Source: Pyropia yezoensis (Eukaryota > Rhodophyta > Bangiophyceae > Bangiales > Bangiaceae). Taken from it: DNA of 64,000 nucleotides. The notes below the pieces were generated by a model. The model saw only the letters and a list, made by a program, of their open reading frames with translations, did not search any database and had not been told where the DNA came from. Within the stretch, counting starts at the first letter, position 1, and every line of letters starts with the position of its first letter. The translations under genes were made by a program, and so were the position numbers. Where the stretch lies: NCBI GenBank assembly GCA_009829735.1, contig CM020618.1, positions 11,561,119 to 11,625,118 of the forward strand, given 5' to 3'. Shown here piece after piece: positions 1 to 64,000 of the stretch.

Positions 1-615
1 CGGGAGCTGGATCTTTCTTGACCAACATGTCGAAGGCGATGGCCGATTCTTCCCGATGATTTGACGAAAAGCAGAAAACGAAGCGTATCGGTGAATTGTC
101 CCGCCTGCTGGAGATTATGCCCGACAACCCTGCCATCCTACGCTTGCTGGAAAAATTGATTGACGGCGGTGAGTCATCCGCGGCGGACCGTGGGGCTCGC
201 GTGGCGGAGGACGCAGCATGTAGCGAAGCGCGAGCTTTGGGAGGTACGGGGCGGGACGAACCCGGTGCTAGAGCGGTCGGTAGGGCTGCTTGCGGGGCTC
301 GGGCTGAGGCAGAGGATAGTACTGGAGAGCTCGTTGACAGTGGATCGTGGGAGGGCACGAAGGAGAGCATCGATGGGGGCAGACCCAAAGGGCGCCCAAG
401 GAGCCACATCGGGGGCAGCGGGAGCACTGGGACTTTGACGCAGTAGGAGGCTGATGTCGTGGGGCGTGAGGTGTTCTTTCGTTCGATGCGGTGAGGAGCA
501 ACGCCCGTTCATTACTGTGTTTCCGTTTTTGTAGGCCAAACCGTTTTTGCGCACACATTGCGAGCCTGAGCAAGCAAGCAGCGGCAGACCCCGCGTATTT
601 ATTGTCTTTTTATGT
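1..615. other. No recognisable gene
   Basis: Short overlapping frames on both strands show no domain, no repeat and no convincing codon pattern. The stretch lies downstream of the minus-strand transposase remnant that starts at 616 and may be part of the same degraded element. Confidence 0.5.
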
Positions 616-1614
616 CTATCGCGCGCACCGGAGCCCACGCGTTCTCCAATTATTGCGGCCATGTCGGAAGACGTTCGTTGCTCTCATAAAGTCACAAACG
701 TGGTTCGCCACGCTCTGCCGCGCCGCCAAAGCATCGCTGTCAGGACGTAAGAGGCAAACACTGGACCCCTCTCTCTCCATCTGCTCCGGAGACCGATCCC
801 CCTCTCCTTGGCACACGTTGTGCAGTACACAGCATGCCACGAACCAGTCCGTAGCGCGCGTGATGGTCTTGTCACTACCAATGCTGATTCGCAGCTCTCT
901 CAGACTCCCCCATCGCCCCTTCAATATGCCAATGGTATGCTCCGAACGTACCCACAGCTTTGCCAGCTGATAATTGAAGTTGGCATGCTCAGCAGTCGTG
1001 CACTCCGGCCGAGAGAACGGGCCAATCACTCGTGACGTATACTTCATGCCCTTGTCCCCCAGCAAATACTCGCCCGGAGAGAAGTAAGTTCCTGGAAATA
1101 TGTGCCGGGAGGCCTTCACAACCGCGCCTGGAGATACACCAAAGCAGTCGGCCACAGCGTTCAAACGGGCAGCATTGCCATAGCACCCCAGTCGATACAA
1201 TGTCAGGGCGAGCAGGATCTCTAACGGCATCTGTGCCGCACCACGCCGAGGCATGAAGAGGTCTGCCGCATGAGTGCGGAGCAGATCCAGCACAACTTGA
1301 AACGTCGGCCTGCTCATGCGCATGTACTCGCGAAATCGAGAGTCTGAGCTGTTCAGTAGAACGTCGGTGTACCACGCAGAGCTCTGAGGCAGGGAAGTAC
1401 GTGCCGCACGTAGATACCGTCGCTGAGACACAGCAGAAAACCCTGCGGCGGACACGAACCACAGCTACCGGAAAGCATCCTTCTGTCGCAGCCCAGACTG
1501 ACGCGGTATACAGGAAGGCAAATCGTTTGCCTCACTAAGGGCTAGCAGAACGGTGAATAGCATCAGCCGGGTGCGTAGCCGGGCGAGCACCAGCTTGCGA
1601 GCGGAGCGCGCCAT
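616..1614 (-). pseudogene. PIF/Harbinger-type transposase remnant (DDE_Tnp_4 family)
   Basis: The frame opens with ATG at 1614 (MARSARKLVLARLR...), has an in-frame TAG at 1467-1465, and continues to a stop at 616. After the stop the protein shows FREYMRMSRPTFQVVLDLL, LLALTLYRLG, then EYLLGDKGMKY (second catalytic Asp in LLGD) and AEHANFNYQLAKLWVRSEHTIGILKGRWGSL...CCVLHNVC, the usual C-terminal order of PIF/Harbinger transposases. The roughly 100-residue block that normally lies between the helix-turn-helix (GVSPGAVVKASRHI) and LLGD, carrying the first catalytic Asp, is absent: the two ends are joined in frame. With the premature TAG this makes an inactive relic or a domesticated fragment. No terminal repeats were identified. 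Confidence 0.75.
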
Positions 1615-3331
1615 AGTACCTATTGGGGGGGACGGGTGTGGGGGCGGGGGGTCTGGGGGGATGCCAGAGGCTGGCGTCGTCGGACAGGACCAGCGTCATC
1701 AGGTAGAGAGTCGCTAACCGTTTCTACAAGCAGAGAACCCACGTTCAACACTCGAAGTAGCAGTGATTGGACCATTCCCATCACATGGACGTCTTCCGGT
1801 AGTTACGTGTGGCAATGGAGAATTGCTATAGGACGAGACGGTTTTGCGATGGAATGGCCTTGGACACACGGTGCGTACCGCTGATTGACTGTGGAATGGC
1901 CTTGGACACACGCTGCGCACCGCTGATAGCCTTTGGAAGCTGTGGTCTATGTAAGCTGTGGTCCATGTGTCTGCCGTCGTCTCTGACGCACGGCGCGAAC
2001 CGCCGATTACAGCTGTCGACGATGATCCAGGTGTCAGCCTCGTGCGGCTGAGAACGCGTCTGAAGTGCCGTGAAGAGGGTGCGGTCGGGCGCCGGTTTCT
2101 CCGCACCGGTTGGGCGTTATTGTGAGTACCCGGGGGGTCTGGACCGCACCCCCCAGTTTCAGCGCACGGATTCGTGAGTGAAGAGGAGCGCCTTGTGGGT
2201 GACCACAAATCTCAATTTGACAGTATTCTTTTTAGACTTTTTGTTCATACTTCTAGGGTCGTTGGTACCGGCGCGGATCCCCTGCGGATTTGGGATCGTG
2301 AAACAGCCTAGTGGCGCCGCCGCCACCGCCGCCACCGCCGCCGCCGCCGCGGCTTCCGCCGCGCGCGAGTGGCACCGCTTCTTGCCCAACGCTCCCGCAC
2401 CGGCCGCTTCCGCTCCTCCCTGCGGCCGCCGCCACTCCCCCCGCGAGAGTGCCCACTTTAGGAGGGAACGTGCCACGGCGGCGGTCGCGGCGGCGCACGA
2501 CGGCTGCGGTAGGTACGCCGCGGAGCCGTCGTGGGCAGGCCCGGGGGTGGGAGCCCCCCGCCCCGGGGACTCCCCGCGCCGTCTACCGCGGCCCCGCCCC
2601 CGCCACGATCGCGGGTCGACGGGGGGAGGGGGCTCGCCCAGCCGCCCCTAGCGCCCCACACGCCCGCGTCGGCCGAGGTCGACGGGGGGAGGGGGCTCGC
2701 CCACCCGCCCCTGGCTCCCCACACGCCCGCGTCGGCCGAGGCGCCGCCGCGATCCAACGCCGCTTCCCCTGCCCCCCCAGCGCGCGCGCGCTCGCGCACA
2801 CACACACACACACCCAGCTGCCAGCCGGTGTCGACAGCCGGTCGGCGCTGCCGCTCGTTGGGGCAAAAGGACTCCGTCCCACGCCGCCCCCGCCTCCCCC
2901 CCCCCCCCCCCCCCCGGCGCGGCGAGTGTGGACGCTGCCCGAGGGCCTCCCCGCCACTCTCCCTTGCCCTCGCTGTCCCCCCGCCCCTCCCGCCTGCCCC
3001 GCCTCCCCCCTTTGGACGCCTCATCTGCCAGCTGCCACTACGATGGCCGCGCGTTGCTCCGCGCCGCGGCCGCGGGGGCCCGCGCCTGCAGGTGTGGCGG
3101 CGGCAGCTGCCGCCGCTGTTGGATGGGGAGCGGCCTCCCCTCGTGGACCCGGCCATTTGTAGGGCGTCGTGCGCCCGACGCGGTGACGTGGTGGCCGCCA
3201 GTGGCGGCTCTCTGGCGGGCGAGAAGCTCAAGCACCCCCCCCCTCCCCCCCCCGTCCGCCTCTGGCCAGCATCCCTCACAGCGGCTCCGCGGCCTTTGCC
3301 TTGCGGCTCCCATGGCGGCGCTGCTTCTTGG
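1615..3331. other. GC-rich spacer with tandem repeats and microsatellites
   Basis: No gene can be supported. It holds a 42-bp unit repeated twice (about 1850-1930, GGAATGGCCTTGGACACACG core), a GCC/GCG microsatellite near 2311-2355, a 63-bp unit repeated twice (2614-2739, starting GGTCGAC), a CA run at 2797-2813 and C homopolymers. Long Pro/Ala/Arg frames here come from composition: they exist on several frames at once and contain no domain. The last part may be the 3' region of the UTP23-like gene. Confidence 0.6.
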
Positions 3332-4312
3332 TCACCTCCCCCGCCGCCGCCCCCCCCCCCCCCCCGCCCCCCCACCCCCCTTTTTCTTCTTCGTTGCCTT
3401 TTTCACCGACAGCGGGTTGGGCTCCCGCTGCCGCCGCCGGCGGGGCCGCCCCGCCGCCGCCGCCGCCGCCGGCGGGGCCGCCCCCCCCAGGGTGCCCCCA
3501 AAGGTGGCAAGCGCCGCCCACTCCACCGGCGACAGCGCGTCCTTGGCCGCCTCGGCGGCCGCCGCGACGGCGACCAACGCGGCCGACGGGGTCTCCACCC
3601 GCAGCGCCGTCTGGTTGACCACCCGGATCAGCGGCACGCCCGGTACCGCCCGCAGCCGACGGACGAGGTCATCGTCGTTGGTGGCGACCAGCACCCCCGC
3701 GGGGTGGGGGGGGGGGGGCGGGCCGGCCGACCGACCGCCGCGGCCGCGGCCGACGCTGCCACCGCCGCCAGCCGGGTCGTCGTCGTCGCCGCCGCGGCGG
3801 CCGCCGCCGCCGCCCACCAGCGACACGATACAGTCCGAGGCGGGCACGGCGCCGCCCCCCGGGTGCGCGCACTTGACCGTCTGGACGCGCTTTAGGAAGA
3901 GCAGCGCGCCCGACAGGTCTGGGCCCGTCGACCGTCTGCCCCCCCCCCCACCACCACCACCACCGCCACAGCCACAGCCACCGCCACCGCCACCGCTACC
4001 ACCACCGCCACTACCAGTACCACCGCGACCGCCACCGCCACCCCCTCTGCCGCCGCCGAGACCCCCCTGCGGCCGGCCACCACGGGTCGCCGCAAGTGCC
4101 GCCAGCTCCCTCCGCACGCACGTCGACGTGACAAGCACCGGGGACTGGGTGTCGAGGAGGGAGGCGAGGCCCTCCTTGAGGTACAATGACCGGACCAGAG
4201 GGATGACCGCTATGGGCCCATCCACCAGCACCCTGTAGGGGGGGGTGAGGCCAAAGGAGGCGCGGTACATGGCGAGCGCCTTGCGCGCCTCCTTGCTGCG
4301 CTTGAGCTTCAT
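3332..4312 (-). CDS. UTP23: UTP23-like small-subunit processome protein (PIN-like domain)
   Basis: This is a 326-residue protein starting at ATG 4312 (MKLKRSKEARKALAMYRASF), which matches the invariant start of UTP23/FCF1 proteins (basic start, then the PYRVLVDG strand). UTP23 acts in the nucleolus in early 18S rRNA processing and snR30 release. Visible landmarks: D31 in VLVDG, a CAH...DC zinc-binding remnant (VKCAHPGGG...ASDCIVSLV), VVATNDDDLVRRLR, VPGVPLIRVV, and near the C-terminus EPNPLSVKKATKKKK, the conserved PNPLS-Lys motif of UTP23 that separates it from FCF1. Long Gly and Ala/Pro inserts separate the conserved blocks, as is common in very GC-rich genomes. The reading frame continues upstream of the ATG but only through a poly-Pro shadow. 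It is divergent from the gene at 5056. Confidence 0.85.
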   Translation of the reverse strand: MKLKRSKEARKALAMYRASFGLTPPYRVLVDGPIAVIPLVRSLYLKEGLASLLDTQSPVLVTSTCVRRELAALAATRGGRPQGGLGGGRGGGGGGRGGTGSGGGGSGGGGGGCGCGGGGGGGGGGRRSTGPDLSGALLFLKRVQTVKCAHPGGGAVPASDCIVSLVGGGGGRRGGDDDDPAGGGGSVGRGRGGRSAGPPPPPHPAGVLVATNDDDLVRRLRAVPGVPLIRVVNQTALRVETPSAALVAVAAAAEAAKDALSPVEWAALATFGGTLGGAAPPAAAAAAGRPRRRRQREPNPLSVKKATKKKKGGGGAGGGGGRRRGR

Positions 4313-5055
4313 CGCGGCAGCAGCAGTGGGGGGGGGGGGCGGGGGGGGGGGGGGGGGCGGGGGGGGAAGGTGGGAGGGGGAGTGCCGGGATGGAGAAAAG
4401 TGTGACGTCTGGTGGAGTGGCGACTGTGTGACGCCCTGGGGTGTGTGGGGTGGGGGGCGGGTCGGGGGGGTTGGGACCAAGGCAGTCGGTCAGCCGCCGG
4501 CAGTCACACCCGGGAGGGGACGGGCGCCGCAACACAGAGGCCGACGCAGACAAAAGGCGTCGCGCAGAGGGCGACCAGAGAGCCAGGCTATAGGCGACGC
4601 GACTGAAATGCCGCTTTTTTTGTCCTCGTACTTTCGAACCTGCCCATGCCACGTCCAATGAGAAGCAAAATTTGAGCGCGTGCCCGGCAGCGCATGATCG
4701 CGCACCCAGCGTCATCGACGACACGAGCGTCGTCTCGCCCCCCTCCTGCCCGCGACGACCGGTGCGGCTCTGGCCGCGCGGGGCCGCCGCTGCCCGTGCT
4801 CCCAGTCGGCCCGCCCATCGTACTCCCTGCACAGCCTTCCTCTTTTTCTTCTTTTAGTCGCTGTTCTTCTCCCTTGCCCTGTTCTTTGGGCTGGCCACTG
4901 CGGGCTGTTTACGTTTCTTCCCCCCCCCCCCCCCCCTTCCCACCCCCCGCCACCTCCCATCGCTCCTGCTTTCCCCTCCCCACCTCCCAGCACCCCTTCT
5001 TCTTCCCCCCCCCCCCCCCCTGTTCTTCCCTTCTGTTCCCCCCTCCTCACTCACG
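4313..5055. promoter_or_regulatory. Shared intergenic region of two divergent genes
   Basis: A 743-bp spacer separates the divergent start codons at 4312 (-) and 5056 (+). It has G-homopolymer runs near the minus-strand start (4329-4367) and a long pyrimidine-rich leader before the plus-strand start (about 4845-5050, CT tracts and C runs). A shared promoter is inferred from layout only; no TATA box is evident. Confidence 0.4.
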
Positions 5056-5676
5056 ATGCCCCCCCCCATTCGCCCTGCCGCGTCTGCGGCGGCGCTTGTG
5101 GCCACCTCTGCCGCCAACCGCCGGGCGGCGGTGGGCATCAACATGCCATCCCGCGCCGTCGCGGCCGCCCTCCTCTCGGCTGCCCCCGCGCCCGTTGCGC
5201 ACAAGACGGTGCTCGCGGCGGTGACGGACGACCCCAGGTACGGCGGGCTCGTCACGTCGGCCACCCACTTCAAGCGCGTCCTCCGCGCCATGGCCGACGC
5301 GGGCCGCCTGCGGGTGATACGCGAGCCGGACAATGTGGTGCGGCTGCGCGCGGCATCGGCGGCGGCGGCGCCCGCGGCGGAGGCGTCGGCGTCGGCGTCG
5401 GCCGGGGGGGGGGGGGGGGTGGGGGGGGTGCCCGGGGAGGGCGGCGGCGGTGCGAGCGGCGGCGGGCGCCTTGGCCACCGGCCCGTCAAGCCCGTCTTTA
5501 AGCTGCAGCTGACGCGCAAGGGGGAGGTCATCTACCGCCGCTACCTGGGGATGGACCCAGAGGGGGAGGCCAGAGGCGGCGGCGACGCCGGGACCGACGC
5601 GGGGGTGGGTCTAGCCGCCGCGGTGGACTCGCCGAGGGGGGCGGAGGGGGAACCCGCCGGCGAGCGGGGGGCGTAG
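5056..5676 (+). CDS. Small protein of unknown function, winged-helix-like
   Basis: A 206-residue protein with a clear ATG at the end of a pyrimidine-rich leader. I do not recognise the family. Residues ~30-100 (MPSRAVAAALLSAAP...HKTVLAAVTDD...SATHFKRVLRAMADAGRLRVI...VVRLRA) alternate helices and strands in a way that resembles a winged-helix fold. A low-complexity Ala/Gly spacer follows, then FKLQLTRKGEVIYRRYLG, another conserved-looking block. The N-terminus is Ala/Arg-rich with few acids (PIRPAASAAALVATSAANRR), which could act as an organelle-targeting peptide. A nuclear-encoded organellar ribosome-associated protein is one possibility, but that is speculation. The last 35 residues are Gly/Ala/Asp-rich filler. 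Confidence 0.55.
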   Translation: MPPPIRPAASAAALVATSAANRRAAVGINMPSRAVAAALLSAAPAPVAHKTVLAAVTDDPRYGGLVTSATHFKRVLRAMADAGRLRVIREPDNVVRLRAASAAAAPAAEASASASAGGGGGVGGVPGEGGGGASGGGRLGHRPVKPVFKLQLTRKGEVIYRRYLGMDPEGEARGGGDAGTDAGVGLAAAVDSPRGAEGEPAGERGA

Positions 5677-6123
5677 AGGTCGACCCGCCCCGGCCAAGTG
5701 GTGGCGGGAAGGTTTGGAGAGAGGGGGGGGAGCCCAGGTCACCATGGATGGCTTCAACGGCGTGGTTTGACTTGATACCTACGTTTGCCTCGGCTCGGCC
5801 GCGCATTGGTGAGGAAGTTCGCCGGATAGTGGTCCGATAAGGGCGCGCAGGCCGCGCAGCGCCTGCACCCGTCCGTGGAGCCCCCGCCTGTCTGGCGGGC
5901 AGCCAGCGGCTGCCGATGCACCGGGGGGGGGGGGGAGGAAGGGAGGTGGAGATAGGAGGAGCACCACACAAAGAAAGGCCCGCCACGCGGTGCCGAGGCA
6001 GGGGCAGCGCACCCAACGGCAAGCACCCCGCGGCGGCCATCCCAAAACAAAGTCAAACGATCACCACGGCCGCCGGAGAAGCCCCTGTCGGTGGGACTCG
6101 CGGGAGGAAGGCGCGCACCACCC
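5677..6123. other. Convergent 3' spacer
   Basis: 447 bp between the stop of the plus-strand gene and the stop of the minus-strand methyltransferase-like gene. It contains a G run at 5923-5934 and no supported gene. It probably holds both 3' untranslated regions. Confidence 0.4.
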
Positions 6124-7401
6124 CTACGCGCCTGGGATTGTTGCCGCCCCCACCGCGGCGGCGGCGGCGGCGGAGGCGGCCGTCGGCTCGGACGCGCCCG
6201 CCACCCAGCCGCCCGTCCGCACGCGCTCGGCAATCTCTGCCGACGCGCCCGCCACCCACCCCCCCCCCCCGCGCTCCCGCAGGCGCGCGTAGATGCCCCG
6301 CACCGTCGCGGGCGCCACCGGTACCCCCCCCGGGAGGCGGTCCCCCCGCTTTGGGCGCAGCACCACCAGTCGCGGCACCGACCCGACGGCCGTCGACGCG
6401 ACCGTGTCGTACCAGTCGTAGATAGGCGCGTACTGTGGGCGCTGCGCGTCGTGGAGGAGCACCACCGACGACGGGGTGAGGTGCGAGAGGAGCGCCAACG
6501 CGCACGCCACCCGGGCGCGGCCGTCAATGAGGACGTCGGTGAAGGTGCGGTCGGGGAGGGATGCGACGGCGGTGATGTAGGCGTCAAAGTGGTCGGGCGT
6601 GCCGTCGGCGTCGGCAGCGGCGGCGGCGGGGGGGGGGGGGGCACGCGGGGGGGGGGGGGAAAGACTGTCGGGATGCACACCATCGTGACGGGGCGGGGGG
6701 ACAGGCCCGCGGCGGCGAGCTTGGCGGATACCGAAGCACACCAGGCGGCTGCACAGGCGCGCGAGGGCAGAGCGGGCGGGACGGGAAGGGAGCATCCAAA
6801 AAGAGAAAAGCCCACACCGTACACCGCAGAAGGGGGAGGACAAAAGGGGGGACACACAGCAAGGCACAAGCTCTCCTCTTGCGTCAGACAACACGAACCG
6901 GCGCCGTCGTCAGGCTCACGTCCATTCGTGAAAGGCCAGCCTAGCCAGGAAGCGGCCAAGCGAGCGAGAAGAATCGAAGGGCCCCACACACGTACGGTCG
7001 TGCTCTATCGAGTAGGAGCGGTCCGCCGACGCGGCAAAGGCGGCGGAGCTGCCCCCCGACCCCCATTCCAGGTACACCCGCTCCCCCGTGCGGTTGGCCG
7101 GAAACAGATGGGCCACCGCGACCGCCACTTCGGGGGCACCCATGAACAGGTCCGCCACGCGGGAAGGCGTCGGCGGCCACCGGCGGGCGTCGCCATCGCG
7201 CGGGGCGGCGAGGGCGGGGGGACGGGCGGGTGCGCCGTCGCCGCCGCCACCGCCGCCGCCGCCGCCACGTGCCATCGCAACAAGGGACTCTTTGACAGAC
7301 ACGAGGGCGCCACCGAGGTCACCCCCCGGCGGGCTCAGTAGCAGGAGCGTCGCCGCCGCGGCCGCGGTGGCGAGGCCAACCGGCAGCAAACGAGAGCGCA
7401 T
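6124..7401 (-). CDS. SAM-dependent methyltransferase-like protein, two exons, signal anchor
   Basis: Exon 1 runs 7401-6996 and exon 2 runs 6748-6124, separated by a 247-bp GT-AG intron (GTACGT donor at 6995, AG at 6750-6749). The join gives ...YSIEHDPAWCASVSAKLAA... Residues 1-25 (MRSRLLPVGLATAAAAATLL) form a signal peptide or anchor, so a secretory-pathway location is likely. VYLEWGSGGSSAAFA is a motif-I-like SAM-binding loop. Later, DVLIDGRARVACALALLSHL and SVVLLHDAQR...YAPIYDWYDTV complete a pattern I associate with class I methyltransferase-like proteins; the substrate is unknown. Between PTVFPPPP and the DGTPDHFDAYI block the frame changes inside two long G/C runs (6629-6659), either a homopolymer sequencing error or a real frameshift. 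The first 13-15 codons and the promoter are duplicated at 20881-21215. Confidence 0.6.
6749..6995 (-). other. Predicted GT-AG intron of the methyltransferase-like gene
   Basis: Donor C|GTACGT at 6996/6995 and acceptor GTGCAG|CCGCC at 6749/6748. Without splicing, exon 1 runs into a stop at 6916 and the WCASVSAKLAAAGL block lies in another frame. Splicing restores a continuous frame across the conserved EHDPAW region. Confidence 0.6.
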
Positions 7402-7692
7402 GACGGTTCGAGCCGGGGAGACACGTTCAGCCGGGGGTGTGGGGGTGGGACGAGGGGGCAGCAGCGGCGACGAGCACGGGCAAGAGGGGGGGAGGCAGTC
7501 GGGGATTGATGCAGTGGCGGAGCAGGCGGCAAGATAAACAGAGGGAGCACCGAGCGGATGTCCCTCGACCGTCAGCCCTGGTGCGTGTCGCGATTACAGT
7601 TCTTGTCACAACTGGCCCACTTACGTACAGTAATGTACTGTATGTACAATAGTGTACAAACATTTCACTACACGACGCGTCGTGGGTGAAGC
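7402..7692 (-). promoter_or_regulatory. Promoter region of the methyltransferase-like gene (duplicated copy A)
   Basis: This 5' flank is almost identical to 20925-21215. It contains a short palindrome, TACAGTA-ATG-TACTGTA (7626-7642), repeated at 21149-21165, and further GTAC-rich sequence. Retention of near identity in both copies may reflect recent duplication rather than function. Confidence 0.4.
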
Positions 7693-10600
7693 TCAACCGG
7701 GCACGGTACACACCAATGAAACCAATCTCGCACACAACCTAAAGCAATCTCGCCCCAATCGAACAAATATCGTCCTAAACAGCGATTTGTCCTCACTTCT
7801 TGGAAACTGAAATCGGTCGCCTAGGAAGAGTCCAGAAGACAAACTCTCGACATTTCTTGTCATGATCCCAGGATCATAATCGAACCGTTTTCAAATAGTT
7901 TTGGAAACGTCTCGGTTGTGGGCCTCAAGATTGTCTAGATAAGGGACGATACGCTGCCTATTTCACCATAAAGTACAAGGGGGGGTCCCAGAATCGCCCG
8001 TGACATTTCTGGCGTTTCCGATCAGATACTATCCATCAGGTCTTTCCTAAGGCCGAAATAGAATATGGTGTGTTCTAAAGGTTGACTTCTCGAATGTGGA
8101 TGAAAGAGTTTCCTGACGGTGATGCCGTCAGATCGTGTCGATTCCTTCTGCCAGCTCTATCCGCCCTTGGCAAGAAATGTGTTCAGTATTGTTTGCCAAA
8201 GCGATCTGGGGACCGTCCCAGCTACTATTCTTTACCGTTAGTTTTCGTACAGTCGTGCAAGATATGTTTCGAACCGTATAGATAACAACACACGGTGCAA
8301 TGTCCCGCGACAGACTGCACAGCGCTTTGTAGATGCTTCCTGGAAGCTGAGATGGACCGACTTGGAACAGTCTTGAAGAACATCTTTGGATACTATCCGG
8401 GGCGATCCTAGGAGTGCCATGAGCACGATTCAAAACACGTACAGGAGAAGGTATCCCTTTTTCCAACGCGATTATTCCTTGACGAGACAAACTATGCATT
8501 TTTTCAGGAAATATCAGGACACATTTCTGGAACGCCAAGAGCAGTTTTGAGATTACTGACGGTGCAAGAAACGCGCAGGGAAATCCTGCCGAGCCTGGGA
8601 ACTGGGTCTGAAATACTTTTTGAGTGCTTCTTCTCTCGTGCACCAACACTCTGGCGACGCATTTTGGCGAGACTGACGCGCTCTAGTCGCCGACGCTGTC
8701 CAGGAAAGACTTCGAGAGTGTTTTGAAGAGAATTCTGGCTTCAGTTCTCATGGCTGTTCTGAGAGCAGTCTGTACCCCGTTCGTAGTTAACGAGTACTTC
8801 GCACCTCGTGCTGCTCTCACGGCTATTTCGTGTTGCTCGCCCCGATAGTTTCGCGTGCAACTCAAAGGTGCTGAGGCACTGGAGCGGGCGCGCCAGGCCG
8901 GTTGGTTCCCCGACTTTGCCGCCCACTCTTCGAGATTGAACGTGTGCATAGCGGAGCAGCTCTCCACCCATCTCCGGCACTTCCAAAGAAGAGCGGACTG
9001 ATTGCTGAAAGCCCCCCTTAGCACCCGGAGCTAGGAAAGTGAGCGGGAGAGACGAGCAAACAGGCATCTCGGGTGAGACTGACGGCAGGATAGATCGCGG
9101 GCAATACGGGATCAGCGCTTTAAGCTTCTCCACTTCATGTTTTTTTCTCTTTTTTCGACTATGCTTTACTCTGTACTTGCGGGGAGGGACCGCGATGGCG
9201 GCAAGGAGGCCCTCCGCACAGAGTGTGAGTAAGTGAGCTCTCTGTAAGGCGTGAAATATGAATAAGGGATGCCAGCCAACCCAGATTGGTCACAACCAGC
9301 TGGACGGAGTATGCTACATGGCGGCACGTTTCCGCACGGCTGTACCCGGATCCCATCGATGAGCGATGGGCAGTCGCCTTGATCCGACATCACAGTCTGT
9401 GCGACAATTCACGTACTCCGGATATGCATGCTCTTTCGGATGGTACTCAGCTATTGCGGCGTCCTTTTCTTGTCTTCGAGCTTTTTCTGGTCCAAGCGCT
9501 TGACGCCCACGGCGGACACCAGGCGCCGTCGGGCAAGTCGTATGCATGCTAAGGGAAGCGGGCACCGAATGGCCGTGAGGAGGGGGGAAAGGGTTGCGCA
9601 CCGCCGTGGCACACCACTGCCGAGACATGAGCGGTGGCTGTGGCTGCTCCGGCAGCCACCACCCAAGCTGTCTTGATACGCAAGCTGCCCCCGTCTGCTA
9701 GTCCTCTCGATTTTCGAGAATCGCAAGAGTCTCGTCTGGCAAGACTGTTGCGGCTCGGAACCTTTACGCCACACAGCAAGCAGCGCATGATGCAGAGCGA
9801 GCACCACCGTAAGCGTCCCAAGTTGTTACGTCATACAGATACATCACAGTTTCGCCTAGGGCAAGAATCTATTTGATCTATACATAGATTGCGACCAGAC
9901 CAGTGGTTCGAGCGCCGAAGAACAGACTCGCATGACATCCAACCGCCCTGGTCTCAAAAGGGCACCCCATTATGAAAGCCATTGTAAGCCTTGCCGGCAC
10001 GAATAATTTCAGCGCACGCAGCCATCACCCATGCAGCCAACCTAGGGCGCATCCTAAAAGAGTAACCGACGTTTTCTTCAAAATACGCAGACAGTCTCGT
10101 CCAGATCAGATCGCAGACATTCTTTTTCTTGAGAATCTCAGCGTAAGTTACACGCGCATGCCTTCAGAAACTGCGTGTCGCAGACTTGCAAGAAATTCCC
10201 GAGCAGTTTCTGTCATCAATGTTCCAGAAACTCATCCTTCAGAATCTCTAAACGGCGCTCAGGACGATTCCGAGAATGTTCACCGATCATTCATGCTAAG
10301 ATTTTCTCTCGCGACTCACAAACAGATCGCAGAACTGTTTAACGTTTCTGCTTGAAATGTCACAACAATTTTGTTGAAATATCATCAGTCTATGCCTGAG
10401 AAAAAACGTCAGAAGTATTATTTAATAATGTATATATGGACAGCAATGTCATGGTTCTGTTGTATGAGTTATTTTAAGCAATATTTGTTAATCGGGTTTT
10501 TCACACTACTGCAATATTTGATCAGTCTCACACGCTACTGTGTACCCCGGTGATGATGCTTTGCTCCATCTTGCTCTAGGTGCAACATTGGGTAGCTTGG

Positions 10601-11869
10601 GCACTATGCAGCTATTTTGTAATCCATGAACCGGGAGGCTAGCCTTTCTGGGTAAAACAAATAACATAAATGTTTAAATATGAGATTCGAATAATACTAC
10701 AATATCTCAACCAATCGCGAACGTGATTCTTGTACTTTTAGATATATATCGCAACCGTTGTTCCTACGTTTTCATTTTCTGCACTTCGTTGTGCATGGGA
10801 TGGCCATCGACACCTGCTTGGCGGTGCTTGGGATTTATCCTATGTCATCATACCTGTTATCAAGAAACGAAGGAACTCCGCTCGGATGCTGGAACAATAC
10901 CAGATGTACGTTCCGGCCCGTTGGCCCATCGTTCGCCTGGCGAGAAACATGATGATGCCAGGATAGGGCGAGTGAAATACACACAAAATACAATGGCAGC
11001 AAGGCTTTCCCTGCGAGCTCCGCAGGGAGGTGAAGCGAGTCCCACAGGTACTTGGACACGAAGTCGACGCATGGAGGGGAGCTCCTCTCAGAATAGCGCT
11101 GGCCTCAGGGACGCGGGATGCAGAGGAACTTGAGGCGCTGGGGGGGGGAGGAGCGTCGGCCACGAGAGGACGACGTTGCCAGGGGCTGTCAAGTGCTCCA
11201 GACTTTCAGGGCTCTGCGCGCTTGACGGCGACCATAAAATGGTCAACTTTGAGAAGGACAACGTGCATGGAGAGGTGCGGCAAACGCATCCGTTCCCGCA
11301 GTGGTGATGTAGCGCAACGTGTGGGCTTCTTTTCTCTGTCTGAAATGCTACCCGCGTGTATGTGAGGAAGTTCTTGCATTGTGACTGGTCGCCTTGTCTC
11401 CGCGTATTTCCAAGTGGAGCCGCCCCGGTCGAGGCGACGAGAGCAAGGGTATATTGTATCATCGTCTGCATGTTGGCAGCAGCCGACGCTGAGGACTAAG
11501 TGGAGAGGTGGGCACTGACCAGCTGCGGAGTGCAGTGCACCTGCCTGTGAGGAGCGCACGGTGTGAAGTGTGTTGCGGTCGCCGGCTCTCACTGGTGCCG
11601 TGCGCGCGGCTGGGCTGCGGTGCCCCTACCGGGCGACCGCCGCCTGTATATGACGACCGCTTCCTGCTGCTCTCCTTCTCCTTCACCGGTCCGGCACGTC
11701 CGTCGTCTTTTCGCCTTCCGCCTTCCTCTCTGCGCAGCGGGTCTAAGACCGTGTTCCTTATTTTCGTGCAATTTGATGCGAATCGATGTAGCGCGTCTGT
11801 TCAAGGCCTCCCTTGAGGCCTGTGAAGACCGATTTCGTCGCAGAGAACGTGCTCTTTCTTGCCCTAGAA

Positions 11870-11970
11870 CTGGGGATATAGCTGTTTGTCGCTCTTTCTC
11901 GATCATGACGACGAGCGCGTCATGGTCGTTCTCCTCATCTAAAACGTTTGGCTAACGGCTATATCCCCAG
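11870..11970. repeat. 13-bp perfect inverted repeat
   Basis: CTGGGGATATAGC at 11870-11882 is matched by its reverse complement at 11958-11970 with 75 bases between. The corresponding part of copy B has lost the perfect complementarity. Confidence 0.5.
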
Positions 11971-12190
11971 CGAAAGAAAAAACTCTCAACAGCGTTTGAC
12001 ATCTTTTGTGGAACAAAGAGCGTTTTTGTCAGCGAAACGTTCGTGCGTGGCCTGATGCGATGACAAACTTTGTTAGAATGCTCCTTGCGTGCCTGTACAT
12101 TTAGACACAGATTCTTTTTCTCAACAACGTCAAGGAGATGCCTCAACTGATGCTTTGGCAGCATGGTCCCTCCTACGTGTGAGCTGGTCC

Positions 12191-15100
12191 TCGGATACGA
12201 TGTTGGTGACGGTGGGGAAGACCGTGGCCAGTGCTGAGCATCGGCCGCGCAATATTTTTCTGCTTTTTTGAGTTCCACCCCGCATGTTATGTTACTTGAC
12301 GGTTCCGCGCAAGCCTGTGTCCTGATGGCAGCACGTGTCTTTTTTGTTTGCCAGAGTGAAAAGAATCCAGATGACCAATTCAAACCCGACTTCTGCACAC
12401 AGGAACAGCTAAATGCACGGAATAGCGGATGTGCGCAGCCAATTGCAGCTTTGGAAGGAGCACAGTCTTGGACCCACTGCCCTGTGCAACGGCGCTGACG
12501 CACATCAGTCGTCTTCAGGAGGATCTGTCGGAGTGTCCACATTGTACCACGGAAAAGCGTGTGTATCCTTTTCGTTGCTTCTGCCTGTCTTCTTCGTGAT
12601 GCTGCAACCTACGGAATAAAACACTCTCAATGGCTATGCGGTGTCTCTATGGCACTCTTGGCTAGCATCAGAAATACGGTGAACAGTGTTCCCAAGTTCA
12701 AATGGGCACCATGTTATTCAGTACTATATAACTCCGGGACGTACGGCCGGCCGGTACACTACAGGTTACGAGACTGTTCAAAAGCAGACGGCAAAAGTGG
12801 TCCGTCAAGCGAAGACAACGAAGAATCTATGGAATGACTTTATTGACCTTGCGGTCTCAATGTAGAAAAACGCTATCCCGACCTATATTCGGCAAGAGTC
12901 TTCAGAAGGGCACAAGAGCAACTTTTTCAAGTTTCTTGAACCGTTCCATGAACCAGTCGGCCAACGCCCCAGGAATGTGCTGATATCAATTGTCCGAAGC
13001 TTTTCGCGGACCGCTTCTCAAAACAGTTCTCAGAACAGTTATGAGAATCTGTAGGGTATGGATATTGGGAAACTTCTCAAGGCACTCGTTCCAAACCGAT
13101 ATCACGGAGTCTTTTCCAAACGGATTGACAACGTTGCAAACATGTCATGCTGCTAATTTCAGAGAATCTTTCGGAAACATTGGTCTTGTTGTTCGAGATG
13201 TTTTATAAAAGCTGCTTGGCAACGACGCTCAATGAATTGTTTCTGCCTCGACCAGTGGCGTCGGCGATCAGAAAATGAACATTAGTAGAGGCAGGCGTGT
13301 TATGTATGCATGTGTGTTGCTTCGATCCTTGGACGTGCGATAATCTGTGTATGCATGGAAGCGAGCGCTTTACCATCTGAGCTGAGCTTTGGTTTTATTC
13401 ATGAAATGTACGGAAACGTCGTGGATCAGCGCGTAGATGAACATCCTTGTCTCCTCCACCCACCCATCTTCCCTTTTTTTGAAATCGCGAGCACCAGCTG
13501 TCACAAGGCCGAAGAGAAAGAAAGACGGGGGGATAGAAGCCGCGCGGTCACAGGTAGCTGGCTACACAGTACTCGATGGACGCGGGAGGCTGGGCACCAC
13601 GACGGGGACGCGCGCCCAAGCCCCCCCCCCCCCCCTCCCCCCACCCCCACAACCCACTGGGGTTGGAGGGACCGAGGACGCCCCTGCCAACAATCAAGTC
13701 CACACTTTTCCGCGATATACAGTGGACTGCTGTAGGGAGTGCCGGCGGGTCCCGGTGTTGGGGAACGTCGGCTAGGTGTGGAGCTTGTTGCCCACCGAGG
13801 TGCGGACTTCTCTCTCGCCTGAGGTGGCGCAAAGATCTGGGTCGAGACGGCAAGTACAGCGCATGTTCAACCACTGAAGGGTGCTACAATTTGTCAAGTG
13901 ACGTGTCGTGAGGATGATATAGTACTTCAATTACAAGCAAAGTACGTTGAGAAGTGCAAAATGTTCTCAGAACTATTCTCAAACCTGTTCCTGAGATCGT
14001 CCTTGAAGACTGTAGCAGAGATTGCGGGTGGCAGAATCATCATGGGATCCGCGGCAACATCCGAGAAAGCAGTCGAGGGCCGAACTCTGAAGCATGTCAG
14101 AAACTGTTTGTGACATTTGCGAGGTCCCGCAGCTTTTCTTACGATATCCCTTGCGACGTCAAAACTTTCGAAGGATTCCTCAGCCATCCAAGAAATTTCT
14201 TTCTACATTATCTGCGAAACCAATAGAGAATGTTGACAAGATCGGTTTATGACATCTGTCCCCATGACATTTCAGAAAAGTTCCTGAGCCGATCCTGGGA
14301 TCGCCCTGATGAGTGCCCAAGATAAGTTCTCAGGACTCTTCCACACCGGTCAATATCAGTTTCCACGAAGCAGTCGCAAAAAATGCTGTGTAGACGACCG
14401 GCGGGTCTCTCAGCTGGCCCATGGATGGCTTCTGTATACAGTATAAAGTAAAACAATTGATAACTCCTGAATTAATCATACAATTGATTCAAAGTCATAT
14501 TGAGGATCTAACGTCATCTAATCAAACCCGCCTCCCGCAAGATAAAAACGCCAGGACTGCGCAGAAGTTAGGGAAATGGAGAGTGAAGGGGCAGCACCAT
14601 TTTTACGATAGAACCCGTCGAGATTTGCCGTCGTGAAAGCGTTCTAGCTCTGCTTTCGAGATGGCAATACGCATGTGATGGACGACACGAGGGCCCCGAC
14701 GTGCGTGCGTGCTCCGACGGGGCACAGTGGGACGCCGTGTCTCAGGCGGACGGACCCCCCTCCAATCATCGCCCCCGTCGCGACAAGGAGCCCTCCAGCA
14801 GGACACATGCCGTGAACACTGCTTGAGAGGAGACGTGGGCCACCTGCTAACGGTGGAATGGGAATCGCTCGACATGGGGAATACTTCAGGACGGCGCTAC
14901 CAGGAGCGCGTAGAGGACTTCACGTTGTCCCGCACCGTTACCTTGAATACTTTTAATAGATAAACGCATAAAAACGATAAGATGCAAAAATTGAATGAAT
15001 TATTCAATATATCAGTTAAAGCCACATGAAAAAGTATAGCTGGAGCCACGGCGCTTTCGATTTGACGCCTTGCATTGTGCCGTTCCCAGTACTGGAGTCT

Positions 15101-15309
15101 TCTGTCGAGTGAGGGTGTCGAACTTCCCCTGAAAGACCAGACCGCATCGCAAGCGGTATTCGTTTCGCTGCGGTATTCGTTTCGCTGGTGATGGAGGCTA
15201 CTCTGGACCAAAGTGTCCCTGAACTTTGACCATGGAGGATAGAGCTATCTGCATAGATAATCGACCCCTCAATGACCCGACGCCATGTGATAAGAGCTGT
15301 ACAGAACAA
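12191..15309. other. Unique spacer without recognisable genes
   Basis: Lower GC than the gene regions, with many imperfect TTCTCAGAAC-type palindromic fragments similar in style to 8-10.3 kb, suggesting old degraded repeats. A 17-bp tandem duplication (CGGTATTCGTTTCGCTG, twice) lies at 15154-15187, just past the end of the membrane-protein gene. A C run at 13621-13634 is near two short Pro-rich frames that I do not regard as genes. Confidence 0.5.
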
Positions 15310-16926
15310 TCAAGCCATTTCATCCAACAATGTCACCCCGATGCACGCCCCTCTCGAAAGCCAGCACAGCTCGTCGCCACAGATGCGCCAATACAGCCGG
15401 GGATCGCGCTCGTCTGCCTCGTCGTCAAGATCTGGCAGGTCCTTGGCAAGCAGCTTCAGAAGAGCCTTCACCTCACCGTCCACCAGCTGGTGCATTACGC
15501 GGGTGATCATTGCATCGCACTTGTCCCAGTCTGGACCAGACAACTCATCGCCCTCGTCCATCGGCAGCACAGCTGCTTGCAGCTCCCGGACATAGGCCTG
15601 CCAGAAGTCCTTCCACCAAGCTTCGGTATGAAACCGCTGCTCCACTCGATCTGCAACACCAGCCAGTGCCTCACAATGACCCACCAGGCACCGCGCCAGA
15701 AGAAAAAAAAACAACAAGACGTAGCGCGAGACGTCCTTGCTACTCAACGGGGTGTCGACTGGCGCCTCTAGCGATCCGGGATGGTCCCGAAACACCGACT
15801 CGCACATCGCGCGGACCACGTCGTTCATTCGGCCGGAAACGGTGAAGCGCGCGTGTCGGAACCAGGCGCCGGCGCGTAAATCAGCGTGTTGGCGGTCCGA
15901 GCTTTCCAAAAACGACTCCACAGCCACTCGCAACGCCATGCAGCAGAGCTCGCACAGTCCCAGCGACCGCATGCGAGCCAGGCGGTCGTGACACACGGTG
16001 CCGCTGACAGTGTGCATGTCAATGACGTCCAGCACTTGCGCCCGTGTCCACCAGTCAAGAAATGGCGACTGTCGAGAAGCCTTCGTGTCGACAGCGTGAA
16101 GCGTGAACGGCGTGACCCGCAGGCAGATCCGCGTCGCAGACTCGCGCGTCCACCACCACGCGAGCGGGTCCCACCACTGAAGCCGTACGAGCAGGCGGTC
16201 CAGCCGCCTCTCCGACAGCACAACGCCGGCCTTCAGGTCCCCCTTTGCACAAGGGTGGGACGTCAAGTGCTTCGCCAGCTCTTGCGCCCACTTCGAGCAG
16301 GTGAATTGGTTTTTTCCTTGTGACTGGAGAGCTTCATTGACGATGAGCGCATGTCGACCGCCGTCAGGGATGCCCAAATGACGCGTCACCTGCGATGTGT
16401 ACAGGTTGCGATGGCCAGTGTGCAGGTACTCCCGCAACACACCAACGGCTTCATTCCGGGACACCCGTGAGCGCATCATTCTGTAGACAGTCGACCACGA
16501 GCGAGGCCGCATGTTGCGGCCCACCTTGTCAGCCAGTGGCGCCCACGGGGCGAGCATGAGGAAGACCACCCACGCGACGGTCTCAGATGATTGGGAGGAC
16601 ACCACTTGGGTGGCCAACACCGCCAATACCAAAATGACGTCCAGCAGGACCACGACCACGCCCCAGCGCCAGCCGCTGTACACCCGGTACTCGGACACGT
16701 CCAGGGCGTCTTGGCGACCAGTGGGGTCGGGGATGAAGGTGTAGAGTGCCACAAGTACGGCAGAGATGAAAGCCGTAGTCTCGAACGCCCCAAAGCCAAG
16801 AAACTCCGGCTCGTTGTGCAGCCCCTTCAGGCTTGTGTTGAGCACCGTCACGCCGTCGACGAGGGCGATGATGCGGGCATTGATGGCGTCCAGTCGGAGC
16901 TCCATGGCGTCCAGTCGGAGCTCCAT
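15310..16926 (-). CDS. Membrane protein of unknown function
   Basis: The frame from the first ATG at 16926 gives 538 residues; the open frame also extends upstream to 17133 without an ATG, so an upstream exon is possible. The N-terminus begins with a 7-residue unit repeated by a 21-bp tandem duplication (MELRLDA MELRLDA INARIIA), a heptad that suits a coiled coil and supplies two candidate start codons. Hydrophobic segments lie at about residues 47-65, 88-108 and 116-132, with another (RYVLLFFFLLARCLVG) in the C-terminal third. The middle is Trp- and Cys-rich (LQWWDPLAWWWT, LCELCCMAL). I recognise no family. It is transcribed divergently from the ankyrin gene, and the two may share a promoter. 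Confidence 0.6.
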   Translation of the reverse strand: MELRLDAMELRLDAINARIIALVDGVTVLNTSLKGLHNEPEFLGFGAFETTAFISAVLVALYTFIPDPTGRQDALDVSEYRVYSGWRWGVVVVLLDVILVLAVLATQVVSSQSSETVAWVVFLMLAPWAPLADKVGRNMRPRSWSTVYRMMRSRVSRNEAVGVLREYLHTGHRNLYTSQVTRHLGIPDGGRHALIVNEALQSQGKNQFTCSKWAQELAKHLTSHPCAKGDLKAGVVLSERRLDRLLVRLQWWDPLAWWWTRESATRICLRVTPFTLHAVDTKASRQSPFLDWWTRAQVLDVIDMHTVSGTVCHDRLARMRSLGLCELCCMALRVAVESFLESSDRQHADLRAGAWFRHARFTVSGRMNDVVRAMCESVFRDHPGSLEAPVDTPLSSKDVSRYVLLFFFLLARCLVGHCEALAGVADRVEQRFHTEAWWKDFWQAYVRELQAAVLPMDEGDELSGPDWDKCDAMITRVMHQLVDGEVKALLKLLAKDLPDLDDEADERDPRLYWRICGDELCWLSRGACIGVTLLDEMA

Positions 16927-17699
16927 GGCTACAGGTCCAAGAGGATAGGAGCAACACACAGGGCACCCCGACCAAATCAGACGGCGCTGCGACGCCTGCC
17001 CGACACAAGCGACAGCTAAGGCATTGTCGAACGGAGGCAGCAGCTGACCGCTACCATCCGCTTGTTCCGCACGAGGCACCGCTGCGGCGACGATGCGAGC
17101 AGGTGACGCCAGGCGGCCAGGCGCGTCCAACACGTATCAACACTGGTGAGGAGTGACGTTGATGTGTGACTGGTGTTGTGACTCTTGCTGTTGGACTTCA
17201 AGTGTGTGAGCATATGTACTGCGGCGTCGCCAGCACATCGCGATGTGCGGGTCATCCAATCATGACGCCGCAACAATGCCGGTGAATCATGTGCCCTGAC
17301 TCGTCGACGGTACAGTGCACCTTTTATAGTGCGTCCCGTATAGAGTGGACGTGCTCGTGTCGTGATCATGTCAAATATCGGCCACAGGACCAATCAAACC
17401 AACACTGCACGACCCGTGCACGTCTACTTTTTACGAGACGCACAATAGCGATGGTATATATCCGCCAGGGGGTTTCAGAGTCGTGTCCGCCGGACACGGT
17501 CGGTCGGTCGGTCGCTCTGTTTGGTGCCAGCGTCGAAGTGGGCTTTGCGCCGGGCACGCGTCCCAAGCGCCCTATCGTCATCCGATCTTCTACCGCCCCT
17601 CCAAGTGCCGAGTCGCTGAACTCGCCCCGTCACGGGACCAGGCTTGACGTGGCGCAATCTGCTTCATCTCGGCACAGTTCCTCGCAATTCGCTTCTCAG
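16927..17699. promoter_or_regulatory. Intergenic region between divergent membrane-protein and ankyrin genes
   Basis: This separates ATG 16926 (-) from the preferred ankyrin start 17700 (+). It contains TATA-like CTTTTATAG near 17321 and GGTATATATCC near 17453, and a small palindrome GTCCGCCGGAC near 17485. Both genes may be driven from here. Alternative ankyrin starts at 17289 and 17451 would place part of it inside that coding region. Confidence 0.4.
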
Positions 17700-20600
17700 A
17701 TGGCGAGCCCATTGATCGTTCAAACTCCATATGGCGAAGATGTCGATGTCACGGTCGTGCGGTGCGACAGCAAGACGGGGCTGCACGCGGCGGCTGGCAC
17801 ACGTGACAACGCGGCGGTGGTGAATATGCTGGTGGAGAATGGCGCCGACGTCAATGCCATTGACCTCGGCGGCAAGACGGTGCTGCACGCGGCGGCGCGC
17901 ACGGAGAACAACGCGGCGGTGGTGGAGCTGCTGGTGGAGAACGGCGCCGACGTCAATGCCATTGCTGACGGCGGCGAAACGGTGCCGCACTGGGCGGCGC
18001 GCACGGAGAACAACGCGGCTGTGGTGGATCTGCTGGTGGAGAAGGGCGCCGACGTCAAGGCGGTTGGCGATGGCGGCGCGACGGTCCTGCACGCGGCGGC
18101 GGGGACGGAGAACAACGCGGCGGTGGTGGAGCTGCTGGTGGAGAATGACGCCGATGTCAATGCCATTGATGTCGGTGGCTGCACGGTGCTGCACGCGGCG
18201 GCGCGCACGGAGAACAACGCGGCGGTGGTGGAGCTGCTGGTGGAGAAGGGCGCCGACGTCAAGGCGGCTGATATTCGCGGCGCGACGGTGCTGCACGCGG
18301 CGGCGGAAACGGAGAACAACGCGGCGGTGGTGGAGCTGCTGGTGGAGAAGGGCGCCGACGTGAAGGCCATTGATGACGGCGCCACGACCGTGCTGCACGC
18401 GGCGGCGGGCACGAAGAAGAATGCAGCTGTGGTGGATCTGCTGGTGGAGAAGGGCGCGGACGTCAAGGCCGCCGCTGACGGCGGCACGACGGTGCTGCAC
18501 GTGGCGGCAGGCACGGAGAACAACGCGGCGGTGGTGGAGCTGCTGGTGGAGAAGGGCGCCGACGTGAAGGCCATTGATGACGGCGGCACGACCGTGCTGC
18601 ACGCGGCGGCGGGCACGGAGAGCAACGCGGCTGTGGTGGATCTGCTGGTGGAGAAGGGTGCCGACGTCAAGGCGGCTGACCTCGGCGGCAAGACGGTGCT
18701 GCACGCGGCGGCGCGCACGGAGAACAACGCGGCGGTGGTGGAGCTGCTTGTGCAGAATGGCGCCGACGTGAAGGCCATTGATGACGGCGGCACGACGGTG
18801 CTGCACGTGGCGGTGGGCACGGAGAACAACGCGGCTCTGGTCGAGCACCTGGTGAAGAAGGGCGCCGACGTCAAGGCGGCTGACCTCGGCGGTAAGACGG
18901 TGCTGTTCGCGGCGGCGCGCACGGAGAACAACGCGGCGGTGGTGGAGCTGCTTGTGGAGAATGGCGCCGACTTGAAGGCCATTGATGACGGCGGCACGAC
19001 GGTGCTGCACGTGGCGGTGGGCACGGAGAACAACGCGGCGGTGGTGGAGCTGCTGGTGGAGAATGGCGCCGACGTCCATGCCGTTGATGACGGCGGCTGC
19101 ACGGCGCTGCACGCGGCGGCGCGCACGCCGAACGCGGCGGTGGTGGAGCTGCTGGTGGGGATGGGCGCCAAGATGAGGGCGATTGACTTCGGCGGCAAGA
19201 CCGTGCTGCACGTGGCGGCGAAAACGAAGAACAACGCGGCGGTGGTGGCGTTGCTGGTGGAGAAGGGCGCCGACGTCATTGCCATGGATGACGGCGGCTG
19301 TACGGTGCTGCACGCGGCGGCGGGCACGGAGAACAACGCGGCTGTGGTCGAGTACCTGGTGGAGAAGGGCGCAGACGTCAAGGCGGTTGACTTCGGCGGC
19401 AAGACGGTGCTGCACGTGGCGGCGGGCACGAAGAACAATGCAGCTGTGGTGGATCTGCTGGTGGAGAAGGGCGCCGACGTCAAGGCCACCGCTGACGGCG
19501 GCAAGACGGTGCTGCACGTGGCGGCGGGCACGGAGACGAAAGTGGCGGCGTTGGAGCGTCTTTTTGAGATGGTCTTCTCCAAATCTGCTCCCAGTGAGCG
19601 CAGCTTGTCTGGCATGGGTGAGGCCTTTGGCTACTCTTCCGGCAATGCCAATATTCGGGTCTTACTGCCATGTAAGAACCTGGAGGCCGTGGACGACTTC
19701 GGTCAGACACCTCTTCACGTGGCTTGCTCCTGCGGTGGTTCCCGTGCCGCTGCAGCGCTGCTGGATAAGGGTGCGAATGCATCCGCTACGGACCGCACCT
19801 TCTCGACCCCACTGCACTTAGCTGCTGCCGCGGGAGACGCGCGTATGGTGCGGCTTTTGTTGGCGAATGGAGGCAAGCTTGACGCCGCCGACATAAACGG
19901 TTGGCGGCCCTTGCACGTCGCACTGAGAGCGGGCAAAGCCTCGACGGTTCGGGTCTTACTTGACTGGGCCGATGCAGACCGAAGCTTGCTGAAACACCGG
20001 ACGAAGGCGGGTAGCACCCCCCTGGATATCTGGGCGGTGTATGCGAGGCCGTCCACCGCTCGTCTGCTCGACGACTTGCGGGAGCCGTTCGACGATTTGG
20101 ATTTTCGAGACCGGCACGGCAGGACGCTGTTGCACCTGGCTGTGCAGCAGGACCGGCAGGGGTCTTTTGCGGCCCGGCGCTTGCTGGAGCTGAACGCTGC
20201 GATGCTTCCTGCACGCGACGGCGATACCCCGCTTCACGTAGCAGTGCGGTCTGGGTCCCTCGACCACGTGCGGCTGCTCCTTGCGCACGGTGCTGAGCTC
20301 TGCGGGAAGACCAAGGTTGGAGACACGCCCCTGCACGTGGCAGCTGTGCGCGGGGACCGGTGCATCATGGGAGAGCTGCTGCGAGCTCTGGCCGGCCAAC
20401 GCGCCGACGTCGTCAATGCAAGAAATTCCTATCGTGTCACTCCCCTCGTCTACGCTGTTATGGGCGGCTACGTTGACGTGGCTATTCAATTGGTGTCGTA
20501 CGGGGCTCGCTGTCGGCTGCTGCTGCGTGGCCGATCCTGTCGCACGGTGTATGTGTCGCGCTGGGTGTACACCACTTCCGTTCTTGCACTACTTTCTGAT

Positions 20601-21032
20601 CCTTCCTTGCGCGCTCTGCGGGCGTGCTCACGGCGACTAGTGCCGTGGCGGGGTGGGCGTGTCTACCCCCCGCCGGCGGGCCAGACCGGCGGTGGGGCTA
20701 GGGGTGGTGGGGGCGCCGGTGGTGGCGACCCCCCCCCCCCCGCCGCCGGTGGTGGCGGACACGGCCCTGACAACGACGCCGTCGTGGAGTGGCCTCCGCG
20801 CGCGCCCCCTGTCCACCGTGGCGGGGTGGTCGCTCGCGACGGGCCTCGCCTGGTACAGCTGGTGCAAGTATGGCACGGAGGCGGCCGCGGTGGCAAGGCC
20901 AATCGGCAGCAAACGAGAGCGCATGACGGTTCGAGCCGGGGAGACACGTTCAGCCGGGGGTGTGGGGGTGGGACGAGGGGGCAGCAGCGGCGACGAGTAC
21001 GGGCAAGAGGGGGGGGGGCAGTCGGGGATTGA
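17700..21032 (+). CDS. Ankyrin-repeat protein with homogenised 34-residue repeats
   Basis: The open frame has in-frame ATGs at 17289, 17451 and 17700; I prefer 17700 (MASPLIVQTPYGEDV), which begins shortly before the repeats (1110 residues). Seventeen units of 34 residues (one of 33) and a partial eighteenth follow from 17775 to about 19545, consensus TVLHAAAGTENNAAVVELLVEKGADVKAIDDGG, a clear ankyrin motif (TxLHxAA, LLxxGAD). A linker (SAPSERSLSGMGEAFGYSSG) precedes seven or eight more divergent ankyrin repeats (TPLHVACSCGG, TPLHLAAAAGD, TPLHVAVRSGS, TPLHVAAVRGD, TPLVYAVMGGY) to about 20600. Such proteins mediate protein-protein binding. Past 20640 the frame runs through Gly/Pro-rich sequence and then, from 20881, through the antisense of a duplicated promoter, so the true C-terminus probably lies near 20640 or is spliced. 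Confidence 0.75.
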   Translation: MASPLIVQTPYGEDVDVTVVRCDSKTGLHAAAGTRDNAAVVNMLVENGADVNAIDLGGKTVLHAAARTENNAAVVELLVENGADVNAIADGGETVPHWAARTENNAAVVDLLVEKGADVKAVGDGGATVLHAAAGTENNAAVVELLVENDADVNAIDVGGCTVLHAAARTENNAAVVELLVEKGADVKAADIRGATVLHAAAETENNAAVVELLVEKGADVKAIDDGATTVLHAAAGTKKNAAVVDLLVEKGADVKAAADGGTTVLHVAAGTENNAAVVELLVEKGADVKAIDDGGTTVLHAAAGTESNAAVVDLLVEKGADVKAADLGGKTVLHAAARTENNAAVVELLVQNGADVKAIDDGGTTVLHVAVGTENNAALVEHLVKKGADVKAADLGGKTVLFAAARTENNAAVVELLVENGADLKAIDDGGTTVLHVAVGTENNAAVVELLVENGADVHAVDDGGCTALHAAARTPNAAVVELLVGMGAKMRAIDFGGKTVLHVAAKTKNNAAVVALLVEKGADVIAMDDGGCTVLHAAAGTENNAAVVEYLVEKGADVKAVDFGGKTVLHVAAGTKNNAAVVDLLVEKGADVKATADGGKTVLHVAAGTETKVAALERLFEMVFSKSAPSERSLSGMGEAFGYSSGNANIRVLLPCKNLEAVDDFGQTPLHVACSCGGSRAAAALLDKGANASATDRTFSTPLHLAAAAGDARMVRLLLANGGKLDAADINGWRPLHVALRAGKASTVRVLLDWADADRSLLKHRTKAGSTPLDIWAVYARPSTARLLDDLREPFDDLDFRDRHGRTLLHLAVQQDRQGSFAARRLLELNAAMLPARDGDTPLHVAVRSGSLDHVRLLLAHGAELCGKTKVGDTPLHVAAVRGDRCIMGELLRALAGQRADVVNARNSYRVTPLVYAVMGGYVDVAIQLVSYGARCRLLLRGRSCRTVYVSRWVYTTSVLALLSDPSLRALRACSRRLVPWRGGRVYPPPAGQTGGGARGGGGAGGGDPPPPAAGGGGHGPDNDAVVEWPPRAPPVHRGGVVARDGPRLVQLVQVWHGGGRGGKANRQQTRAHDGSSRGDTFSRGCGGGTRGQQRRRVRARGGGAVGD
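17775..19545 (+). repeat. 102-bp tandem repeat array encoding ankyrin units
   Basis: Seventeen full units (102 bp, unit 14 is 99 bp) plus a partial one, starting at each ACGGTGCTGCAC. Identity between units is very high at the DNA level, more than protein selection would need, so unequal exchange or gene conversion is likely. The period is a multiple of three, which leaves long open frames on the opposite strand as well. Confidence 0.9.
20637..20924 (-). pseudogene. Truncated 5' end of the duplicated methyltransferase-like gene
   Basis: ATG at 20924 starts MRSRLLPIGLATAAA, matching MRSRLLPVGLATAAA of the gene at 7401. After about 14 residues the homology stops (duplication border 20881) and the frame runs for 80 more residues of unrelated Gly/Pro-rich sequence to a stop at 20637, antisense to the end of the ankyrin frame. 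The promoter and signal anchor were copied without the catalytic part. A new chimeric gene cannot be excluded. Confidence 0.55.
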
Positions 21033-21215
21033 TGCAGTGGCGGAGCAGGCGGCAAGATAAACAGAGGGAGCACCGAGCGGATGTCCCTCGACCGTCAGCA
21101 CTGGTGCGTGTCGCGATTACAGTTCTTGCCACAACTGGCCCACTTACGTACAGTAATGTACTGTATGTACAATAGTGTACAAACATTTCAGTACACGACG
21201 CGTCGTGGGTAAAGC
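20881..21215. repeat. Segmental duplication copy B, left part
   Basis: Nearly identical to 7358-7692 (offset 13523). It ends exactly at the left terminus of the giant element. Homology to copy A resumes at 55627 on the far side of the element. Confidence 0.85.
21209..21215. other. Target-site duplication, left (GTAAAGC)
   Basis: The 7 bases before the left terminus are identical to 55627-55633 after the right terminus. The empty site in copy A is GTGAAGC at 7686-7692. Confidence 0.8.
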
Positions 21216-21325
21216 CGTAAAGGAACCGTGACCATTCGCCGGCACGTAACCATGAAGTGCCCATACGGCCTGGAACGGCGGCCAATCCAGGCCATAGAGG
21301 CCCTTCGGCACGCTAGATCGGCACG
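21216..21325 (+). repeat. Left terminal inverted repeat of the giant element
   Basis: 110 bp that align without gaps to the reverse complement of 55517-55626, with about 12 mismatches. The inner end contains TTCGGCACG-CTAGAT-CGGCACG, two copies of the motif scattered through the element. Confidence 0.8.
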
Positions 21326-24190
21326 GAATCCGTGCCGAAGGCCCCCGTACGGCCTCTCCAGAGGGGGGGGGGGGATCCGACCTCGCCACGCGAGACCTGG
21401 TCGCGGGGCTTTTCTCACACAGATTGACCGCGTTGTGTGGCGAGAGATGGATACGGGCGCTGTGTGCGAGCCAGTCTATTGGCCCATTCTCTATGTAAGG
21501 TGGCTTTTGCGACCACTAAGACTGCTCGGGTTATGCACGCCGTATTTTATACGAAGCCGCGTGCATTTTGCACATGTGAGCAAGGCACCCCTGGGGGGGG
21601 CCCGGAGCTGCCATGTGGGTGGGGGGGCGTGGGGCGCTAGTACGACGCCGCCACCGGGCTGCCGCCGTCGGACGGGGTGGGGGGGCGTGGGGCGCCAGTA
21701 CCGCGCTGCCGCCGGGCTGCCGCCGCCGGACGGCTTCCGCCACTGATCAACTGTCGCAACGGGCAGGGGGGGCGGCGCCCGCTGCGGGCACCGCTCGCCA
21801 AAGCGCCATCGGAATCAGATCAGTACTGTGAAAGAGGGGGGGGGCTGGCGACGCCGCCCTGCCCCAGACAGGAAAGACGCCGCCCGGCCCCAGACAGGAG
21901 AGAGCGCTGGCTGAGGGCGCGAACAAGGAGCGGGTTGGAGTCTGAAGTGTGGTGCGGGGGCTACGTGCGTCCGGGTGAGCTTCGCGGTGGCTGCTTGCAG
22001 GCGCTGGGGTGGTCCCTGGGGGGTGCTGGCGTGAAGGAAGGGAAGTGCTGCGACAGCGACTTTCCGGGCCTGCGGGTGCGGCGGCAGGGACTGCGCCGGT
22101 GATGAGCTGGAAGCAGCAGCGTCGGGGTGGATGCCTCCTCTATCGCCTCTTCCCGGCGTCCTGCGGTACCTCCTGCACGCCACGACCACTTGCGCCGCCT
22201 CCCAAAACGCACTCCCGCGCTATGATTGCTCTGACGGCCGGCATGACCGTCAACAGGTCCCCCTCGTCAGGCGGAGGGCCGGGGGGGGCACAGCCCCGGC
22301 GGGCGGGCTCCAACGCCTGGTCTCTGCTGAAAATACTCTCAAGAAGCCACGGCGGCAGCGTGCCGCGTTCTTCCCGGCGCCAGCAGCGCCTTCGAGGGGC
22401 GCCTGCGAGTACCGCCGGCGCAAGGAGTTGGCGCAGCTCGGCGGGCAGCGCGGGCAGCGACCCTTCTGCCGGTGACCGGGGCCGACCGCGACGAGAAAAA
22501 CGTCGAGTGCGTGTTGTGCGGCGATTGCAGCAACAGGCAACAGGGGTCCGACGGGGTTGGTGGCGGGTAAGTGGGCGGGGCGGAGGAGGCCGCGGCAGGG
22601 GTTGGGGGGGGGGTTGGTGGGCGCAGCGGGGGGGGCGCGCATGTGCGTGAGGCGGAGGGGGAGGCCGCGGCAAAGGGTTGGGGGGGGGGTTGGTGGGCGC
22701 AGCGGGGGGGGCGCGCATGTGCGTGAGGTGGAGGGGGAGGCCGCGGCAAAGGGTTGGGGGGGGGGTTGGTGGGCGCGGCGGGGGGGTCGCGCATGTGCGT
22801 GAGGCGGAGGGGGAGGCCGCGGCAAAGGGTTGGGGGGGGGGTTGGTGGGCGCGGCGGGGGGGGCGCGCATGTGCGTGAGGCGGAGGGGGAGGCCGCGCCG
22901 GTTGGCGGGGGGGGACGTGGAGTCGGAGGAAGCAGCGACGCAGGGAGCATGTCGGGGATTGAGAGAGGGGCGGAAGGCGTCGGGGAGAGGTCATAGTGTC
23001 CACAGGCAGGGAAGCTCAGGATGCTCAGACCCCCCCCCCCCCTGAAATGCCGACAGGGCCCAGTGTTGTCGGCCTCGCCGTCGGGCGCGCGGTGCGATCA
23101 CGTACCGCTTTAAACCAGGCCGTGGGCACAAACCTTGGCGTCGGCACGATGCTGCGGAAGGCACCGGAGGGAGTCCTTCTGGACAGACTCGCCGAGCCGA
23201 TTCTTGCTCATGCAGTACCCATATCCCCGAACCCTGTGTGAAGTTTTAACGCTCATCCAGAGATCTTGTGCTCAGCATTTCCCTGAACTTTATGGGCACT
23301 CGCGTTTTTGCGCAAGAGCGTGATTCGCGTCGGCGCGATGTGATGTTGGTGTCATCCCTCATTTCGGCACGATAACACGCAACTCGCAAGCAACCGGCAG
23401 GCCTTGCCAACACTCGCACCGTTCCGCGGATGGCCCAAAAGGCACCTCACGCAGCGTGTCTCCACGGCGCGGGCGACGTCGCGACACTCAAGAAACGAGC
23501 CTCGCAGGCGGTGCGACGTACGTTTTTACGCCAGCGGGCTTTACCGCAGCGTCGCCAAATCTCGGAGTGTCGACCGGCGGCGCGCCGGCAAAGGCGGCGC
23601 CTTTGCGTGGCACCGCCACCTCGGCAGCGGCTACCTCGGTGGTCTCCGCGGCTGTCGCTGTCGCCGCGGCCACCGCCGCCGCCGCGTCATGGACTACGGA
23701 CAGATCTTCTGGTGGTTGCGCCCAGCATCGCTGCAGGGGTACTTCGTAGCTGGAAGCCAGCAGCGGCCGGCCACCGATGGGAGATAGAGGCGTGTCAGGC
23801 ATGGCACAGCCGTCGCGGTGGCGATAGTGACCTCAACCATTGTCCTGGCCGGCGCCATATTCGCCCCAGCCCGCGCCGCTGGCACAGGAGCGGCACCACG
23901 ACTACAGCAGACGGCGGCCGGGAGGCCAGCTGAGCCTCGGGTGACGCGGCGACGGGAAGATCCTTGTTGCAGTTATCAGAAGCGATGCGCGCCTACGCTA
24001 CTGGGGCAGCCTTGTTGGCGGCAGCTGCATGCGGACCCGCTCACCGCGGCGGCGGCGACGGCAGCTTGAGCCGCGGTATCGACACGGCGGCCATCACCCG
24101 TTCGTGGAAGAAGGCGGCGTGGCTGTGCAGCAGGTTCCCATTGAGCAGGCCCCGGTTGACCGCGTTGCATCGCTTCGCGGAGGCGGCGGG
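21326..24190. other. Left arm of the giant element, mostly non-coding
   Basis: Very GC-rich, with G runs at 21363-21373 and 21834-21842, GC-rich duplicated blocks near 21610-21740, and the 76-bp minisatellite (22565-22900). Moderately convincing minus-strand frames lie at 23488-23802 (Ala/Val/Thr-rich) and 23694-23885; they could be downstream exons of the ORF interrupted by the Ty3 insertion, but I cannot join them with confidence. One TTCGGCACGA motif is at 23363. Confidence 0.4.
22565..22900. repeat. 76-bp minisatellite, about 4.4 copies
   Basis: The phrase ATGTGCGTGAGG recurs at 22641, 22717, 22793 and 22869, exactly 76 bp apart, with a partial unit before it. Units are nearly identical (GGCCGCGGCAAAGGG, then a G run, then TTGGTGGGCGC). 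The period is not a multiple of three, so the long Pro/Ala/Arg frames across it are artefacts. Confidence 0.9.
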
Positions 24191-24463
24191 TCACGCCGTG
24201 CTGTCAGGCCCGAGGCGATGCACGCCCACACCTGTGAGGTGGCCTCCTTTGCGGTGGTGGCAGCGGTAGCTGCGGTACATGCGCACGGCAGCGGCGGCAA
24301 CGGCCGCGGCATCCGCACGATTGGCACGCCCGCGGCCAAGTCGGCGGTCACTATGGCCGCAATATCCGGCGGAGGCGCCCGACCCAGCATTGCCGGGTGG
24401 TGCAAAAGTGTTCGTCCTTTCAACTTCACACAAGAGAGCCACGAGCGACGGCAGCTCATGCTC
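24191..24463 (-). pseudogene. Downstream half of an ORF split by the Ty3 element
   Basis: This minus-strand frame ends at a stop at 24191 and reads GEHELPSLVALLCEVERTNT from the insertion border. With one TSD copy removed it continues in frame from the segment at 33004-33333 (...VGNVAAVVRG). The C-terminal part is Ala/Arg/His-rich. The function is not recognised. Confidence 0.4.
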
Positions 24464-24468
24464 ACCAC
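24464..24468. other. Ty3 element target-site duplication, left (ACCAC)
   Basis: Identical to 33004-33008, directly flanking the TG...CA ends of the LTRs. Confidence 0.85.
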
Positions 24469-25110
24469 TGTGGGGGTTTACCGCACCCCTCGGACTAGGG
24501 GCATCCCCCTTCAGGGGGAGGCGGATCGTGGCGACCTCTGCCCCTGACCGATCGGGGGCAGGAGGAAGTCGCTCCTCCCTCGGGAGGGGCATGCCACGTC
24601 ATCCTCGCCGGATCCCCCCATGAATGGGGGGGGGGAGATAAGATAATATCGGGTAGAGCGATTACGCCCTCCCGATTGGAATTGGCCTTCTGGCCAGTGA
24701 AGGGAAGTTACCTAGGGCGGGCTACTTCCGCCCCAATCTGGCTGAGATTTAGTGAGATCCCTCCACTGAGCGTGTTTTGCGTGGAGAGATGTGTTGGAGG
24801 GCTCTGAGTGTTTTGATTGGGTGTTTAATGTAGGGAGTGTTGGCCCGCACTCCGGGGTCCCACAGGGGGCCCTGGACCGGCGGGCCAAAGAGGGATATCT
24901 GCGCGTGGGGCTGTGCCCGTTGCTTCCCCCTCACAAAAAATCAACCTTGCGTTACCCTCGTGTTCCCCGTCCCGGACGCTTCCACCTTTGCGTGGAGCTT
25001 TACGTTCCGGCGGTTCTGACTCCAGGGTTTATACCCCGGGTTCCCCACCATCTCCTTCAGGAGGATAAGGTACCCCGTTGGTGTGGGCTTACGCCCAGAT
25101 AACCACCACA
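24469..25110 (+). repeat. 5' LTR
   Basis: 642 bp, TG...CA ends, matching 32361-33003. It should hold the promoter and polyadenylation signals of the element; I could not assign U3/R/U5 borders. Confidence 0.9.
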
Positions 25111-25130
25111 TTTGGTGGAGCAGCAGGGGA
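25111..25130 (+). other. Candidate primer-binding site
   Basis: TTTGGTGGAGCAGCAGGGGA directly follows the 5' LTR. TGG two bases in would pair with a tRNA 3' CCA end, predicting a primer tRNA ending in GCUGCUCCACCA. The tRNA species was not identified. Confidence 0.5.
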
Positions 25131-25254
25131 GGGGACTCGCTCCGCCTTCTGGTGGAGTCTCCTCTCCTTTTGTTGGGTGGTTTCTTGGTCGTGTGCTCTG
25201 TGGTTGGGTTGTGACCCCTGGTACCTTTTCTTTCTTGCCTTACGATGGGTCGAG

Positions 25255-27057
25255 ATGCAGTCTGATACTTCTGCTCCTCCTCAAGGACGAGGTCCTACAC
25301 CTGTGGAAACGTCAAACGTGACAGCAGGTACCGGCGAAGCTCCCGTTGGCGCCTCACGGACCAACCCTGGTGTTGAGTCGGCCGCTCAGCGGGAACGCAC
25401 GAGTTTGTCCCGTTTGGACCTGCCTCCGGGTGGAGTGCCAGGCGCCGGTGAGGCTCCCGGCCTGGTACAAGCCACTCCAGGCGCGACCCCTGATGGGGAG
25501 GCAGCCCACGGCTTCGGCGACCGCTCTACCTTTACCTCCCGTGAGTGGGGGGCCTGGGCCTCACTCGCGGGTGGGGGTACGTTTGCATCGCCCACCCAGG
25601 ACCGTATGGCCACGGATAATTTTAGAGGCGCCCCTTTGGGGGGCGTACCCGCTGTGGGGGGGTCGTCCTCCACGGCTATGGGAGCCGTTCCTCTGGCGGC
25701 TTTCCGCCAGATGTTGACGGAGGTGGTGTCACCAATTTCGGCTCGACTCGATGAGGTCGAGGGTTCAATCTCTCGATCTGGTCGGCGGACTCGCCGCCGA
25801 CCCCACGGTTATTCGCAGACATCTTCCTCTTCAGAGGCAAGTGATGTTGATCCTGAGAGGCGTGGGGCGAGGTGCTTAAGCGCTTCGACCCACCGCCGGG
25901 TGGCCCGTTTGCTATCCCCCGGACGTAACGGGGAACAGGAGCGGGTTATCCCGCTCAAGATAACACCCGATGATGATACCTTTAAAGGTATCCTGGATTG
26001 CGAGTCTTATGCACTCGCCAATAAGAGCGTACGCTATGATGAAGAGATGGCTCACGGCTTAGGCCAGAAGCGCAAAGAGATATCCCTCACGTTTGGGCGT
26101 GACGCCCTCTGGGACGGGACCCCCCCTCTAGGGGTGTTCGAATTCCTAAATCGCTTCCGTAAGGCTAGCGATGACAACGACCTCTCAGAAGGTCGGGCTA
26201 TGTACCTCCTTCCGGAGTTTACCAAAGGGGAACTCAAGAAGGAGCTCCTCTCCCTTATCCCCTCTAAGGCGGGGGGGCGAGCGGGAGAGGTCACTTCGTA
26301 TCTGGAGCTGGTTAACTGGCTCCTCCGCAGTTATGCGGACGAGGAAATTATATCATCCCAAGTGGCAGCGTTTAATAACGTTGCCCAAGAGGAGGATGAG
26401 ACCGAGACCGCCTTTTACCGGCGCGTCCGCGACGCAAATGTGCTCTGCGGGTATATTCATACTGCGAGCCAACTGAAGGGCCGCTTTATGCAAGGGGTCT
26501 GGTAGGAGGTACGGACTGATGTCCGTGAGTTTAATACACCAGACACGCCCATAGAGGCTTTGGTACGATATGCTCAACGCAAAGGCGACATATGTCGCCG
26601 GCGCAATGAGGAGCTGCGGGCCCAATGGTCCGCAGACGCTGCGGAGCGTCGGGCTCGGCGCAATGCCTCTAAAGGCATTGCAGCGGGGGTGGCTACTACC
26701 CCCAGCGGATCCTCCGTACCTTCGTTGTACGGGGGGAAGGCCAAAATTGGCACTGATGCGGGGAGGGAGCGTTTAAATCGCTACCCCTGCTTGGCTTGTA
26801 ATAGCCATGAGCATTTTACGCGCCACTGTCCCGACCTTAGTGTCGAGACGCGGGCCAAGTTTGAGAAAGCCCGTAAGGAGCGCGCTCGGGTTGAGGGCCG
26901 TACCCCGCGGGGTACGGCGGGGACGGCGCAGCCCGTAGCGGTTGTCACTGAGGGGGGGCCTTCTGGCGCCCCTAAAGGGGCGCCTGGCCCACAGGGGAAT
27001 ATTAAAGAGTCAGAGGACTCTTCATCTGAGGATACCCCCTCCTCAAAAAACGATTAA
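25255..27057 (+). pseudogene. Ty3/gypsy gag with an in-frame stop
   Basis: The first in-frame ATG is at 25255 (MQSDTSAPPQGRGPTPVETS). The frame is stopped by TAG at 26503-26505 (QGVW*EVRTD) but resumes in the same frame to TAA at 27055-27057. The capsid-like part (FLNRFRKASDDNDLSEG...LLPEFTKGELKKELLSLIP, then YADEEIISSQVAAFNNVAQ) is followed by a CCHC zinc knuckle CLACNSHEHFTRHC, as expected for a nucleocapsid. The TAG lies between capsid and nucleocapsid regions and most likely inactivates this copy. The last codons before TAA form the -1 slippery site into pol. Confidence 0.8.
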
Positions 27058-27089
27058 GGGGGAGGCCTGATGAGGATGATTCCTCCCCC
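27045..27089 (+). promoter_or_regulatory. Programmed -1 ribosomal frameshift signal (gag-pol)
   Basis: The slippery heptamer A AAA AAC (27045-27051) is phased as X XXY YYZ in the gag frame, two codons before the gag stop. Six bases later an 8-bp perfect stem, GGGGGAGG (27058-27065) with CCTCCCCC (27082-27089), closes a 16-base loop. Heptamer, spacer and stem match the standard -1 frameshift layout, and pol is open in exactly the -1 frame. Confidence 0.85.
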
Positions 27090-30000
27090 GGGGAAGAGGA
27101 TGTCGTGTTGAAACGCATCTTACCCCGACCTCGTGGGGTGAAGCGTAAGATGGTCAGCCCTAAAGGGAAGGACGAAGCTAAACAAGCAGCTCGGATGGTG
27201 GCATTAGTGTCACCACCCACGGCGTATCAATTAGCCGTACGGCTTTTTATTACTAAGGGATATGAATGGGCAACGAAGGCCATCCTCGATACCGGGAGTG
27301 GCCCTTCGCTCGTCCGGAAGCAGGCATTACCTCGGGGGTTCCCTATGGAACCCCTGGGAGACCTGGAAACCTTAAGGTTTTATGATGTGAACGGGGGATG
27401 GCTCCCCATAGTGGGAAGCGTCACCCTGGGGGTCTGTGTGGAAAAACAAATCTCATACATATCCTTTGGCGTGGTTCCGAACATGTGCGTCCCTGTTATC
27501 CTGGGGAACACATTCGTGGACCACGAAACTAAGAGTATTAACTCGGAGGACCAGACGGTCACCCTCTTATCGGGGGAGACCGTCCCCATCCTGCGGGGGG
27601 TTCAGAAGAACCCCCGCCGCAAGCCGAACAGGGAGGCGATGTGTGCGTGTCCCCGGGGGGGGAACGCCCGCCTGGTCCTTACCCACAAGACGCTTATGCG
27701 TCCGGGTACGATTGCGCACGTTCAAGTGCGTGGCAACTTCCAAGGCCACGGATACATCCGTGGCAAGAGCACATTGCACTCCATTCATGGAGCGCAACTG
27801 GCCGAGGGGCCCGCCACGCTTAAGCCTGGCCAGCCTACTACGGTACAGGTTATGAATCCGACTAAGCGGCCGGTACGTTTACGTGCCGGCATGGCCATAG
27901 GACACATTACTGTGTTTGATGGCGTCAGCCAAGAGGCTTCCACCGAAGAGTTGAAGGATCCGGAACCGAGACCGGCTCCGAAGGAATCCTCCCTCGCCCC
28001 AGGTATAGACCTGGGGAGGGTGCCTGAAGGCCTGCGAGCGAAGCTCACGGCGCTTTTAGAGAGATACAATTCTCTCTGGGATGGTACCCTCGGGACTATC
28101 AAAGAGACGGTACACCGTATCCGGCTTAAGCCAGGAGCGGTCCCCGTCCGACAACATCCCTATAAGTCTGGTCCTAGGACCCGTCTAGTGGAAGAGGAGC
28201 AAGTCCGATTAATGGACTCGCTCGGGGTCATAGAACCCTCCCACGGGGAATGGGCTAGCCCCGTGGTAATCGTCCCTAAGCCTGGGGGCGGCAAACGATT
28301 TTGCATCGACTACCGTCGTCTTAATGAGATGACGGTGAAGGATGCATATCCTATCCCGCGTATGGACGAGTGCTTAGATTCACTCGGGAACGCCAACGTT
28401 TTTTCGACGTTGGATTGTAATGCTGGCTACTGGCAAATACCGGTAGCCAAAGAGGACCGGCCGTTAACGGCCTTTACGTGCCACTCTGGCACTTGGCAGT
28501 GCAAGCGCCTCCCTTTTGGGTTGTGCAACGCGCCAGCCACCTTTCAGCGTGCCATGGACATGATCCTGGCAGGCGTGAAGTGGCAGACATGCCTCGTCTA
28601 CTTGGATGACGTTACTGTCTTTTCCAAGTCGGCGGAGGATCATTTAGAGCACCTTGAGACGGTGCTCTTCCTCCTCAAGGCTCATGGGGTTTCCCTCAAG
28701 GCCAATAAGTGCCACCTCTTTCAAGAGGAGGTCGACTACCTCGGCCATGTCATAAGACCTGACCGCGTTCTCGTTAACGAGAAAAATACGAGAGCGCTAC
28801 GAGGGTTGCAATACCCTCGTACACAAACCCAGATGAAAAGTTTTCTGGGGATGTGCGGCGTCTATCGGCGCTTCGTACGGGACTTCGCCAAAGTAGCGAA
28901 GCCCCTTACCGCGCTGACGAGTACCAAGCTTCCTACGAAGCTATCTCTCCCCACAGAGGTGGAGGAGATCGCTTTCGAGACGCTTCGGGGGCTGCTTCTA
29001 TCACCCCCCGTATTAGCGATACCTCGGATGGGCGGCCACTATATAGTGGACGTGGACGCGAGCTATGAGCAGCTCGGCTGTTGCTTATTACAACAGCAAC
29101 CCGACGGGGAATACCTCCCTGTAGGGTATTATTCCCGGCAGTTGAACCCGGCCGAGAGAAATTATCACGTCACCAAGATTGAAGCGCTCGGTGTCGTATG
29201 GGCCGTGACACACCTACGATCCTACCTTGAAGGGGAGGAATTTGTAATAAGGTGTGATCACCGCGCCCTTTTGTCCGTGCTGGTTACAAATAGCCCAAAC
29301 ATACGGATTAACCGTTGGCGGCTTCGGCTGTCTGAGTTTATCTACAAACTCCGGTATAAACCGGGGGCCGACCATAAGGTGGCCGACGCTTTGTCACGCT
29401 TGCCCACGGACGAGCCTGACAAGGCTCCTATAGATGAGGACCTTCCGGTCCTCGCCACGGTGACCAGGTCTGCTCAGGCTTTGGCCGGGCGGAGCGAGAA
29501 GCATCGCCCTTTGGGGCCTATTACGGTAGAGGAGCTTATAAAAGCTCAGGCTGAGGACACCTTCTGCCTGGAACGGCGGAAGGAATGGGAGTCGGTACCT
29601 CCCCCTGACCCAAAATGGGCCAGGAAGGCTTTCTTCTTTGAGAACGAAGAAGGAATACTATGCCGGAGGTCCTTCTTCCTGGACACCGCCCAGATGGTGA
29701 TCCCCTCATCTCTACGGGAGCGTCTTATGACGTACCACCATGAATTACCTTTGGCGGCCCATCCTGGGGCTCGCCGGATGTACGCCACGCTGAGGCGTGG
29801 GGTCTACTGGCCCACCATGATTGTAGACGTGTACAAACACGTCTCCCAGTGCACGGGGTGTGCTCGGAATAGGCTGGATGAGCGTAGGCATACGTCTACG
29901 CTCAAGCTATTCCCAGCCAACGAGCCCTTCGCCAGCCTGGCGATGGGTATTCTCGGGCCCTTACCCGCTTCTGAAAACGGCAACAGGATTATAGTTCTTA

Positions 30001-31097
30001 TGGTGGACCGTTTTAGTAAGCTCACCCGGGCGGTCCCCATGAAGGAGATTACCGCGGTGGCAGTGGCTTCGGCGTTTATTGACGTCTGGGTAGCGTCTTA
30101 TGGCATACCCGACTCAACGCTGACCGATAACGGTCCGCAGTTTGCTTCCGTCTTTTTCCAGGGGGTCTTAGGACTCCTAGGGATTGAGGCGAAGTATACG
30201 ACGCCTTACCACCCCCAAACAAATGGGCAGGTGGAGCGATATAATCGCACTATTATGAGGCAGCTCCGGGTTTATACCGCGGAGCACCCAAAGGAGCGGG
30301 ACCGTTATGTCTCACTCCTTACAACGGCCTATAACACCCAAGTGCATTCTAGCACTGGGCAGGCCCCCCTCATGTTTGTGAGCCCAAGGCGGCTCCAAAC
30401 AACGGGGGTCGAGCGCCTCCCTAAGCTTCGTCCCCTTAAGGAGAAGGAGGACTTGGGGGAAGGCGAGGACGAGGACTCCCAGACCGCAGCCTTACGGTTT
30501 GTGGAAGACCTGAAGAGCATTATCCCCCAGGTGCGTAAGCACCTGGCCAAGGCGCAGGAGGCGTATAAGAAAACCTTTGACGCCACTGTCGCGGAGAAGA
30601 ATAAGGACCTACGGGAGGGGGACTGGGTTTTCCTGGCCTCCCATACCCGTAAGCGGTCTAAGCTCGCTCATAAGAGCGTGGGCCCCTACATGGTCTTGAG
30701 GACCGATGGGCGACGTTTCACTGTGGAGACCCCTTCAGGCATCCGAACGGTTACGAGTGACCATGCCACTCGTGCCCCGGCACCCCAAGCAGGCCATCCT
30801 GCCTGGGCACGTGCCGAGGCAGCACGAGCCAACATTAAAGTGGCTCAGCCCTCCCCGAGTACAGGGGATGGCAAAGAGTACGTGTTCGAGAAGTTTGTGG
30901 ACCACCGCTTTAATGCGGAGCGCGCGCTTGAATTGCGCATACGCTGGTTCGGCTATGGCCCCCAGGATGATAACTGGCGGCTAGCAACGGGTTTGCCGGC
31001 TGAAGCCCCCGACGGCCGTTTACACTGGTACCGTGGTACCACTTGGCCAACTCACCTGCCAGAAGAGGGTGGTGGACGCGTACGTTTACACGTGTGA
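27051..31097 (+). CDS. pol: Ty3/gypsy pol polyprotein (PR-RT-RH-IN-chromodomain)
   Basis: Read by -1 frameshift from gag (1348 residues counted from 27051). Domains in order: aspartic protease with LDTGSG (active Asp ~80); reverse transcriptase with FCIDYRRLNEM, LPFGLCNAPATFQ and catalytic YLDD at ~517-520; RNase H with DVDASYEQLG and CDHRALLSVL; integrase with an HHCC zinc site (YHH...AHPG...QCTGC, ~895-937) and the catalytic triad D986, D1026, E1062 (D-x39-D-x35-E); and a C-terminal chromodomain-like segment (~1277-1320, YVFEKFVDHRF...LRIRWFGYGPQDDNW), which makes it a chromovirus. All catalytic residues are intact and I saw no stop. There is no ATG near the start, as expected for a frameshift product. 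Confidence 0.95.
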   Translation, partial: RLRGRPDEDDSSPGEEDVVLKRILPRPRGVKRKMVSPKGKDEAKQAARMVALVSPPTAYQLAVRLFITKGYEWATKAILDTGSGPSLVRKQALPRGFPMEPLGDLETLRFYDVNGGWLPIVGSVTLGVCVEKQISYISFGVVPNMCVPVILGNTFVDHETKSINSEDQTVTLLSGETVPILRGVQKNPRRKPNREAMCACPRGGNARLVLTHKTLMRPGTIAHVQVRGNFQGHGYIRGKSTLHSIHGAQLAEGPATLKPGQPTTVQVMNPTKRPVRLRAGMAIGHITVFDGVSQEASTEELKDPEPRPAPKESSLAPGIDLGRVPEGLRAKLTALLERYNSLWDGTLGTIKETVHRIRLKPGAVPVRQHPYKSGPRTRLVEEEQVRLMDSLGVIEPSHGEWASPVVIVPKPGGGKRFCIDYRRLNEMTVKDAYPIPRMDECLDSLGNANVFSTLDCNAGYWQIPVAKEDRPLTAFTCHSGTWQCKRLPFGLCNAPATFQRAMDMILAGVKWQTCLVYLDDVTVFSKSAEDHLEHLETVLFLLKAHGVSLKANKCHLFQEEVDYLGHVIRPDRVLVNEKNTRALRGLQYPRTQTQMKSFLGMCGVYRRFVRDFAKVAKPLTALTSTKLPTKLSLPTEVEEIAFETLRGLLLSPPVLAIPRMGGHYIVDVDASYEQLGCCLLQQQPDGEYLPVGYYSRQLNPAERNYHVTKIEALGVVWAVTHLRSYLEGEEFVIRCDHRALLSVLVTNSPNIRINRWRLRLSEFIYKLRYKPGADHKVADALSRLPTDEPDKAPIDEDLPVLATVTRSAQALAGRSEKHRPLGPITVEELIKAQAEDTFCLERRKEWESVPPPDPKWARKAFFFENEEGILCRRSFFLDTAQMVIPSSLRERLMTYHHELPLAAHPGARRMYATLRRGVYWPTMIVDVYKHVSQCTGCARNRLDERRHTSTLKLFPANEPFASLAMGILGPLPASENGNRIIVLMVDRFSKLTRAVPMKEITAVAVASAFIDVWVASYGIPDSTLTDNGPQFASVFFQGVLGLLGIEAKYTTPYHPQTNGQVERYNRTIMRQLRVYTAEHPKERDRYVSLLTTAYNTQVHSSTGQAPLMFVSPRRLQTTGVERLPKLRPLKEKEDLGEGEDEDSQTAALRFVEDLKSIIPQVRKHLAKAQEAYKKTFDATVAEKNKDLREGDWVFLASHTRKRSKLAHKSVGPYMVLRTDGRRFTVETPSGIRTVTSDHATRAPAPQAGHPAWARAEAARANIKVAQPSPSTGDGKEYVFEKFVDHRFNAERALELRIRWFGYGPQDDNWRLATGLPAEAPDGRLHWYRGTTWPTHLPEEGGGRVRLHV

Positions 31098-32360
31098 GTG
31101 GCTTGGCACGTGGCCGTCGTCACCCCCATGGGGGTGCACAGGCAAAGGGCGTGCAAGCAGAGTGACGGGAGAGGGTCATCAGACCCTCCCACAGTTGCCT
31201 CCCTTGACGGTGGCAACAACGACCGCTCGCCCTTGCCCTTGGTGTAGTCGTGCCGATCCTCGTCCATCGGGACGAGCGGTACGCCCAGGTGGGTGTCGAC
31301 CCCATCAGGGGTTGACCCACGGTCACCCTCCGGTATGTCATCCACCCCCATAGGGGGGTGGTCTCCCGGAGACGACACAGCGGCCGCCCAGAAGGGCGGC
31401 CCTGCAAAAAGGAAACAGGCGCCCGCCCACAGCGGCGACGCGTCCGGCCAGAAGTCGCTCGCCCACAGAGGGGGCGCGACGACAACAGAAGCGCCCGCCC
31501 TTGGTGGCGGCGCGATGGGGAGGAAGAGGTCCGCCGACAGCGGCGGCGCAGCCACAACGACAGCGCCGGCCCGCAGCGGCCGGACAAAGACAACGGCGAC
31601 CGCCCACAGCGGCGCCGCAAGAAGGACGACAAGAACGGCCCACAGCGGCCGGACAACAGCAAAGCCGCGCGCCCGCAGCGGCAGCGCGGCCAGAACAACG
31701 CCGGCCCACAGCGGCCGGACCACAGGAAGTGGTGCCCGCCCGCATCGGCGGCGCGCCGAGGAGGAGGTGCGCGCCCGCAGCGGCGGCGCGCCGAGGAAGA
31801 GGTGCGCGCCCGCAGCGGCGGCACACAGAGGAGCCGATGGTGGCCGCCCGGAAGGCCGGCACACTCCGAGCGGAGACCCCCTTTTAAAGGGGGGGCGAGT
31901 ACCACGACGGGCAAAGGTGCCCCGCCGAAAAACGGTGGGGTCCCACAAGGAGGCCGGTGGCTCCACCGTATGGTGGAGCCAAGAACGAGGTCCACAAGGA
32001 GGGGAGGGGTCACACTCTCTCTCCCCTACAGACCCCGCGGTTGCACCCTCGTATGAGGGTGCGAAGAGTGAAGACGCCCGGGAAAGCCCGGGTCGCACCC
32101 GTTCGGCGCAGGCCCGGTGCCCCCGGATGGGGGCACGTGGGTTGGCCACCCCGGGTGAAGAGCAGCAAGCAGGGGGTGCGTGTGTGCACCCCCCGTGCGC
32201 TCCGTCTGAGGGCACCCCGCTGAAGGGGGCTGCCCAGGGCGGGGAGGGGGTGCAATGGCCGTCCCAAGGCGGCACCCCCTTTGAGGGGTGCTTCACACGA
32301 CCCCTTCTCGTCAGTGTCGGCATATGCCACACGGGACGCGTGGCCTTAAGGCGTGGGGAG
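31098..32360 (+). other. Non-coding 3' segment of the Ty3 element with short imperfect repeats
   Basis: A 1.26-kb stretch between the pol stop and the 3' LTR. From about 31420 to 31830 a core CCCRCAGCGGC recurs at irregular 30-45-base spacing. Long frames on both strands (31052-32332 minus, 31293-32390 plus) are repetitive Ala/Pro/Arg sequence, lack an ATG on the plus strand and have no domain. An extra ORF such as those reported in some plant Ty3 elements is possible but unsupported. Confidence 0.5.
32350..32360 (+). other. Candidate polypurine tract
   Basis: Purine-rich GGCGTGGGGAG lies directly before the 3' LTR, the expected place for plus-strand priming. It is short and interrupted, so the call rests mainly on position. 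Confidence 0.4.
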
Positions 32361-33003
32361 TGTGGGGGTTTACCGCACCCCTCGAACTAGGGGCATCCCC
32401 CTTCAGGGGGAGGCGGATCGTGGCGACCTCTGCCCCTGACCAATCGGGGGCAGGAGGGCGTCGCTCCTCCCCCGGGAGGGGCATGCCACGTCATCCTCGC
32501 CGGATCCCCCCATGAATGGGGGGGGGGGAGATAAGATAATATCGGGTAGAGCGATTACGCCCTCCCGATTGGAATTGGCCTTCTGGCCAGTGAAGGGAAG
32601 TTACCTTGGGCGGGCTACTTCCGCCCCAATCTGGCTGAGATTTAGTGAGATCCCTCCACTGAGCGTGTTTTGCGTGGAGAGATGTGTTGGAGGGCTCTGA
32701 GTGTTTTGATTGGGTGTTTAGTGTAGGGAGTGTTGGCCCGCACTCCGGGGTCCCACAGGGGGCCCTGGACCGGCGGGCCAAAGAGGGATATCTGCGCGTG
32801 GGGCTGTGCCCGTCGCTTCCCCCTCACAAAAAATCAACCTTGCGTTACCCTCGTGTTCCCCGTCCCGGACGCTTCCACCTTTGCGTGGAGCTTTACGTTC
32901 CGGCGGTTCTGACTCCAGGGTTTATACCCCGGGTTCCCCACCATCTCCTTCAGGAGGGTAAGGTACCCCGTTGGTGTAGGCTTACGCCCAGATAACCACC
33001 ACA
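32361..33003 (+). repeat. 3' LTR
   Basis: 643 bp, about 98% identical to the 5' LTR and followed by the ACCAC duplication (33004-33008). Confidence 0.9.
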
Positions 33004-33333
33004 ACCACGCACCACTGCCGCTACATTTCCAACAGCAAGGCCGTTCCGTTCCTGGACCAGTCCGCAGTTCCTTATCAGCGATCTCATTTGCCTTCCGCCG
33101 GGTGGACTGCAGCTGTTGATGTTCTCCAAGCTGTCTTCCCCCCATGTTACGCCGTGATCAGACAGAACGGTGGCAACGCTATTGGGGGCTAACAGTTCCT
33201 GGGGATGGTGTGGTGGCGACTGGCTCTCAACAGTTCTTCCCCCCCTCCATCCACCCTGTGACTTCTGGTGCCGATCTCCTGGGCTGCATCTCCACTGCCC
33301 ACTCCTGTGAAAGACTTCACAGGGCGGCAGCAA
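33004..33333 (-). pseudogene. Upstream half of an ORF split by the Ty3 element
   Basis: This minus-strand frame (QELLAPNSVATVLSDHGVTW...RNGLAVGNVAAVVRG) runs to the insertion border and continues in frame at 24463 when one ACCAC copy is removed, giving about 201 codons. There is no ATG at its upstream end (stop codon at 33336-33334), so a 5' exon may be missing. The function is not recognised. Confidence 0.4.
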
Positions 33334-34165
33334 TCATCGCCATGATGGCGGCGGTCGTGGCCAGCGGCAATTTACCCGTTTTTTATTGTCTTCGTTGCAA
33401 TGATTACCTCGTTTTTTTGTATGTCTTGTATGAAGATGTCCATGCTGGCGATGGTCTGGTCGGCGCTTCGTATCAAAGTGCGCCTTCCGAAGGTTATACT
33501 GGTCTTCTTTCTTCTTCATCCTCCTCACTGGAAATATCACAGGTCCCTCCATTCTTCTTGAACAGACTCACTTCCGATGACCATCCCAGCCTGCGCTGAA
33601 ACGCACAGTGCAACGTTACCTGCATCACTTTGGGTGGCATCCGAGAATGCTTCGGGAAGCGACTTGCCCGAGATGAGCTCCATGCCTGAGTGTTCAGGTG
33701 CGGGAGTTTGTCATGTGAGAGAGGACTTGGCGCTGGGTCTTTTGTGAGGCATCAGGCATCAGGGAGAGGTTCGGCACAAAACAGCCCGGCAGGAACCAGC
33801 CTCGCGGCACAACACAATATTTCGGCACGAAATGCGACTCTCGGGAAAGCGCCGAAAGCACGTCTTCGGCGTAATACGAAACCTCAACGCGAAGGCTTCC
33901 GTTGCGCGGTGCGTGGATTGCCGCGGTGTGGTAACGACCGTCTCCACGCGTGCACTCCTGGTGCGCCCTTTGCGTTTGGCGCAGAGATCGTTTGGCGTGC
34001 GCCGTGACGCCGGCTTTGTCCAGTCATCTCGTCATCTTCAGCTTGCCGCGTGGGCCACCTGCAAGCACGGGAGCGCCGTGCCTGACGACGGTCTTTTCCA
34101 CGGCTTGTGCGACGAAGCCCCTGTACTGTGCTGCGAGGGGCGCGCGTCGACCCCGCACATTTCGC
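33334..34165. other. 5' flank of the SWIM/Ulp1 gene with TTCGGCAC motifs
   Basis: No gene is supported. Motif copies TTCGGCACAA (33770-33779) and TTCGGCACGA (33821-33830) and the related CTCGCGGCACAA lie within 400 bp of the ATG at 34166. A promoter or transposase-binding role is inferred. Confidence 0.4.
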
Positions 34166-37100
34166 ATGGCTGATGAACCGCGGAGAGGGCGGCCTTCTCG
34201 CTCTTCTTTCCTTCACGACGCGACCGTTATCTCTGAGGACCCGGACGACATCTTCGTTTCGGCAGCCGGGCGGTCGGACACTTCTGTGGACGCTGACGTG
34301 AATCAGTCATTTTCCGACGCGTCCGAGGACGGAGCTGATCATTTGGGTGGAGGAGGTGGGGAAGACGGTGAGCGTGGTGATCGAGCAGAAGGAGGTGCTG
34401 GACCTGCGTGCGGTGATGCGGCACACGAAGCCGCTGGTCCTGCGCTCGACGAGGCGGCAGATGGTGCAATTGACCCAGTAGTCGAGGATGGTGCAAACGG
34501 AGCCGCTGGCGATGAAGCCGATGAACAGGGCGGGGCTGCGCCTGGAGGAGGTTTAGGAGGAGACTCCCAAGACCACGCCAACGCCGGCGGTGTGGACGGA
34601 GCTGGGGTCGGCGTCGTTGGGGCGCCTGAAACAGACGGCCAGGAAGGAGAGGACGGTGGAGACGACGGCGCGGGCGGGGGATCCGATGCGGGCGACGATG
34701 ACGGGACACTTTGAGCAGAGAGTGGCGAAGACGACGTTGGAGGCCTAGGAGGTCAAGGAGTAGCTGGTGGAGAAGATCCAGGTGGCGCGGGCGGGTCTGA
34801 CGATGGGAACGCAGTCGGCGACGGACCGGACGCGCCGCCGCGCCGGAGGCGCCTCCGTCGCATTCAGCGACCTCGGCGGTCGCCATTCACTCCGGAAGAG
34901 CTCAAGGAGTGGTTTGCCTTTGAGCTTCGCGTACTGTTGGAAGTTGACGCTCGCGTTGCTGGGAACGTGTTGGAAAGCAGAATCCAAGGGGCAGGTGTCA
35001 GCTGCGGTGGGGCCTTCGTCACTATTGAGGCAGGTGAGTACATTGTTACGTGGGGATCGCTCGTCAATGGGCACGTTATCGTGCTGTGCTCGTGCGGTGG
35101 GGTCCTTGGACGCGGAGCACCTGCGCCTGGGGTTGAGGTGGAGCATCCAGAGCTGCTTCTTGCCATGGGTAAGGAAAGCTCCTGTCGACACGCGGCGGCT
35201 CTCCGGCAGGCGTACTGTGACGTTTCTTCTGACACCGCCGTTGGCAGTCTGGAGGCCTTGTTTCAACTATACCCAAGCTTGAGCGGACGTGCGGTCCCCG
35301 ACGACGACGACGATTGGGCGGACGATGAGGACGACGACGACCCTCGTGCCTACAAGGTTGGGAACTACGGCCGCAAGTCAGATCTTCCTGTCTACGCTGT
35401 GCTGTACGAGGGCGCATGGGCTCCAGTCGTCGCCAAGCCCAGAGGGAAGCGGCAGAGGCTGGCATTTTGCTTCCAGCTGTCTTGCGCGGCTCACGCGTGG
35501 TCGTGCATTCACGCCAAGACAATCAACAGGCTTCGACGCGAGGAAGAAGGCTCTGGCAGCGGGGAAGGCAGCCATGCTGCGTCCAGTCTTGGTGGTGGAA
35601 GCGACGAGCAGTCAAGCGAAGAGAGCGAAGGGGAGAATGCGGCCGCAGAGCAAGAGGCAGAAGTAGCCGCGGCAGACGCGGCGATGATGGCGAACCGAGC
35701 ACTCAAGCCGCGCCGGAGAGCCCGGAACATGTTTCCCTGCCGCGGAGAAGTGGCTATGTGCACGACGTACCACACGGAGTGTGACCTCCAGCGTGAGGCT
35801 GGAATTTTTCCACGAATGCTGGAAGGCGTCTTCGTCGAGGAGATATGCTTCTCCTGTAGCGCCGCGCGTGGTCAGGCGACATTGTCGCAGCGGCAGGCGG
35901 AACTGTACACAGTGCGCGGCAGAATGCTCATCACTCTGGCAGACTGGATCTGCGGTGACGGCCAACCTGTTGGCTACGATGGCGCGGAGGACGCCTTGTT
36001 TGTGTACGAGCCCCGGACGGTGTACACCCGAGTGTTTCTGGACGCTATCCTGGAAACGTGCGTCATCGGGCGGACCACAATGTCTGCAGCGGCCGAGTTG
36101 TGGACCAGCACTCTGCGCAATTCTGCGGCGTACGAGGAAGGTGAGTTTGGTCCAGCGCGACAAGTTCTGTCAGGGGCGTGCGGCGAGTACTCTGACACGC
36201 TGATTGTCCCTGACTTGACTTTTACCTGCACGCGCTGCGGTGAAGATGGGGCGGGGGGCGGGTCGTTCTCTTGCGTGCTATGCGACGGGCAGGTGTTGTC
36301 GGTGCTAGCCGATCACATTGTGGCTATGCGTCGGCCAGGGCAAAATTGCCCGCGTGCCCCCATGCCCATTACCTTCGCTTGCGCCGTGCGGAACGCCGTA
36401 GTCCGGGCCGTCATCCGACGTCGAGTGCGGGCTGCAGTCAGCGGCGCTACGCCACTGTCGGCGCGAGAGCGGGAGCAGTACCGCACGTTTGCTGCCGCGA
36501 CCGAGAACGGGCCGCCACTGCCTCCCCCATTGCCCAACGGTGAGGAAGAGGGTGGTCGGACCCGAGAGGATTCGGAAACCGCTTTACTTTGGGCGGCCTC
36601 TCATCTCTTCTCCACGTTCTTCGTCATCCGCGATGCGGCGGAATTGGCACACGAGAGTGGAGAGGCAAACTCGGGCAGCGTGGCGAGTGACGCCGCCGAG
36701 GAAGCTGGAACAACATCGGGGGACGACGATGCCGCGGACTCTGGTGGAGACCCAAGCTCCGACGAGGAGCCAATGGACGCTGACGATTTTGGCGTCATGC
36801 AGGAGTGGCGCTTGTTGGACACTGCGCACGCCGACGTCGTCGAGGCGCCGGACGCCGACGTTGGAGCCCAAGCTGTTATTGCACCCCTTGTCGGCGTCCT
36901 CGGCGCTGAAGCAGGTACACCCCCGCTCTTCTTGAGCACACCAAGCCCGGCCGGCACGCCTCCGCCAAACCCAGATACTGGCGATGAAGAGGATCCCCTG
37001 CAGTTTTTGCTCTCTGCTCCACAAGAGGCGGAAAGGCAGGCGGCGAAGGCAGCTGGTCCGCTGACTGCCGATGAGTGGAGCGTTCCCCTCAGCATGATTG

Positions 37101-37922
37101 AGAGCGTCGCGGACGGAGCCGCGCCAAGCGCCTACTGCGTTTTCGTGGACCCCGCGGAGTTTCACTCCGCACTGACGCTCAAGGCGGTCGAAGCGACGAG
37201 TGCTGTCGTCGCTTGGTCTTTTGTGCAAGCAAGACGCAGGAACCTTCGCCCGAGGTCGCGCGGTGCCTCAGCAGCTGGAGAGGACGACTTTATATTGAGA
37301 GTTGGTCGCGTCCCTCTGAAGCGTGGCGACATCCGACGTATCCTGCCGGGGGAGTGGCTGACAGACCAGGTGATGAACGCATTTTGTGGAGCTGCTACCT
37401 TATCATCGTTGTGGACCTGGTGCGGGGACTGGGGGTGCTGGCGCTCCAGGGCGGTTCTACTTTTTTAACTCGTACTTCTACTCGTTGATGAACCAGCATG
37501 GGAGGTACCAGTACGCTGCGGTACGGCGGTGGACTTCGAACCAGAACGTGCTGGACTGCGAGACTGTGTTCATACCTGTCAACGTGGGTAACAACCACTG
37601 GGTGTTGTGCGTGGTGGAATGGAGCAAAGGTGTAGTGGGAGTGTATGACTCGCTTGGGAGCAGCCTCGCCGCCGGAAACAACGTTGCCAAGTGGGTCGCC
37701 GACGAGGCGAGCACGAAGGGTCTCCCTGCCCAGACGATCGTAGTGGAGGAGCGGACCTGCATTCAGCAGCCGAACGGCGACGACTGCGGCGTCTTTGTGT
37801 GTATGTGTATGGAGCTGCTTGCCAGGGACATGTCTGTCCTCGACTTATCGCCCTTGAGGGGGAAGTACTACCGGCGCCGCATTGCTGCTCAAATTCTCAG
37901 CAAGCAGCTGCTCGGCGGGTGA
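34166..37922 (+). pseudogene. SWIM zinc-finger / Cys-cluster / Ulp1-type (C48) protease gene, disrupted
   Basis: One frame runs from ATG 34166 (MADEPRRGRPSRSSFLHDA) to 37468, with an in-frame TGA at 34712-34714. RSPFTPEELKEWFAFELRVLL precedes a SWIM finger (VLCSCGG...SSCRHAAAL). Then come Cys clusters (FPCRGEVAMCTTYHTEC, ICFSC) and a zinc-ribbon-like TFTCTRCGED...FSCVLCDGQ, which resembles the Cys clusters of KDZ-associated proteins. From GDIRRILPGEWLTDQVMNAF an Ulp1 domain begins. A one-base frame change at the TTTT run (37382-37385) moves its remainder (RFYFFNSYFYSLM, NNHWVLCVVEW with catalytic His, VYDSL with Asp, IQQPNGDDCGVFVC with Gln and Cys) into the frame ending at 37922. Ulp1 enzymes remove SUMO-like modifiers. 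The full catalytic triad survives, so only the frame is broken. Confidence 0.8.
34340..34840 (-). other. Possible captured gene fragment antisense to the N-terminal spacer of the SWIM/Ulp1 gene
   Basis: On the minus strand this stretch reads with strongly C-ending codons (AAC, TTC, GTC, ATC, TCC) and a varied protein-like composition (SNVVFATLCSKCPVIVARIG; LFIGFIASGSVCTILDYWV), broken by two stops. The plus-strand frame here is almost pure G-starting codons (Asp/Glu/Gly/Ala/Val), as expected of a shadow. The family is not identified; a membrane-protein fragment is likely from the hydrophobicity. Confidence 0.35.
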
Positions 37923-39967
37923 GAGTGAGTCCTCTCCTTTTACTGCGCTTCTTCTGATAGTGAATACAAGAGCGTGTTGCTGAGACGGACTGGCCGCACA
38001 TACGAGTGCGTGCTGCTTATGGTACAGGACGAGGACCACAGGCCCCCTGACGTACCGCGCGCGGGTTCTCGGAGCCACCGCCGCCCGGGAGCCCGCAGGG
38101 GCCGCGGTGGTGCTGGCTGCCGCACCGAGGCAGTCCAAGGAGGCGGCCGCAGAGACAGCGCCGGCGGTGGCGGCAACCGGCCGGCGGTGACGGCAGCGAA
38201 AGCGGCGGTTGTGGCGGTGGCGGTGGCAGCGTCGGCAGAGGCGGCAGTTGTGGCGCGCGAGACTACAAGCGGCGTCGGCGACGTTCCGTGGCGTGCCCCT
38301 TGTGTGACGCGCGCACATTCCGCCGGAGCTGGGCGGCGCACACGGGCGCAGCGACTGTACTTCATCGCTCGTCACCCCGCTGGAGACGCTGTAGACGCTG
38401 CGCAGGACGCGTGGGCGGCGGCGGCGGTGGTAGTGGCGTGCCTATCGTGTGGCGCGCTCACGGTGCGGGAAAAGGGGTATTTGACCGTCCCCTGGGGCCG
38501 GTGCAAGGAGGCGTACCGCATCCGCCGTTTGACCCTATCGCCTTCCGCCGCCGTTTGGGAGCCCGGCGGCGGCGCCGTCGCCGCAGGCGTCCGAGCCCTG
38601 CCGCGACTCACTAACATTGGACGCTTCCTGGTCAGAGGATGCCGGACTGACTGCAATGGGCGCCGCGCTGGCGGCCAGTTTTTGACTTTCGTGTCTTCTT
38701 GGTGTCCTGCCTCCCCTGTTCGGCGGCACCGGCGCTACCCGGACTGGTCGCCGTCCTCCCTCTACTTTTCTTGAAGGACATGCAAACCACGGCGTTGTGC
38801 GGTCCCACGACACTGCACCGGTTCGCATGCCCGCCCTTCTCCCGGCACGAGCGCTTCATGTCGCGGGGTGTGGGGGGGGGGGTCACGCGGTTTCCCATGT
38901 GGAGGAAGAGAGTGCTTCGGCGTGCTCGTAGCAGCTGAGAGGGCAATTACGGTTGTACTCGTTCACGTACACTTCATCAACATCCGCTCGTGTGTACCCC
39001 TTTTAAAAGCTCGTTCTCTTGGGCGTTCAGCGCAGAAGTGTCCTGGAGGTCGCGTGAGTGGGCGCCGGCTGTGCTTTGTGACTTGAGTGAGGTCGCATCC
39101 TTGACGTGGAACACTAGTGCTTGAATCGGCACAATCGTATTATGCCGAAGTGTCAGCAAATCGACTTCCGCGAAGTACATCGGCAGGAATCGTATCGTGC
39201 CGAAATTGTCGAGGACGTAGATGCCAAACCGGCCGAGGGGTCCCGAAATAAGCTGTGGTTAGCCGGCGCCTAGGCCGTTGCCGCTGCCCACCAATGCGGC
39301 CCGCGCAGAGGGGCATAAAAAGGCGGGCAGCCGCAGCGGCCGGGAGTTGGACAGGCATCCCGCCATAGGGGTCGCATCCGCCCTTCATACGTCGCAACCC
39401 TTGGCGGTAATCCGGCCGCGCGACCACGTAGAGATACGAGGGGGTACGGGAGGTGTGCAGCTGCCGCACCTGGGGTGGCCACTACTGCGGGCGGCAACCC
39501 ATACAGCGGAGCCTCTGCGACTACCTCCCGTACTTCCCACGCCACCCCCGCCACTTCCGTAGGGGAGGGTTCGAGACCTGGGCACGCAGTGGTCCTCGCT
39601 CTTTCCCGACTCTAGCACTTCACTGGGATTTCCAGGACGCCACGGACCTGCATGTGGCCACGCGCATCGTTGCTCTCTGCAACTCTCGTTCGTCCATCGT
39701 GCGAGCCCCTTGTCGCCCGGCCCCCCTCCGCTGGGTCGCGCGCTCCCCCTCCACTGGGACTCCCGCCTCCTTCGGGGTCGGTCACGTGCTCCCGCGCTAC
39801 TTGGTCGCCCGCCCCTTCCAAGGCTGGGCCCCGTTCCCCTCTTTCATCTCCCACCCCTTGGTGACGACCTCCTCCCTGTCGCTTGGACGCGCTCACTTCC
39901 TTCGTGCTCCGCCCCACTTGGGCGACATCCTTCCCGTACCCCTCCCCCTGGAAAAACTCCCTGTGCA
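37923..39967. other. Intergenic part of the giant element
   Basis: Several overlapping frames (for example 37974-38774 plus, which lacks an ATG, and 37845-38375 minus) are Ala/Arg-rich without domains. A possible zinc-finger-like CPLCDARTFRRSWAAH near 38296 is too short to call. TCGGCACAAT (39126-39135) with ATGCCGAAG (39142-39150), and TCGTGCCGAA (39195-39204), are motif copies. Pyrimidine-rich sequence (39660-39960) precedes the ORF at 39968. Confidence 0.35.
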
Positions 39968-40468
39968 ATGTCGGTCACGCATACGTGGTGGAGCGGGCGT
40001 TTCCTGCCGGGGGAATGCGTCCGCGCGAGGCGCCGCAACGCAGGCTTCAAAGCGGGGTACATCCCTCGAGTGGAGACCCCGATGATAGCGAGCCGTAGGG
40101 GCACTCTGCGTGAGGGTTTTGTACTTGTCTGTGTTCGGGCGCGCGACCGGCGGTCAAGAGTGGTACGCGCGTTCAAGGCCAGTCGAGTGCGGGTCCAGAG
40201 AGTATCTCGGCTTGCACTGCGTATGCAGGTGACTCTTAGCCGAGGGGTGTCATTGGCGGAGGAGTCCGACACGGAGCAGATTGTTGGGGTTTCGATGGCC
40301 ATGGACGTGCCCGAGAGCGGAGGCACGGACGCGGACGCCAGCGGCGGTGGCGGTGACAGCGGACTGAACATGCCAGCCTGTGATGCTCTGGCAGCTGTCG
40401 AAGCCGCAGGCGATGCGCAGACGCGTCCTGATGACGATGAAGCTCCCGCTCATGGTTTTCAGCAGTAG
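39968..40468 (+). CDS. Hypothetical protein of the giant element
   Basis: A 166-residue frame from ATG 39968 (MSVTHTWWSGRFLPGECVRA) after a pyrimidine-rich leader. The first half is Arg-rich (VCVRARDRRSRVVRAFKASR), the second half acidic and Gly/Asp-rich (SLAEESDTEQIVGVSMAMD, TRPDDDEAPAHGFQQ). No family is recognised. The change of charge is typical of small accessory proteins of large elements, but it could also be a fragment. Motif clusters lie upstream (39126-39204) and downstream (40991-41080). Confidence 0.35.
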   Translation: MSVTHTWWSGRFLPGECVRARRRNAGFKAGYIPRVETPMIASRRGTLREGFVLVCVRARDRRSRVVRAFKASRVRVQRVSRLALRMQVTLSRGVSLAEESDTEQIVGVSMAMDVPESGGTDADASGGGGDSGLNMPACDALAAVEAAGDAQTRPDDDEAPAHGFQQ

Positions 40469-43234
40469 TTGAAGAGCTCTTGCGGCGCTGGTGGCCACAA
40501 CGGCTTCGGCCGTGCTTGTGTGTCGCCGTGTGTTGGTCTGATGAGATTGGTCGTATGAAGGGCTTAGCTCATCTTCCTTCATGCCATGGCGTGTTGGTCT
40601 GTGGCGAGCGCGATATAATGTTTATACGTTTCTCGTTGCGAGCGCATCTCTTGTGCCTCTGGTTAGTACGCTCTATGATTTTAGAAAGGCTGCGCAGTCT
40701 GACCTTCTTGTCCTCTGTCCATCAATCTTCGTCTGAGACCTCGCAGCGCTTTGACGTCGACGTTTATCACAGCCGTCCGGCTTCAGCGCACAGTGTGGGG
40801 CGTACGAGCCACACTGTTGCTCTCATTGCGCTCGTCCGGCGTGTAAAGAGTTAAAGCACATGTGATTTCCGGCAGTATGTGTACGGAGCAGCTGGTTGTG
40901 ACGGAGGTGCGTGCGACACTCCGGTCTTCACCGGAGTGGGCCACTCCATCCTAGGATGGCAGCGCGAGAACCTGCATTGTTCTGTTCGAATCGGCACGAA
41001 CATACAGTGCCGAAGTGTGAACAACCGGGATTGTCTAATCACGCGATCGCACCAATTCGGCGTGAAGCACTTCATGCCGACACGGCACAGAGGACCGATG
41101 CGGGGTGTGCCGGGCAGCACCCTCCCGAGCACTTCTCCCTGCGGCAGGCGCACTCGTCTGGGGAGACCAGTGACAGCCCTGTGGCTCCTGCATCTTCCCC
41201 TCCGTCCTCCAGAGTTGTCCAACAGAAGCGGCACGCCATCCAGGTGGGTACGCACAGAGATGTCAAGGAACTGAGCGGCATGGCGGCGCGCCCGCAGTAG
41301 GCGTCCGCCGGCTCGCGGGCCACGCCGCGCTGCGGGGAGAATGCCTGTGGGAGCAGCTGCGCTGGAGGACTGTAAAGAGGCTACATACGAAGAAGAAGTT
41401 GGGAAAGTGGGTACCGATGGGCGCAGCTACGAGGCCGCCGGGGTGGTCACAACGGGTGGCAGTGCGCCCGTGTTCTGGGTCCATACGGCAGGTATCCCGG
41501 AGGCGGCGGCGGCAGTGGCGGTCGTCGAACCTGTCGAGACCCGTTGGAGAGGAGTGGCTAAGGCGGTCGTTGGGGGGAAGCTCGTGAGAGGGCTCCGGGC
41601 ACTCGAGAGGTAGGTCGCCTTTCTTGCGGCGTGAAGGAATTGTGCGGCGCCCCGGCTCCGTCAGACTCTGCCACCCGCCCCGGGCGCTGTATGCAGCGAC
41701 TGTTGACCAGAAGAACTCTCCGGGAGGATGAGTGGCCTGCAAGGCACAATGCTTTTTTTCGGCAACGACCTCCAGAGTGCGATACGCGCTCATGATGAGC
41801 CCCCTTGACGATTCGGCAGGTCATGATGAGCTGCCTAATCTTCACGAGAAGACCGTCACGGGCTCCGGACGGGCCTCGGTGGAGGCGACATGCGACCTCC
41901 CCGAGCACGCGCAGGTGCGCCTCAGCACAGGCGAGTTCGCCAAAAAATGGATGCTGAGCAAGTGAACAGCAAGGGACTAGCGGCAGAGTGCACGCAGCTT
42001 CGAGCGACCTGGTACGTTGCGTAGAACAACGCTCAAGGACCGTGGCGAATGACAGACAGGGTCGGTGCTGGATTTCTGTGCGTGGCCCGGCTTTGCAGCT
42101 CGTTTCAGGAGCGTCATTTCAGCTGCCACCCATGAAGCTAGCCTCGCCGGACACGCCACCGCGTTTACGGATCGACAGGCGGCCGTACCGTTCCGACACG
42201 TAGGCTATGTCTGAGTGCCTCAATTTGTCAGATATGAATGCATCTGATGCACACGAGCTCGTCTCAGCAACGCAGCCACCATCCGAAGGTTACTGCCATA
42301 GTGCTGTAAATAGTGCCGTCCGTTCCACAGTAGAGCCAGCGACCGGCGCGCCCCCCTCAGCCCAACAGACGCATACTGGCGCGAGATTGGCTTGCGTGCG
42401 CCACACCAGAGGAGAATGGATCTATGGCATTCCGCCCCCCCCTCATCGTGCCCCTTCTCCCCGCGCCTGCATGCCCAAGACGGCAATTCTGATCTTCCAT
42501 GCGGGCGCCCAACCCACTGCTGCGTCAGGCGGACCCGCGGGACTGTGCCTCTTTGGGCGCCGAGTTGGTGTGGACCCCTCTTGCCAAGCTCAGGGCATTT
42601 GAGGCTGTCCAGGGGAGCCGTCGGCATCCAGAGGGCGGCGGAGGCGCCAGCGGCACTGGGGCGTGTGTGCAGTGCAGCACGCTGAGACGGCTGCCGCGGC
42701 CGCCACCGCCTCCGCCGCCGCCTCCGCCACTACCACCGCCTCTGTCGCCGCCACTGCCTCCGCCGTCACCACGGGCACTTCCTGCAGCATTCGGTTTTGA
42801 CAAAGCATCACACTTGGAGCCTCCAGATGCACAGGGGTGGCAGGTGACACACGACAGAAAGGGGTGGGGAGAACAGTGCGACGTTGTGAGGACGCCATAC
42901 AAATGCTAAATTCGCGGCAGTCAGCCTGTGCCCTGACGGGCGTGGAGAGCGACGCAGAAGGGGCAGGGAGACAGAACAGCATATGACCCAGGTAACAGCA
43001 TCCATCAATTGTGGTCAGGAGTTTGGCTTCCACCCGATTGTAGTCACGCTGCGCTCCTCTCGATCTTTCCGCGACCCCCGACTTTCTGCACACCCGCTCC
43101 ACAGCGACCTTCTGCACACCCGCTTCACATCACACTTCTTTACCACTGCCTGGCTCCCCCCTCCCGTCTCACTACTCCAACCAGTTGTAAGCGCATCTCC
43201 GCTGTTCCCCTCCCCCATTCTCTGACGCTCAAGC
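40469..43234. other. Intergenic part of the giant element with motif palindromes
   Basis: Motif copies: TCGGCACGAA (40991-41000) with GTGCCGAAG (41007-41015), and the palindromic pair TTCGGCGTGAA / CTTCATGCCGA (41056-41080). Fragmentary frames look partly coding, for example 41341-41613 plus (90 residues, ATG present) and 41732-41965 plus, which ends ...LPEHAQVRLSTGEFAKKWML; neither matches a family I know. A CCG/CCT triplet tract lies at 42690-42775. Confidence 0.35.
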
Positions 43235-44071
43235 ATGTTCCGCCCAGCGCGGGCGGGCCTCGGGTGGGCTCCCCCGCGGAGGCTTCCGGCATACACTTGC
43301 CTTTCTGCCCCGGTTGTCGCAGAGCTCATGACGCTGCCGAAGATGGTCGCGGCGAGCGGTGGATGGCCGCTGGACTGTGTTCCTGTCCACCACTGGACCC
43401 AGGCAGAGCTGGAAGTCCTCCTGCACGTTGCTAACAAGGACGACTTGCTGGCGGCGGACGCTGCCGCATGCGGCACGTTTATAGCGCCGTCCACTGTTCA
43501 TGGTCGCAGGGTGTTTGCGGCGCGGCCTCTGCTTGAGGGGGAGCGTATCCTGCCTTTCTTCGGACAGCTGATGCACAAGGACCTCGACGCAACTGCGAGC
43601 TCCCCTAGCGCCGACAGCGTCATTTATGGGCCCAGCAGTCTCCCTCGGGCGCTGCGCTGTACTGCAACTGTGTGGCAGAAGACATCGTTGGAGCTCCGGA
43701 TGGATCGCTGCTTCTGGTCGCAGCGGCGGGCGCGCTTTGACCACTACTTCGTTGCAACGGAGCTCGCGACAAAGACGTCGTTTGCGACGTGGTCACCTAG
43801 CAGTCGCTCGTGTTGGGTTGTCCCCGCCTCCTTCTGTGCTGCGGGATTTGTTAATGACCACCGCGCTCACTACCTAAGCAACGCTCGCTTCTACCAGACT
43901 CACGACCCTGTGTCGGCGTCGTCCCAGCTCGTCGAGCCCGGCTTGTCGTACGTGTATGTGACGCAGACCATTGCCGCAGGTAAGGAGATCCTTGTGAACT
44001 ATGGGGACGCTTACAAGCACCTGCGCTTTGAGAGTCGTTTAGAGTTCGTGCGGGGTGCTTTGTGTGCTTGA
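43235..44071 (+). CDS. SET-domain protein (candidate lysine methyltransferase)
   Basis: A 278-residue intact frame from ATG 43235. SET-domain landmarks: VHGRRVFAARPLLEGERILPFFGQLM (start of SET, GxGVFA-like), then a long Ser/Arg-rich insert, FCAAGFVNDHRAHYLSNARFYQ (the position of the usual NHS/NC motif, here NDHR), and LSYVYVTQTIAAGKEILVNYGDAYK (GEEI..xYG motif with the catalytic Tyr). The NH pair of the canonical substrate/cofactor motif is altered to ND-H, so activity is uncertain. SET enzymes methylate histone or other lysines; a transposon could use one to shape local chromatin. It is the only sizeable gene in the element that I see without a lesion. A 500-N gap follows 375 bp downstream. 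Confidence 0.75.
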   Translation: MFRPARAGLGWAPPRRLPAYTCLSAPVVAELMTLPKMVAASGGWPLDCVPVHHWTQAELEVLLHVANKDDLLAADAAACGTFIAPSTVHGRRVFAARPLLEGERILPFFGQLMHKDLDATASSPSADSVIYGPSSLPRALRCTATVWQKTSLELRMDRCFWSQRRARFDHYFVATELATKTSFATWSPSSRSCWVVPASFCAAGFVNDHRAHYLSNARFYQTHDPVSASSQLVEPGLSYVYVTQTIAAGKEILVNYGDAYKHLRFESRLEFVRGALCA

Positions 44072-46012
44072 GGGAGTGAGCGTTGGAGTCGATTCGCGCC
44101 TTGGTGCGCCAGACGGCGCACAGTGCTACAAAATTCTCTCCTTGTGAATCCTATCGTCCCTCCTCTACTCTCCCGTCTCTCCCGTCCCAACCAGAAACCC
44201 AAAGTCGTCAACGCAAAGTCGCCCCGCTTCGGTGCTTGTCGTCGGATGCGCAAGCAAGCAACTGGCGACCTAGATTCCGCTGCGCATACCCAACCCCGTG
44301 CACTCGAAGGGCGTGGCGGCTGCGAACAGCGGCATCGGAAGGTGTCCTTCCCACAGCTCCTTTGCGTTGGCCGCTGTTGTAGACAAAGGGGGAAGAGGGT
44401 CCCTGACCACATGCGGGCGTGCCGTCGCGCTCGCCCGCACCCGCCNNNNNNNNNNNNNNNNNNNNNNNNNNNNNNNNNNNNNNNNNNNNNNNNNNNNNNN
44501 NNNNNNNNNNNNNNNNNNNNNNNNNNNNNNNNNNNNNNNNNNNNNNNNNNNNNNNNNNNNNNNNNNNNNNNNNNNNNNNNNNNNNNNNNNNNNNNNNNNN
44601 NNNNNNNNNNNNNNNNNNNNNNNNNNNNNNNNNNNNNNNNNNNNNNNNNNNNNNNNNNNNNNNNNNNNNNNNNNNNNNNNNNNNNNNNNNNNNNNNNNNN
44701 NNNNNNNNNNNNNNNNNNNNNNNNNNNNNNNNNNNNNNNNNNNNNNNNNNNNNNNNNNNNNNNNNNNNNNNNNNNNNNNNNNNNNNNNNNNNNNNNNNNN
44801 NNNNNNNNNNNNNNNNNNNNNNNNNNNNNNNNNNNNNNNNNNNNNNNNNNNNNNNNNNNNNNNNNNNNNNNNNNNNNNNNNNNNNNNNNNNNNNNNNNNN
44901 NNNNNNNNNNNNNNNNNNNNNNNNNNNNNNNNNNNNNNNNNNNNNGATGAGCCGATACGGTGGTCACGTCTCGTGATTGGCAAACGCGAGTTTCTCAGGA
45001 TAAGAAATTAATATCTCGTGTGGTAAGTCACAGTCAGCGGCATGACATGCCCTGTAGTTGCTGTGTAACTCATCCTGGTCATCGCTCTGACGCCCGTCTG
45101 AAGCGTCGGCGGCCGGCAGACGCACCGGTCGCCCTTCAGCGAGTGCTGCCGTAGTGTTCCTCCTGCGGGTGGGTCAGCCCCCAGGTACACTTCTGACGCT
45201 TCTCATACTGCTGCTGAAGGCAGTGCGGCAGGAAGCCCCTCGTGCGACCTGGCCCTGGAGGGGTGGCGGGCTATCTCCCAATGGGCTCGGGAAGAATGGA
45301 ACGCGACGTCCGATCTGCAGGCTGTGACTGTGGCGGTCTGCAAGTGAGCGGGAGACGGAAAAAGCGACGCGTAAGGCAATATTGATGAGGCGACAATTTG
45401 GTGTTGCGCCGTTGTGCGCGAGAGGCATGTAGCGATGCACCTCTATCTTTGCAGGTGTCTGTTGGTATACGAATAGCGCGGCTGTGCCCCCCCCGCCTAG
45501 GCCTGGGGGTGGAGTACCCCCGACGTCACCAAGCTGTCCGTTAACAGTCGAGCAGTGGCGGCCATACTGTGGCGTCGGGATGTCCTTCGCGAATGCACGT
45601 GGGGGGGTGCGGAACGGCAATGCTGTGGCCCATCTTGTGGCTGAAGCAAAAACAGTGGGTCAGCTCCCCCCCGGACCAGCGCCCCCCGGACCAGCGGGGG
45701 TGGGGGGTGGCGGGGAATGGCCATGACTGCTGCCGGGATGGGGGGAGTGGACAGTGCCCCACGCGCGCCTCACGACGCCGGTGATCTTGCGTGCAATCGA
45801 ACCCGATCGGCCGGTGTCGTGCGTGGCAGAGGCGTAGGCGTTCTGGAAGACGTTGTTGTGACTGTGGGGGACGCGCTGAGAACTATCATTACACCTCTCG
45901 TCGAGAGTTCTTCTGCTGCAACAGGATGTATTCTGCGGTAGCGGCACCACGCCGAGTTTAAATGGTCCTGAGCTCTGGCCACTATCATCGGCCTCACCTA
46001 CGCGCTACCCAG
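44072..46012. other. Gap-flanking region, no gene called
   Basis: Bases 44446-44945 are 500 N, an assembly gap of conventional size. The flanks (44072-44445 and 44946-46012) contain only short Arg/Pro/Ser-rich frames without domains. Frames running through the N block are meaningless. Confidence 0.6.
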
Positions 46013-47484
46013 TCAAAGCTTCTTCTCGAGGCCAAGCGATTGACCTGCAGGGATGCCTTCCCGGCAATTGCAGCCCGTCACCTCGCAGCGGTCCACCATG
46101 GCGTTGTGGTAGTATGACTCTACCGTCTGGTGCTGGATCTCCAGCGGCACGAGCGCCTGGTTGGCGCGCGGGCAACAACGCTTTTAGCCATGGCCTCCCG
46201 CTTCTGTGACACGCGAATGTTGTTGTACGCCGCCATGTATCTTGAGCGCACGATGAAAAGGTGCTGAGAAATGTAGGTCAAGGATGACTTGAACTTCTTC
46301 TTGATGGAGTGTTGCCGCTCGGCGCTTGACGTGTCATGTCCCCGCGAAATCTCGGGATACTCGTCGGCCTCAAAAACAGGTGAGCACACGTGCCCGCATT
46401 GATGGAAGCGGTCGATGAAGAAAGAAACCTCCTCTTCAGTCAGGAGCCAGGGTACGCGGCGAAGCGCGTTCCGCTGTGTTTGGCAGGCAGTGTCGCAGTA
46501 CACCACTCGCGGCATCCGCACAAAGCGCTGAGCAAGCGCTGCGACCAGGTGGGCCGGACTCTCGGTCTCCTTTAGCAGCTCGAACCCGATGATGTAGCCA
46601 CATCCACACATAAACGTTAACACCCCCGGTCCGCGAATGAGCGACTTGGGGTACCCGTGCCGGCAGTTATCAGCGTCCCAGGTGCACCGCTGTCGGGTAA
46701 GCAGCCTGTTGTTTGGGCGACGACGGCGGAGACGCTGTACGGGCCGAGGTGTCCGGCGGCGTCGTCGTGCTGCTCTCCGTCGGTCTCGCACTGCTGTCGC
46801 ATCCTCAGGGTAAGGTCTTACCAGCTTCCGGCCTGGCCACGCTTGACCCGTCCGCTCTTCCTCGGCTTGCTCCAGAATGCGAGCTTGGACTGCTGCGTGG
46901 CCAACAATATGGGTCACAGCTGGCTTCACGCCTTGGGCCGCTGCCCACTCTTGATACTGCTCCGCCGATGTGTCCTGCCACATGGCGCGATACTCCTTTG
47001 CGGCTTCTGACGCCTTGGTATCCCACAGGTCCGTCGCAGCAGGGCCCCGGGAAGCAGCAAAGAGGATGAGCTCTCCAACGGCGTGCGCCAACAGCGGATC
47101 TTCGTCCATGCGCCTCTTGACCAGCAGAAGAAAGTGCCAAACAAAGACGACATTGCGGACACACTGCGCCAGGCCCAGCCACTCTGAACTTGGAACACCA
47201 TTGGCCAACGCATGTCCTAGAAGCTGCACATCCACGAGGTCACAGCCGCCGAAGACGTTGATGGCTGGCTCTGCCAGCATGGCCGAGAAGAACAGGCGCA
47301 CTTTTCTCCATCGGTCTGCCGTGACGTCAGGGTTTTCGGAAGGAGGAAAGAAGTTCGACGGCAAGCACTGAAAGCGCGCGGGTCGAGCAGCGGGTGCTGC
47401 GGCTTGCTCTTCTACAGCAGGCGTAGAGTGCCCGATGAGCCGGGTCCCGACGAGCTCATCCTGGTGACATGAAAAACTCGCCAA
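46013..47484 (-). pseudogene. KDZ-like transposase (catalytic part), frameshifted near its end
   Basis: The main frame covers 47484-46120 with no ATG at its upstream end, so the N-terminus is unresolved. Its second half shows GPGVLTFMCGCGYIIGFELL, ESPAHLVAALAQRF, MPRVVYCDTACQTQRNALRR, FFIDRFHQCGHVCSPVF and DTSSAERQHSIKKKFKSSLT, in the order seen in KDZ transposases and the HMGXB3-type relatives (Asp-x-AC, HxxxHxCS, N/S-x-AEQ). Near 46165-46175 the frame shifts: the other frame continues NQALVPLEIQHQTVESYYHN...CEVTGCNCREGIPAGQ to a stop at 46013, which looks like the genuine C-terminus. An Arg-rich linker (RRAARRRRRTPRPVQRLRRR) separates an N-terminal helical region. It is likely the mobilising enzyme of the giant element, inactive in this copy. 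Motif copies lie 5' of it at 47661-47757. Confidence 0.65.
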
Positions 47485-48029
47485 AGTCGTTGGAAGTGTG
47501 TCGTCGAAAGAGGAGGAAAATCACGACAAGCGCTAATCGGCTCGAGGTGCGCCGGGTGACAAGGGTGGGCACTGCTTGCACAGGAGCGTGAGTTACGTGT
47601 TGCCGACACGACACCAAGGCGCGAGAGGCGGTGCAATACCAAGTGGCGTAGAGTGTTGATTTCGTGCCGAATTATGCTGTTAACGTGTTTTCGGCACAAC
47701 ACTGGTCGATCTAAAGCGTTCTAAAGAAGCCGGTTCGGCACAACGTATTACGCCGAACTGGCACGAAGCAGAGCATTGGCACTACTTTCTCACCAGTGAG
47801 TCTTCACGTCCTCGCGATACTCGTAGAGAACAATCTCTGCCGTCCGACAGCGCCCGACCTGTTGCCTACCGACCTGTTTCTGTTGCCTCGGAAGTGTTAC
47901 TTGACCACCGAAGCGACGGTGGCCGTCTTGACGTGCACACGTTAACAAAAGGACGACCTTCAGAAAATCACTTAAGAAAGAGGACTAAGAACGTCTTAAA
48001 AAGAAAAGCAAACAAGGAGCCACTTCGCG
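47485..48029. promoter_or_regulatory. Intergenic region with TTCGGCAC palindromes
   Basis: Contains TTCGTGCCGAA (47661-47671), TTCGGCACAA (47690-47699), and the pair TTCGGCACAA / ACGCCGAA (47734-47757), within 300 bp upstream of the KDZ-like gene on the minus strand. A regulatory or transposase-binding role is inferred from recurrence. Confidence 0.45.
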
Positions 48030-51000
48030 CTATTTCTTCGTACGGCGGGTCTTCATTGGAGAGGAAGGCTCTTCCTCAGAAGCACACTCGGCGTCCTTTT
48101 GCCGCTTACGGGTTCTCCCTGCGACGGATGTGCTGACCTCACCGCCGACAGGTGCGGAGGCAGATGTCAAGCCCCGTCCAGTGCCCTTGGGCGGTGCAGT
48201 CTGCGTCTTTGTGGGCGCCGACCTCTTTGCAGGCCGAGGGGAGCGCGGGGATTGAGGTCGATCAGCAACGGAGGACGCACTGCCAGTCTTCCCCGACCGG
48301 GTCTCCATGGCGCTGTCTGGAAGCTTCGCGTCAAAGTGCACGGAGCGAGCCTCGGATGTCGTATGCTTGCCCACGCCCGGCTGCTGCGACGTTCCACTGC
48401 GCAGGGTACGAACAGTCTCAGGGGCCGCAGGAGCACCGGGAAGCCGTTGTCCTTGAGTGGGTTGACGATCGCCGCCGTCTGTGTCGCCTCTGGCAACGGA
48501 AGCATCACTGCCCGCCGTTCTCTCAGCGTCCTTCAAGCCAGCAGAAGATACGGTCGGCACATCCGTGTCAGTGCCACATGTCGTCTCGACGACAGCGTGC
48601 CTCGCTGGGGCGGCAACTGCAGCCAAAACCGAGTCCTCCAATGTTGTCAAAGACGCTGCAGTGCGCCCTCTGCGCAAAGTGGGCGGTGACATTGGCACGG
48701 CCTTGAGGCCTGCTTGCGCGCCCGCAGGCTCCTCCCTGGCCTTCACAGCCTTCTTGACAGTGATACCCGTATTCTTGCCCGCCAGCGTATGCGAGGGTGC
48801 TTCCGCCCCCCCAGAATTACCCCCCAGCGCGTCCTGAGCGCCTGCCTCCCCGCCAGAGTGTGCAGCCACGCCAGGTACCGTCTGCACCTCAGCTGCGTCT
48901 GCTACCCGGGCCAGCGTACGTAGCCCACGAGCCGCTTTGAGAGCCACCGTACTCTCTCCTGCAGGCTCTTCCGACTCTTCAACGGCCGATTTTGATGGTG
49001 GAGCGGTAGCTGCCTGAATTCCGGCCGTTGCCAACTGCCTTGTGTCGTTCTTCGAGACATTCGCCGTAAAGGAAATGGTGGCCACCGGTGCAACTGGTTG
49101 AGCCGGACGAGCTGCAGGGCCTTGTCGGGCTGCTGACGCCAACCGGGACGTGGGGGCCTGCGGGGGCGATGCAGCTCGCTGCGAAGACCGTGCAGCCACC
49201 GTCCCGGTGACACCTATTGTGGGAATCGTTTCGGCCGCCATATTCTCCACAGAGGCGCCGGTGGCTGCCGTCCGAGTCCTTGCCTGTGCCACAGAGCCAT
49301 CGGGAGCCTTAGCGGCCGCTATCGCCGATAGAGCGTTGACGACCGGCGCGGCCGCCGCTGGTGCCGCTGTCGCCACCGCCGGCGCGGCAGTCTGCGCAAG
49401 AGGACTCGCGACTATCGCTTCGGTTCCAGTCCCCGGGGGGGGTGTGGGAGCAAGGACGACAGCCGCATCTGAATAGGTGCTCAACGCTGGCGTTGCGGAC
49501 CGAGGTGAGGAAGCCGCGGCCTTCTGCCCAGCGGCTGTCGCCATCTCGATTGACGCGGGAGGCTGGGCAGGCTCCTTCTCACATGTCGCCTTCGCTGCCT
49601 TGAATCCTTCCACCGAGGAGGCTGCAGCTGCCAGTCCAGCGGCCTCGGCGGAAGAAGCCGCTCCTGAAGGCGGCTTGCCCGCAGTCGATGGAGCCTTGGG
49701 ACCCTGAGCAGCGGCTGCGTGTGAGGCCGAAGCGGGCGCCGTTGGAAACACCCCAGGCGATGGGCGGACGACGGGTTGCGGAGGATGCCATGCTGGTCGC
49801 CCAGGCGGCTTTCGCAGCGGCGGTATGCGCTTTCGTCTTGTTGCAGTACTCTTTCCAATGGTCGGCCGGGCACCACCAGGCTGTTCAGCTGCTTGAGATG
49901 ACGTTGTTCCACGAGGGGGCGCCTTCGAAGGGCCCCCCGCGGCAAATTTCGCCCTCGCGAGCCGGGAGGATTTAGCCGGCTGCTTGCCCTTCTTGACCGT
50001 CTTCGTCGGAGAGAGCTTTTTGAGCTCAAGTTGAAGCACACCCGCCGCTGCTCGTTTTGCAGCTGCAACAGCCGTGGCAGACTGCCGCGCGTCTTCTTTC
50101 GCCGAGGTATTTGCCCCAGCCGCAGCATCACCGTCACTCGACGGTGCAGAGCACGAGGATGAGCCGACTTGTGCCCCTGCCCCGGATGACTGGGGAGAAC
50201 CCTTTCCACGGGGTCCTTTCGCAGCCTTGACTGAGCGCACCGCAACTGCCTTCTCTCTCTTCTCTCGTTCTTGCTTGCGGCGCTTGGCCGCAGCAGCTGC
50301 CAAAGCAGTGCGTGCTGTCGAAGATGCGAATTTCGACGCCTTTTTCGTCGTTGCGCTTGTTGAGTAGCCGGTCGTCGGGACAACCGCCGCGGCCACCGAG
50401 CCACGCGTGGACGGATTCTCCTTCATGGCCACTGAGTCACCCGCCGAGTCACGAGCTATCTCACGCGCCGCCTCTCCCGCCACGTCCCCCGCCGACTCCA
50501 TTGCCGCCTCGTCCGTCGGCTCGACCGCCAGCAATTCCGCCGGCCCTTCCGGCCGCACGCCAGAGCTCTCACCAAGCGGCGTGTCCTCCGTCGCCAACGC
50601 CGCCGCAGCCGCCTACGCGCCCGCAGCCGACGCACCCGCCGCGCCCGCCGCCGCGCCCGCAGCCAACGCGCCTGCCGCGCCCGCCGTCGCGCCCGAGGTC
50701 GACGCGCCCGCCGTGCCGCCCGCCAATGTGCCAGCAATTGCGCCTTCATCGCGTGCTTTCTCGCCATAGCCAGATATAGCAGCCACGAGAGGCACTCGCG
50801 AGGACCCGGACTTGAGCAGCAAGGCACGATCCAGACCATCCACAAAACTGCTCACGGCATCTAGCGCACGCGGCTCCTTGGTCATTTGCAGAAGAAGGTC
50901 GCCAACCCGCTCCGCGACCGACGTTGCACGCGCTCGTGATGCCTGGAAAGTGGGAACCACCACAGACTGCTCACCTGTCAATGCGCGATGCTTGCCGTCT

Positions 51001-52199
51001 GCGAGAGCAGCAAGCTCATTCGGGACGACCACTTGAAGTGGCCATACATTGCGGGAGTCCGGACGCCGAGGCCACCACGGTAGCGATAGGCGCGCTCGCC
51101 TTGTCGACAGGTCTTGAGCGATCTCTTTCGACGCCACAGTTAACGCAGCCCGCAAGTGCGTAAGGGGACACTTTGACTTCTCGAACAGCGCTTGCGCGAC
51201 TGCTGATGCTTCAGGCGAGGGAGAGACAGCTTCAGGTGGGTGCTCGCTAACAGGACAGACGGGCACAATCCGCGTGCCTACCTTGACAGCCTGGCGCCGA
51301 CGAGCCTTACTGCCAACCGAAGCACGACTTAAATACGGCGCGGGCACCGACGGCGATGAGGAAGATGAGGACCTGCCTGCAGCGGCCGCGGCAGCAGCGG
51401 CAGCAGCAGCAGCAGCAGCAGCAGCAGCTTCACCAGCACTGGCAGGCGCTGATGCAGCCCCCTGATCTCCGTCCTTGATTGACGAAGCTCCCTTCTTAGC
51501 CGACAAAAAGGCCGCCGATGTCGCGTTTGCCGCCGCCGGTGAACCCGTGGCCGTAGAGGCCGCCTTCGCACCAGCGATTGCTGCCGCTGCAGCTGCGTCG
51601 GCAGGTTGTACGTCTACTGCTCCCGCACCGCCCTTCGTCGCCGCCTTCGCAGCGGCTGCGACAGCTTCTGCTGCATCGTCCGTGGGAGGGTGAGCCGCTG
51701 CCGCCTCATCGTCAGCGGCGAGCGCCGCCGCCGCAGGCCCCAATGGCTTTTCAGCACCCGCTGCCTTGTCACCTGCCGACGGCCCCCCCCCCCGGTGAGA
51801 GGCCTTGCCACCGGGGCGTCCAACTCCGGCAGAACTTCGAGGCGGTCGGTCTCTCCCTTTTCCCACATTCGCACGGGAGAGCAAGGCGTGCGAAGTCCCC
51901 ACCATGCTCGGGCCGCTCTCGACGGACCGATTCACCATGCTGAGCACGCGGCGGGCAGGGCTCTGAAGAACGCCGGCATCTTCCCACACAGGGAGCCAAA
52001 ACACCTTGCCGGCCTTGTCGTACCCAGAGAGATGCACATGCCACGTGAGCGACTTGCTCGAATTGGCGAGCACCTTTAGGTTCTCCATCAGCTGTTCCAG
52101 CTCCGGCGACGGCAAGTCGGATGCGCGTTCCTCCCCGACGGACGACAGGAGGGAGCGCCGCACGCTCTGCGCGGACGCACGCGCCGATGGACGCACCAT
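48030..52199 (-). pseudogene. Long Ala/Pro/Lys-rich protein gene with in-frame TAG
   Basis: ATG at 52199 (MVRPSARASAQSVRRSLLSS) opens a frame that hits TAG at 50615-50613 and then stays open in the same frame to 48030, about 1390 codons in all. The N-terminal part has two ordinary-looking regions: LPSPELEQLMENLKVLANSSKSLTWHVHLSGYDKAGKVFWLPVW, and GTRIVPVCPVSEHPPEAV through DAVSSFVDGLDRALLLKSGS, separated by Ala tracts (GCT/GCC runs, 51387-51430). The part after the TAG is histone-H1-like in composition (AAAKRRKQEREKREKAVAV, KKLSPTKTVKKGKQPAKSSR) and ends with basic nuclear-localisation-like sequence (RTRKRQKDAE, MKTRRTKK). No family is recognised; DNA or chromatin binding is plausible from charge. 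The TAG falls in a low-complexity Ala stretch. Confidence 0.55.
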
Positions 52200-53186
52200 C
52201 GTCAAGATTGCGAACGCGTTCGAAGTCGGGAGGGGGAGGGAGCCGAGGGTTGACGCACCGGCACAAAACGTGGTTCGGGTCGCGTACGGAAGAGATGCGC
52301 CTGCCTTGCCGAAGAGGTCCGCTGCTCAGGGGCACTAGGGGCAAGAAACAAGCCGAAGCACGTCGATTGTCGGCCGGCAAGCGGCCGACGCCTCAGCCTG
52401 CCACCGCACGCAGGCAGGAGGGGGGGAGCCCAGCGTTTACGCACCGGCACAAAAAAATCGGTCCGGGTTTCGCCCGGTCTGGGGCCCTCGGCGCAAGAAG
52501 TGCGCCGAAGCACGTCGATGAACGGCCGGCATACGGCCCACGCGCCAGCCTGCCACCGCGCGCAGGCAAGCTGCAGGGCAGCCACCAGCCGAGGCATCTG
52601 GTCGAAATTGTGTGCCGACACGTGTTTCGTGCCGACACAAACGTTTCCGTTTCGTGCCGACGCAGCCAAACCACTTCTGACGACGTTGAATTCGATACCT
52701 TTTGAATGAGCCACAGACGCGGGTTCCTCTGGGAACTAGTCGTGCCGAATGGCGCGTCCAGCGAAGGCTCGTGCTCTCTGCCGTCCCCTGAGCACCTCGC
52801 CCACGGCATCCTCGCCCGCTGCCACCCTGAGGCAACGGCACCTGCTCACTTTGAAATGGTCCCTGCCCCACATTCTCCTACAAGCGGATTTTACGGCGGT
52901 TGCCTCTAGGTCGGCACGCTACCACATACAAGGCAGCCGGCAAAATGCCGACAGCATGCACAGCCTACATAGCGGTGTTGCCGGGGCGGCACAAGTATAC
53001 AGGCCCCTGCTTGAGACAAGGCGAAAAGCACTGGAGATGTGCGCTGAAGTAAAGCAAAAGCGCAACGATGGCGCCTCGACGGAGGCACATTTACTGGCTA
53101 CACGAAAAACGCTCGTTGTCGTTGAGGTACTCCTCCACGGTCCTTGTGACATGCACAGGGCATGTCGCATGGTTCGACAGCCACAA
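52200..53186. other. Intergenic region with TTCGGCAC motifs
   Basis: TTCGTGCCGA at 52626-52635 and 52651-52660 and TCGTGCCGAA at 52740-52749 lie 400-550 bp upstream of the minus-strand gene starting at 52199. Imperfect GC-rich duplications occur at 52215-52290 and 52425-52500 (GGGAGCCC...GCACCGGCACAAA). The rest of a RING motif from the next gene is readable at about 53186-53130. Confidence 0.4.
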
Positions 53187-53822
53187 TTAAATCTCCTCCT
53201 TGTGAAAAGCGCACCAACATGGGAGGCGGAGCAGCTCCTTCGCCCCACCCAAAGAGTCAAAGCATATAGCACAACGAGCCACTCCATCCGCCAAGTCCCC
53301 CGTGCTCAAGAAAAAACGATGCAGCTGACGCATCACGCTCGGAGGCACCCGGTCACGGTTGGCGTCCAGACCACCAGCAGACGCGGGGGCCGCCCACGCG
53401 GAGTCTAGCGCCGTGTCCTCGTAAGTGTATTCAATACGCAGGCGAGTAGAGGATGGTGGAGCAGGAGCGACGGGCCCGCCTGAGCCCGCCCGCCGAGACG
53501 ACCGCCAGCTATCCATCGCGTCCAAGACGGCAGTGACAGACGGTAAGATGGGGCCCACATCTGAAGTGACAGAGGCAGCGACGAGATCCCTCGCCCAGGG
53601 CGGCACAAATGCGTGAACATACATGTACCGCGTGCGACGCTGGGTTGCCACTCCGCCCTCGTCGGACCCCGAAGGATTTGCATTCGCTCGGTACCCCATG
53701 TCACTGGGCGTCCCCACCGTGTCCGCCAAGCCGGCGGCAGGCGTCTCGGCGGTTGTCCGCAGCACAGCCCGCCGTGCGGTCGATGACGCACGTCCCGAGG
53801 CCCGGGTGGCACGCGACGACAC
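53187..53822 (-). pseudogene. RING-finger-like protein, truncated within the RING
   Basis: The frame has no ATG at its upstream end (GTG at 53822). The N-terminal half is Thr/Ala/Arg-rich; the middle includes RYMYVHAFVPPWARDLVAAS and PSSTRLRIEYTYEDTALDS. The C-terminus is CAICFDSLGGAKELLRLPCWCAFHKEEI, the first half of a RING-H2 finger, then TAA (53189-53187). The same frame continues LWLSNHATCPVHV, which supplies the W-L and CPx parts of a RING but has lost canonical ligands (EEI where EC is usual, CPVH for CPxC). RING proteins are E3 ubiquitin ligases; this one is degenerate and stopped. Alternatively the TAA could be removed by splicing. Confidence 0.5.
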
Positions 53823-55516
53823 AGGGGCCCCCCCAGCAGCGACTGCCGTGTCGTGGCTGACGACGCGGCGGCCATCTGGTCGCTCTCCCGACGGCGCAGC
53901 CGGTGAGAGCGTCGGGCGGGTCGGACGAGTCCGGACGTCCTTCGGACGCTGTCAGGCCGGCTACGTCTCGTCCGTCGGTGGGGAGGCATTCTCAAGCGCC
54001 CGCGGGGGTCGTGAAGGGAGAAGATGAAGACAAGGTGAGAGGGATGGGGGAGTTGGAGGGGACAGCCGCGCGTGCGCCACAACGGTGAGAGTGCAGCGGT
54101 GAGGACGTGCCGCGAAGGTGAAGGTAACTGGTCGGCGGACCGTCCGTGTTCTCAGATAGCCTGCTGCACTGCAGAGGAAAAAAAGCGTGCGGACTTCATG
54201 TGAACAGGTGTGTCAACAAATGAACCTGTCCTGAGTGACCGGTGGGTGGGGGTCTACTGCCTGGCTAGCTTGTTGCCTGCAGCCGTTGACCGTGGTGTTG
54301 CGAGAGCGGCCCAAGATGACTCACGAGCTCCAGGGAAACGTACGGGCGCAACACCACAACAGAGTGGGGCCGTGTCCGAGTCCCGCACGAGGCAGATCCG
54401 TGCCCAAATCGGCCGAGGTCCTTGCGAGCAAATCAGATGCTGCCCGCCACGACCTCCTGGCCTTGGCAGCGGCGTGCCGTACATCGTCACGATGTAGTAT
54501 CGCGCCGAAACAGCATGTTCAGCCCAGGTGGTCGGCAGTGTCGTCACTATGCGGTATCGCGCAACCAGGATTCTAACGAATTGTCGACCAAACAGACCAC
54601 ACTTCTGTTCCAATCAACAAACACGACAAATGCGAGTGAAAGTGAATTTGAATTTCAGCGTACATTAACTTTGCTGTTCTCATAGATTCTTTCTCCACTG
54701 TCCACCACGACCGATAATGGTGGGAGGTCTGGTGGACATGCTGCGTGCATGTGCTCAATTCGGCACCATTGTGCCCAACCCCAGTCGGCAGCATCGTGCA
54801 GACCTCGTGCTTCGTGCCGACAAGAGTCAGGGGTACCGCGGAGGATGGCCCTGCAGTGGCCACCCCCCAGCTCGCCGGAAGGACGTGCAGGCGATGCACA
54901 TTTGGCCGACGCGCACCCGTTCCAACCGTACTGAGACACCACCCCCTTTCCCTCTTGCACGTCCGGCCCCTGCCGACCGCTCCAGGTACCGCTGCAGCCA
55001 CCCCCCCACTTGACGGTCCTCGAGCCTCACTCTCTGCTTGCCATTGCGGTCGCCATTGCATACACCGTGGCTCGCTTCTGGCCAGCTAAAACGAGGTGCC
55101 CCTCCTTCTCGCCCACACCTCGCCCGCCCCGTCCAGCCGCCCCCTTCCGCAAAAAAAAACCGAGTCGCCCCAGCTCCCCCTGTCCGCACACAGATCAACC
55201 CCGATATTGCGTACCGCACGAAGAACATGCACATGATGCACGCACTGTAAAGCAAGCATTGAGCACGGAGGCGGTTCCACGGATTCGCACACCCGGCGAG
55301 CCACGTGCGCCACGTGCACGCAACGCCCCGCCACGTGCCCCACGTGCACGCCATGCCCCCGGTAATGCGGCAATAAGGACGCCACGTGCCCCACGTGGCT
55401 GGCGACGTGATCGACGCCGGGGCGGCCCGAAATCAGCAGTCCAGACTTAAGGAATCTCTCGCTTCCTATTGGTCGAGCCATGACTGCATGTGCTGGAATT
55501 GTCGGCGCGGACCTAT
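53823..55516. other. Right arm of the giant element, mostly non-coding
   Basis: No gene can be supported. Motif copies lie at 54759-54766 (TTCGGCAC) and 54811-54820 (TTCGTGCCGA), upstream of the RING-like gene. Close to the right TIR there is a cluster of CACGTG sites (55302-55397). Confidence 0.45.
55302..55397. repeat. Six CACGTG palindromes in three 9-bp-spaced pairs
   Basis: CACGTG occurs at 55302, 55311, 55332, 55341, 55383 and 55392. Each pair is offset by exactly 9 bp. It sits about 120 bp inside the right terminal repeat. CACGTG is a known E-box/G-box target of bHLH and bZIP factors. Confidence 0.85.
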
Positions 55517-55626
55517 CGTGCCGATCTAGCGTGCCGAAGGGCCTCTATGGCCTGGATGGGCCGCCATTCCAGGCCGTATGTGCACTTCGTCGTTTCGTGC
55601 CGGCGAATGGCCACTCTTCCTGGACC
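55517..55626 (-). repeat. Right terminal inverted repeat of the giant element
   Basis: The reverse complement matches 21216-21325 over 110 bp without gaps, including CCATTCGCCGGCACG near the tip and CTAGATCGGCACG at the inner end. Confidence 0.8.
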
Positions 55627-55633
55627 GTAAAGC
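55627..55633. other. Target-site duplication, right (GTAAAGC)
   Basis: Identical to 21209-21215. The following TCAACCGGGCACGGT matches copy A from 7693, so host sequence resumes here. Confidence 0.8.
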
Positions 55634-55680
55634 TCAACCGGGCACGGTCGACACCAATGAAGCCGATCTCGACCGAACCG

Positions 55681-55755
55681 AACCAATCTCGCCCCAATCG
55701 AACCAATCTCGCCCCAATCGAACCAGTCTCGCTCCAATCAAACCAATCTCGCCCT
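55681..55755. repeat. 20-bp tandem repeat
   Basis: AACCAATCTCGCCCCAATCG occurs twice exactly, then once with three changes, then partially. Copy A has only degenerate traces (7727-7770), so the array expanded in copy B or contracted in copy A. Confidence 0.8.
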
Positions 55756-55786
55756 ACACAGCGCGTTGTCCCCGCTTCTTGGAAGC

Positions 55787-56784
55787 TAGGGCTGTGAATA
55801 GCGCCCTGTTTTGGCAAGGCGCCAGGCGCTTCCGCCATATAGCGCCCAAATGGCGCATTAATTACGCCCCCCGAAGCCGTCGCGCCTTAAAGAGCGCCTA
55901 ATAGCCCCCCAATCATTTAGTTATTCGACCTAGTTGCATCTTTGACCTCACGTAGTTGTTTGACTGTCGGCGCCTGCATGCCGAGTTTCGTCACTCTCTT
56001 CATGCTTCTGCCTAACTGCAGGTATTCCATCTTGGTGGCCTTCTCGACCATAGCGCGGAAAGGGACGCTGCGGCTGAAACGGGAGACAGCAGGAGCGCCG
56101 GTGCCACTGAGGGGCTGAGGGTGTGTTGAAAACGTGACGAACAGGGCCATTATTTAGCTCCTCCACAGACAGATTATTGGGCTCTGCTCGCCCATCTGAC
56201 TCCCCATCCTCGTCCGTCTCCTCCCGAGCATGTGCATCTGCCGGCGCTCCTGCCTTACACTTTGTACGCTGACAGCTGCGTTGTTCCATCTCTTTCTCTA
56301 ACCACTACGCCCCTTTTCCGGTGGTGGAGATGTCTATGGGCGCCAGGCTTTCTGGAATCCGTGGATGCGACACGCGCGCCGCAGCAGGTACCCCTCTCAT
56401 CGGCATGTGTAGAAGCACGGTCGACCGCTTCTGTCTATAGCCACTTGCGCCAGCAGCACCTTCTAAATACTTCAGATGTAACGTGGTGGTGACGGCGCGG
56501 CTTGCCGTGTCGGAGGCAGGAGACGCAGCCGACGTCGTTGGTGCGGTAGGCAGCCCCAGCCGGTCAGTGCTGTCACCCTAAACGTGCCAAATCGGACAAT
56601 TTGACGCCCCTCTATTAGGTATACAGAGTGTAACTGATTCATTGATCGCGCCCAAGTCGCGCCCATCGACTCGCAGGAGCGAGGGCGCGTAGCGTCCGAA
56701 AAGCGCCTGATCCACGCCGAAATTGATGAACAAATCGCGCCCCAGGCGCGATAAATTGTGCCCCAGGCGCAATTCCCAACCCTA
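55787..56784. mobile_element. hAT-like non-autonomous TIR element (~1.0 kb)
   Basis: The ends are imperfect inverted repeats: TAGGGCTGTGAATAGCGCCC at the left, and the right end reads inward as TAGGGTTGGGAATTGCGCCT. Flanking 8-mers TTGGAAGC (55779-55786) and TGGGAAAC (56785-56792) match at 6 of 8 positions, consistent with an old 8-bp hAT duplication. Copy A lacks the insert (...CTTGGAAACTGAAATCGG). GCGCC-type subterminal repeats occur near both ends. A 113-residue minus-strand frame (55948-56289) has no recognisable transposase domain. Confidence 0.7.
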
Positions 56785-59700
56785 TGGGAAACTGAAATCG
56801 GACCCTTGGGAAGAGTCCGGAAGACAAACTCTGACATTTCTTGTCATGATCTTAGAATCATCATCTAACCGTCTTCGAACAGTTTTGGAAACTTCTCGGT
56901 GGTGGGCCTGAAGATTGTTCAGATAAGGGACGATACGTTGCGTAATTCGCCATAAAGTACAAGGGGGTCCCAGAATCGCCCGTGACACTTCTCGCGTTTC
57001 CGATCAGATACTATCCATCAGGTCTTTCCTAAGGCCGAAATAGAATAACGTGTTTACTCTTTCGTTGACTTCTCAAATGCGGAAGTGGGGGTTTCCTGAC
57101 AGTGATACCGTCAAATCATGTCGATTCCTTCTGCCAGCTCTTCCGCCGTTGGCGAGAAATGTGTTCAGTTTTCTTCGCCAGAGCGATCTGGCGACCTTCC
57201 CGGCTATTGTTCGTTATCGTCAGTTTTTGTATAGTCTTGAAAGATATATTTCGAACCGTGTAGATAACAGCACACGGTATAATGTCCCGCGACAGACTGC
57301 ACAGCGTTTTGTACATGCTTCCTGAAAACTGAGATGAGCCGACTTGGAACAGTCTTGAAATGCATCTTCGGATACTTTCCGGGGCGATCCTGGGAGTGCC
57401 ATGAGCACGATTCAAAACACGTACGGGAGGAGGTATCTCTCTTTCCAACGCGATCATTTCTTGACAAAAAAAACTATGCATTTCTTCAGGAAATACCTGG
57501 ACACATTTGTGGGACACCAAGAGCATTTCTGGTATTACTGACGGTGCAAGAAACGCGCAGGGAAATCCTGCCGAGCCAGAGAACTGGGTCTGAAATACTT
57601 CTTGATTGCTTCTTCTGTCGTGCTCCAACACTCTTGCGTCGTCTTGTGCCGAGGCTTACTCACTTCTGTCACCGACGCTGTCCTGGAAAAACTTCGAGAG
57701 TGTTCTTAGGAGAATTCTGGCATTAGTTCTCACGGCTGTTCTGAGAGCAGTTTGTACCCTGTTCGTAGTGAACGAGTACTTTGCACCTCGTACTGCTCCC
57801 GCGGCCATTTTGTGTTGCTCGCCCGGATAGTTTTGCGTGCAAGTCAAAGGTGCTGAGTCACAGGAGCGGGCGCACCAGGCCGATTGGTTCCACGACTTTG
57901 CCGCCCACTCTTCGAGAGTGAACGTGTTTACAGCGGAGCAACTCTCCACTCATCTCCGGCACTTCCAAAGAAGAGCGGACTGATTGCTGAAAGCCCCCCT
58001 TAGCACCCGGAGCGAGGAAAACAAGCGGGAGAGACGAGCAAACAGGCATCTCGGGTGAGACTGACGGCAGGATAGATCGCGGGCAATACGGGATCAGCGC
58101 TTTCAGCTTCTCCACTTCATGTTTTTTTCTTTTTTTCCGACTATGCTTTACTCTGTACTTGCGGGAAGGGACCGCGATGGCGGCAAGGAGGCCCTCCGCA
58201 CAGAGTGTGAGTAAGTGAGCTCTCTGTAAGGCGTTAAATATGAATAAGGGATGCCAGCCAACCCAGATTGGTCACAACCAGCTGGACGGAGTATGCTACA
58301 TGGCGGCACGTTTCCGCACGGCTGTACCCGGATCCCATCGATGAGCGATGGGCAGTCGCCGTGATCCGACATCACAGTCTGTGCGACAATTCACGTACTC
58401 CGGATATGCATGCTCTTTCGGATGGTACTCAACTATTGCAGCGTCCTTTTCTTGTCTTAGAGCTTTTTCTGGTCGAAGCGCTTGACGCCCGCGGCGGACA
58501 CCAGGCGCCGTCGGGCAAGTCGTATGCATGCTTAGGGAAGCGGGCACCGAATGGCCGTGAGGAGGGGGGAAATGGGTGCGCACCGCCGTGGCACACCACT
58601 GCCAAGACATGAGCGGCGGCTGTGGTGCCTCCGGCAGCCACCACCCAAGCTGTCTTGAAACGCAAGCTGACCCCGTCTGCTAGTCCTCTCACTTTTCGAG
58701 AGTCGCAAGAGTCTCGTCTGGCAAGACTATTGCGGCTCGGAACCTTCACGCCACACAGAAAGCAGCGCATGATGCAGAGCGAACACCACCGTAAGCGTCC
58801 CAAATTGTTACGTCATATAGATACAACACAGTTTCGACTAGGGCAAGAATCTATTTAATCTACACATATATATTTCGACCAGACCAGCCGTTCTAGCGCC
58901 GAAGAACAGACTTGAATAACATCTACCCGCCCCGGTCTCGAAAGGGAACCCCATTATGAAAGCCATTGAAAACTTTGCCGGCACGAATAGTTTCAGCTTG
59001 CGCAGCTATCACCCATGCAGCCAACCCAGGGCGCGCCTTTAAAGAGTTACCAAGGTTTTGCTCCACAAACATGCAGACAGTATTGTCCAGATTAGATCGC
59101 AGACATTCTTCTTCTCGAGAATATCAGCGTAATTTATACGCGCATGCCTTCAGAAGCTACGTCGCAGACTTGCAAGAAAGCTCCGAGCAGTTTCTGTCAT
59201 CACTTTTTCAGTCTCTCATCCTTCAGATTCTTGAAGCGGTTCTTAAGACAATTCCGAGAATGTGCGCCGATCATTCTTGTCAACATTTTTCCTCGTGACT
59301 CACATACAAATCGCAGACCGGTTCAGCATTCCTGGTTCAAGTATCACAACAGTTCTTCTTGAAGTGTAATCATTCCATTTTTGAAAAGAAGCTTCAGGGA
59401 TTTTATTGAGAATGCACTATGGACGGCAATGTTTTTTTTTTTTGAACGAGTGATATTGAGCACTTTTCGTTAGTTTTTGTTATCGAACCGTTCTGCAATA
59501 CTTTATTTGAGTGGTCTCGCGTGCCACTGTGAACCCCTGTAATGATTCTTTGCTTGATGTTGCTCGAGGTGTAGCGTTTGGTGGCTTGAGTACTACGCAG
59601 ATACTTAGGAATCCAAGAACTGGGAGGCTAGCCCTGTTGGATAAAACAAATTTCAGAGATTTTTAATTCTTGGATTCGTGTTACACGAAAATGTTTTTAC

Positions 59701-60187
59701 CTAACGCAAACGTGATCCTTGTAATAGTAGATATCTGTCGCAATTCTTGTTCCGACGTTTTCATTCCCTGCACTTCGTTGTGAATAGGATGGCCGTCGAC
59801 AAAGTCTGGGGGACGCCTCAGCTATCCTCTGCATCATCATACCCGTTATCAAGAAACTATGGAGCTTCGCTCAGATGCTGGAACATCACCAGATGTAGAA
59901 CCTCCTGCATCATCATACCTGTTATAGAAATACTATGGAACTCCGCTCAGATACCAGATGCACGCTTCCGGCTGGCTGGCCCATCGTTCGCTTATCGAGA
60001 AACACAAAGATGCCAGAATGGAGCGAATGAAATACACGCAAAATGGAATGGCAAGAAGGCTTTCCCAGGGAGCTCCGCAGGGACGTGTAGCGAGTCCCAA
60101 AGAACGCTTAGAGATACTTGACACGAAGTCTGCGCATGGAGGGGAGCTCATCTCGGGATAGCGCTGGCCGCAGCGGCACGAGATGCC

Positions 60188-60761
60188 TGTAGCATCCCTG
60201 GCCCTGACTTGGCGCCGACCCGGGGTGGCGACCAGGGGGAACCAGGTGTCAGAACACGCCCGCCGTGTTTGGATGGTTGGCCGCCGTGGCCCGTTCCCGG
60301 CACTGCGATGGGGTGGACTATGCTACCCACACATGAGAGAGGGATTTCTGATGGGTTTTTGCATATTTGTGAGGGACTTGATTTGAGAGAATTTGAGTGT
60401 GAGCTTAGTGAGGGAGAATAGAAATAGTGGTGATAGTGGCCCCCGACCTGACGAGGATAGGCTCGGGTCCGGGCCACTTGGGGGTATGGGGGGGGGCTAC
60501 CTGGCCAGCGTGCCGAGGCACCCCCAGATGCACGTTAAGAAGGACAGCGAGGCACCCTTGTCCCGCGCCCTCAAAGAAAAAGACAACTGCGCGTTTGCTT
60601 TTCTCTTCCCCGTGTGCACTACCGTGCGTATCTGCTTGCTCTGCGAGCAGGCATGTGAGGCAACAGGCATACCACTGTTGTAGTTCCCCTTTCTGTGTTA
60701 CCTGTCCCTTTCCCCCGAGGAATATTGACACACGTCTGAGAGGATCGATATTTATACCACA
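60188..60761 (+). mobile_element. Solo LTR (574 bp)
   Basis: Starts TGTAGCATCC, ends ATACCACA (TG...CA), and is flanked by a perfect 5-bp duplication ATGCC (60183-60187 and 60762-60766). Copy A lacks the insert. It is unrelated by eye to the Ty3 LTR at 24469. A solo LTR forms by recombination between the two LTRs of a full element. The strand is arbitrary. Confidence 0.75.
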
Positions 60762-61834
60762 ATGCCGAAGTAAGTGGGGCGCTGGGGGGGGGGAAGGGAG
60801 CGACGGACACGAGAGGACGACGTCGCGAGGGGCTTTGAAGTGCTCCAGACTTTCCGAGCTCTGTGTGCTGGACGGCAAGTATCAGATGGACAACTATGAG
60901 AAGGACAACGTGCATTGAGAGGTGCGGCAAACGCATCCGTTCCCGCAGTGGCGATGTAGCGCAACGTGTGGGCTTCTTCTCTCTGTCGTAAATGCTACCT
61001 GCGAGTATGTGCCGAAGTTCTTGCATCGTTACTTGTCGCCTTGTCTCCGCTCAACTCCAAATGGAGCGGCCCCGGTTGAGGTGGCGGGATCCAGGGTACA
61101 ACTGTACCTTCGGCTGGATGTTGGCAGCAGCCGACACGGAGGATCCAGGAGAGTGGTGGGCGCCAACCAGCTGCGAAGCTCAGTGCACCTGCATGTGAGG
61201 AGCGCACGGGGTGAAGTGTGCTGTGGTCGCCGGCTCTCGCCGGTGCAGAGCGCGCGGGTGGGCTGCTGTGCCCCGACCGGGCGACCGCCGCCGGAATGTG
61301 AAGACCGCTTCCTGCTGCTCCCCCTTTCCCCCACTGGTGCGGCGCGTCCGTCGTCTTTGCGCCTCCCGCCTTCCTCCCTACGCAGCGGGTCCAAGACAGT
61401 GTTCCTTTTTTTCGTGCAATTTGATGCGAATCGATGTAGCGCGTCCGTTCAAGTCATTCCCCAAGGCCCGTGAATGCCGATATTGTCGCAGATAACGTGA
61501 TCTTTTTTGCCCACGAGCTGGTGATACGGCTGTTCGTCCCTGTTTCTCGACCACGACGACGAGCGCGTCATGGTCGTTCTCCTCATCTAAAACGTTTGTC
61601 TAACGGTCATATCCCCAGGGAAAGAAGTCTCAACAGCGTTTAACACTTTTTTTGTAACAAAGAGCTTGCTCGTCAGCAAAACGTTCGTGCGTGGCCTGAT
61701 GCGATGACAAACGATGATAGCAAGCTCCTTGTGTGCCTGTGCATTTATGCACAGACCCTCTTTCTCAACAACGTGAAGGAAGCGCCTCAACTGATGATTC
61801 GGCAGCGTGGTCCCCCTTGCGTGTGAGCTGGTCC

Positions 61835-64000
61835 CCGCAGGGTTGAGAGGCGACAATTATTGAGTCAAAATTATCGAGTAAATTATCAGAAAAGAATAAC
61901 GTTCCGGAGAACCGGAACGATAATGATTATCAGACGTCCACGTGTTCCACCACGTGTCGGCTCGGAAGCCCATCAGACCAGACCGGACCGCCTGGTCACG
62001 CGGCAGTGCCGCACCCTGTCGTCGTCTTCGGAACTGTGTACGTAGCCGCGATACTGTACGGCAGCGTGCCCAGCCAAGATCCAGACCCACACCACGAGGA
62101 CGATAGGAGCTACGTACGCCGACTAGGACTTCACATCCTCCGCGGCGTACTGTACACGGCGGGTGCGGCCGCCCCACCCGGCACGTTCTCCGCCGCCTGC
62201 GCACTACGCGGCCCAATTTAGGCTCTACGCCCTTTCCGAAACCCGTGTCCGCAGCTCGTCAGGCGGCTCGTAATGGGCACGACGTGGATAATTCATTGCT
62301 GTCATCCTGACTCGTGGCTCATGGGCGATAACTATCAGAAACGTTATCAATAGTTATCGCATGTCTTTTACTAACGACGGATGCTTTTGCAATAGATATC
62401 AACCCTGTGTACACAGCAGAGGCGCTCGCTCGCCGACGTCCAGCATATAATTGCTCCGGATGAAATGTACCGGAACACCAACGGGCAAAGGTACTGCTCT
62501 GCAGACGGAACAGAACTGCATGCCCAAGTCTTGACAATTGGGACGAGGCCACGACCTAACTGCCAACAACCAACGACATGTGTCAGATGATGTGCCTCTA
62601 AGTACAGCAGTTGCCGCGTCAACCATGGAATATTCCGCATTGGGGAACTTGCACCGTAACAGAGGGATGTCAGAATTATGAGGGATCTTCGAAGACATCC
62701 GCATATCTTCCGGGCTGCACAACTCAGCATCAGATGATCTCGCAAGATGCGATGTGAGACGGAGGAGCAAGCGATGAGAATGCACGACACGTCAACAGTG
62801 TGTTGACCAATCTGCGTTCGGTTAGAGACCCTCCATCACCGCTTCTATTCCGTTGCTTCCTGCGATCTGAGGGCGACAGTACGATATTGGTTATGTGTCA
62901 ACAACTGCCACGTGATCGGCTTGTGCTCTCGTTCGCAAACCTCTGTTCGTGTTCGGATCCGCCAAGACTCCGCACACAGCATGACCTGCGCCCAGCCCGC
63001 ACTTTCGGAGTCCTGCACGTGTGGTGCTCAAGGTGTGGACATGCATTACCACGAGTATGAATGGATTTGGTCAATGAAACGAAAGACCCAGGTAAACGAT
63101 CAATAGAAGTATCCCCAGAAAAACTGTACCGTACTTCCACCCTTGCCATTGCTACCCCTTTCAGGAACAGAACTGCACTGAGCGCATTCTTCTCTCAATC
63201 GCCGAATAAAAAAAGGATGACCTCTCCTGTCAACTTCAGAGAGGTTTGATCTCCGATTCGTCGGACATCTCATCAGAGGGCTGTAGTACGATAGAAGAAC
63301 GACCCAACCTGGCCCGGCTCGGTGCTGTCACTAAAGAATCTCATATGAGATTGTGGTTTCACAATCAGCCTCTGCTGTAGATCATACACTTCTTAGTGAG
63401 CAGATAGGGTCTATTCTACCTTGCTCTCAATTGAGGGGATTCTCCCCATTTGATGAGCTGTTTTGAGAGGACAATGCTACCGGAATGTGTCGTCGAAATC
63501 TCTTTCTTACGCCAGAATCGAGTTCAGCGTAGTCCGGTCACCCTTGGAACTACTTGTGATGCTTCAATTCCAAGAACTGCCCCCTCAGTGACCATCTGCC
63601 ACACGATTCCTAGGGCCATGTCAATGGAACTAGTACTTCCTGCCTGGTTGACGCGCCACAGTGCCCTATGAAGGTGCACCAGCAAGTCCTGGCGCCTCGA
63701 ACCGCAGCCCTCGCAAGGGAAGCTTCCAGGCGGCCCCGCGTTTATCTCGTCCCGCGCCGTGCTTCCTGAATGCGCGCCTTTATCTCGTGCACGCCTCGCG
63801 CTTGGGGATACCAGGCAGCCCCTATAGCCCTGTCACAACTGCGGAGCGGCACGCTACAATGACTGCTCGGTGCCACATCTTTCGCACGCTGTGCGTCCTG
63901 CCGTGCCCACGCCGCGACTGCACCCCGGCAACGCACTGAGCGTGTGCCGTTGTCCTGCCACGCCGTCTCCTCTACGGCTACCTGCACCTGGGCGCTCCCC
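61835..64000. other. Right-end unique region without recognisable genes
   Basis: No domain-bearing frame. It contains the possible small element at 61850-62360, and a short inverted repeat AATCTCATATGAGATT near 63337. Lower GC than the gene regions. Confidence 0.5.
61850..62360. repeat. Possible small AT-tipped inverted-repeat element
   Basis: GCGACAATTATTGA at 61850-61863 is the inverse of TCAATAGTTATCGC at 62347-62360 with two mismatches. Next to the right end, CGATAACTAT (62326-62335) and ATAGTTATCG (62350-62359) form a 10-bp hairpin. No clear target-site duplication was found, so this is tentative. Confidence 0.3.

Follow-up and report, generated by a model that had tools for sequence, protein, structure and literature searches.

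A giant transposon family with terminal inverted repeats and a KDZ-related transposase gene in Pyropia yezoensis

The element, its ends and its copies

The window (the whole stretch of 64,000 nucleotides of Pyropia yezoensis DNA that was analysed) contains an element bounded by terminal inverted repeats (TIRs), between which lie four genes, a long low-complexity frame, a nested retroelement and an assembly gap (Table 1). The left TIR aligns with the reverse complement of the right one without gaps and with 12 mismatches in 110 positions, as the first-pass annotation had reported, and the likeness between both ends breaks off at position 110. Within these repeats the ends of the element read CGTAAAGG (GGTAAAGG in copy D) and GGTCCAGG, and the seven bases GTAAAGC lie outside both ends, as had been noted. 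When the flanks were joined without the insert and with one GTAAAGC, they aligned to the paralogous sequence at 7358-7772 over 415 columns that span the junction (2 gaps, 95.2%), which bears out the earlier claim that this sequence (copy A) reads straight through the insertion point. The empty site differs from GTAAAGC in one base, and the duplicated flanks are just 80-86% alike to the right of ~7.7 kb.

Table 1. Features of the element and of its insertion site (window positions)
Feature	Positions	Strand	Evidence or remark
Paralogous sequence with empty site GTGAAGC (7686-7692)	7358..7772	+	junction alignment
7-bp target duplication, left copy (GTAAAGC)	21209..21215		flank comparison
Left TIR, 110 bp	21216..21325	+	alignment, genome matches
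Subterminal tandem array, 76-bp unit, ~4 copies	22585..22897	+	
Nested Ty3/Gypsy LTR retroelement	24469..33003	+	LTRs, RVT_1, RNase H, integrase
Gene 1, SWIM-like motif, weak CxC4 and Ulp1 (Peptidase_C48)	34166..37919	+	1251 aa in homologue P0042
Gene 2, SET-domain protein, ~230 aa	43328..44020	+	domain match
Assembly gap, 500 N	44446..44945		copies C and D have 1061 bp here
Gene 3, KDZ-related transposase	46016..47720	-	homology to KDZ-positive loci; 569-codon frame in copy C
Long low-complexity frame, Ala/Ser/Thr-rich, coding status uncertain	48030..52325	-	one internal stop in window
Gene 4, RING-finger protein	53094..54151	-	frame of 353 codons (copies B, D) or 342 (copy E)
Right TIR, 110 bp	55517..55626	-	alignment, genome matches
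7-bp target duplication, right copy (GTAAAGC)	55627..55633		flank comparison

The 110-bp repeat has at least 27 matches in the P. yezoensis genome (107.5 Mb), among which 14 are left-type and 6 right-type copies at 95% or more. Five inward-facing left/right pairs, 26,660 to 45,266 bp long, were found over three chromosomes. All five paired copies are colinear and 96.4-97.8% identical to the window copy, and each of the five is flanked by a perfect 7-bp target duplication of a different sequence. The ends are therefore beyond chance, and the proposal of one mobile unit, for which a genome search with the TIR had been suggested, holds. Two details of the first-pass annotation had to be revised. 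The duplication is 7 bp in all five pairs, instead of the ~8 bp expected there of KDZ-type elements, and the size of ~34 kb is that of an interrupted copy. Of the 34.4 kb in the window, a nested LTR retroelement takes up ~8.5 kb and the assembly gap 500 N, so that the unit itself measures ~26.5 kb (its core is ~26.4-26.7 kb long without nested insertions). The nested Gypsy element has LTRs that are 98.3% alike across the 633 columns compared, it is flanked by the 5-bp duplication ACCAC (24464-24468 and 33004-33008), and copies B-E lack it at the corresponding place. The window gave no match to Rfam families and none in a tRNA scan. A diverged, decayed family with unchanged gene order lies at C3:4.934-4.999 Mb.

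Gene content of the unit

The first-pass annotation had placed a KDZ transposase at 46013-47484. The relationship stood, over ~46.0-47.7 kb, and the direct Pfam call did not. A six-frame protein search with gene 3 reached three loci scoring above the PF18758 cut-off (26.6 bits), with E-values of 1.3e-32, 9.2e-29 and 1.0e-23, and an alignment of nine gene-3-type sequences, KDZ-positive ones included, has 37 invariant columns. The acidic positions D284, E320, D343 and D370 do not vary in this alignment, and at E401 one of the nine sequences has D. By this similarity gene 3 is related to the KDZ transposases, whose kind is marked by an RNase H fold with an acidic triad. Direct Pfam searches gave no KDZ match for the window protein or the copy C transposase (E up to 0.1), nor for homologue P0001 (E up to 1), and a PDB search with the transposase profile gave no match up to E 1. 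Two of the eight scanned gene-3 homologues did match PF18758, though under its cut-off (P0030, which came nearest, with 25.7 bits and P0022 with 22.3), and the precomputed PF18758 label is present in 1 of 41. A missed cut-off is a detection threshold and not a biological trait; since the element's own protein stays under it, we use the wording "KDZ-related". The frame of gene 3 is open in one of the five paired copies and broken in the other four. The window gene has two frameshifting indels relative to the frame of copy C, its longest open piece being 46123-47520, and gene-3 copies outside the pairs keep long open frames (569 and 586 codons, matched without a stop).

For the SWIM, Cys-cluster and Ulp1 content that had been ascribed to such elements, the unit has a SWIM-like motif, a weak CxC4 match and an Ulp1 domain, but on a second gene, apart from the transposase. 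The SWIM-like motif of gene 1, CxCx(n)CxH, was recognised by eye, whereas its Ulp1 part was matched by Peptidase_C48 in homologue P0042 (1.5e-26) and by a PDB Ulp1 entry (8.5e-18). The CxC4 match is weak and under the cut-off, both in gene 1 (E 0.012-0.016) and in the relative L044 (E 0.0018). At least four of the five paired copies have a broken gene 1, that of the window through one in-frame stop and one frameshift. Genes 1 and 3 lie on opposite strands, 8 kb apart, and the four gene-1 homologues all carry an Ulp1 label without a KDZ label, so in this element the KDZ part is separate from CxC-Ulp1. Fused forms occur in the same genome, where 6 of 81 transposase matches have KDZ and Ulp1 in one open frame. 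The one fused relative that was checked, C2:21442009-21445476, includes the CxC region; along its open frame come, one after the other, matches to gene 1 (8e-12), to gene 3 (3e-21) and to gene 1 again, at its Ulp1 end (5e-13; pairwise E-values).

The SET gene has no in-frame stop in any of the five paired copies; in the window a single indel shifts its frame. A search for its homologues found five proteins, all from one source, and the one match of a PDB search with a SET homologue was meaningless. The RING gene passes the PF13639 cut-off in copy D, and it is broken in the window copy and in copy C. Among the five copies, dN/dS was 0.98 for SET, 0.83 for gene 1, 0.60 for the transposase and 0.48 for RING, against 0.49-1.78 in eight off-frame controls. 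The value was lowest in the gene's own frame for the transposase and RING, but not for SET and gene 1, so that there is little sign of selection among the copies.

Known systems and rival explanations

Giant KDZ elements are already published for brown and green algae. PMC12477816 describes elements of up to 30.3 kb in Ectocarpus and cites one of 31.7 kb in Chlamydomonas whose transposition was observed, and by this account a cargo transposon of such size in an alga is less notable than had been claimed. The Pyropia element shares with these giants the KDZ superfamily, an algal host and a similar size, and like them it contains nested TEs and accessory genes along with a transposase that is often broken. 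It differs in living in a bangiophyte red alga. In the element described here the KDZ part is a gene of its own, apart from CxC/Ulp1; the comparison with Ectocarpus concerns the shared traits just named.

A duplication of 7 or 8 bp is a trait of the KDZ superfamily, to which the 7 bp of all five paired copies conforms, and neither of two described KDZ groups could accommodate the element. Fungal Kyakuja, as described in PMC12730594, makes 7-bp target duplications and has CA..TG ends, no inverted repeats and TET/JBP cargo. The duplication length, the KDZ-type transposase and the cargo of an epigenetic enzyme fit, whereas the 110-bp repeats, the lack of CA..TG ends and SET in place of TET/JBP do not, and the ends and repeats led us to reject membership. 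Zisupton, with inverted repeats and 8-bp duplications according to PMC12730594 and PMC9297572, shares the repeats and the KDZ transposase and was rejected on the length of the duplication. In the descriptions given by the same sources and by PMC6431247, a SET gene is carried by other transposase superfamilies, HarbingerS and MuDR of Phytophthora (PMC12730594), and large multi-gene DNA transposons are found in the red alga Chondrus crispus as enlarged EnSpm/CACTA, not KDZ, elements (16-20 kb, 4-5 ORFs; PMC6431247). The open-licence PMC literature yielded nothing on a giant transposon in Pyropia, nothing joining KDZ transposase, Ulp1 and algae, only an Ectocarpus study for Zisupton with red alga, and no KDZ/SET/Ulp1 transposon by title.

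The evidence argues, with a probability of about 0.87, for a nuclear family of giant TIR transposons of ~26.5 kb, in which the KDZ-related gene 3 and gene 1 would move the unit and SET would act on chromatin. The closest competitor is a non-autonomous cargo element that receives its transposase from elsewhere, gene 3 being a passenger relic. This would agree with the single open gene-3 frame among the five paired copies and with the broken gene 1 of the window, and giant families without any transposase gene are on record in PMC12477816. We nevertheless regard it as unlikely, given that genes 1 and 3 stand at matching places in all five paired copies, that unpaired copies keep gene-3 frames of the length given above, and that the diverged family on C3 has a matching gene order.

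A virus-like integrated element with a DDE enzyme is very improbable. Size, inverted repeats and many genes do recall the Polintons or Mavericks (15-25 kb, up to 40 kb, in PMC6431247), but the transposase is KDZ-related, and the candidate was rejected when 30 window ORFs, from 122 of 150 aa or more listed for the window, were scanned without a match to a family-B polymerase, a capsid or a packaging protein. Polintons also have a retroviral-type integrase of their own; the rve domain found in these 30 ORFs is that of the nested Gypsy element, and one scan of viral contigs showed no relative of gene 3. We give even less credence to a chromosome block that was spread by segmental duplication and ends by chance in inverted repeats. 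The insertion does lie within a region that is itself duplicated; however, the similarity ends at the identical two borders at five sites with different flanks, an empty site is present, and the five different, perfect 7-bp duplications rule this origin out unless every one of the five sites is misassembled.

Possible movement of the unit and its interest

For the favoured reading, a family of transposons that carry their own machinery, the following course may be proposed. The gene 3 protein, a predicted transposase to which catalysis is ascribed on homology, and its putative partner, the separately encoded gene 1 protein, probably bind the asymmetric 110-bp ends jointly, and the whole unit would be moved by cut-and-paste, leaving 7-bp duplications behind. 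The SET protein probably acts on chromatin in favour of the element, e.g., against silencing, and a role for RING may likewise be supposed. Copies with broken genes would move in trans, and the window copy, in which both the transposase and the Ulp1 gene are broken, is therefore probably incapable of moving by itself. A stronger version, to which we give an even chance, is a stable two-gene KDZ machine whose halves are obliged to cooperate, with the SET gene, which lies between them, as a constant partner for anti-silencing or targeting. Separate homologues of both halves, at 48-59% identity, exist in other sequence sources, which would make the split an old one.

The Pyropia family is a red-algal case of a giant KDZ-related element in which ends and duplications are exactly defined, an empty site is available and there are several copies, and it is therefore directly usable for transposition tests. 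Since the catalytic part is split from CxC-Ulp1 here while the genome also contains fused forms, one can ask what role each part has and whether the element must have SUMO removed in order to move. Furthermore, SET in a KDZ-related element joins the fungal TET/JBP among the chromatin enzymes that are carried by transposons. The host of the element is nori, an edible red seaweed.

A mobile unit defined by exact ends and 7-bp target duplications

The analysis shows the element to be one mobile unit, with exact ends and a target duplication on either side. Self-alignment of the window returned the 110-bp ungapped inverted termini (12 mismatches), beyond which similarity ends, and the sequence GTAAAGC was found outside both ends, as the first-pass annotation had stated. 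The empty paralogous site that it had proposed was also recovered, in that the joined flanks aligned across the junction to 7358-7772 (95.2%, 2 gaps); farther right the duplicated flanks are only 80-86% alike, so that the host duplication is older or partly converted. A 20-bp tandem repeat (~5 copies) lies just outside the right end at 55654-55754, and a related 40-bp stretch lies in the paralogous site at 7742-7781. On the left, a 1248-aa frame (17286-21032) with 22 ankyrin matches (PF00023) and a 102-bp DNA unit ends ~180 bp before the element; its last bases and the sequence beyond are repeated at 7358-7657 (98%).

The genome searched comprised 107.5 Mb in 11 contigs, three of them of 43.6, 34.3 and 29.4 Mb (C1, C2 and C3 below are contigs). 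It holds five pairs of facing left and right ends, here copies A-E, with A the copy in the window (C1:11561119-11625118). Other copies of the 110-bp repeat do have common internal sequence, against the refuting condition set in the first-pass annotation, in which they would be an unrelated short repeat. B-E are colinear with A save for insertions and for one tandem duplication inside B (C1:12.708-12.714 Mb), which is partial and takes in the SET gene together with the final part of the transposase gene. All five pairs carry perfect duplications, of 7 bp and not of the ~8 bp expected. The element is indeed giant, but the size of ~34 kb has to be revised to a core of ~26.4-26.7 kb, because a Ty3/Gypsy element, absent from that place in B-E, is nested in the window copy, and because the assembly gap of 500 N corresponds to 1061 bp in copies C and D (G+C 65-66%).

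Paired copies of the element, and features of copy A in window coordinates (identities to A computed over 24.5-25.4 kb)
Feature	Position	Strand	Length	Duplication	Remarks
Copy A	21216-55626		34,411 bp	GTAAAGC	window copy
Copy B	C1:12686900-12727180		40,281 bp	TCGTCGC	97.8% identical to A
Copy C	C1:41494782-41540047		45,266 bp	CCGGTTC	97.6% identical to A
Copy D	C2:31106901-31133560		26,660 bp	AGTCTGG	97.6% identical to A
Copy E	C3:951729-986917		35,189 bp	CGACGGG	96.4% identical to A
Ty3/Gypsy	24469-33003			ACCAC (5 bp)	LTRs 98.3% alike
Gene 1	34166-37919	+			CxCx(n)CxH motif, weak CxC4 match, clear Ulp1 domain
Gene 2	43328-44020	+			SET protein, Pfam E 5.2e-5, 24.0 bits (cut-off 22.4)
Assembly gap	44446-44945		500 N
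Gene 3	46016-47720	-			transposase candidate, 569-codon frame in copy C
Low-complexity frame	48030-52325				long
Gene 4	53094-54151	-			RING protein, 29.5 bits in D (cut-off 27.3)

The left and the right repeat each have at least 27 genome matches. Among 27 matches, 14 left-type and 6 right-type ends reach at least 95% identity, an excess of left ends. The two types differ by 7-11%, which indicates that the ends are asymmetric and evolving apart. For nine left-type ends a right partner is missing; each of the nine was inspected, and their inward similarity extends from 0.66 to ~3.4 kb within short stretches, three reaching the stretch edge. One right-type and one left-type end at C2:25.59 Mb point the same way, 5.1 kb apart, a rearranged locus, and at C2:6.04-6.08 Mb and C1:12.13-12.15 Mb all four genes are matched without two recognisable ends. 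Diverged end repeats (~84-85%) face each other 6.9 kb apart at C1:18003429-18010341, possibly a shorter related element.

Genes and the KDZ relation of the transposase

The motif of gene 1 looks SWIM-like by eye, and no Pfam SWIM match was found in this gene. Its Ulp1 domain was detected in the 1251-aa homologue P0042 (E 1.5e-26) and against the yeast Ulp1 structure (8.5e-18). Gene 1 is interrupted in the window copy by an in-frame stop and a frameshift; B and E each contain a stop, as does the Ulp1 part in D, and none was seen in C. Relative to the copy C frame, gene 3 has two frameshifting indels in A, one in B, and one stop each in D and E, and two P. yezoensis hypothetical proteins in nr match parts of the window frame at 96% and 92% identity. 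The SET gene is free of stops in all five copies. Pooled dN/dS among copies was 0.98 (SET), 0.83 (gene 1), 0.60 (transposase) and 0.48 (RING), and across the eight stretches analysed the two remaining frames gave 0.49-1.78. Only the transposase and RING were lowest in their own frame, SET and gene 1 being lower off-frame, so that among these young copies selection is not proven for any gene.

The transposase had been assigned to KDZ, and the relation stood, although no PF18758 match lies inside the element itself: the genome profile search gave 10 loci, 3 above cut-off, none of them (0/10) within the element. The window transposase protein had 91 genome matches, including the three above-cut-off loci (1.3e-32, 9.2e-29 and 1.0e-23). 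PF18758 appeared in two of eight homologues scanned, both under cut-off (25.7 and 22.3 bits vs 26.6), and as a precomputed label in 1/41 gene-3 homologues. Alignment with KDZ-positive relatives left 37 invariant columns, including D284, E320, D343, D370, H373, H377 and C379. Sequence comparison thus gives good support to a KDZ-related transposase. The gene 3 protein would cut the ends as a DDE-type enzyme, that of gene 1 might bind DNA or partners via its cysteine clusters and remove SUMO, and the SET protein could change local chromatin; damaged copies such as that of the window would be moved, if at all, by proteins of other copies.

Separate and fused gene layouts

In a relative, one open frame of 1155 aa (C2:21442009-21445476, taken from two overlapping stretches) carries in order a gene-1-like part (8e-12), a gene-3-like part (3e-21) and a Ulp1 part that resembles the last portion of gene 1 (5e-13; PF02902 E 1e-25), with a PF18758 match under cut-off (20.0 bits). 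The layout count covered 81 transposase matches. Six had, on their own strand and no more than 3 kb away, a Ulp1 match of equal open-frame length, which we read as transposase and Ulp1 in one frame, sequence-checked for the C2 locus only. In 10 (two overlapping) a gene-1-like region of like orientation lay no farther than 3 kb off, and 47 had neither region within 15 kb. In the close family (10 copies, 89-100% identity), CxC and Ulp1 are on the opposite strand, 8-14 kb off, in eight; insertions have moved them farther away in copy C, where they are likewise on the opposite strand, and the remaining copy, at C3:7.85 Mb, has been rearranged.

No CxC or Ulp1 label was found in the 41 gene-3 homologues, a search limited to proteins of 256-815 aa (0.55-1.75 query lengths), which excluded long fused forms, and all four gene-1 homologues bore a Ulp1 label without a KDZ label. 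The separate form is not recent, since 35 of the 41 homologues are 48-59% identical. At C3:4.934-4.999 Mb lies a family, both diverged and decayed and with only one end recovered, that keeps the order gene 1 (39-55% identity), SET (48%), gene 3 (55-75%) and end repeat (82%). We infer that the two-gene layout arose by fission of a fused form.

Known elements and the SET relatives

A giant algal KDZ transposon had been considered remarkable, but it is not new in kind, since the available text of PMC12477816 describes giant KDZ elements of up to 30.3 kb in Ectocarpus and cites a 31.7-kb KDZ element in Chlamydomonas whose movement was seen. What is new, as far as searches of open-licence PMC text go, is the family in a red alga, its layout in two genes and its SET and RING content. 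Kyakuja, in the part of PMC12730594 available, shares the 7-bp duplication length and is described without inverted repeats, in contrast to the 110-bp repeats found here.

The same available part reports SET genes in other transposons. Of the 83 genome matches to the SET gene, 16 have a transposase match no more than 20 kb away, and these belong without exception to the close family or that of C3:4.9 Mb. Several of the remaining matches are equal in frame length and identity, which suggests copies on other mobile elements, and SET relatives are possibly borne by several kinds of transposon. They form a large dispersed family, with groups such as three 320-aa frames at 38%.
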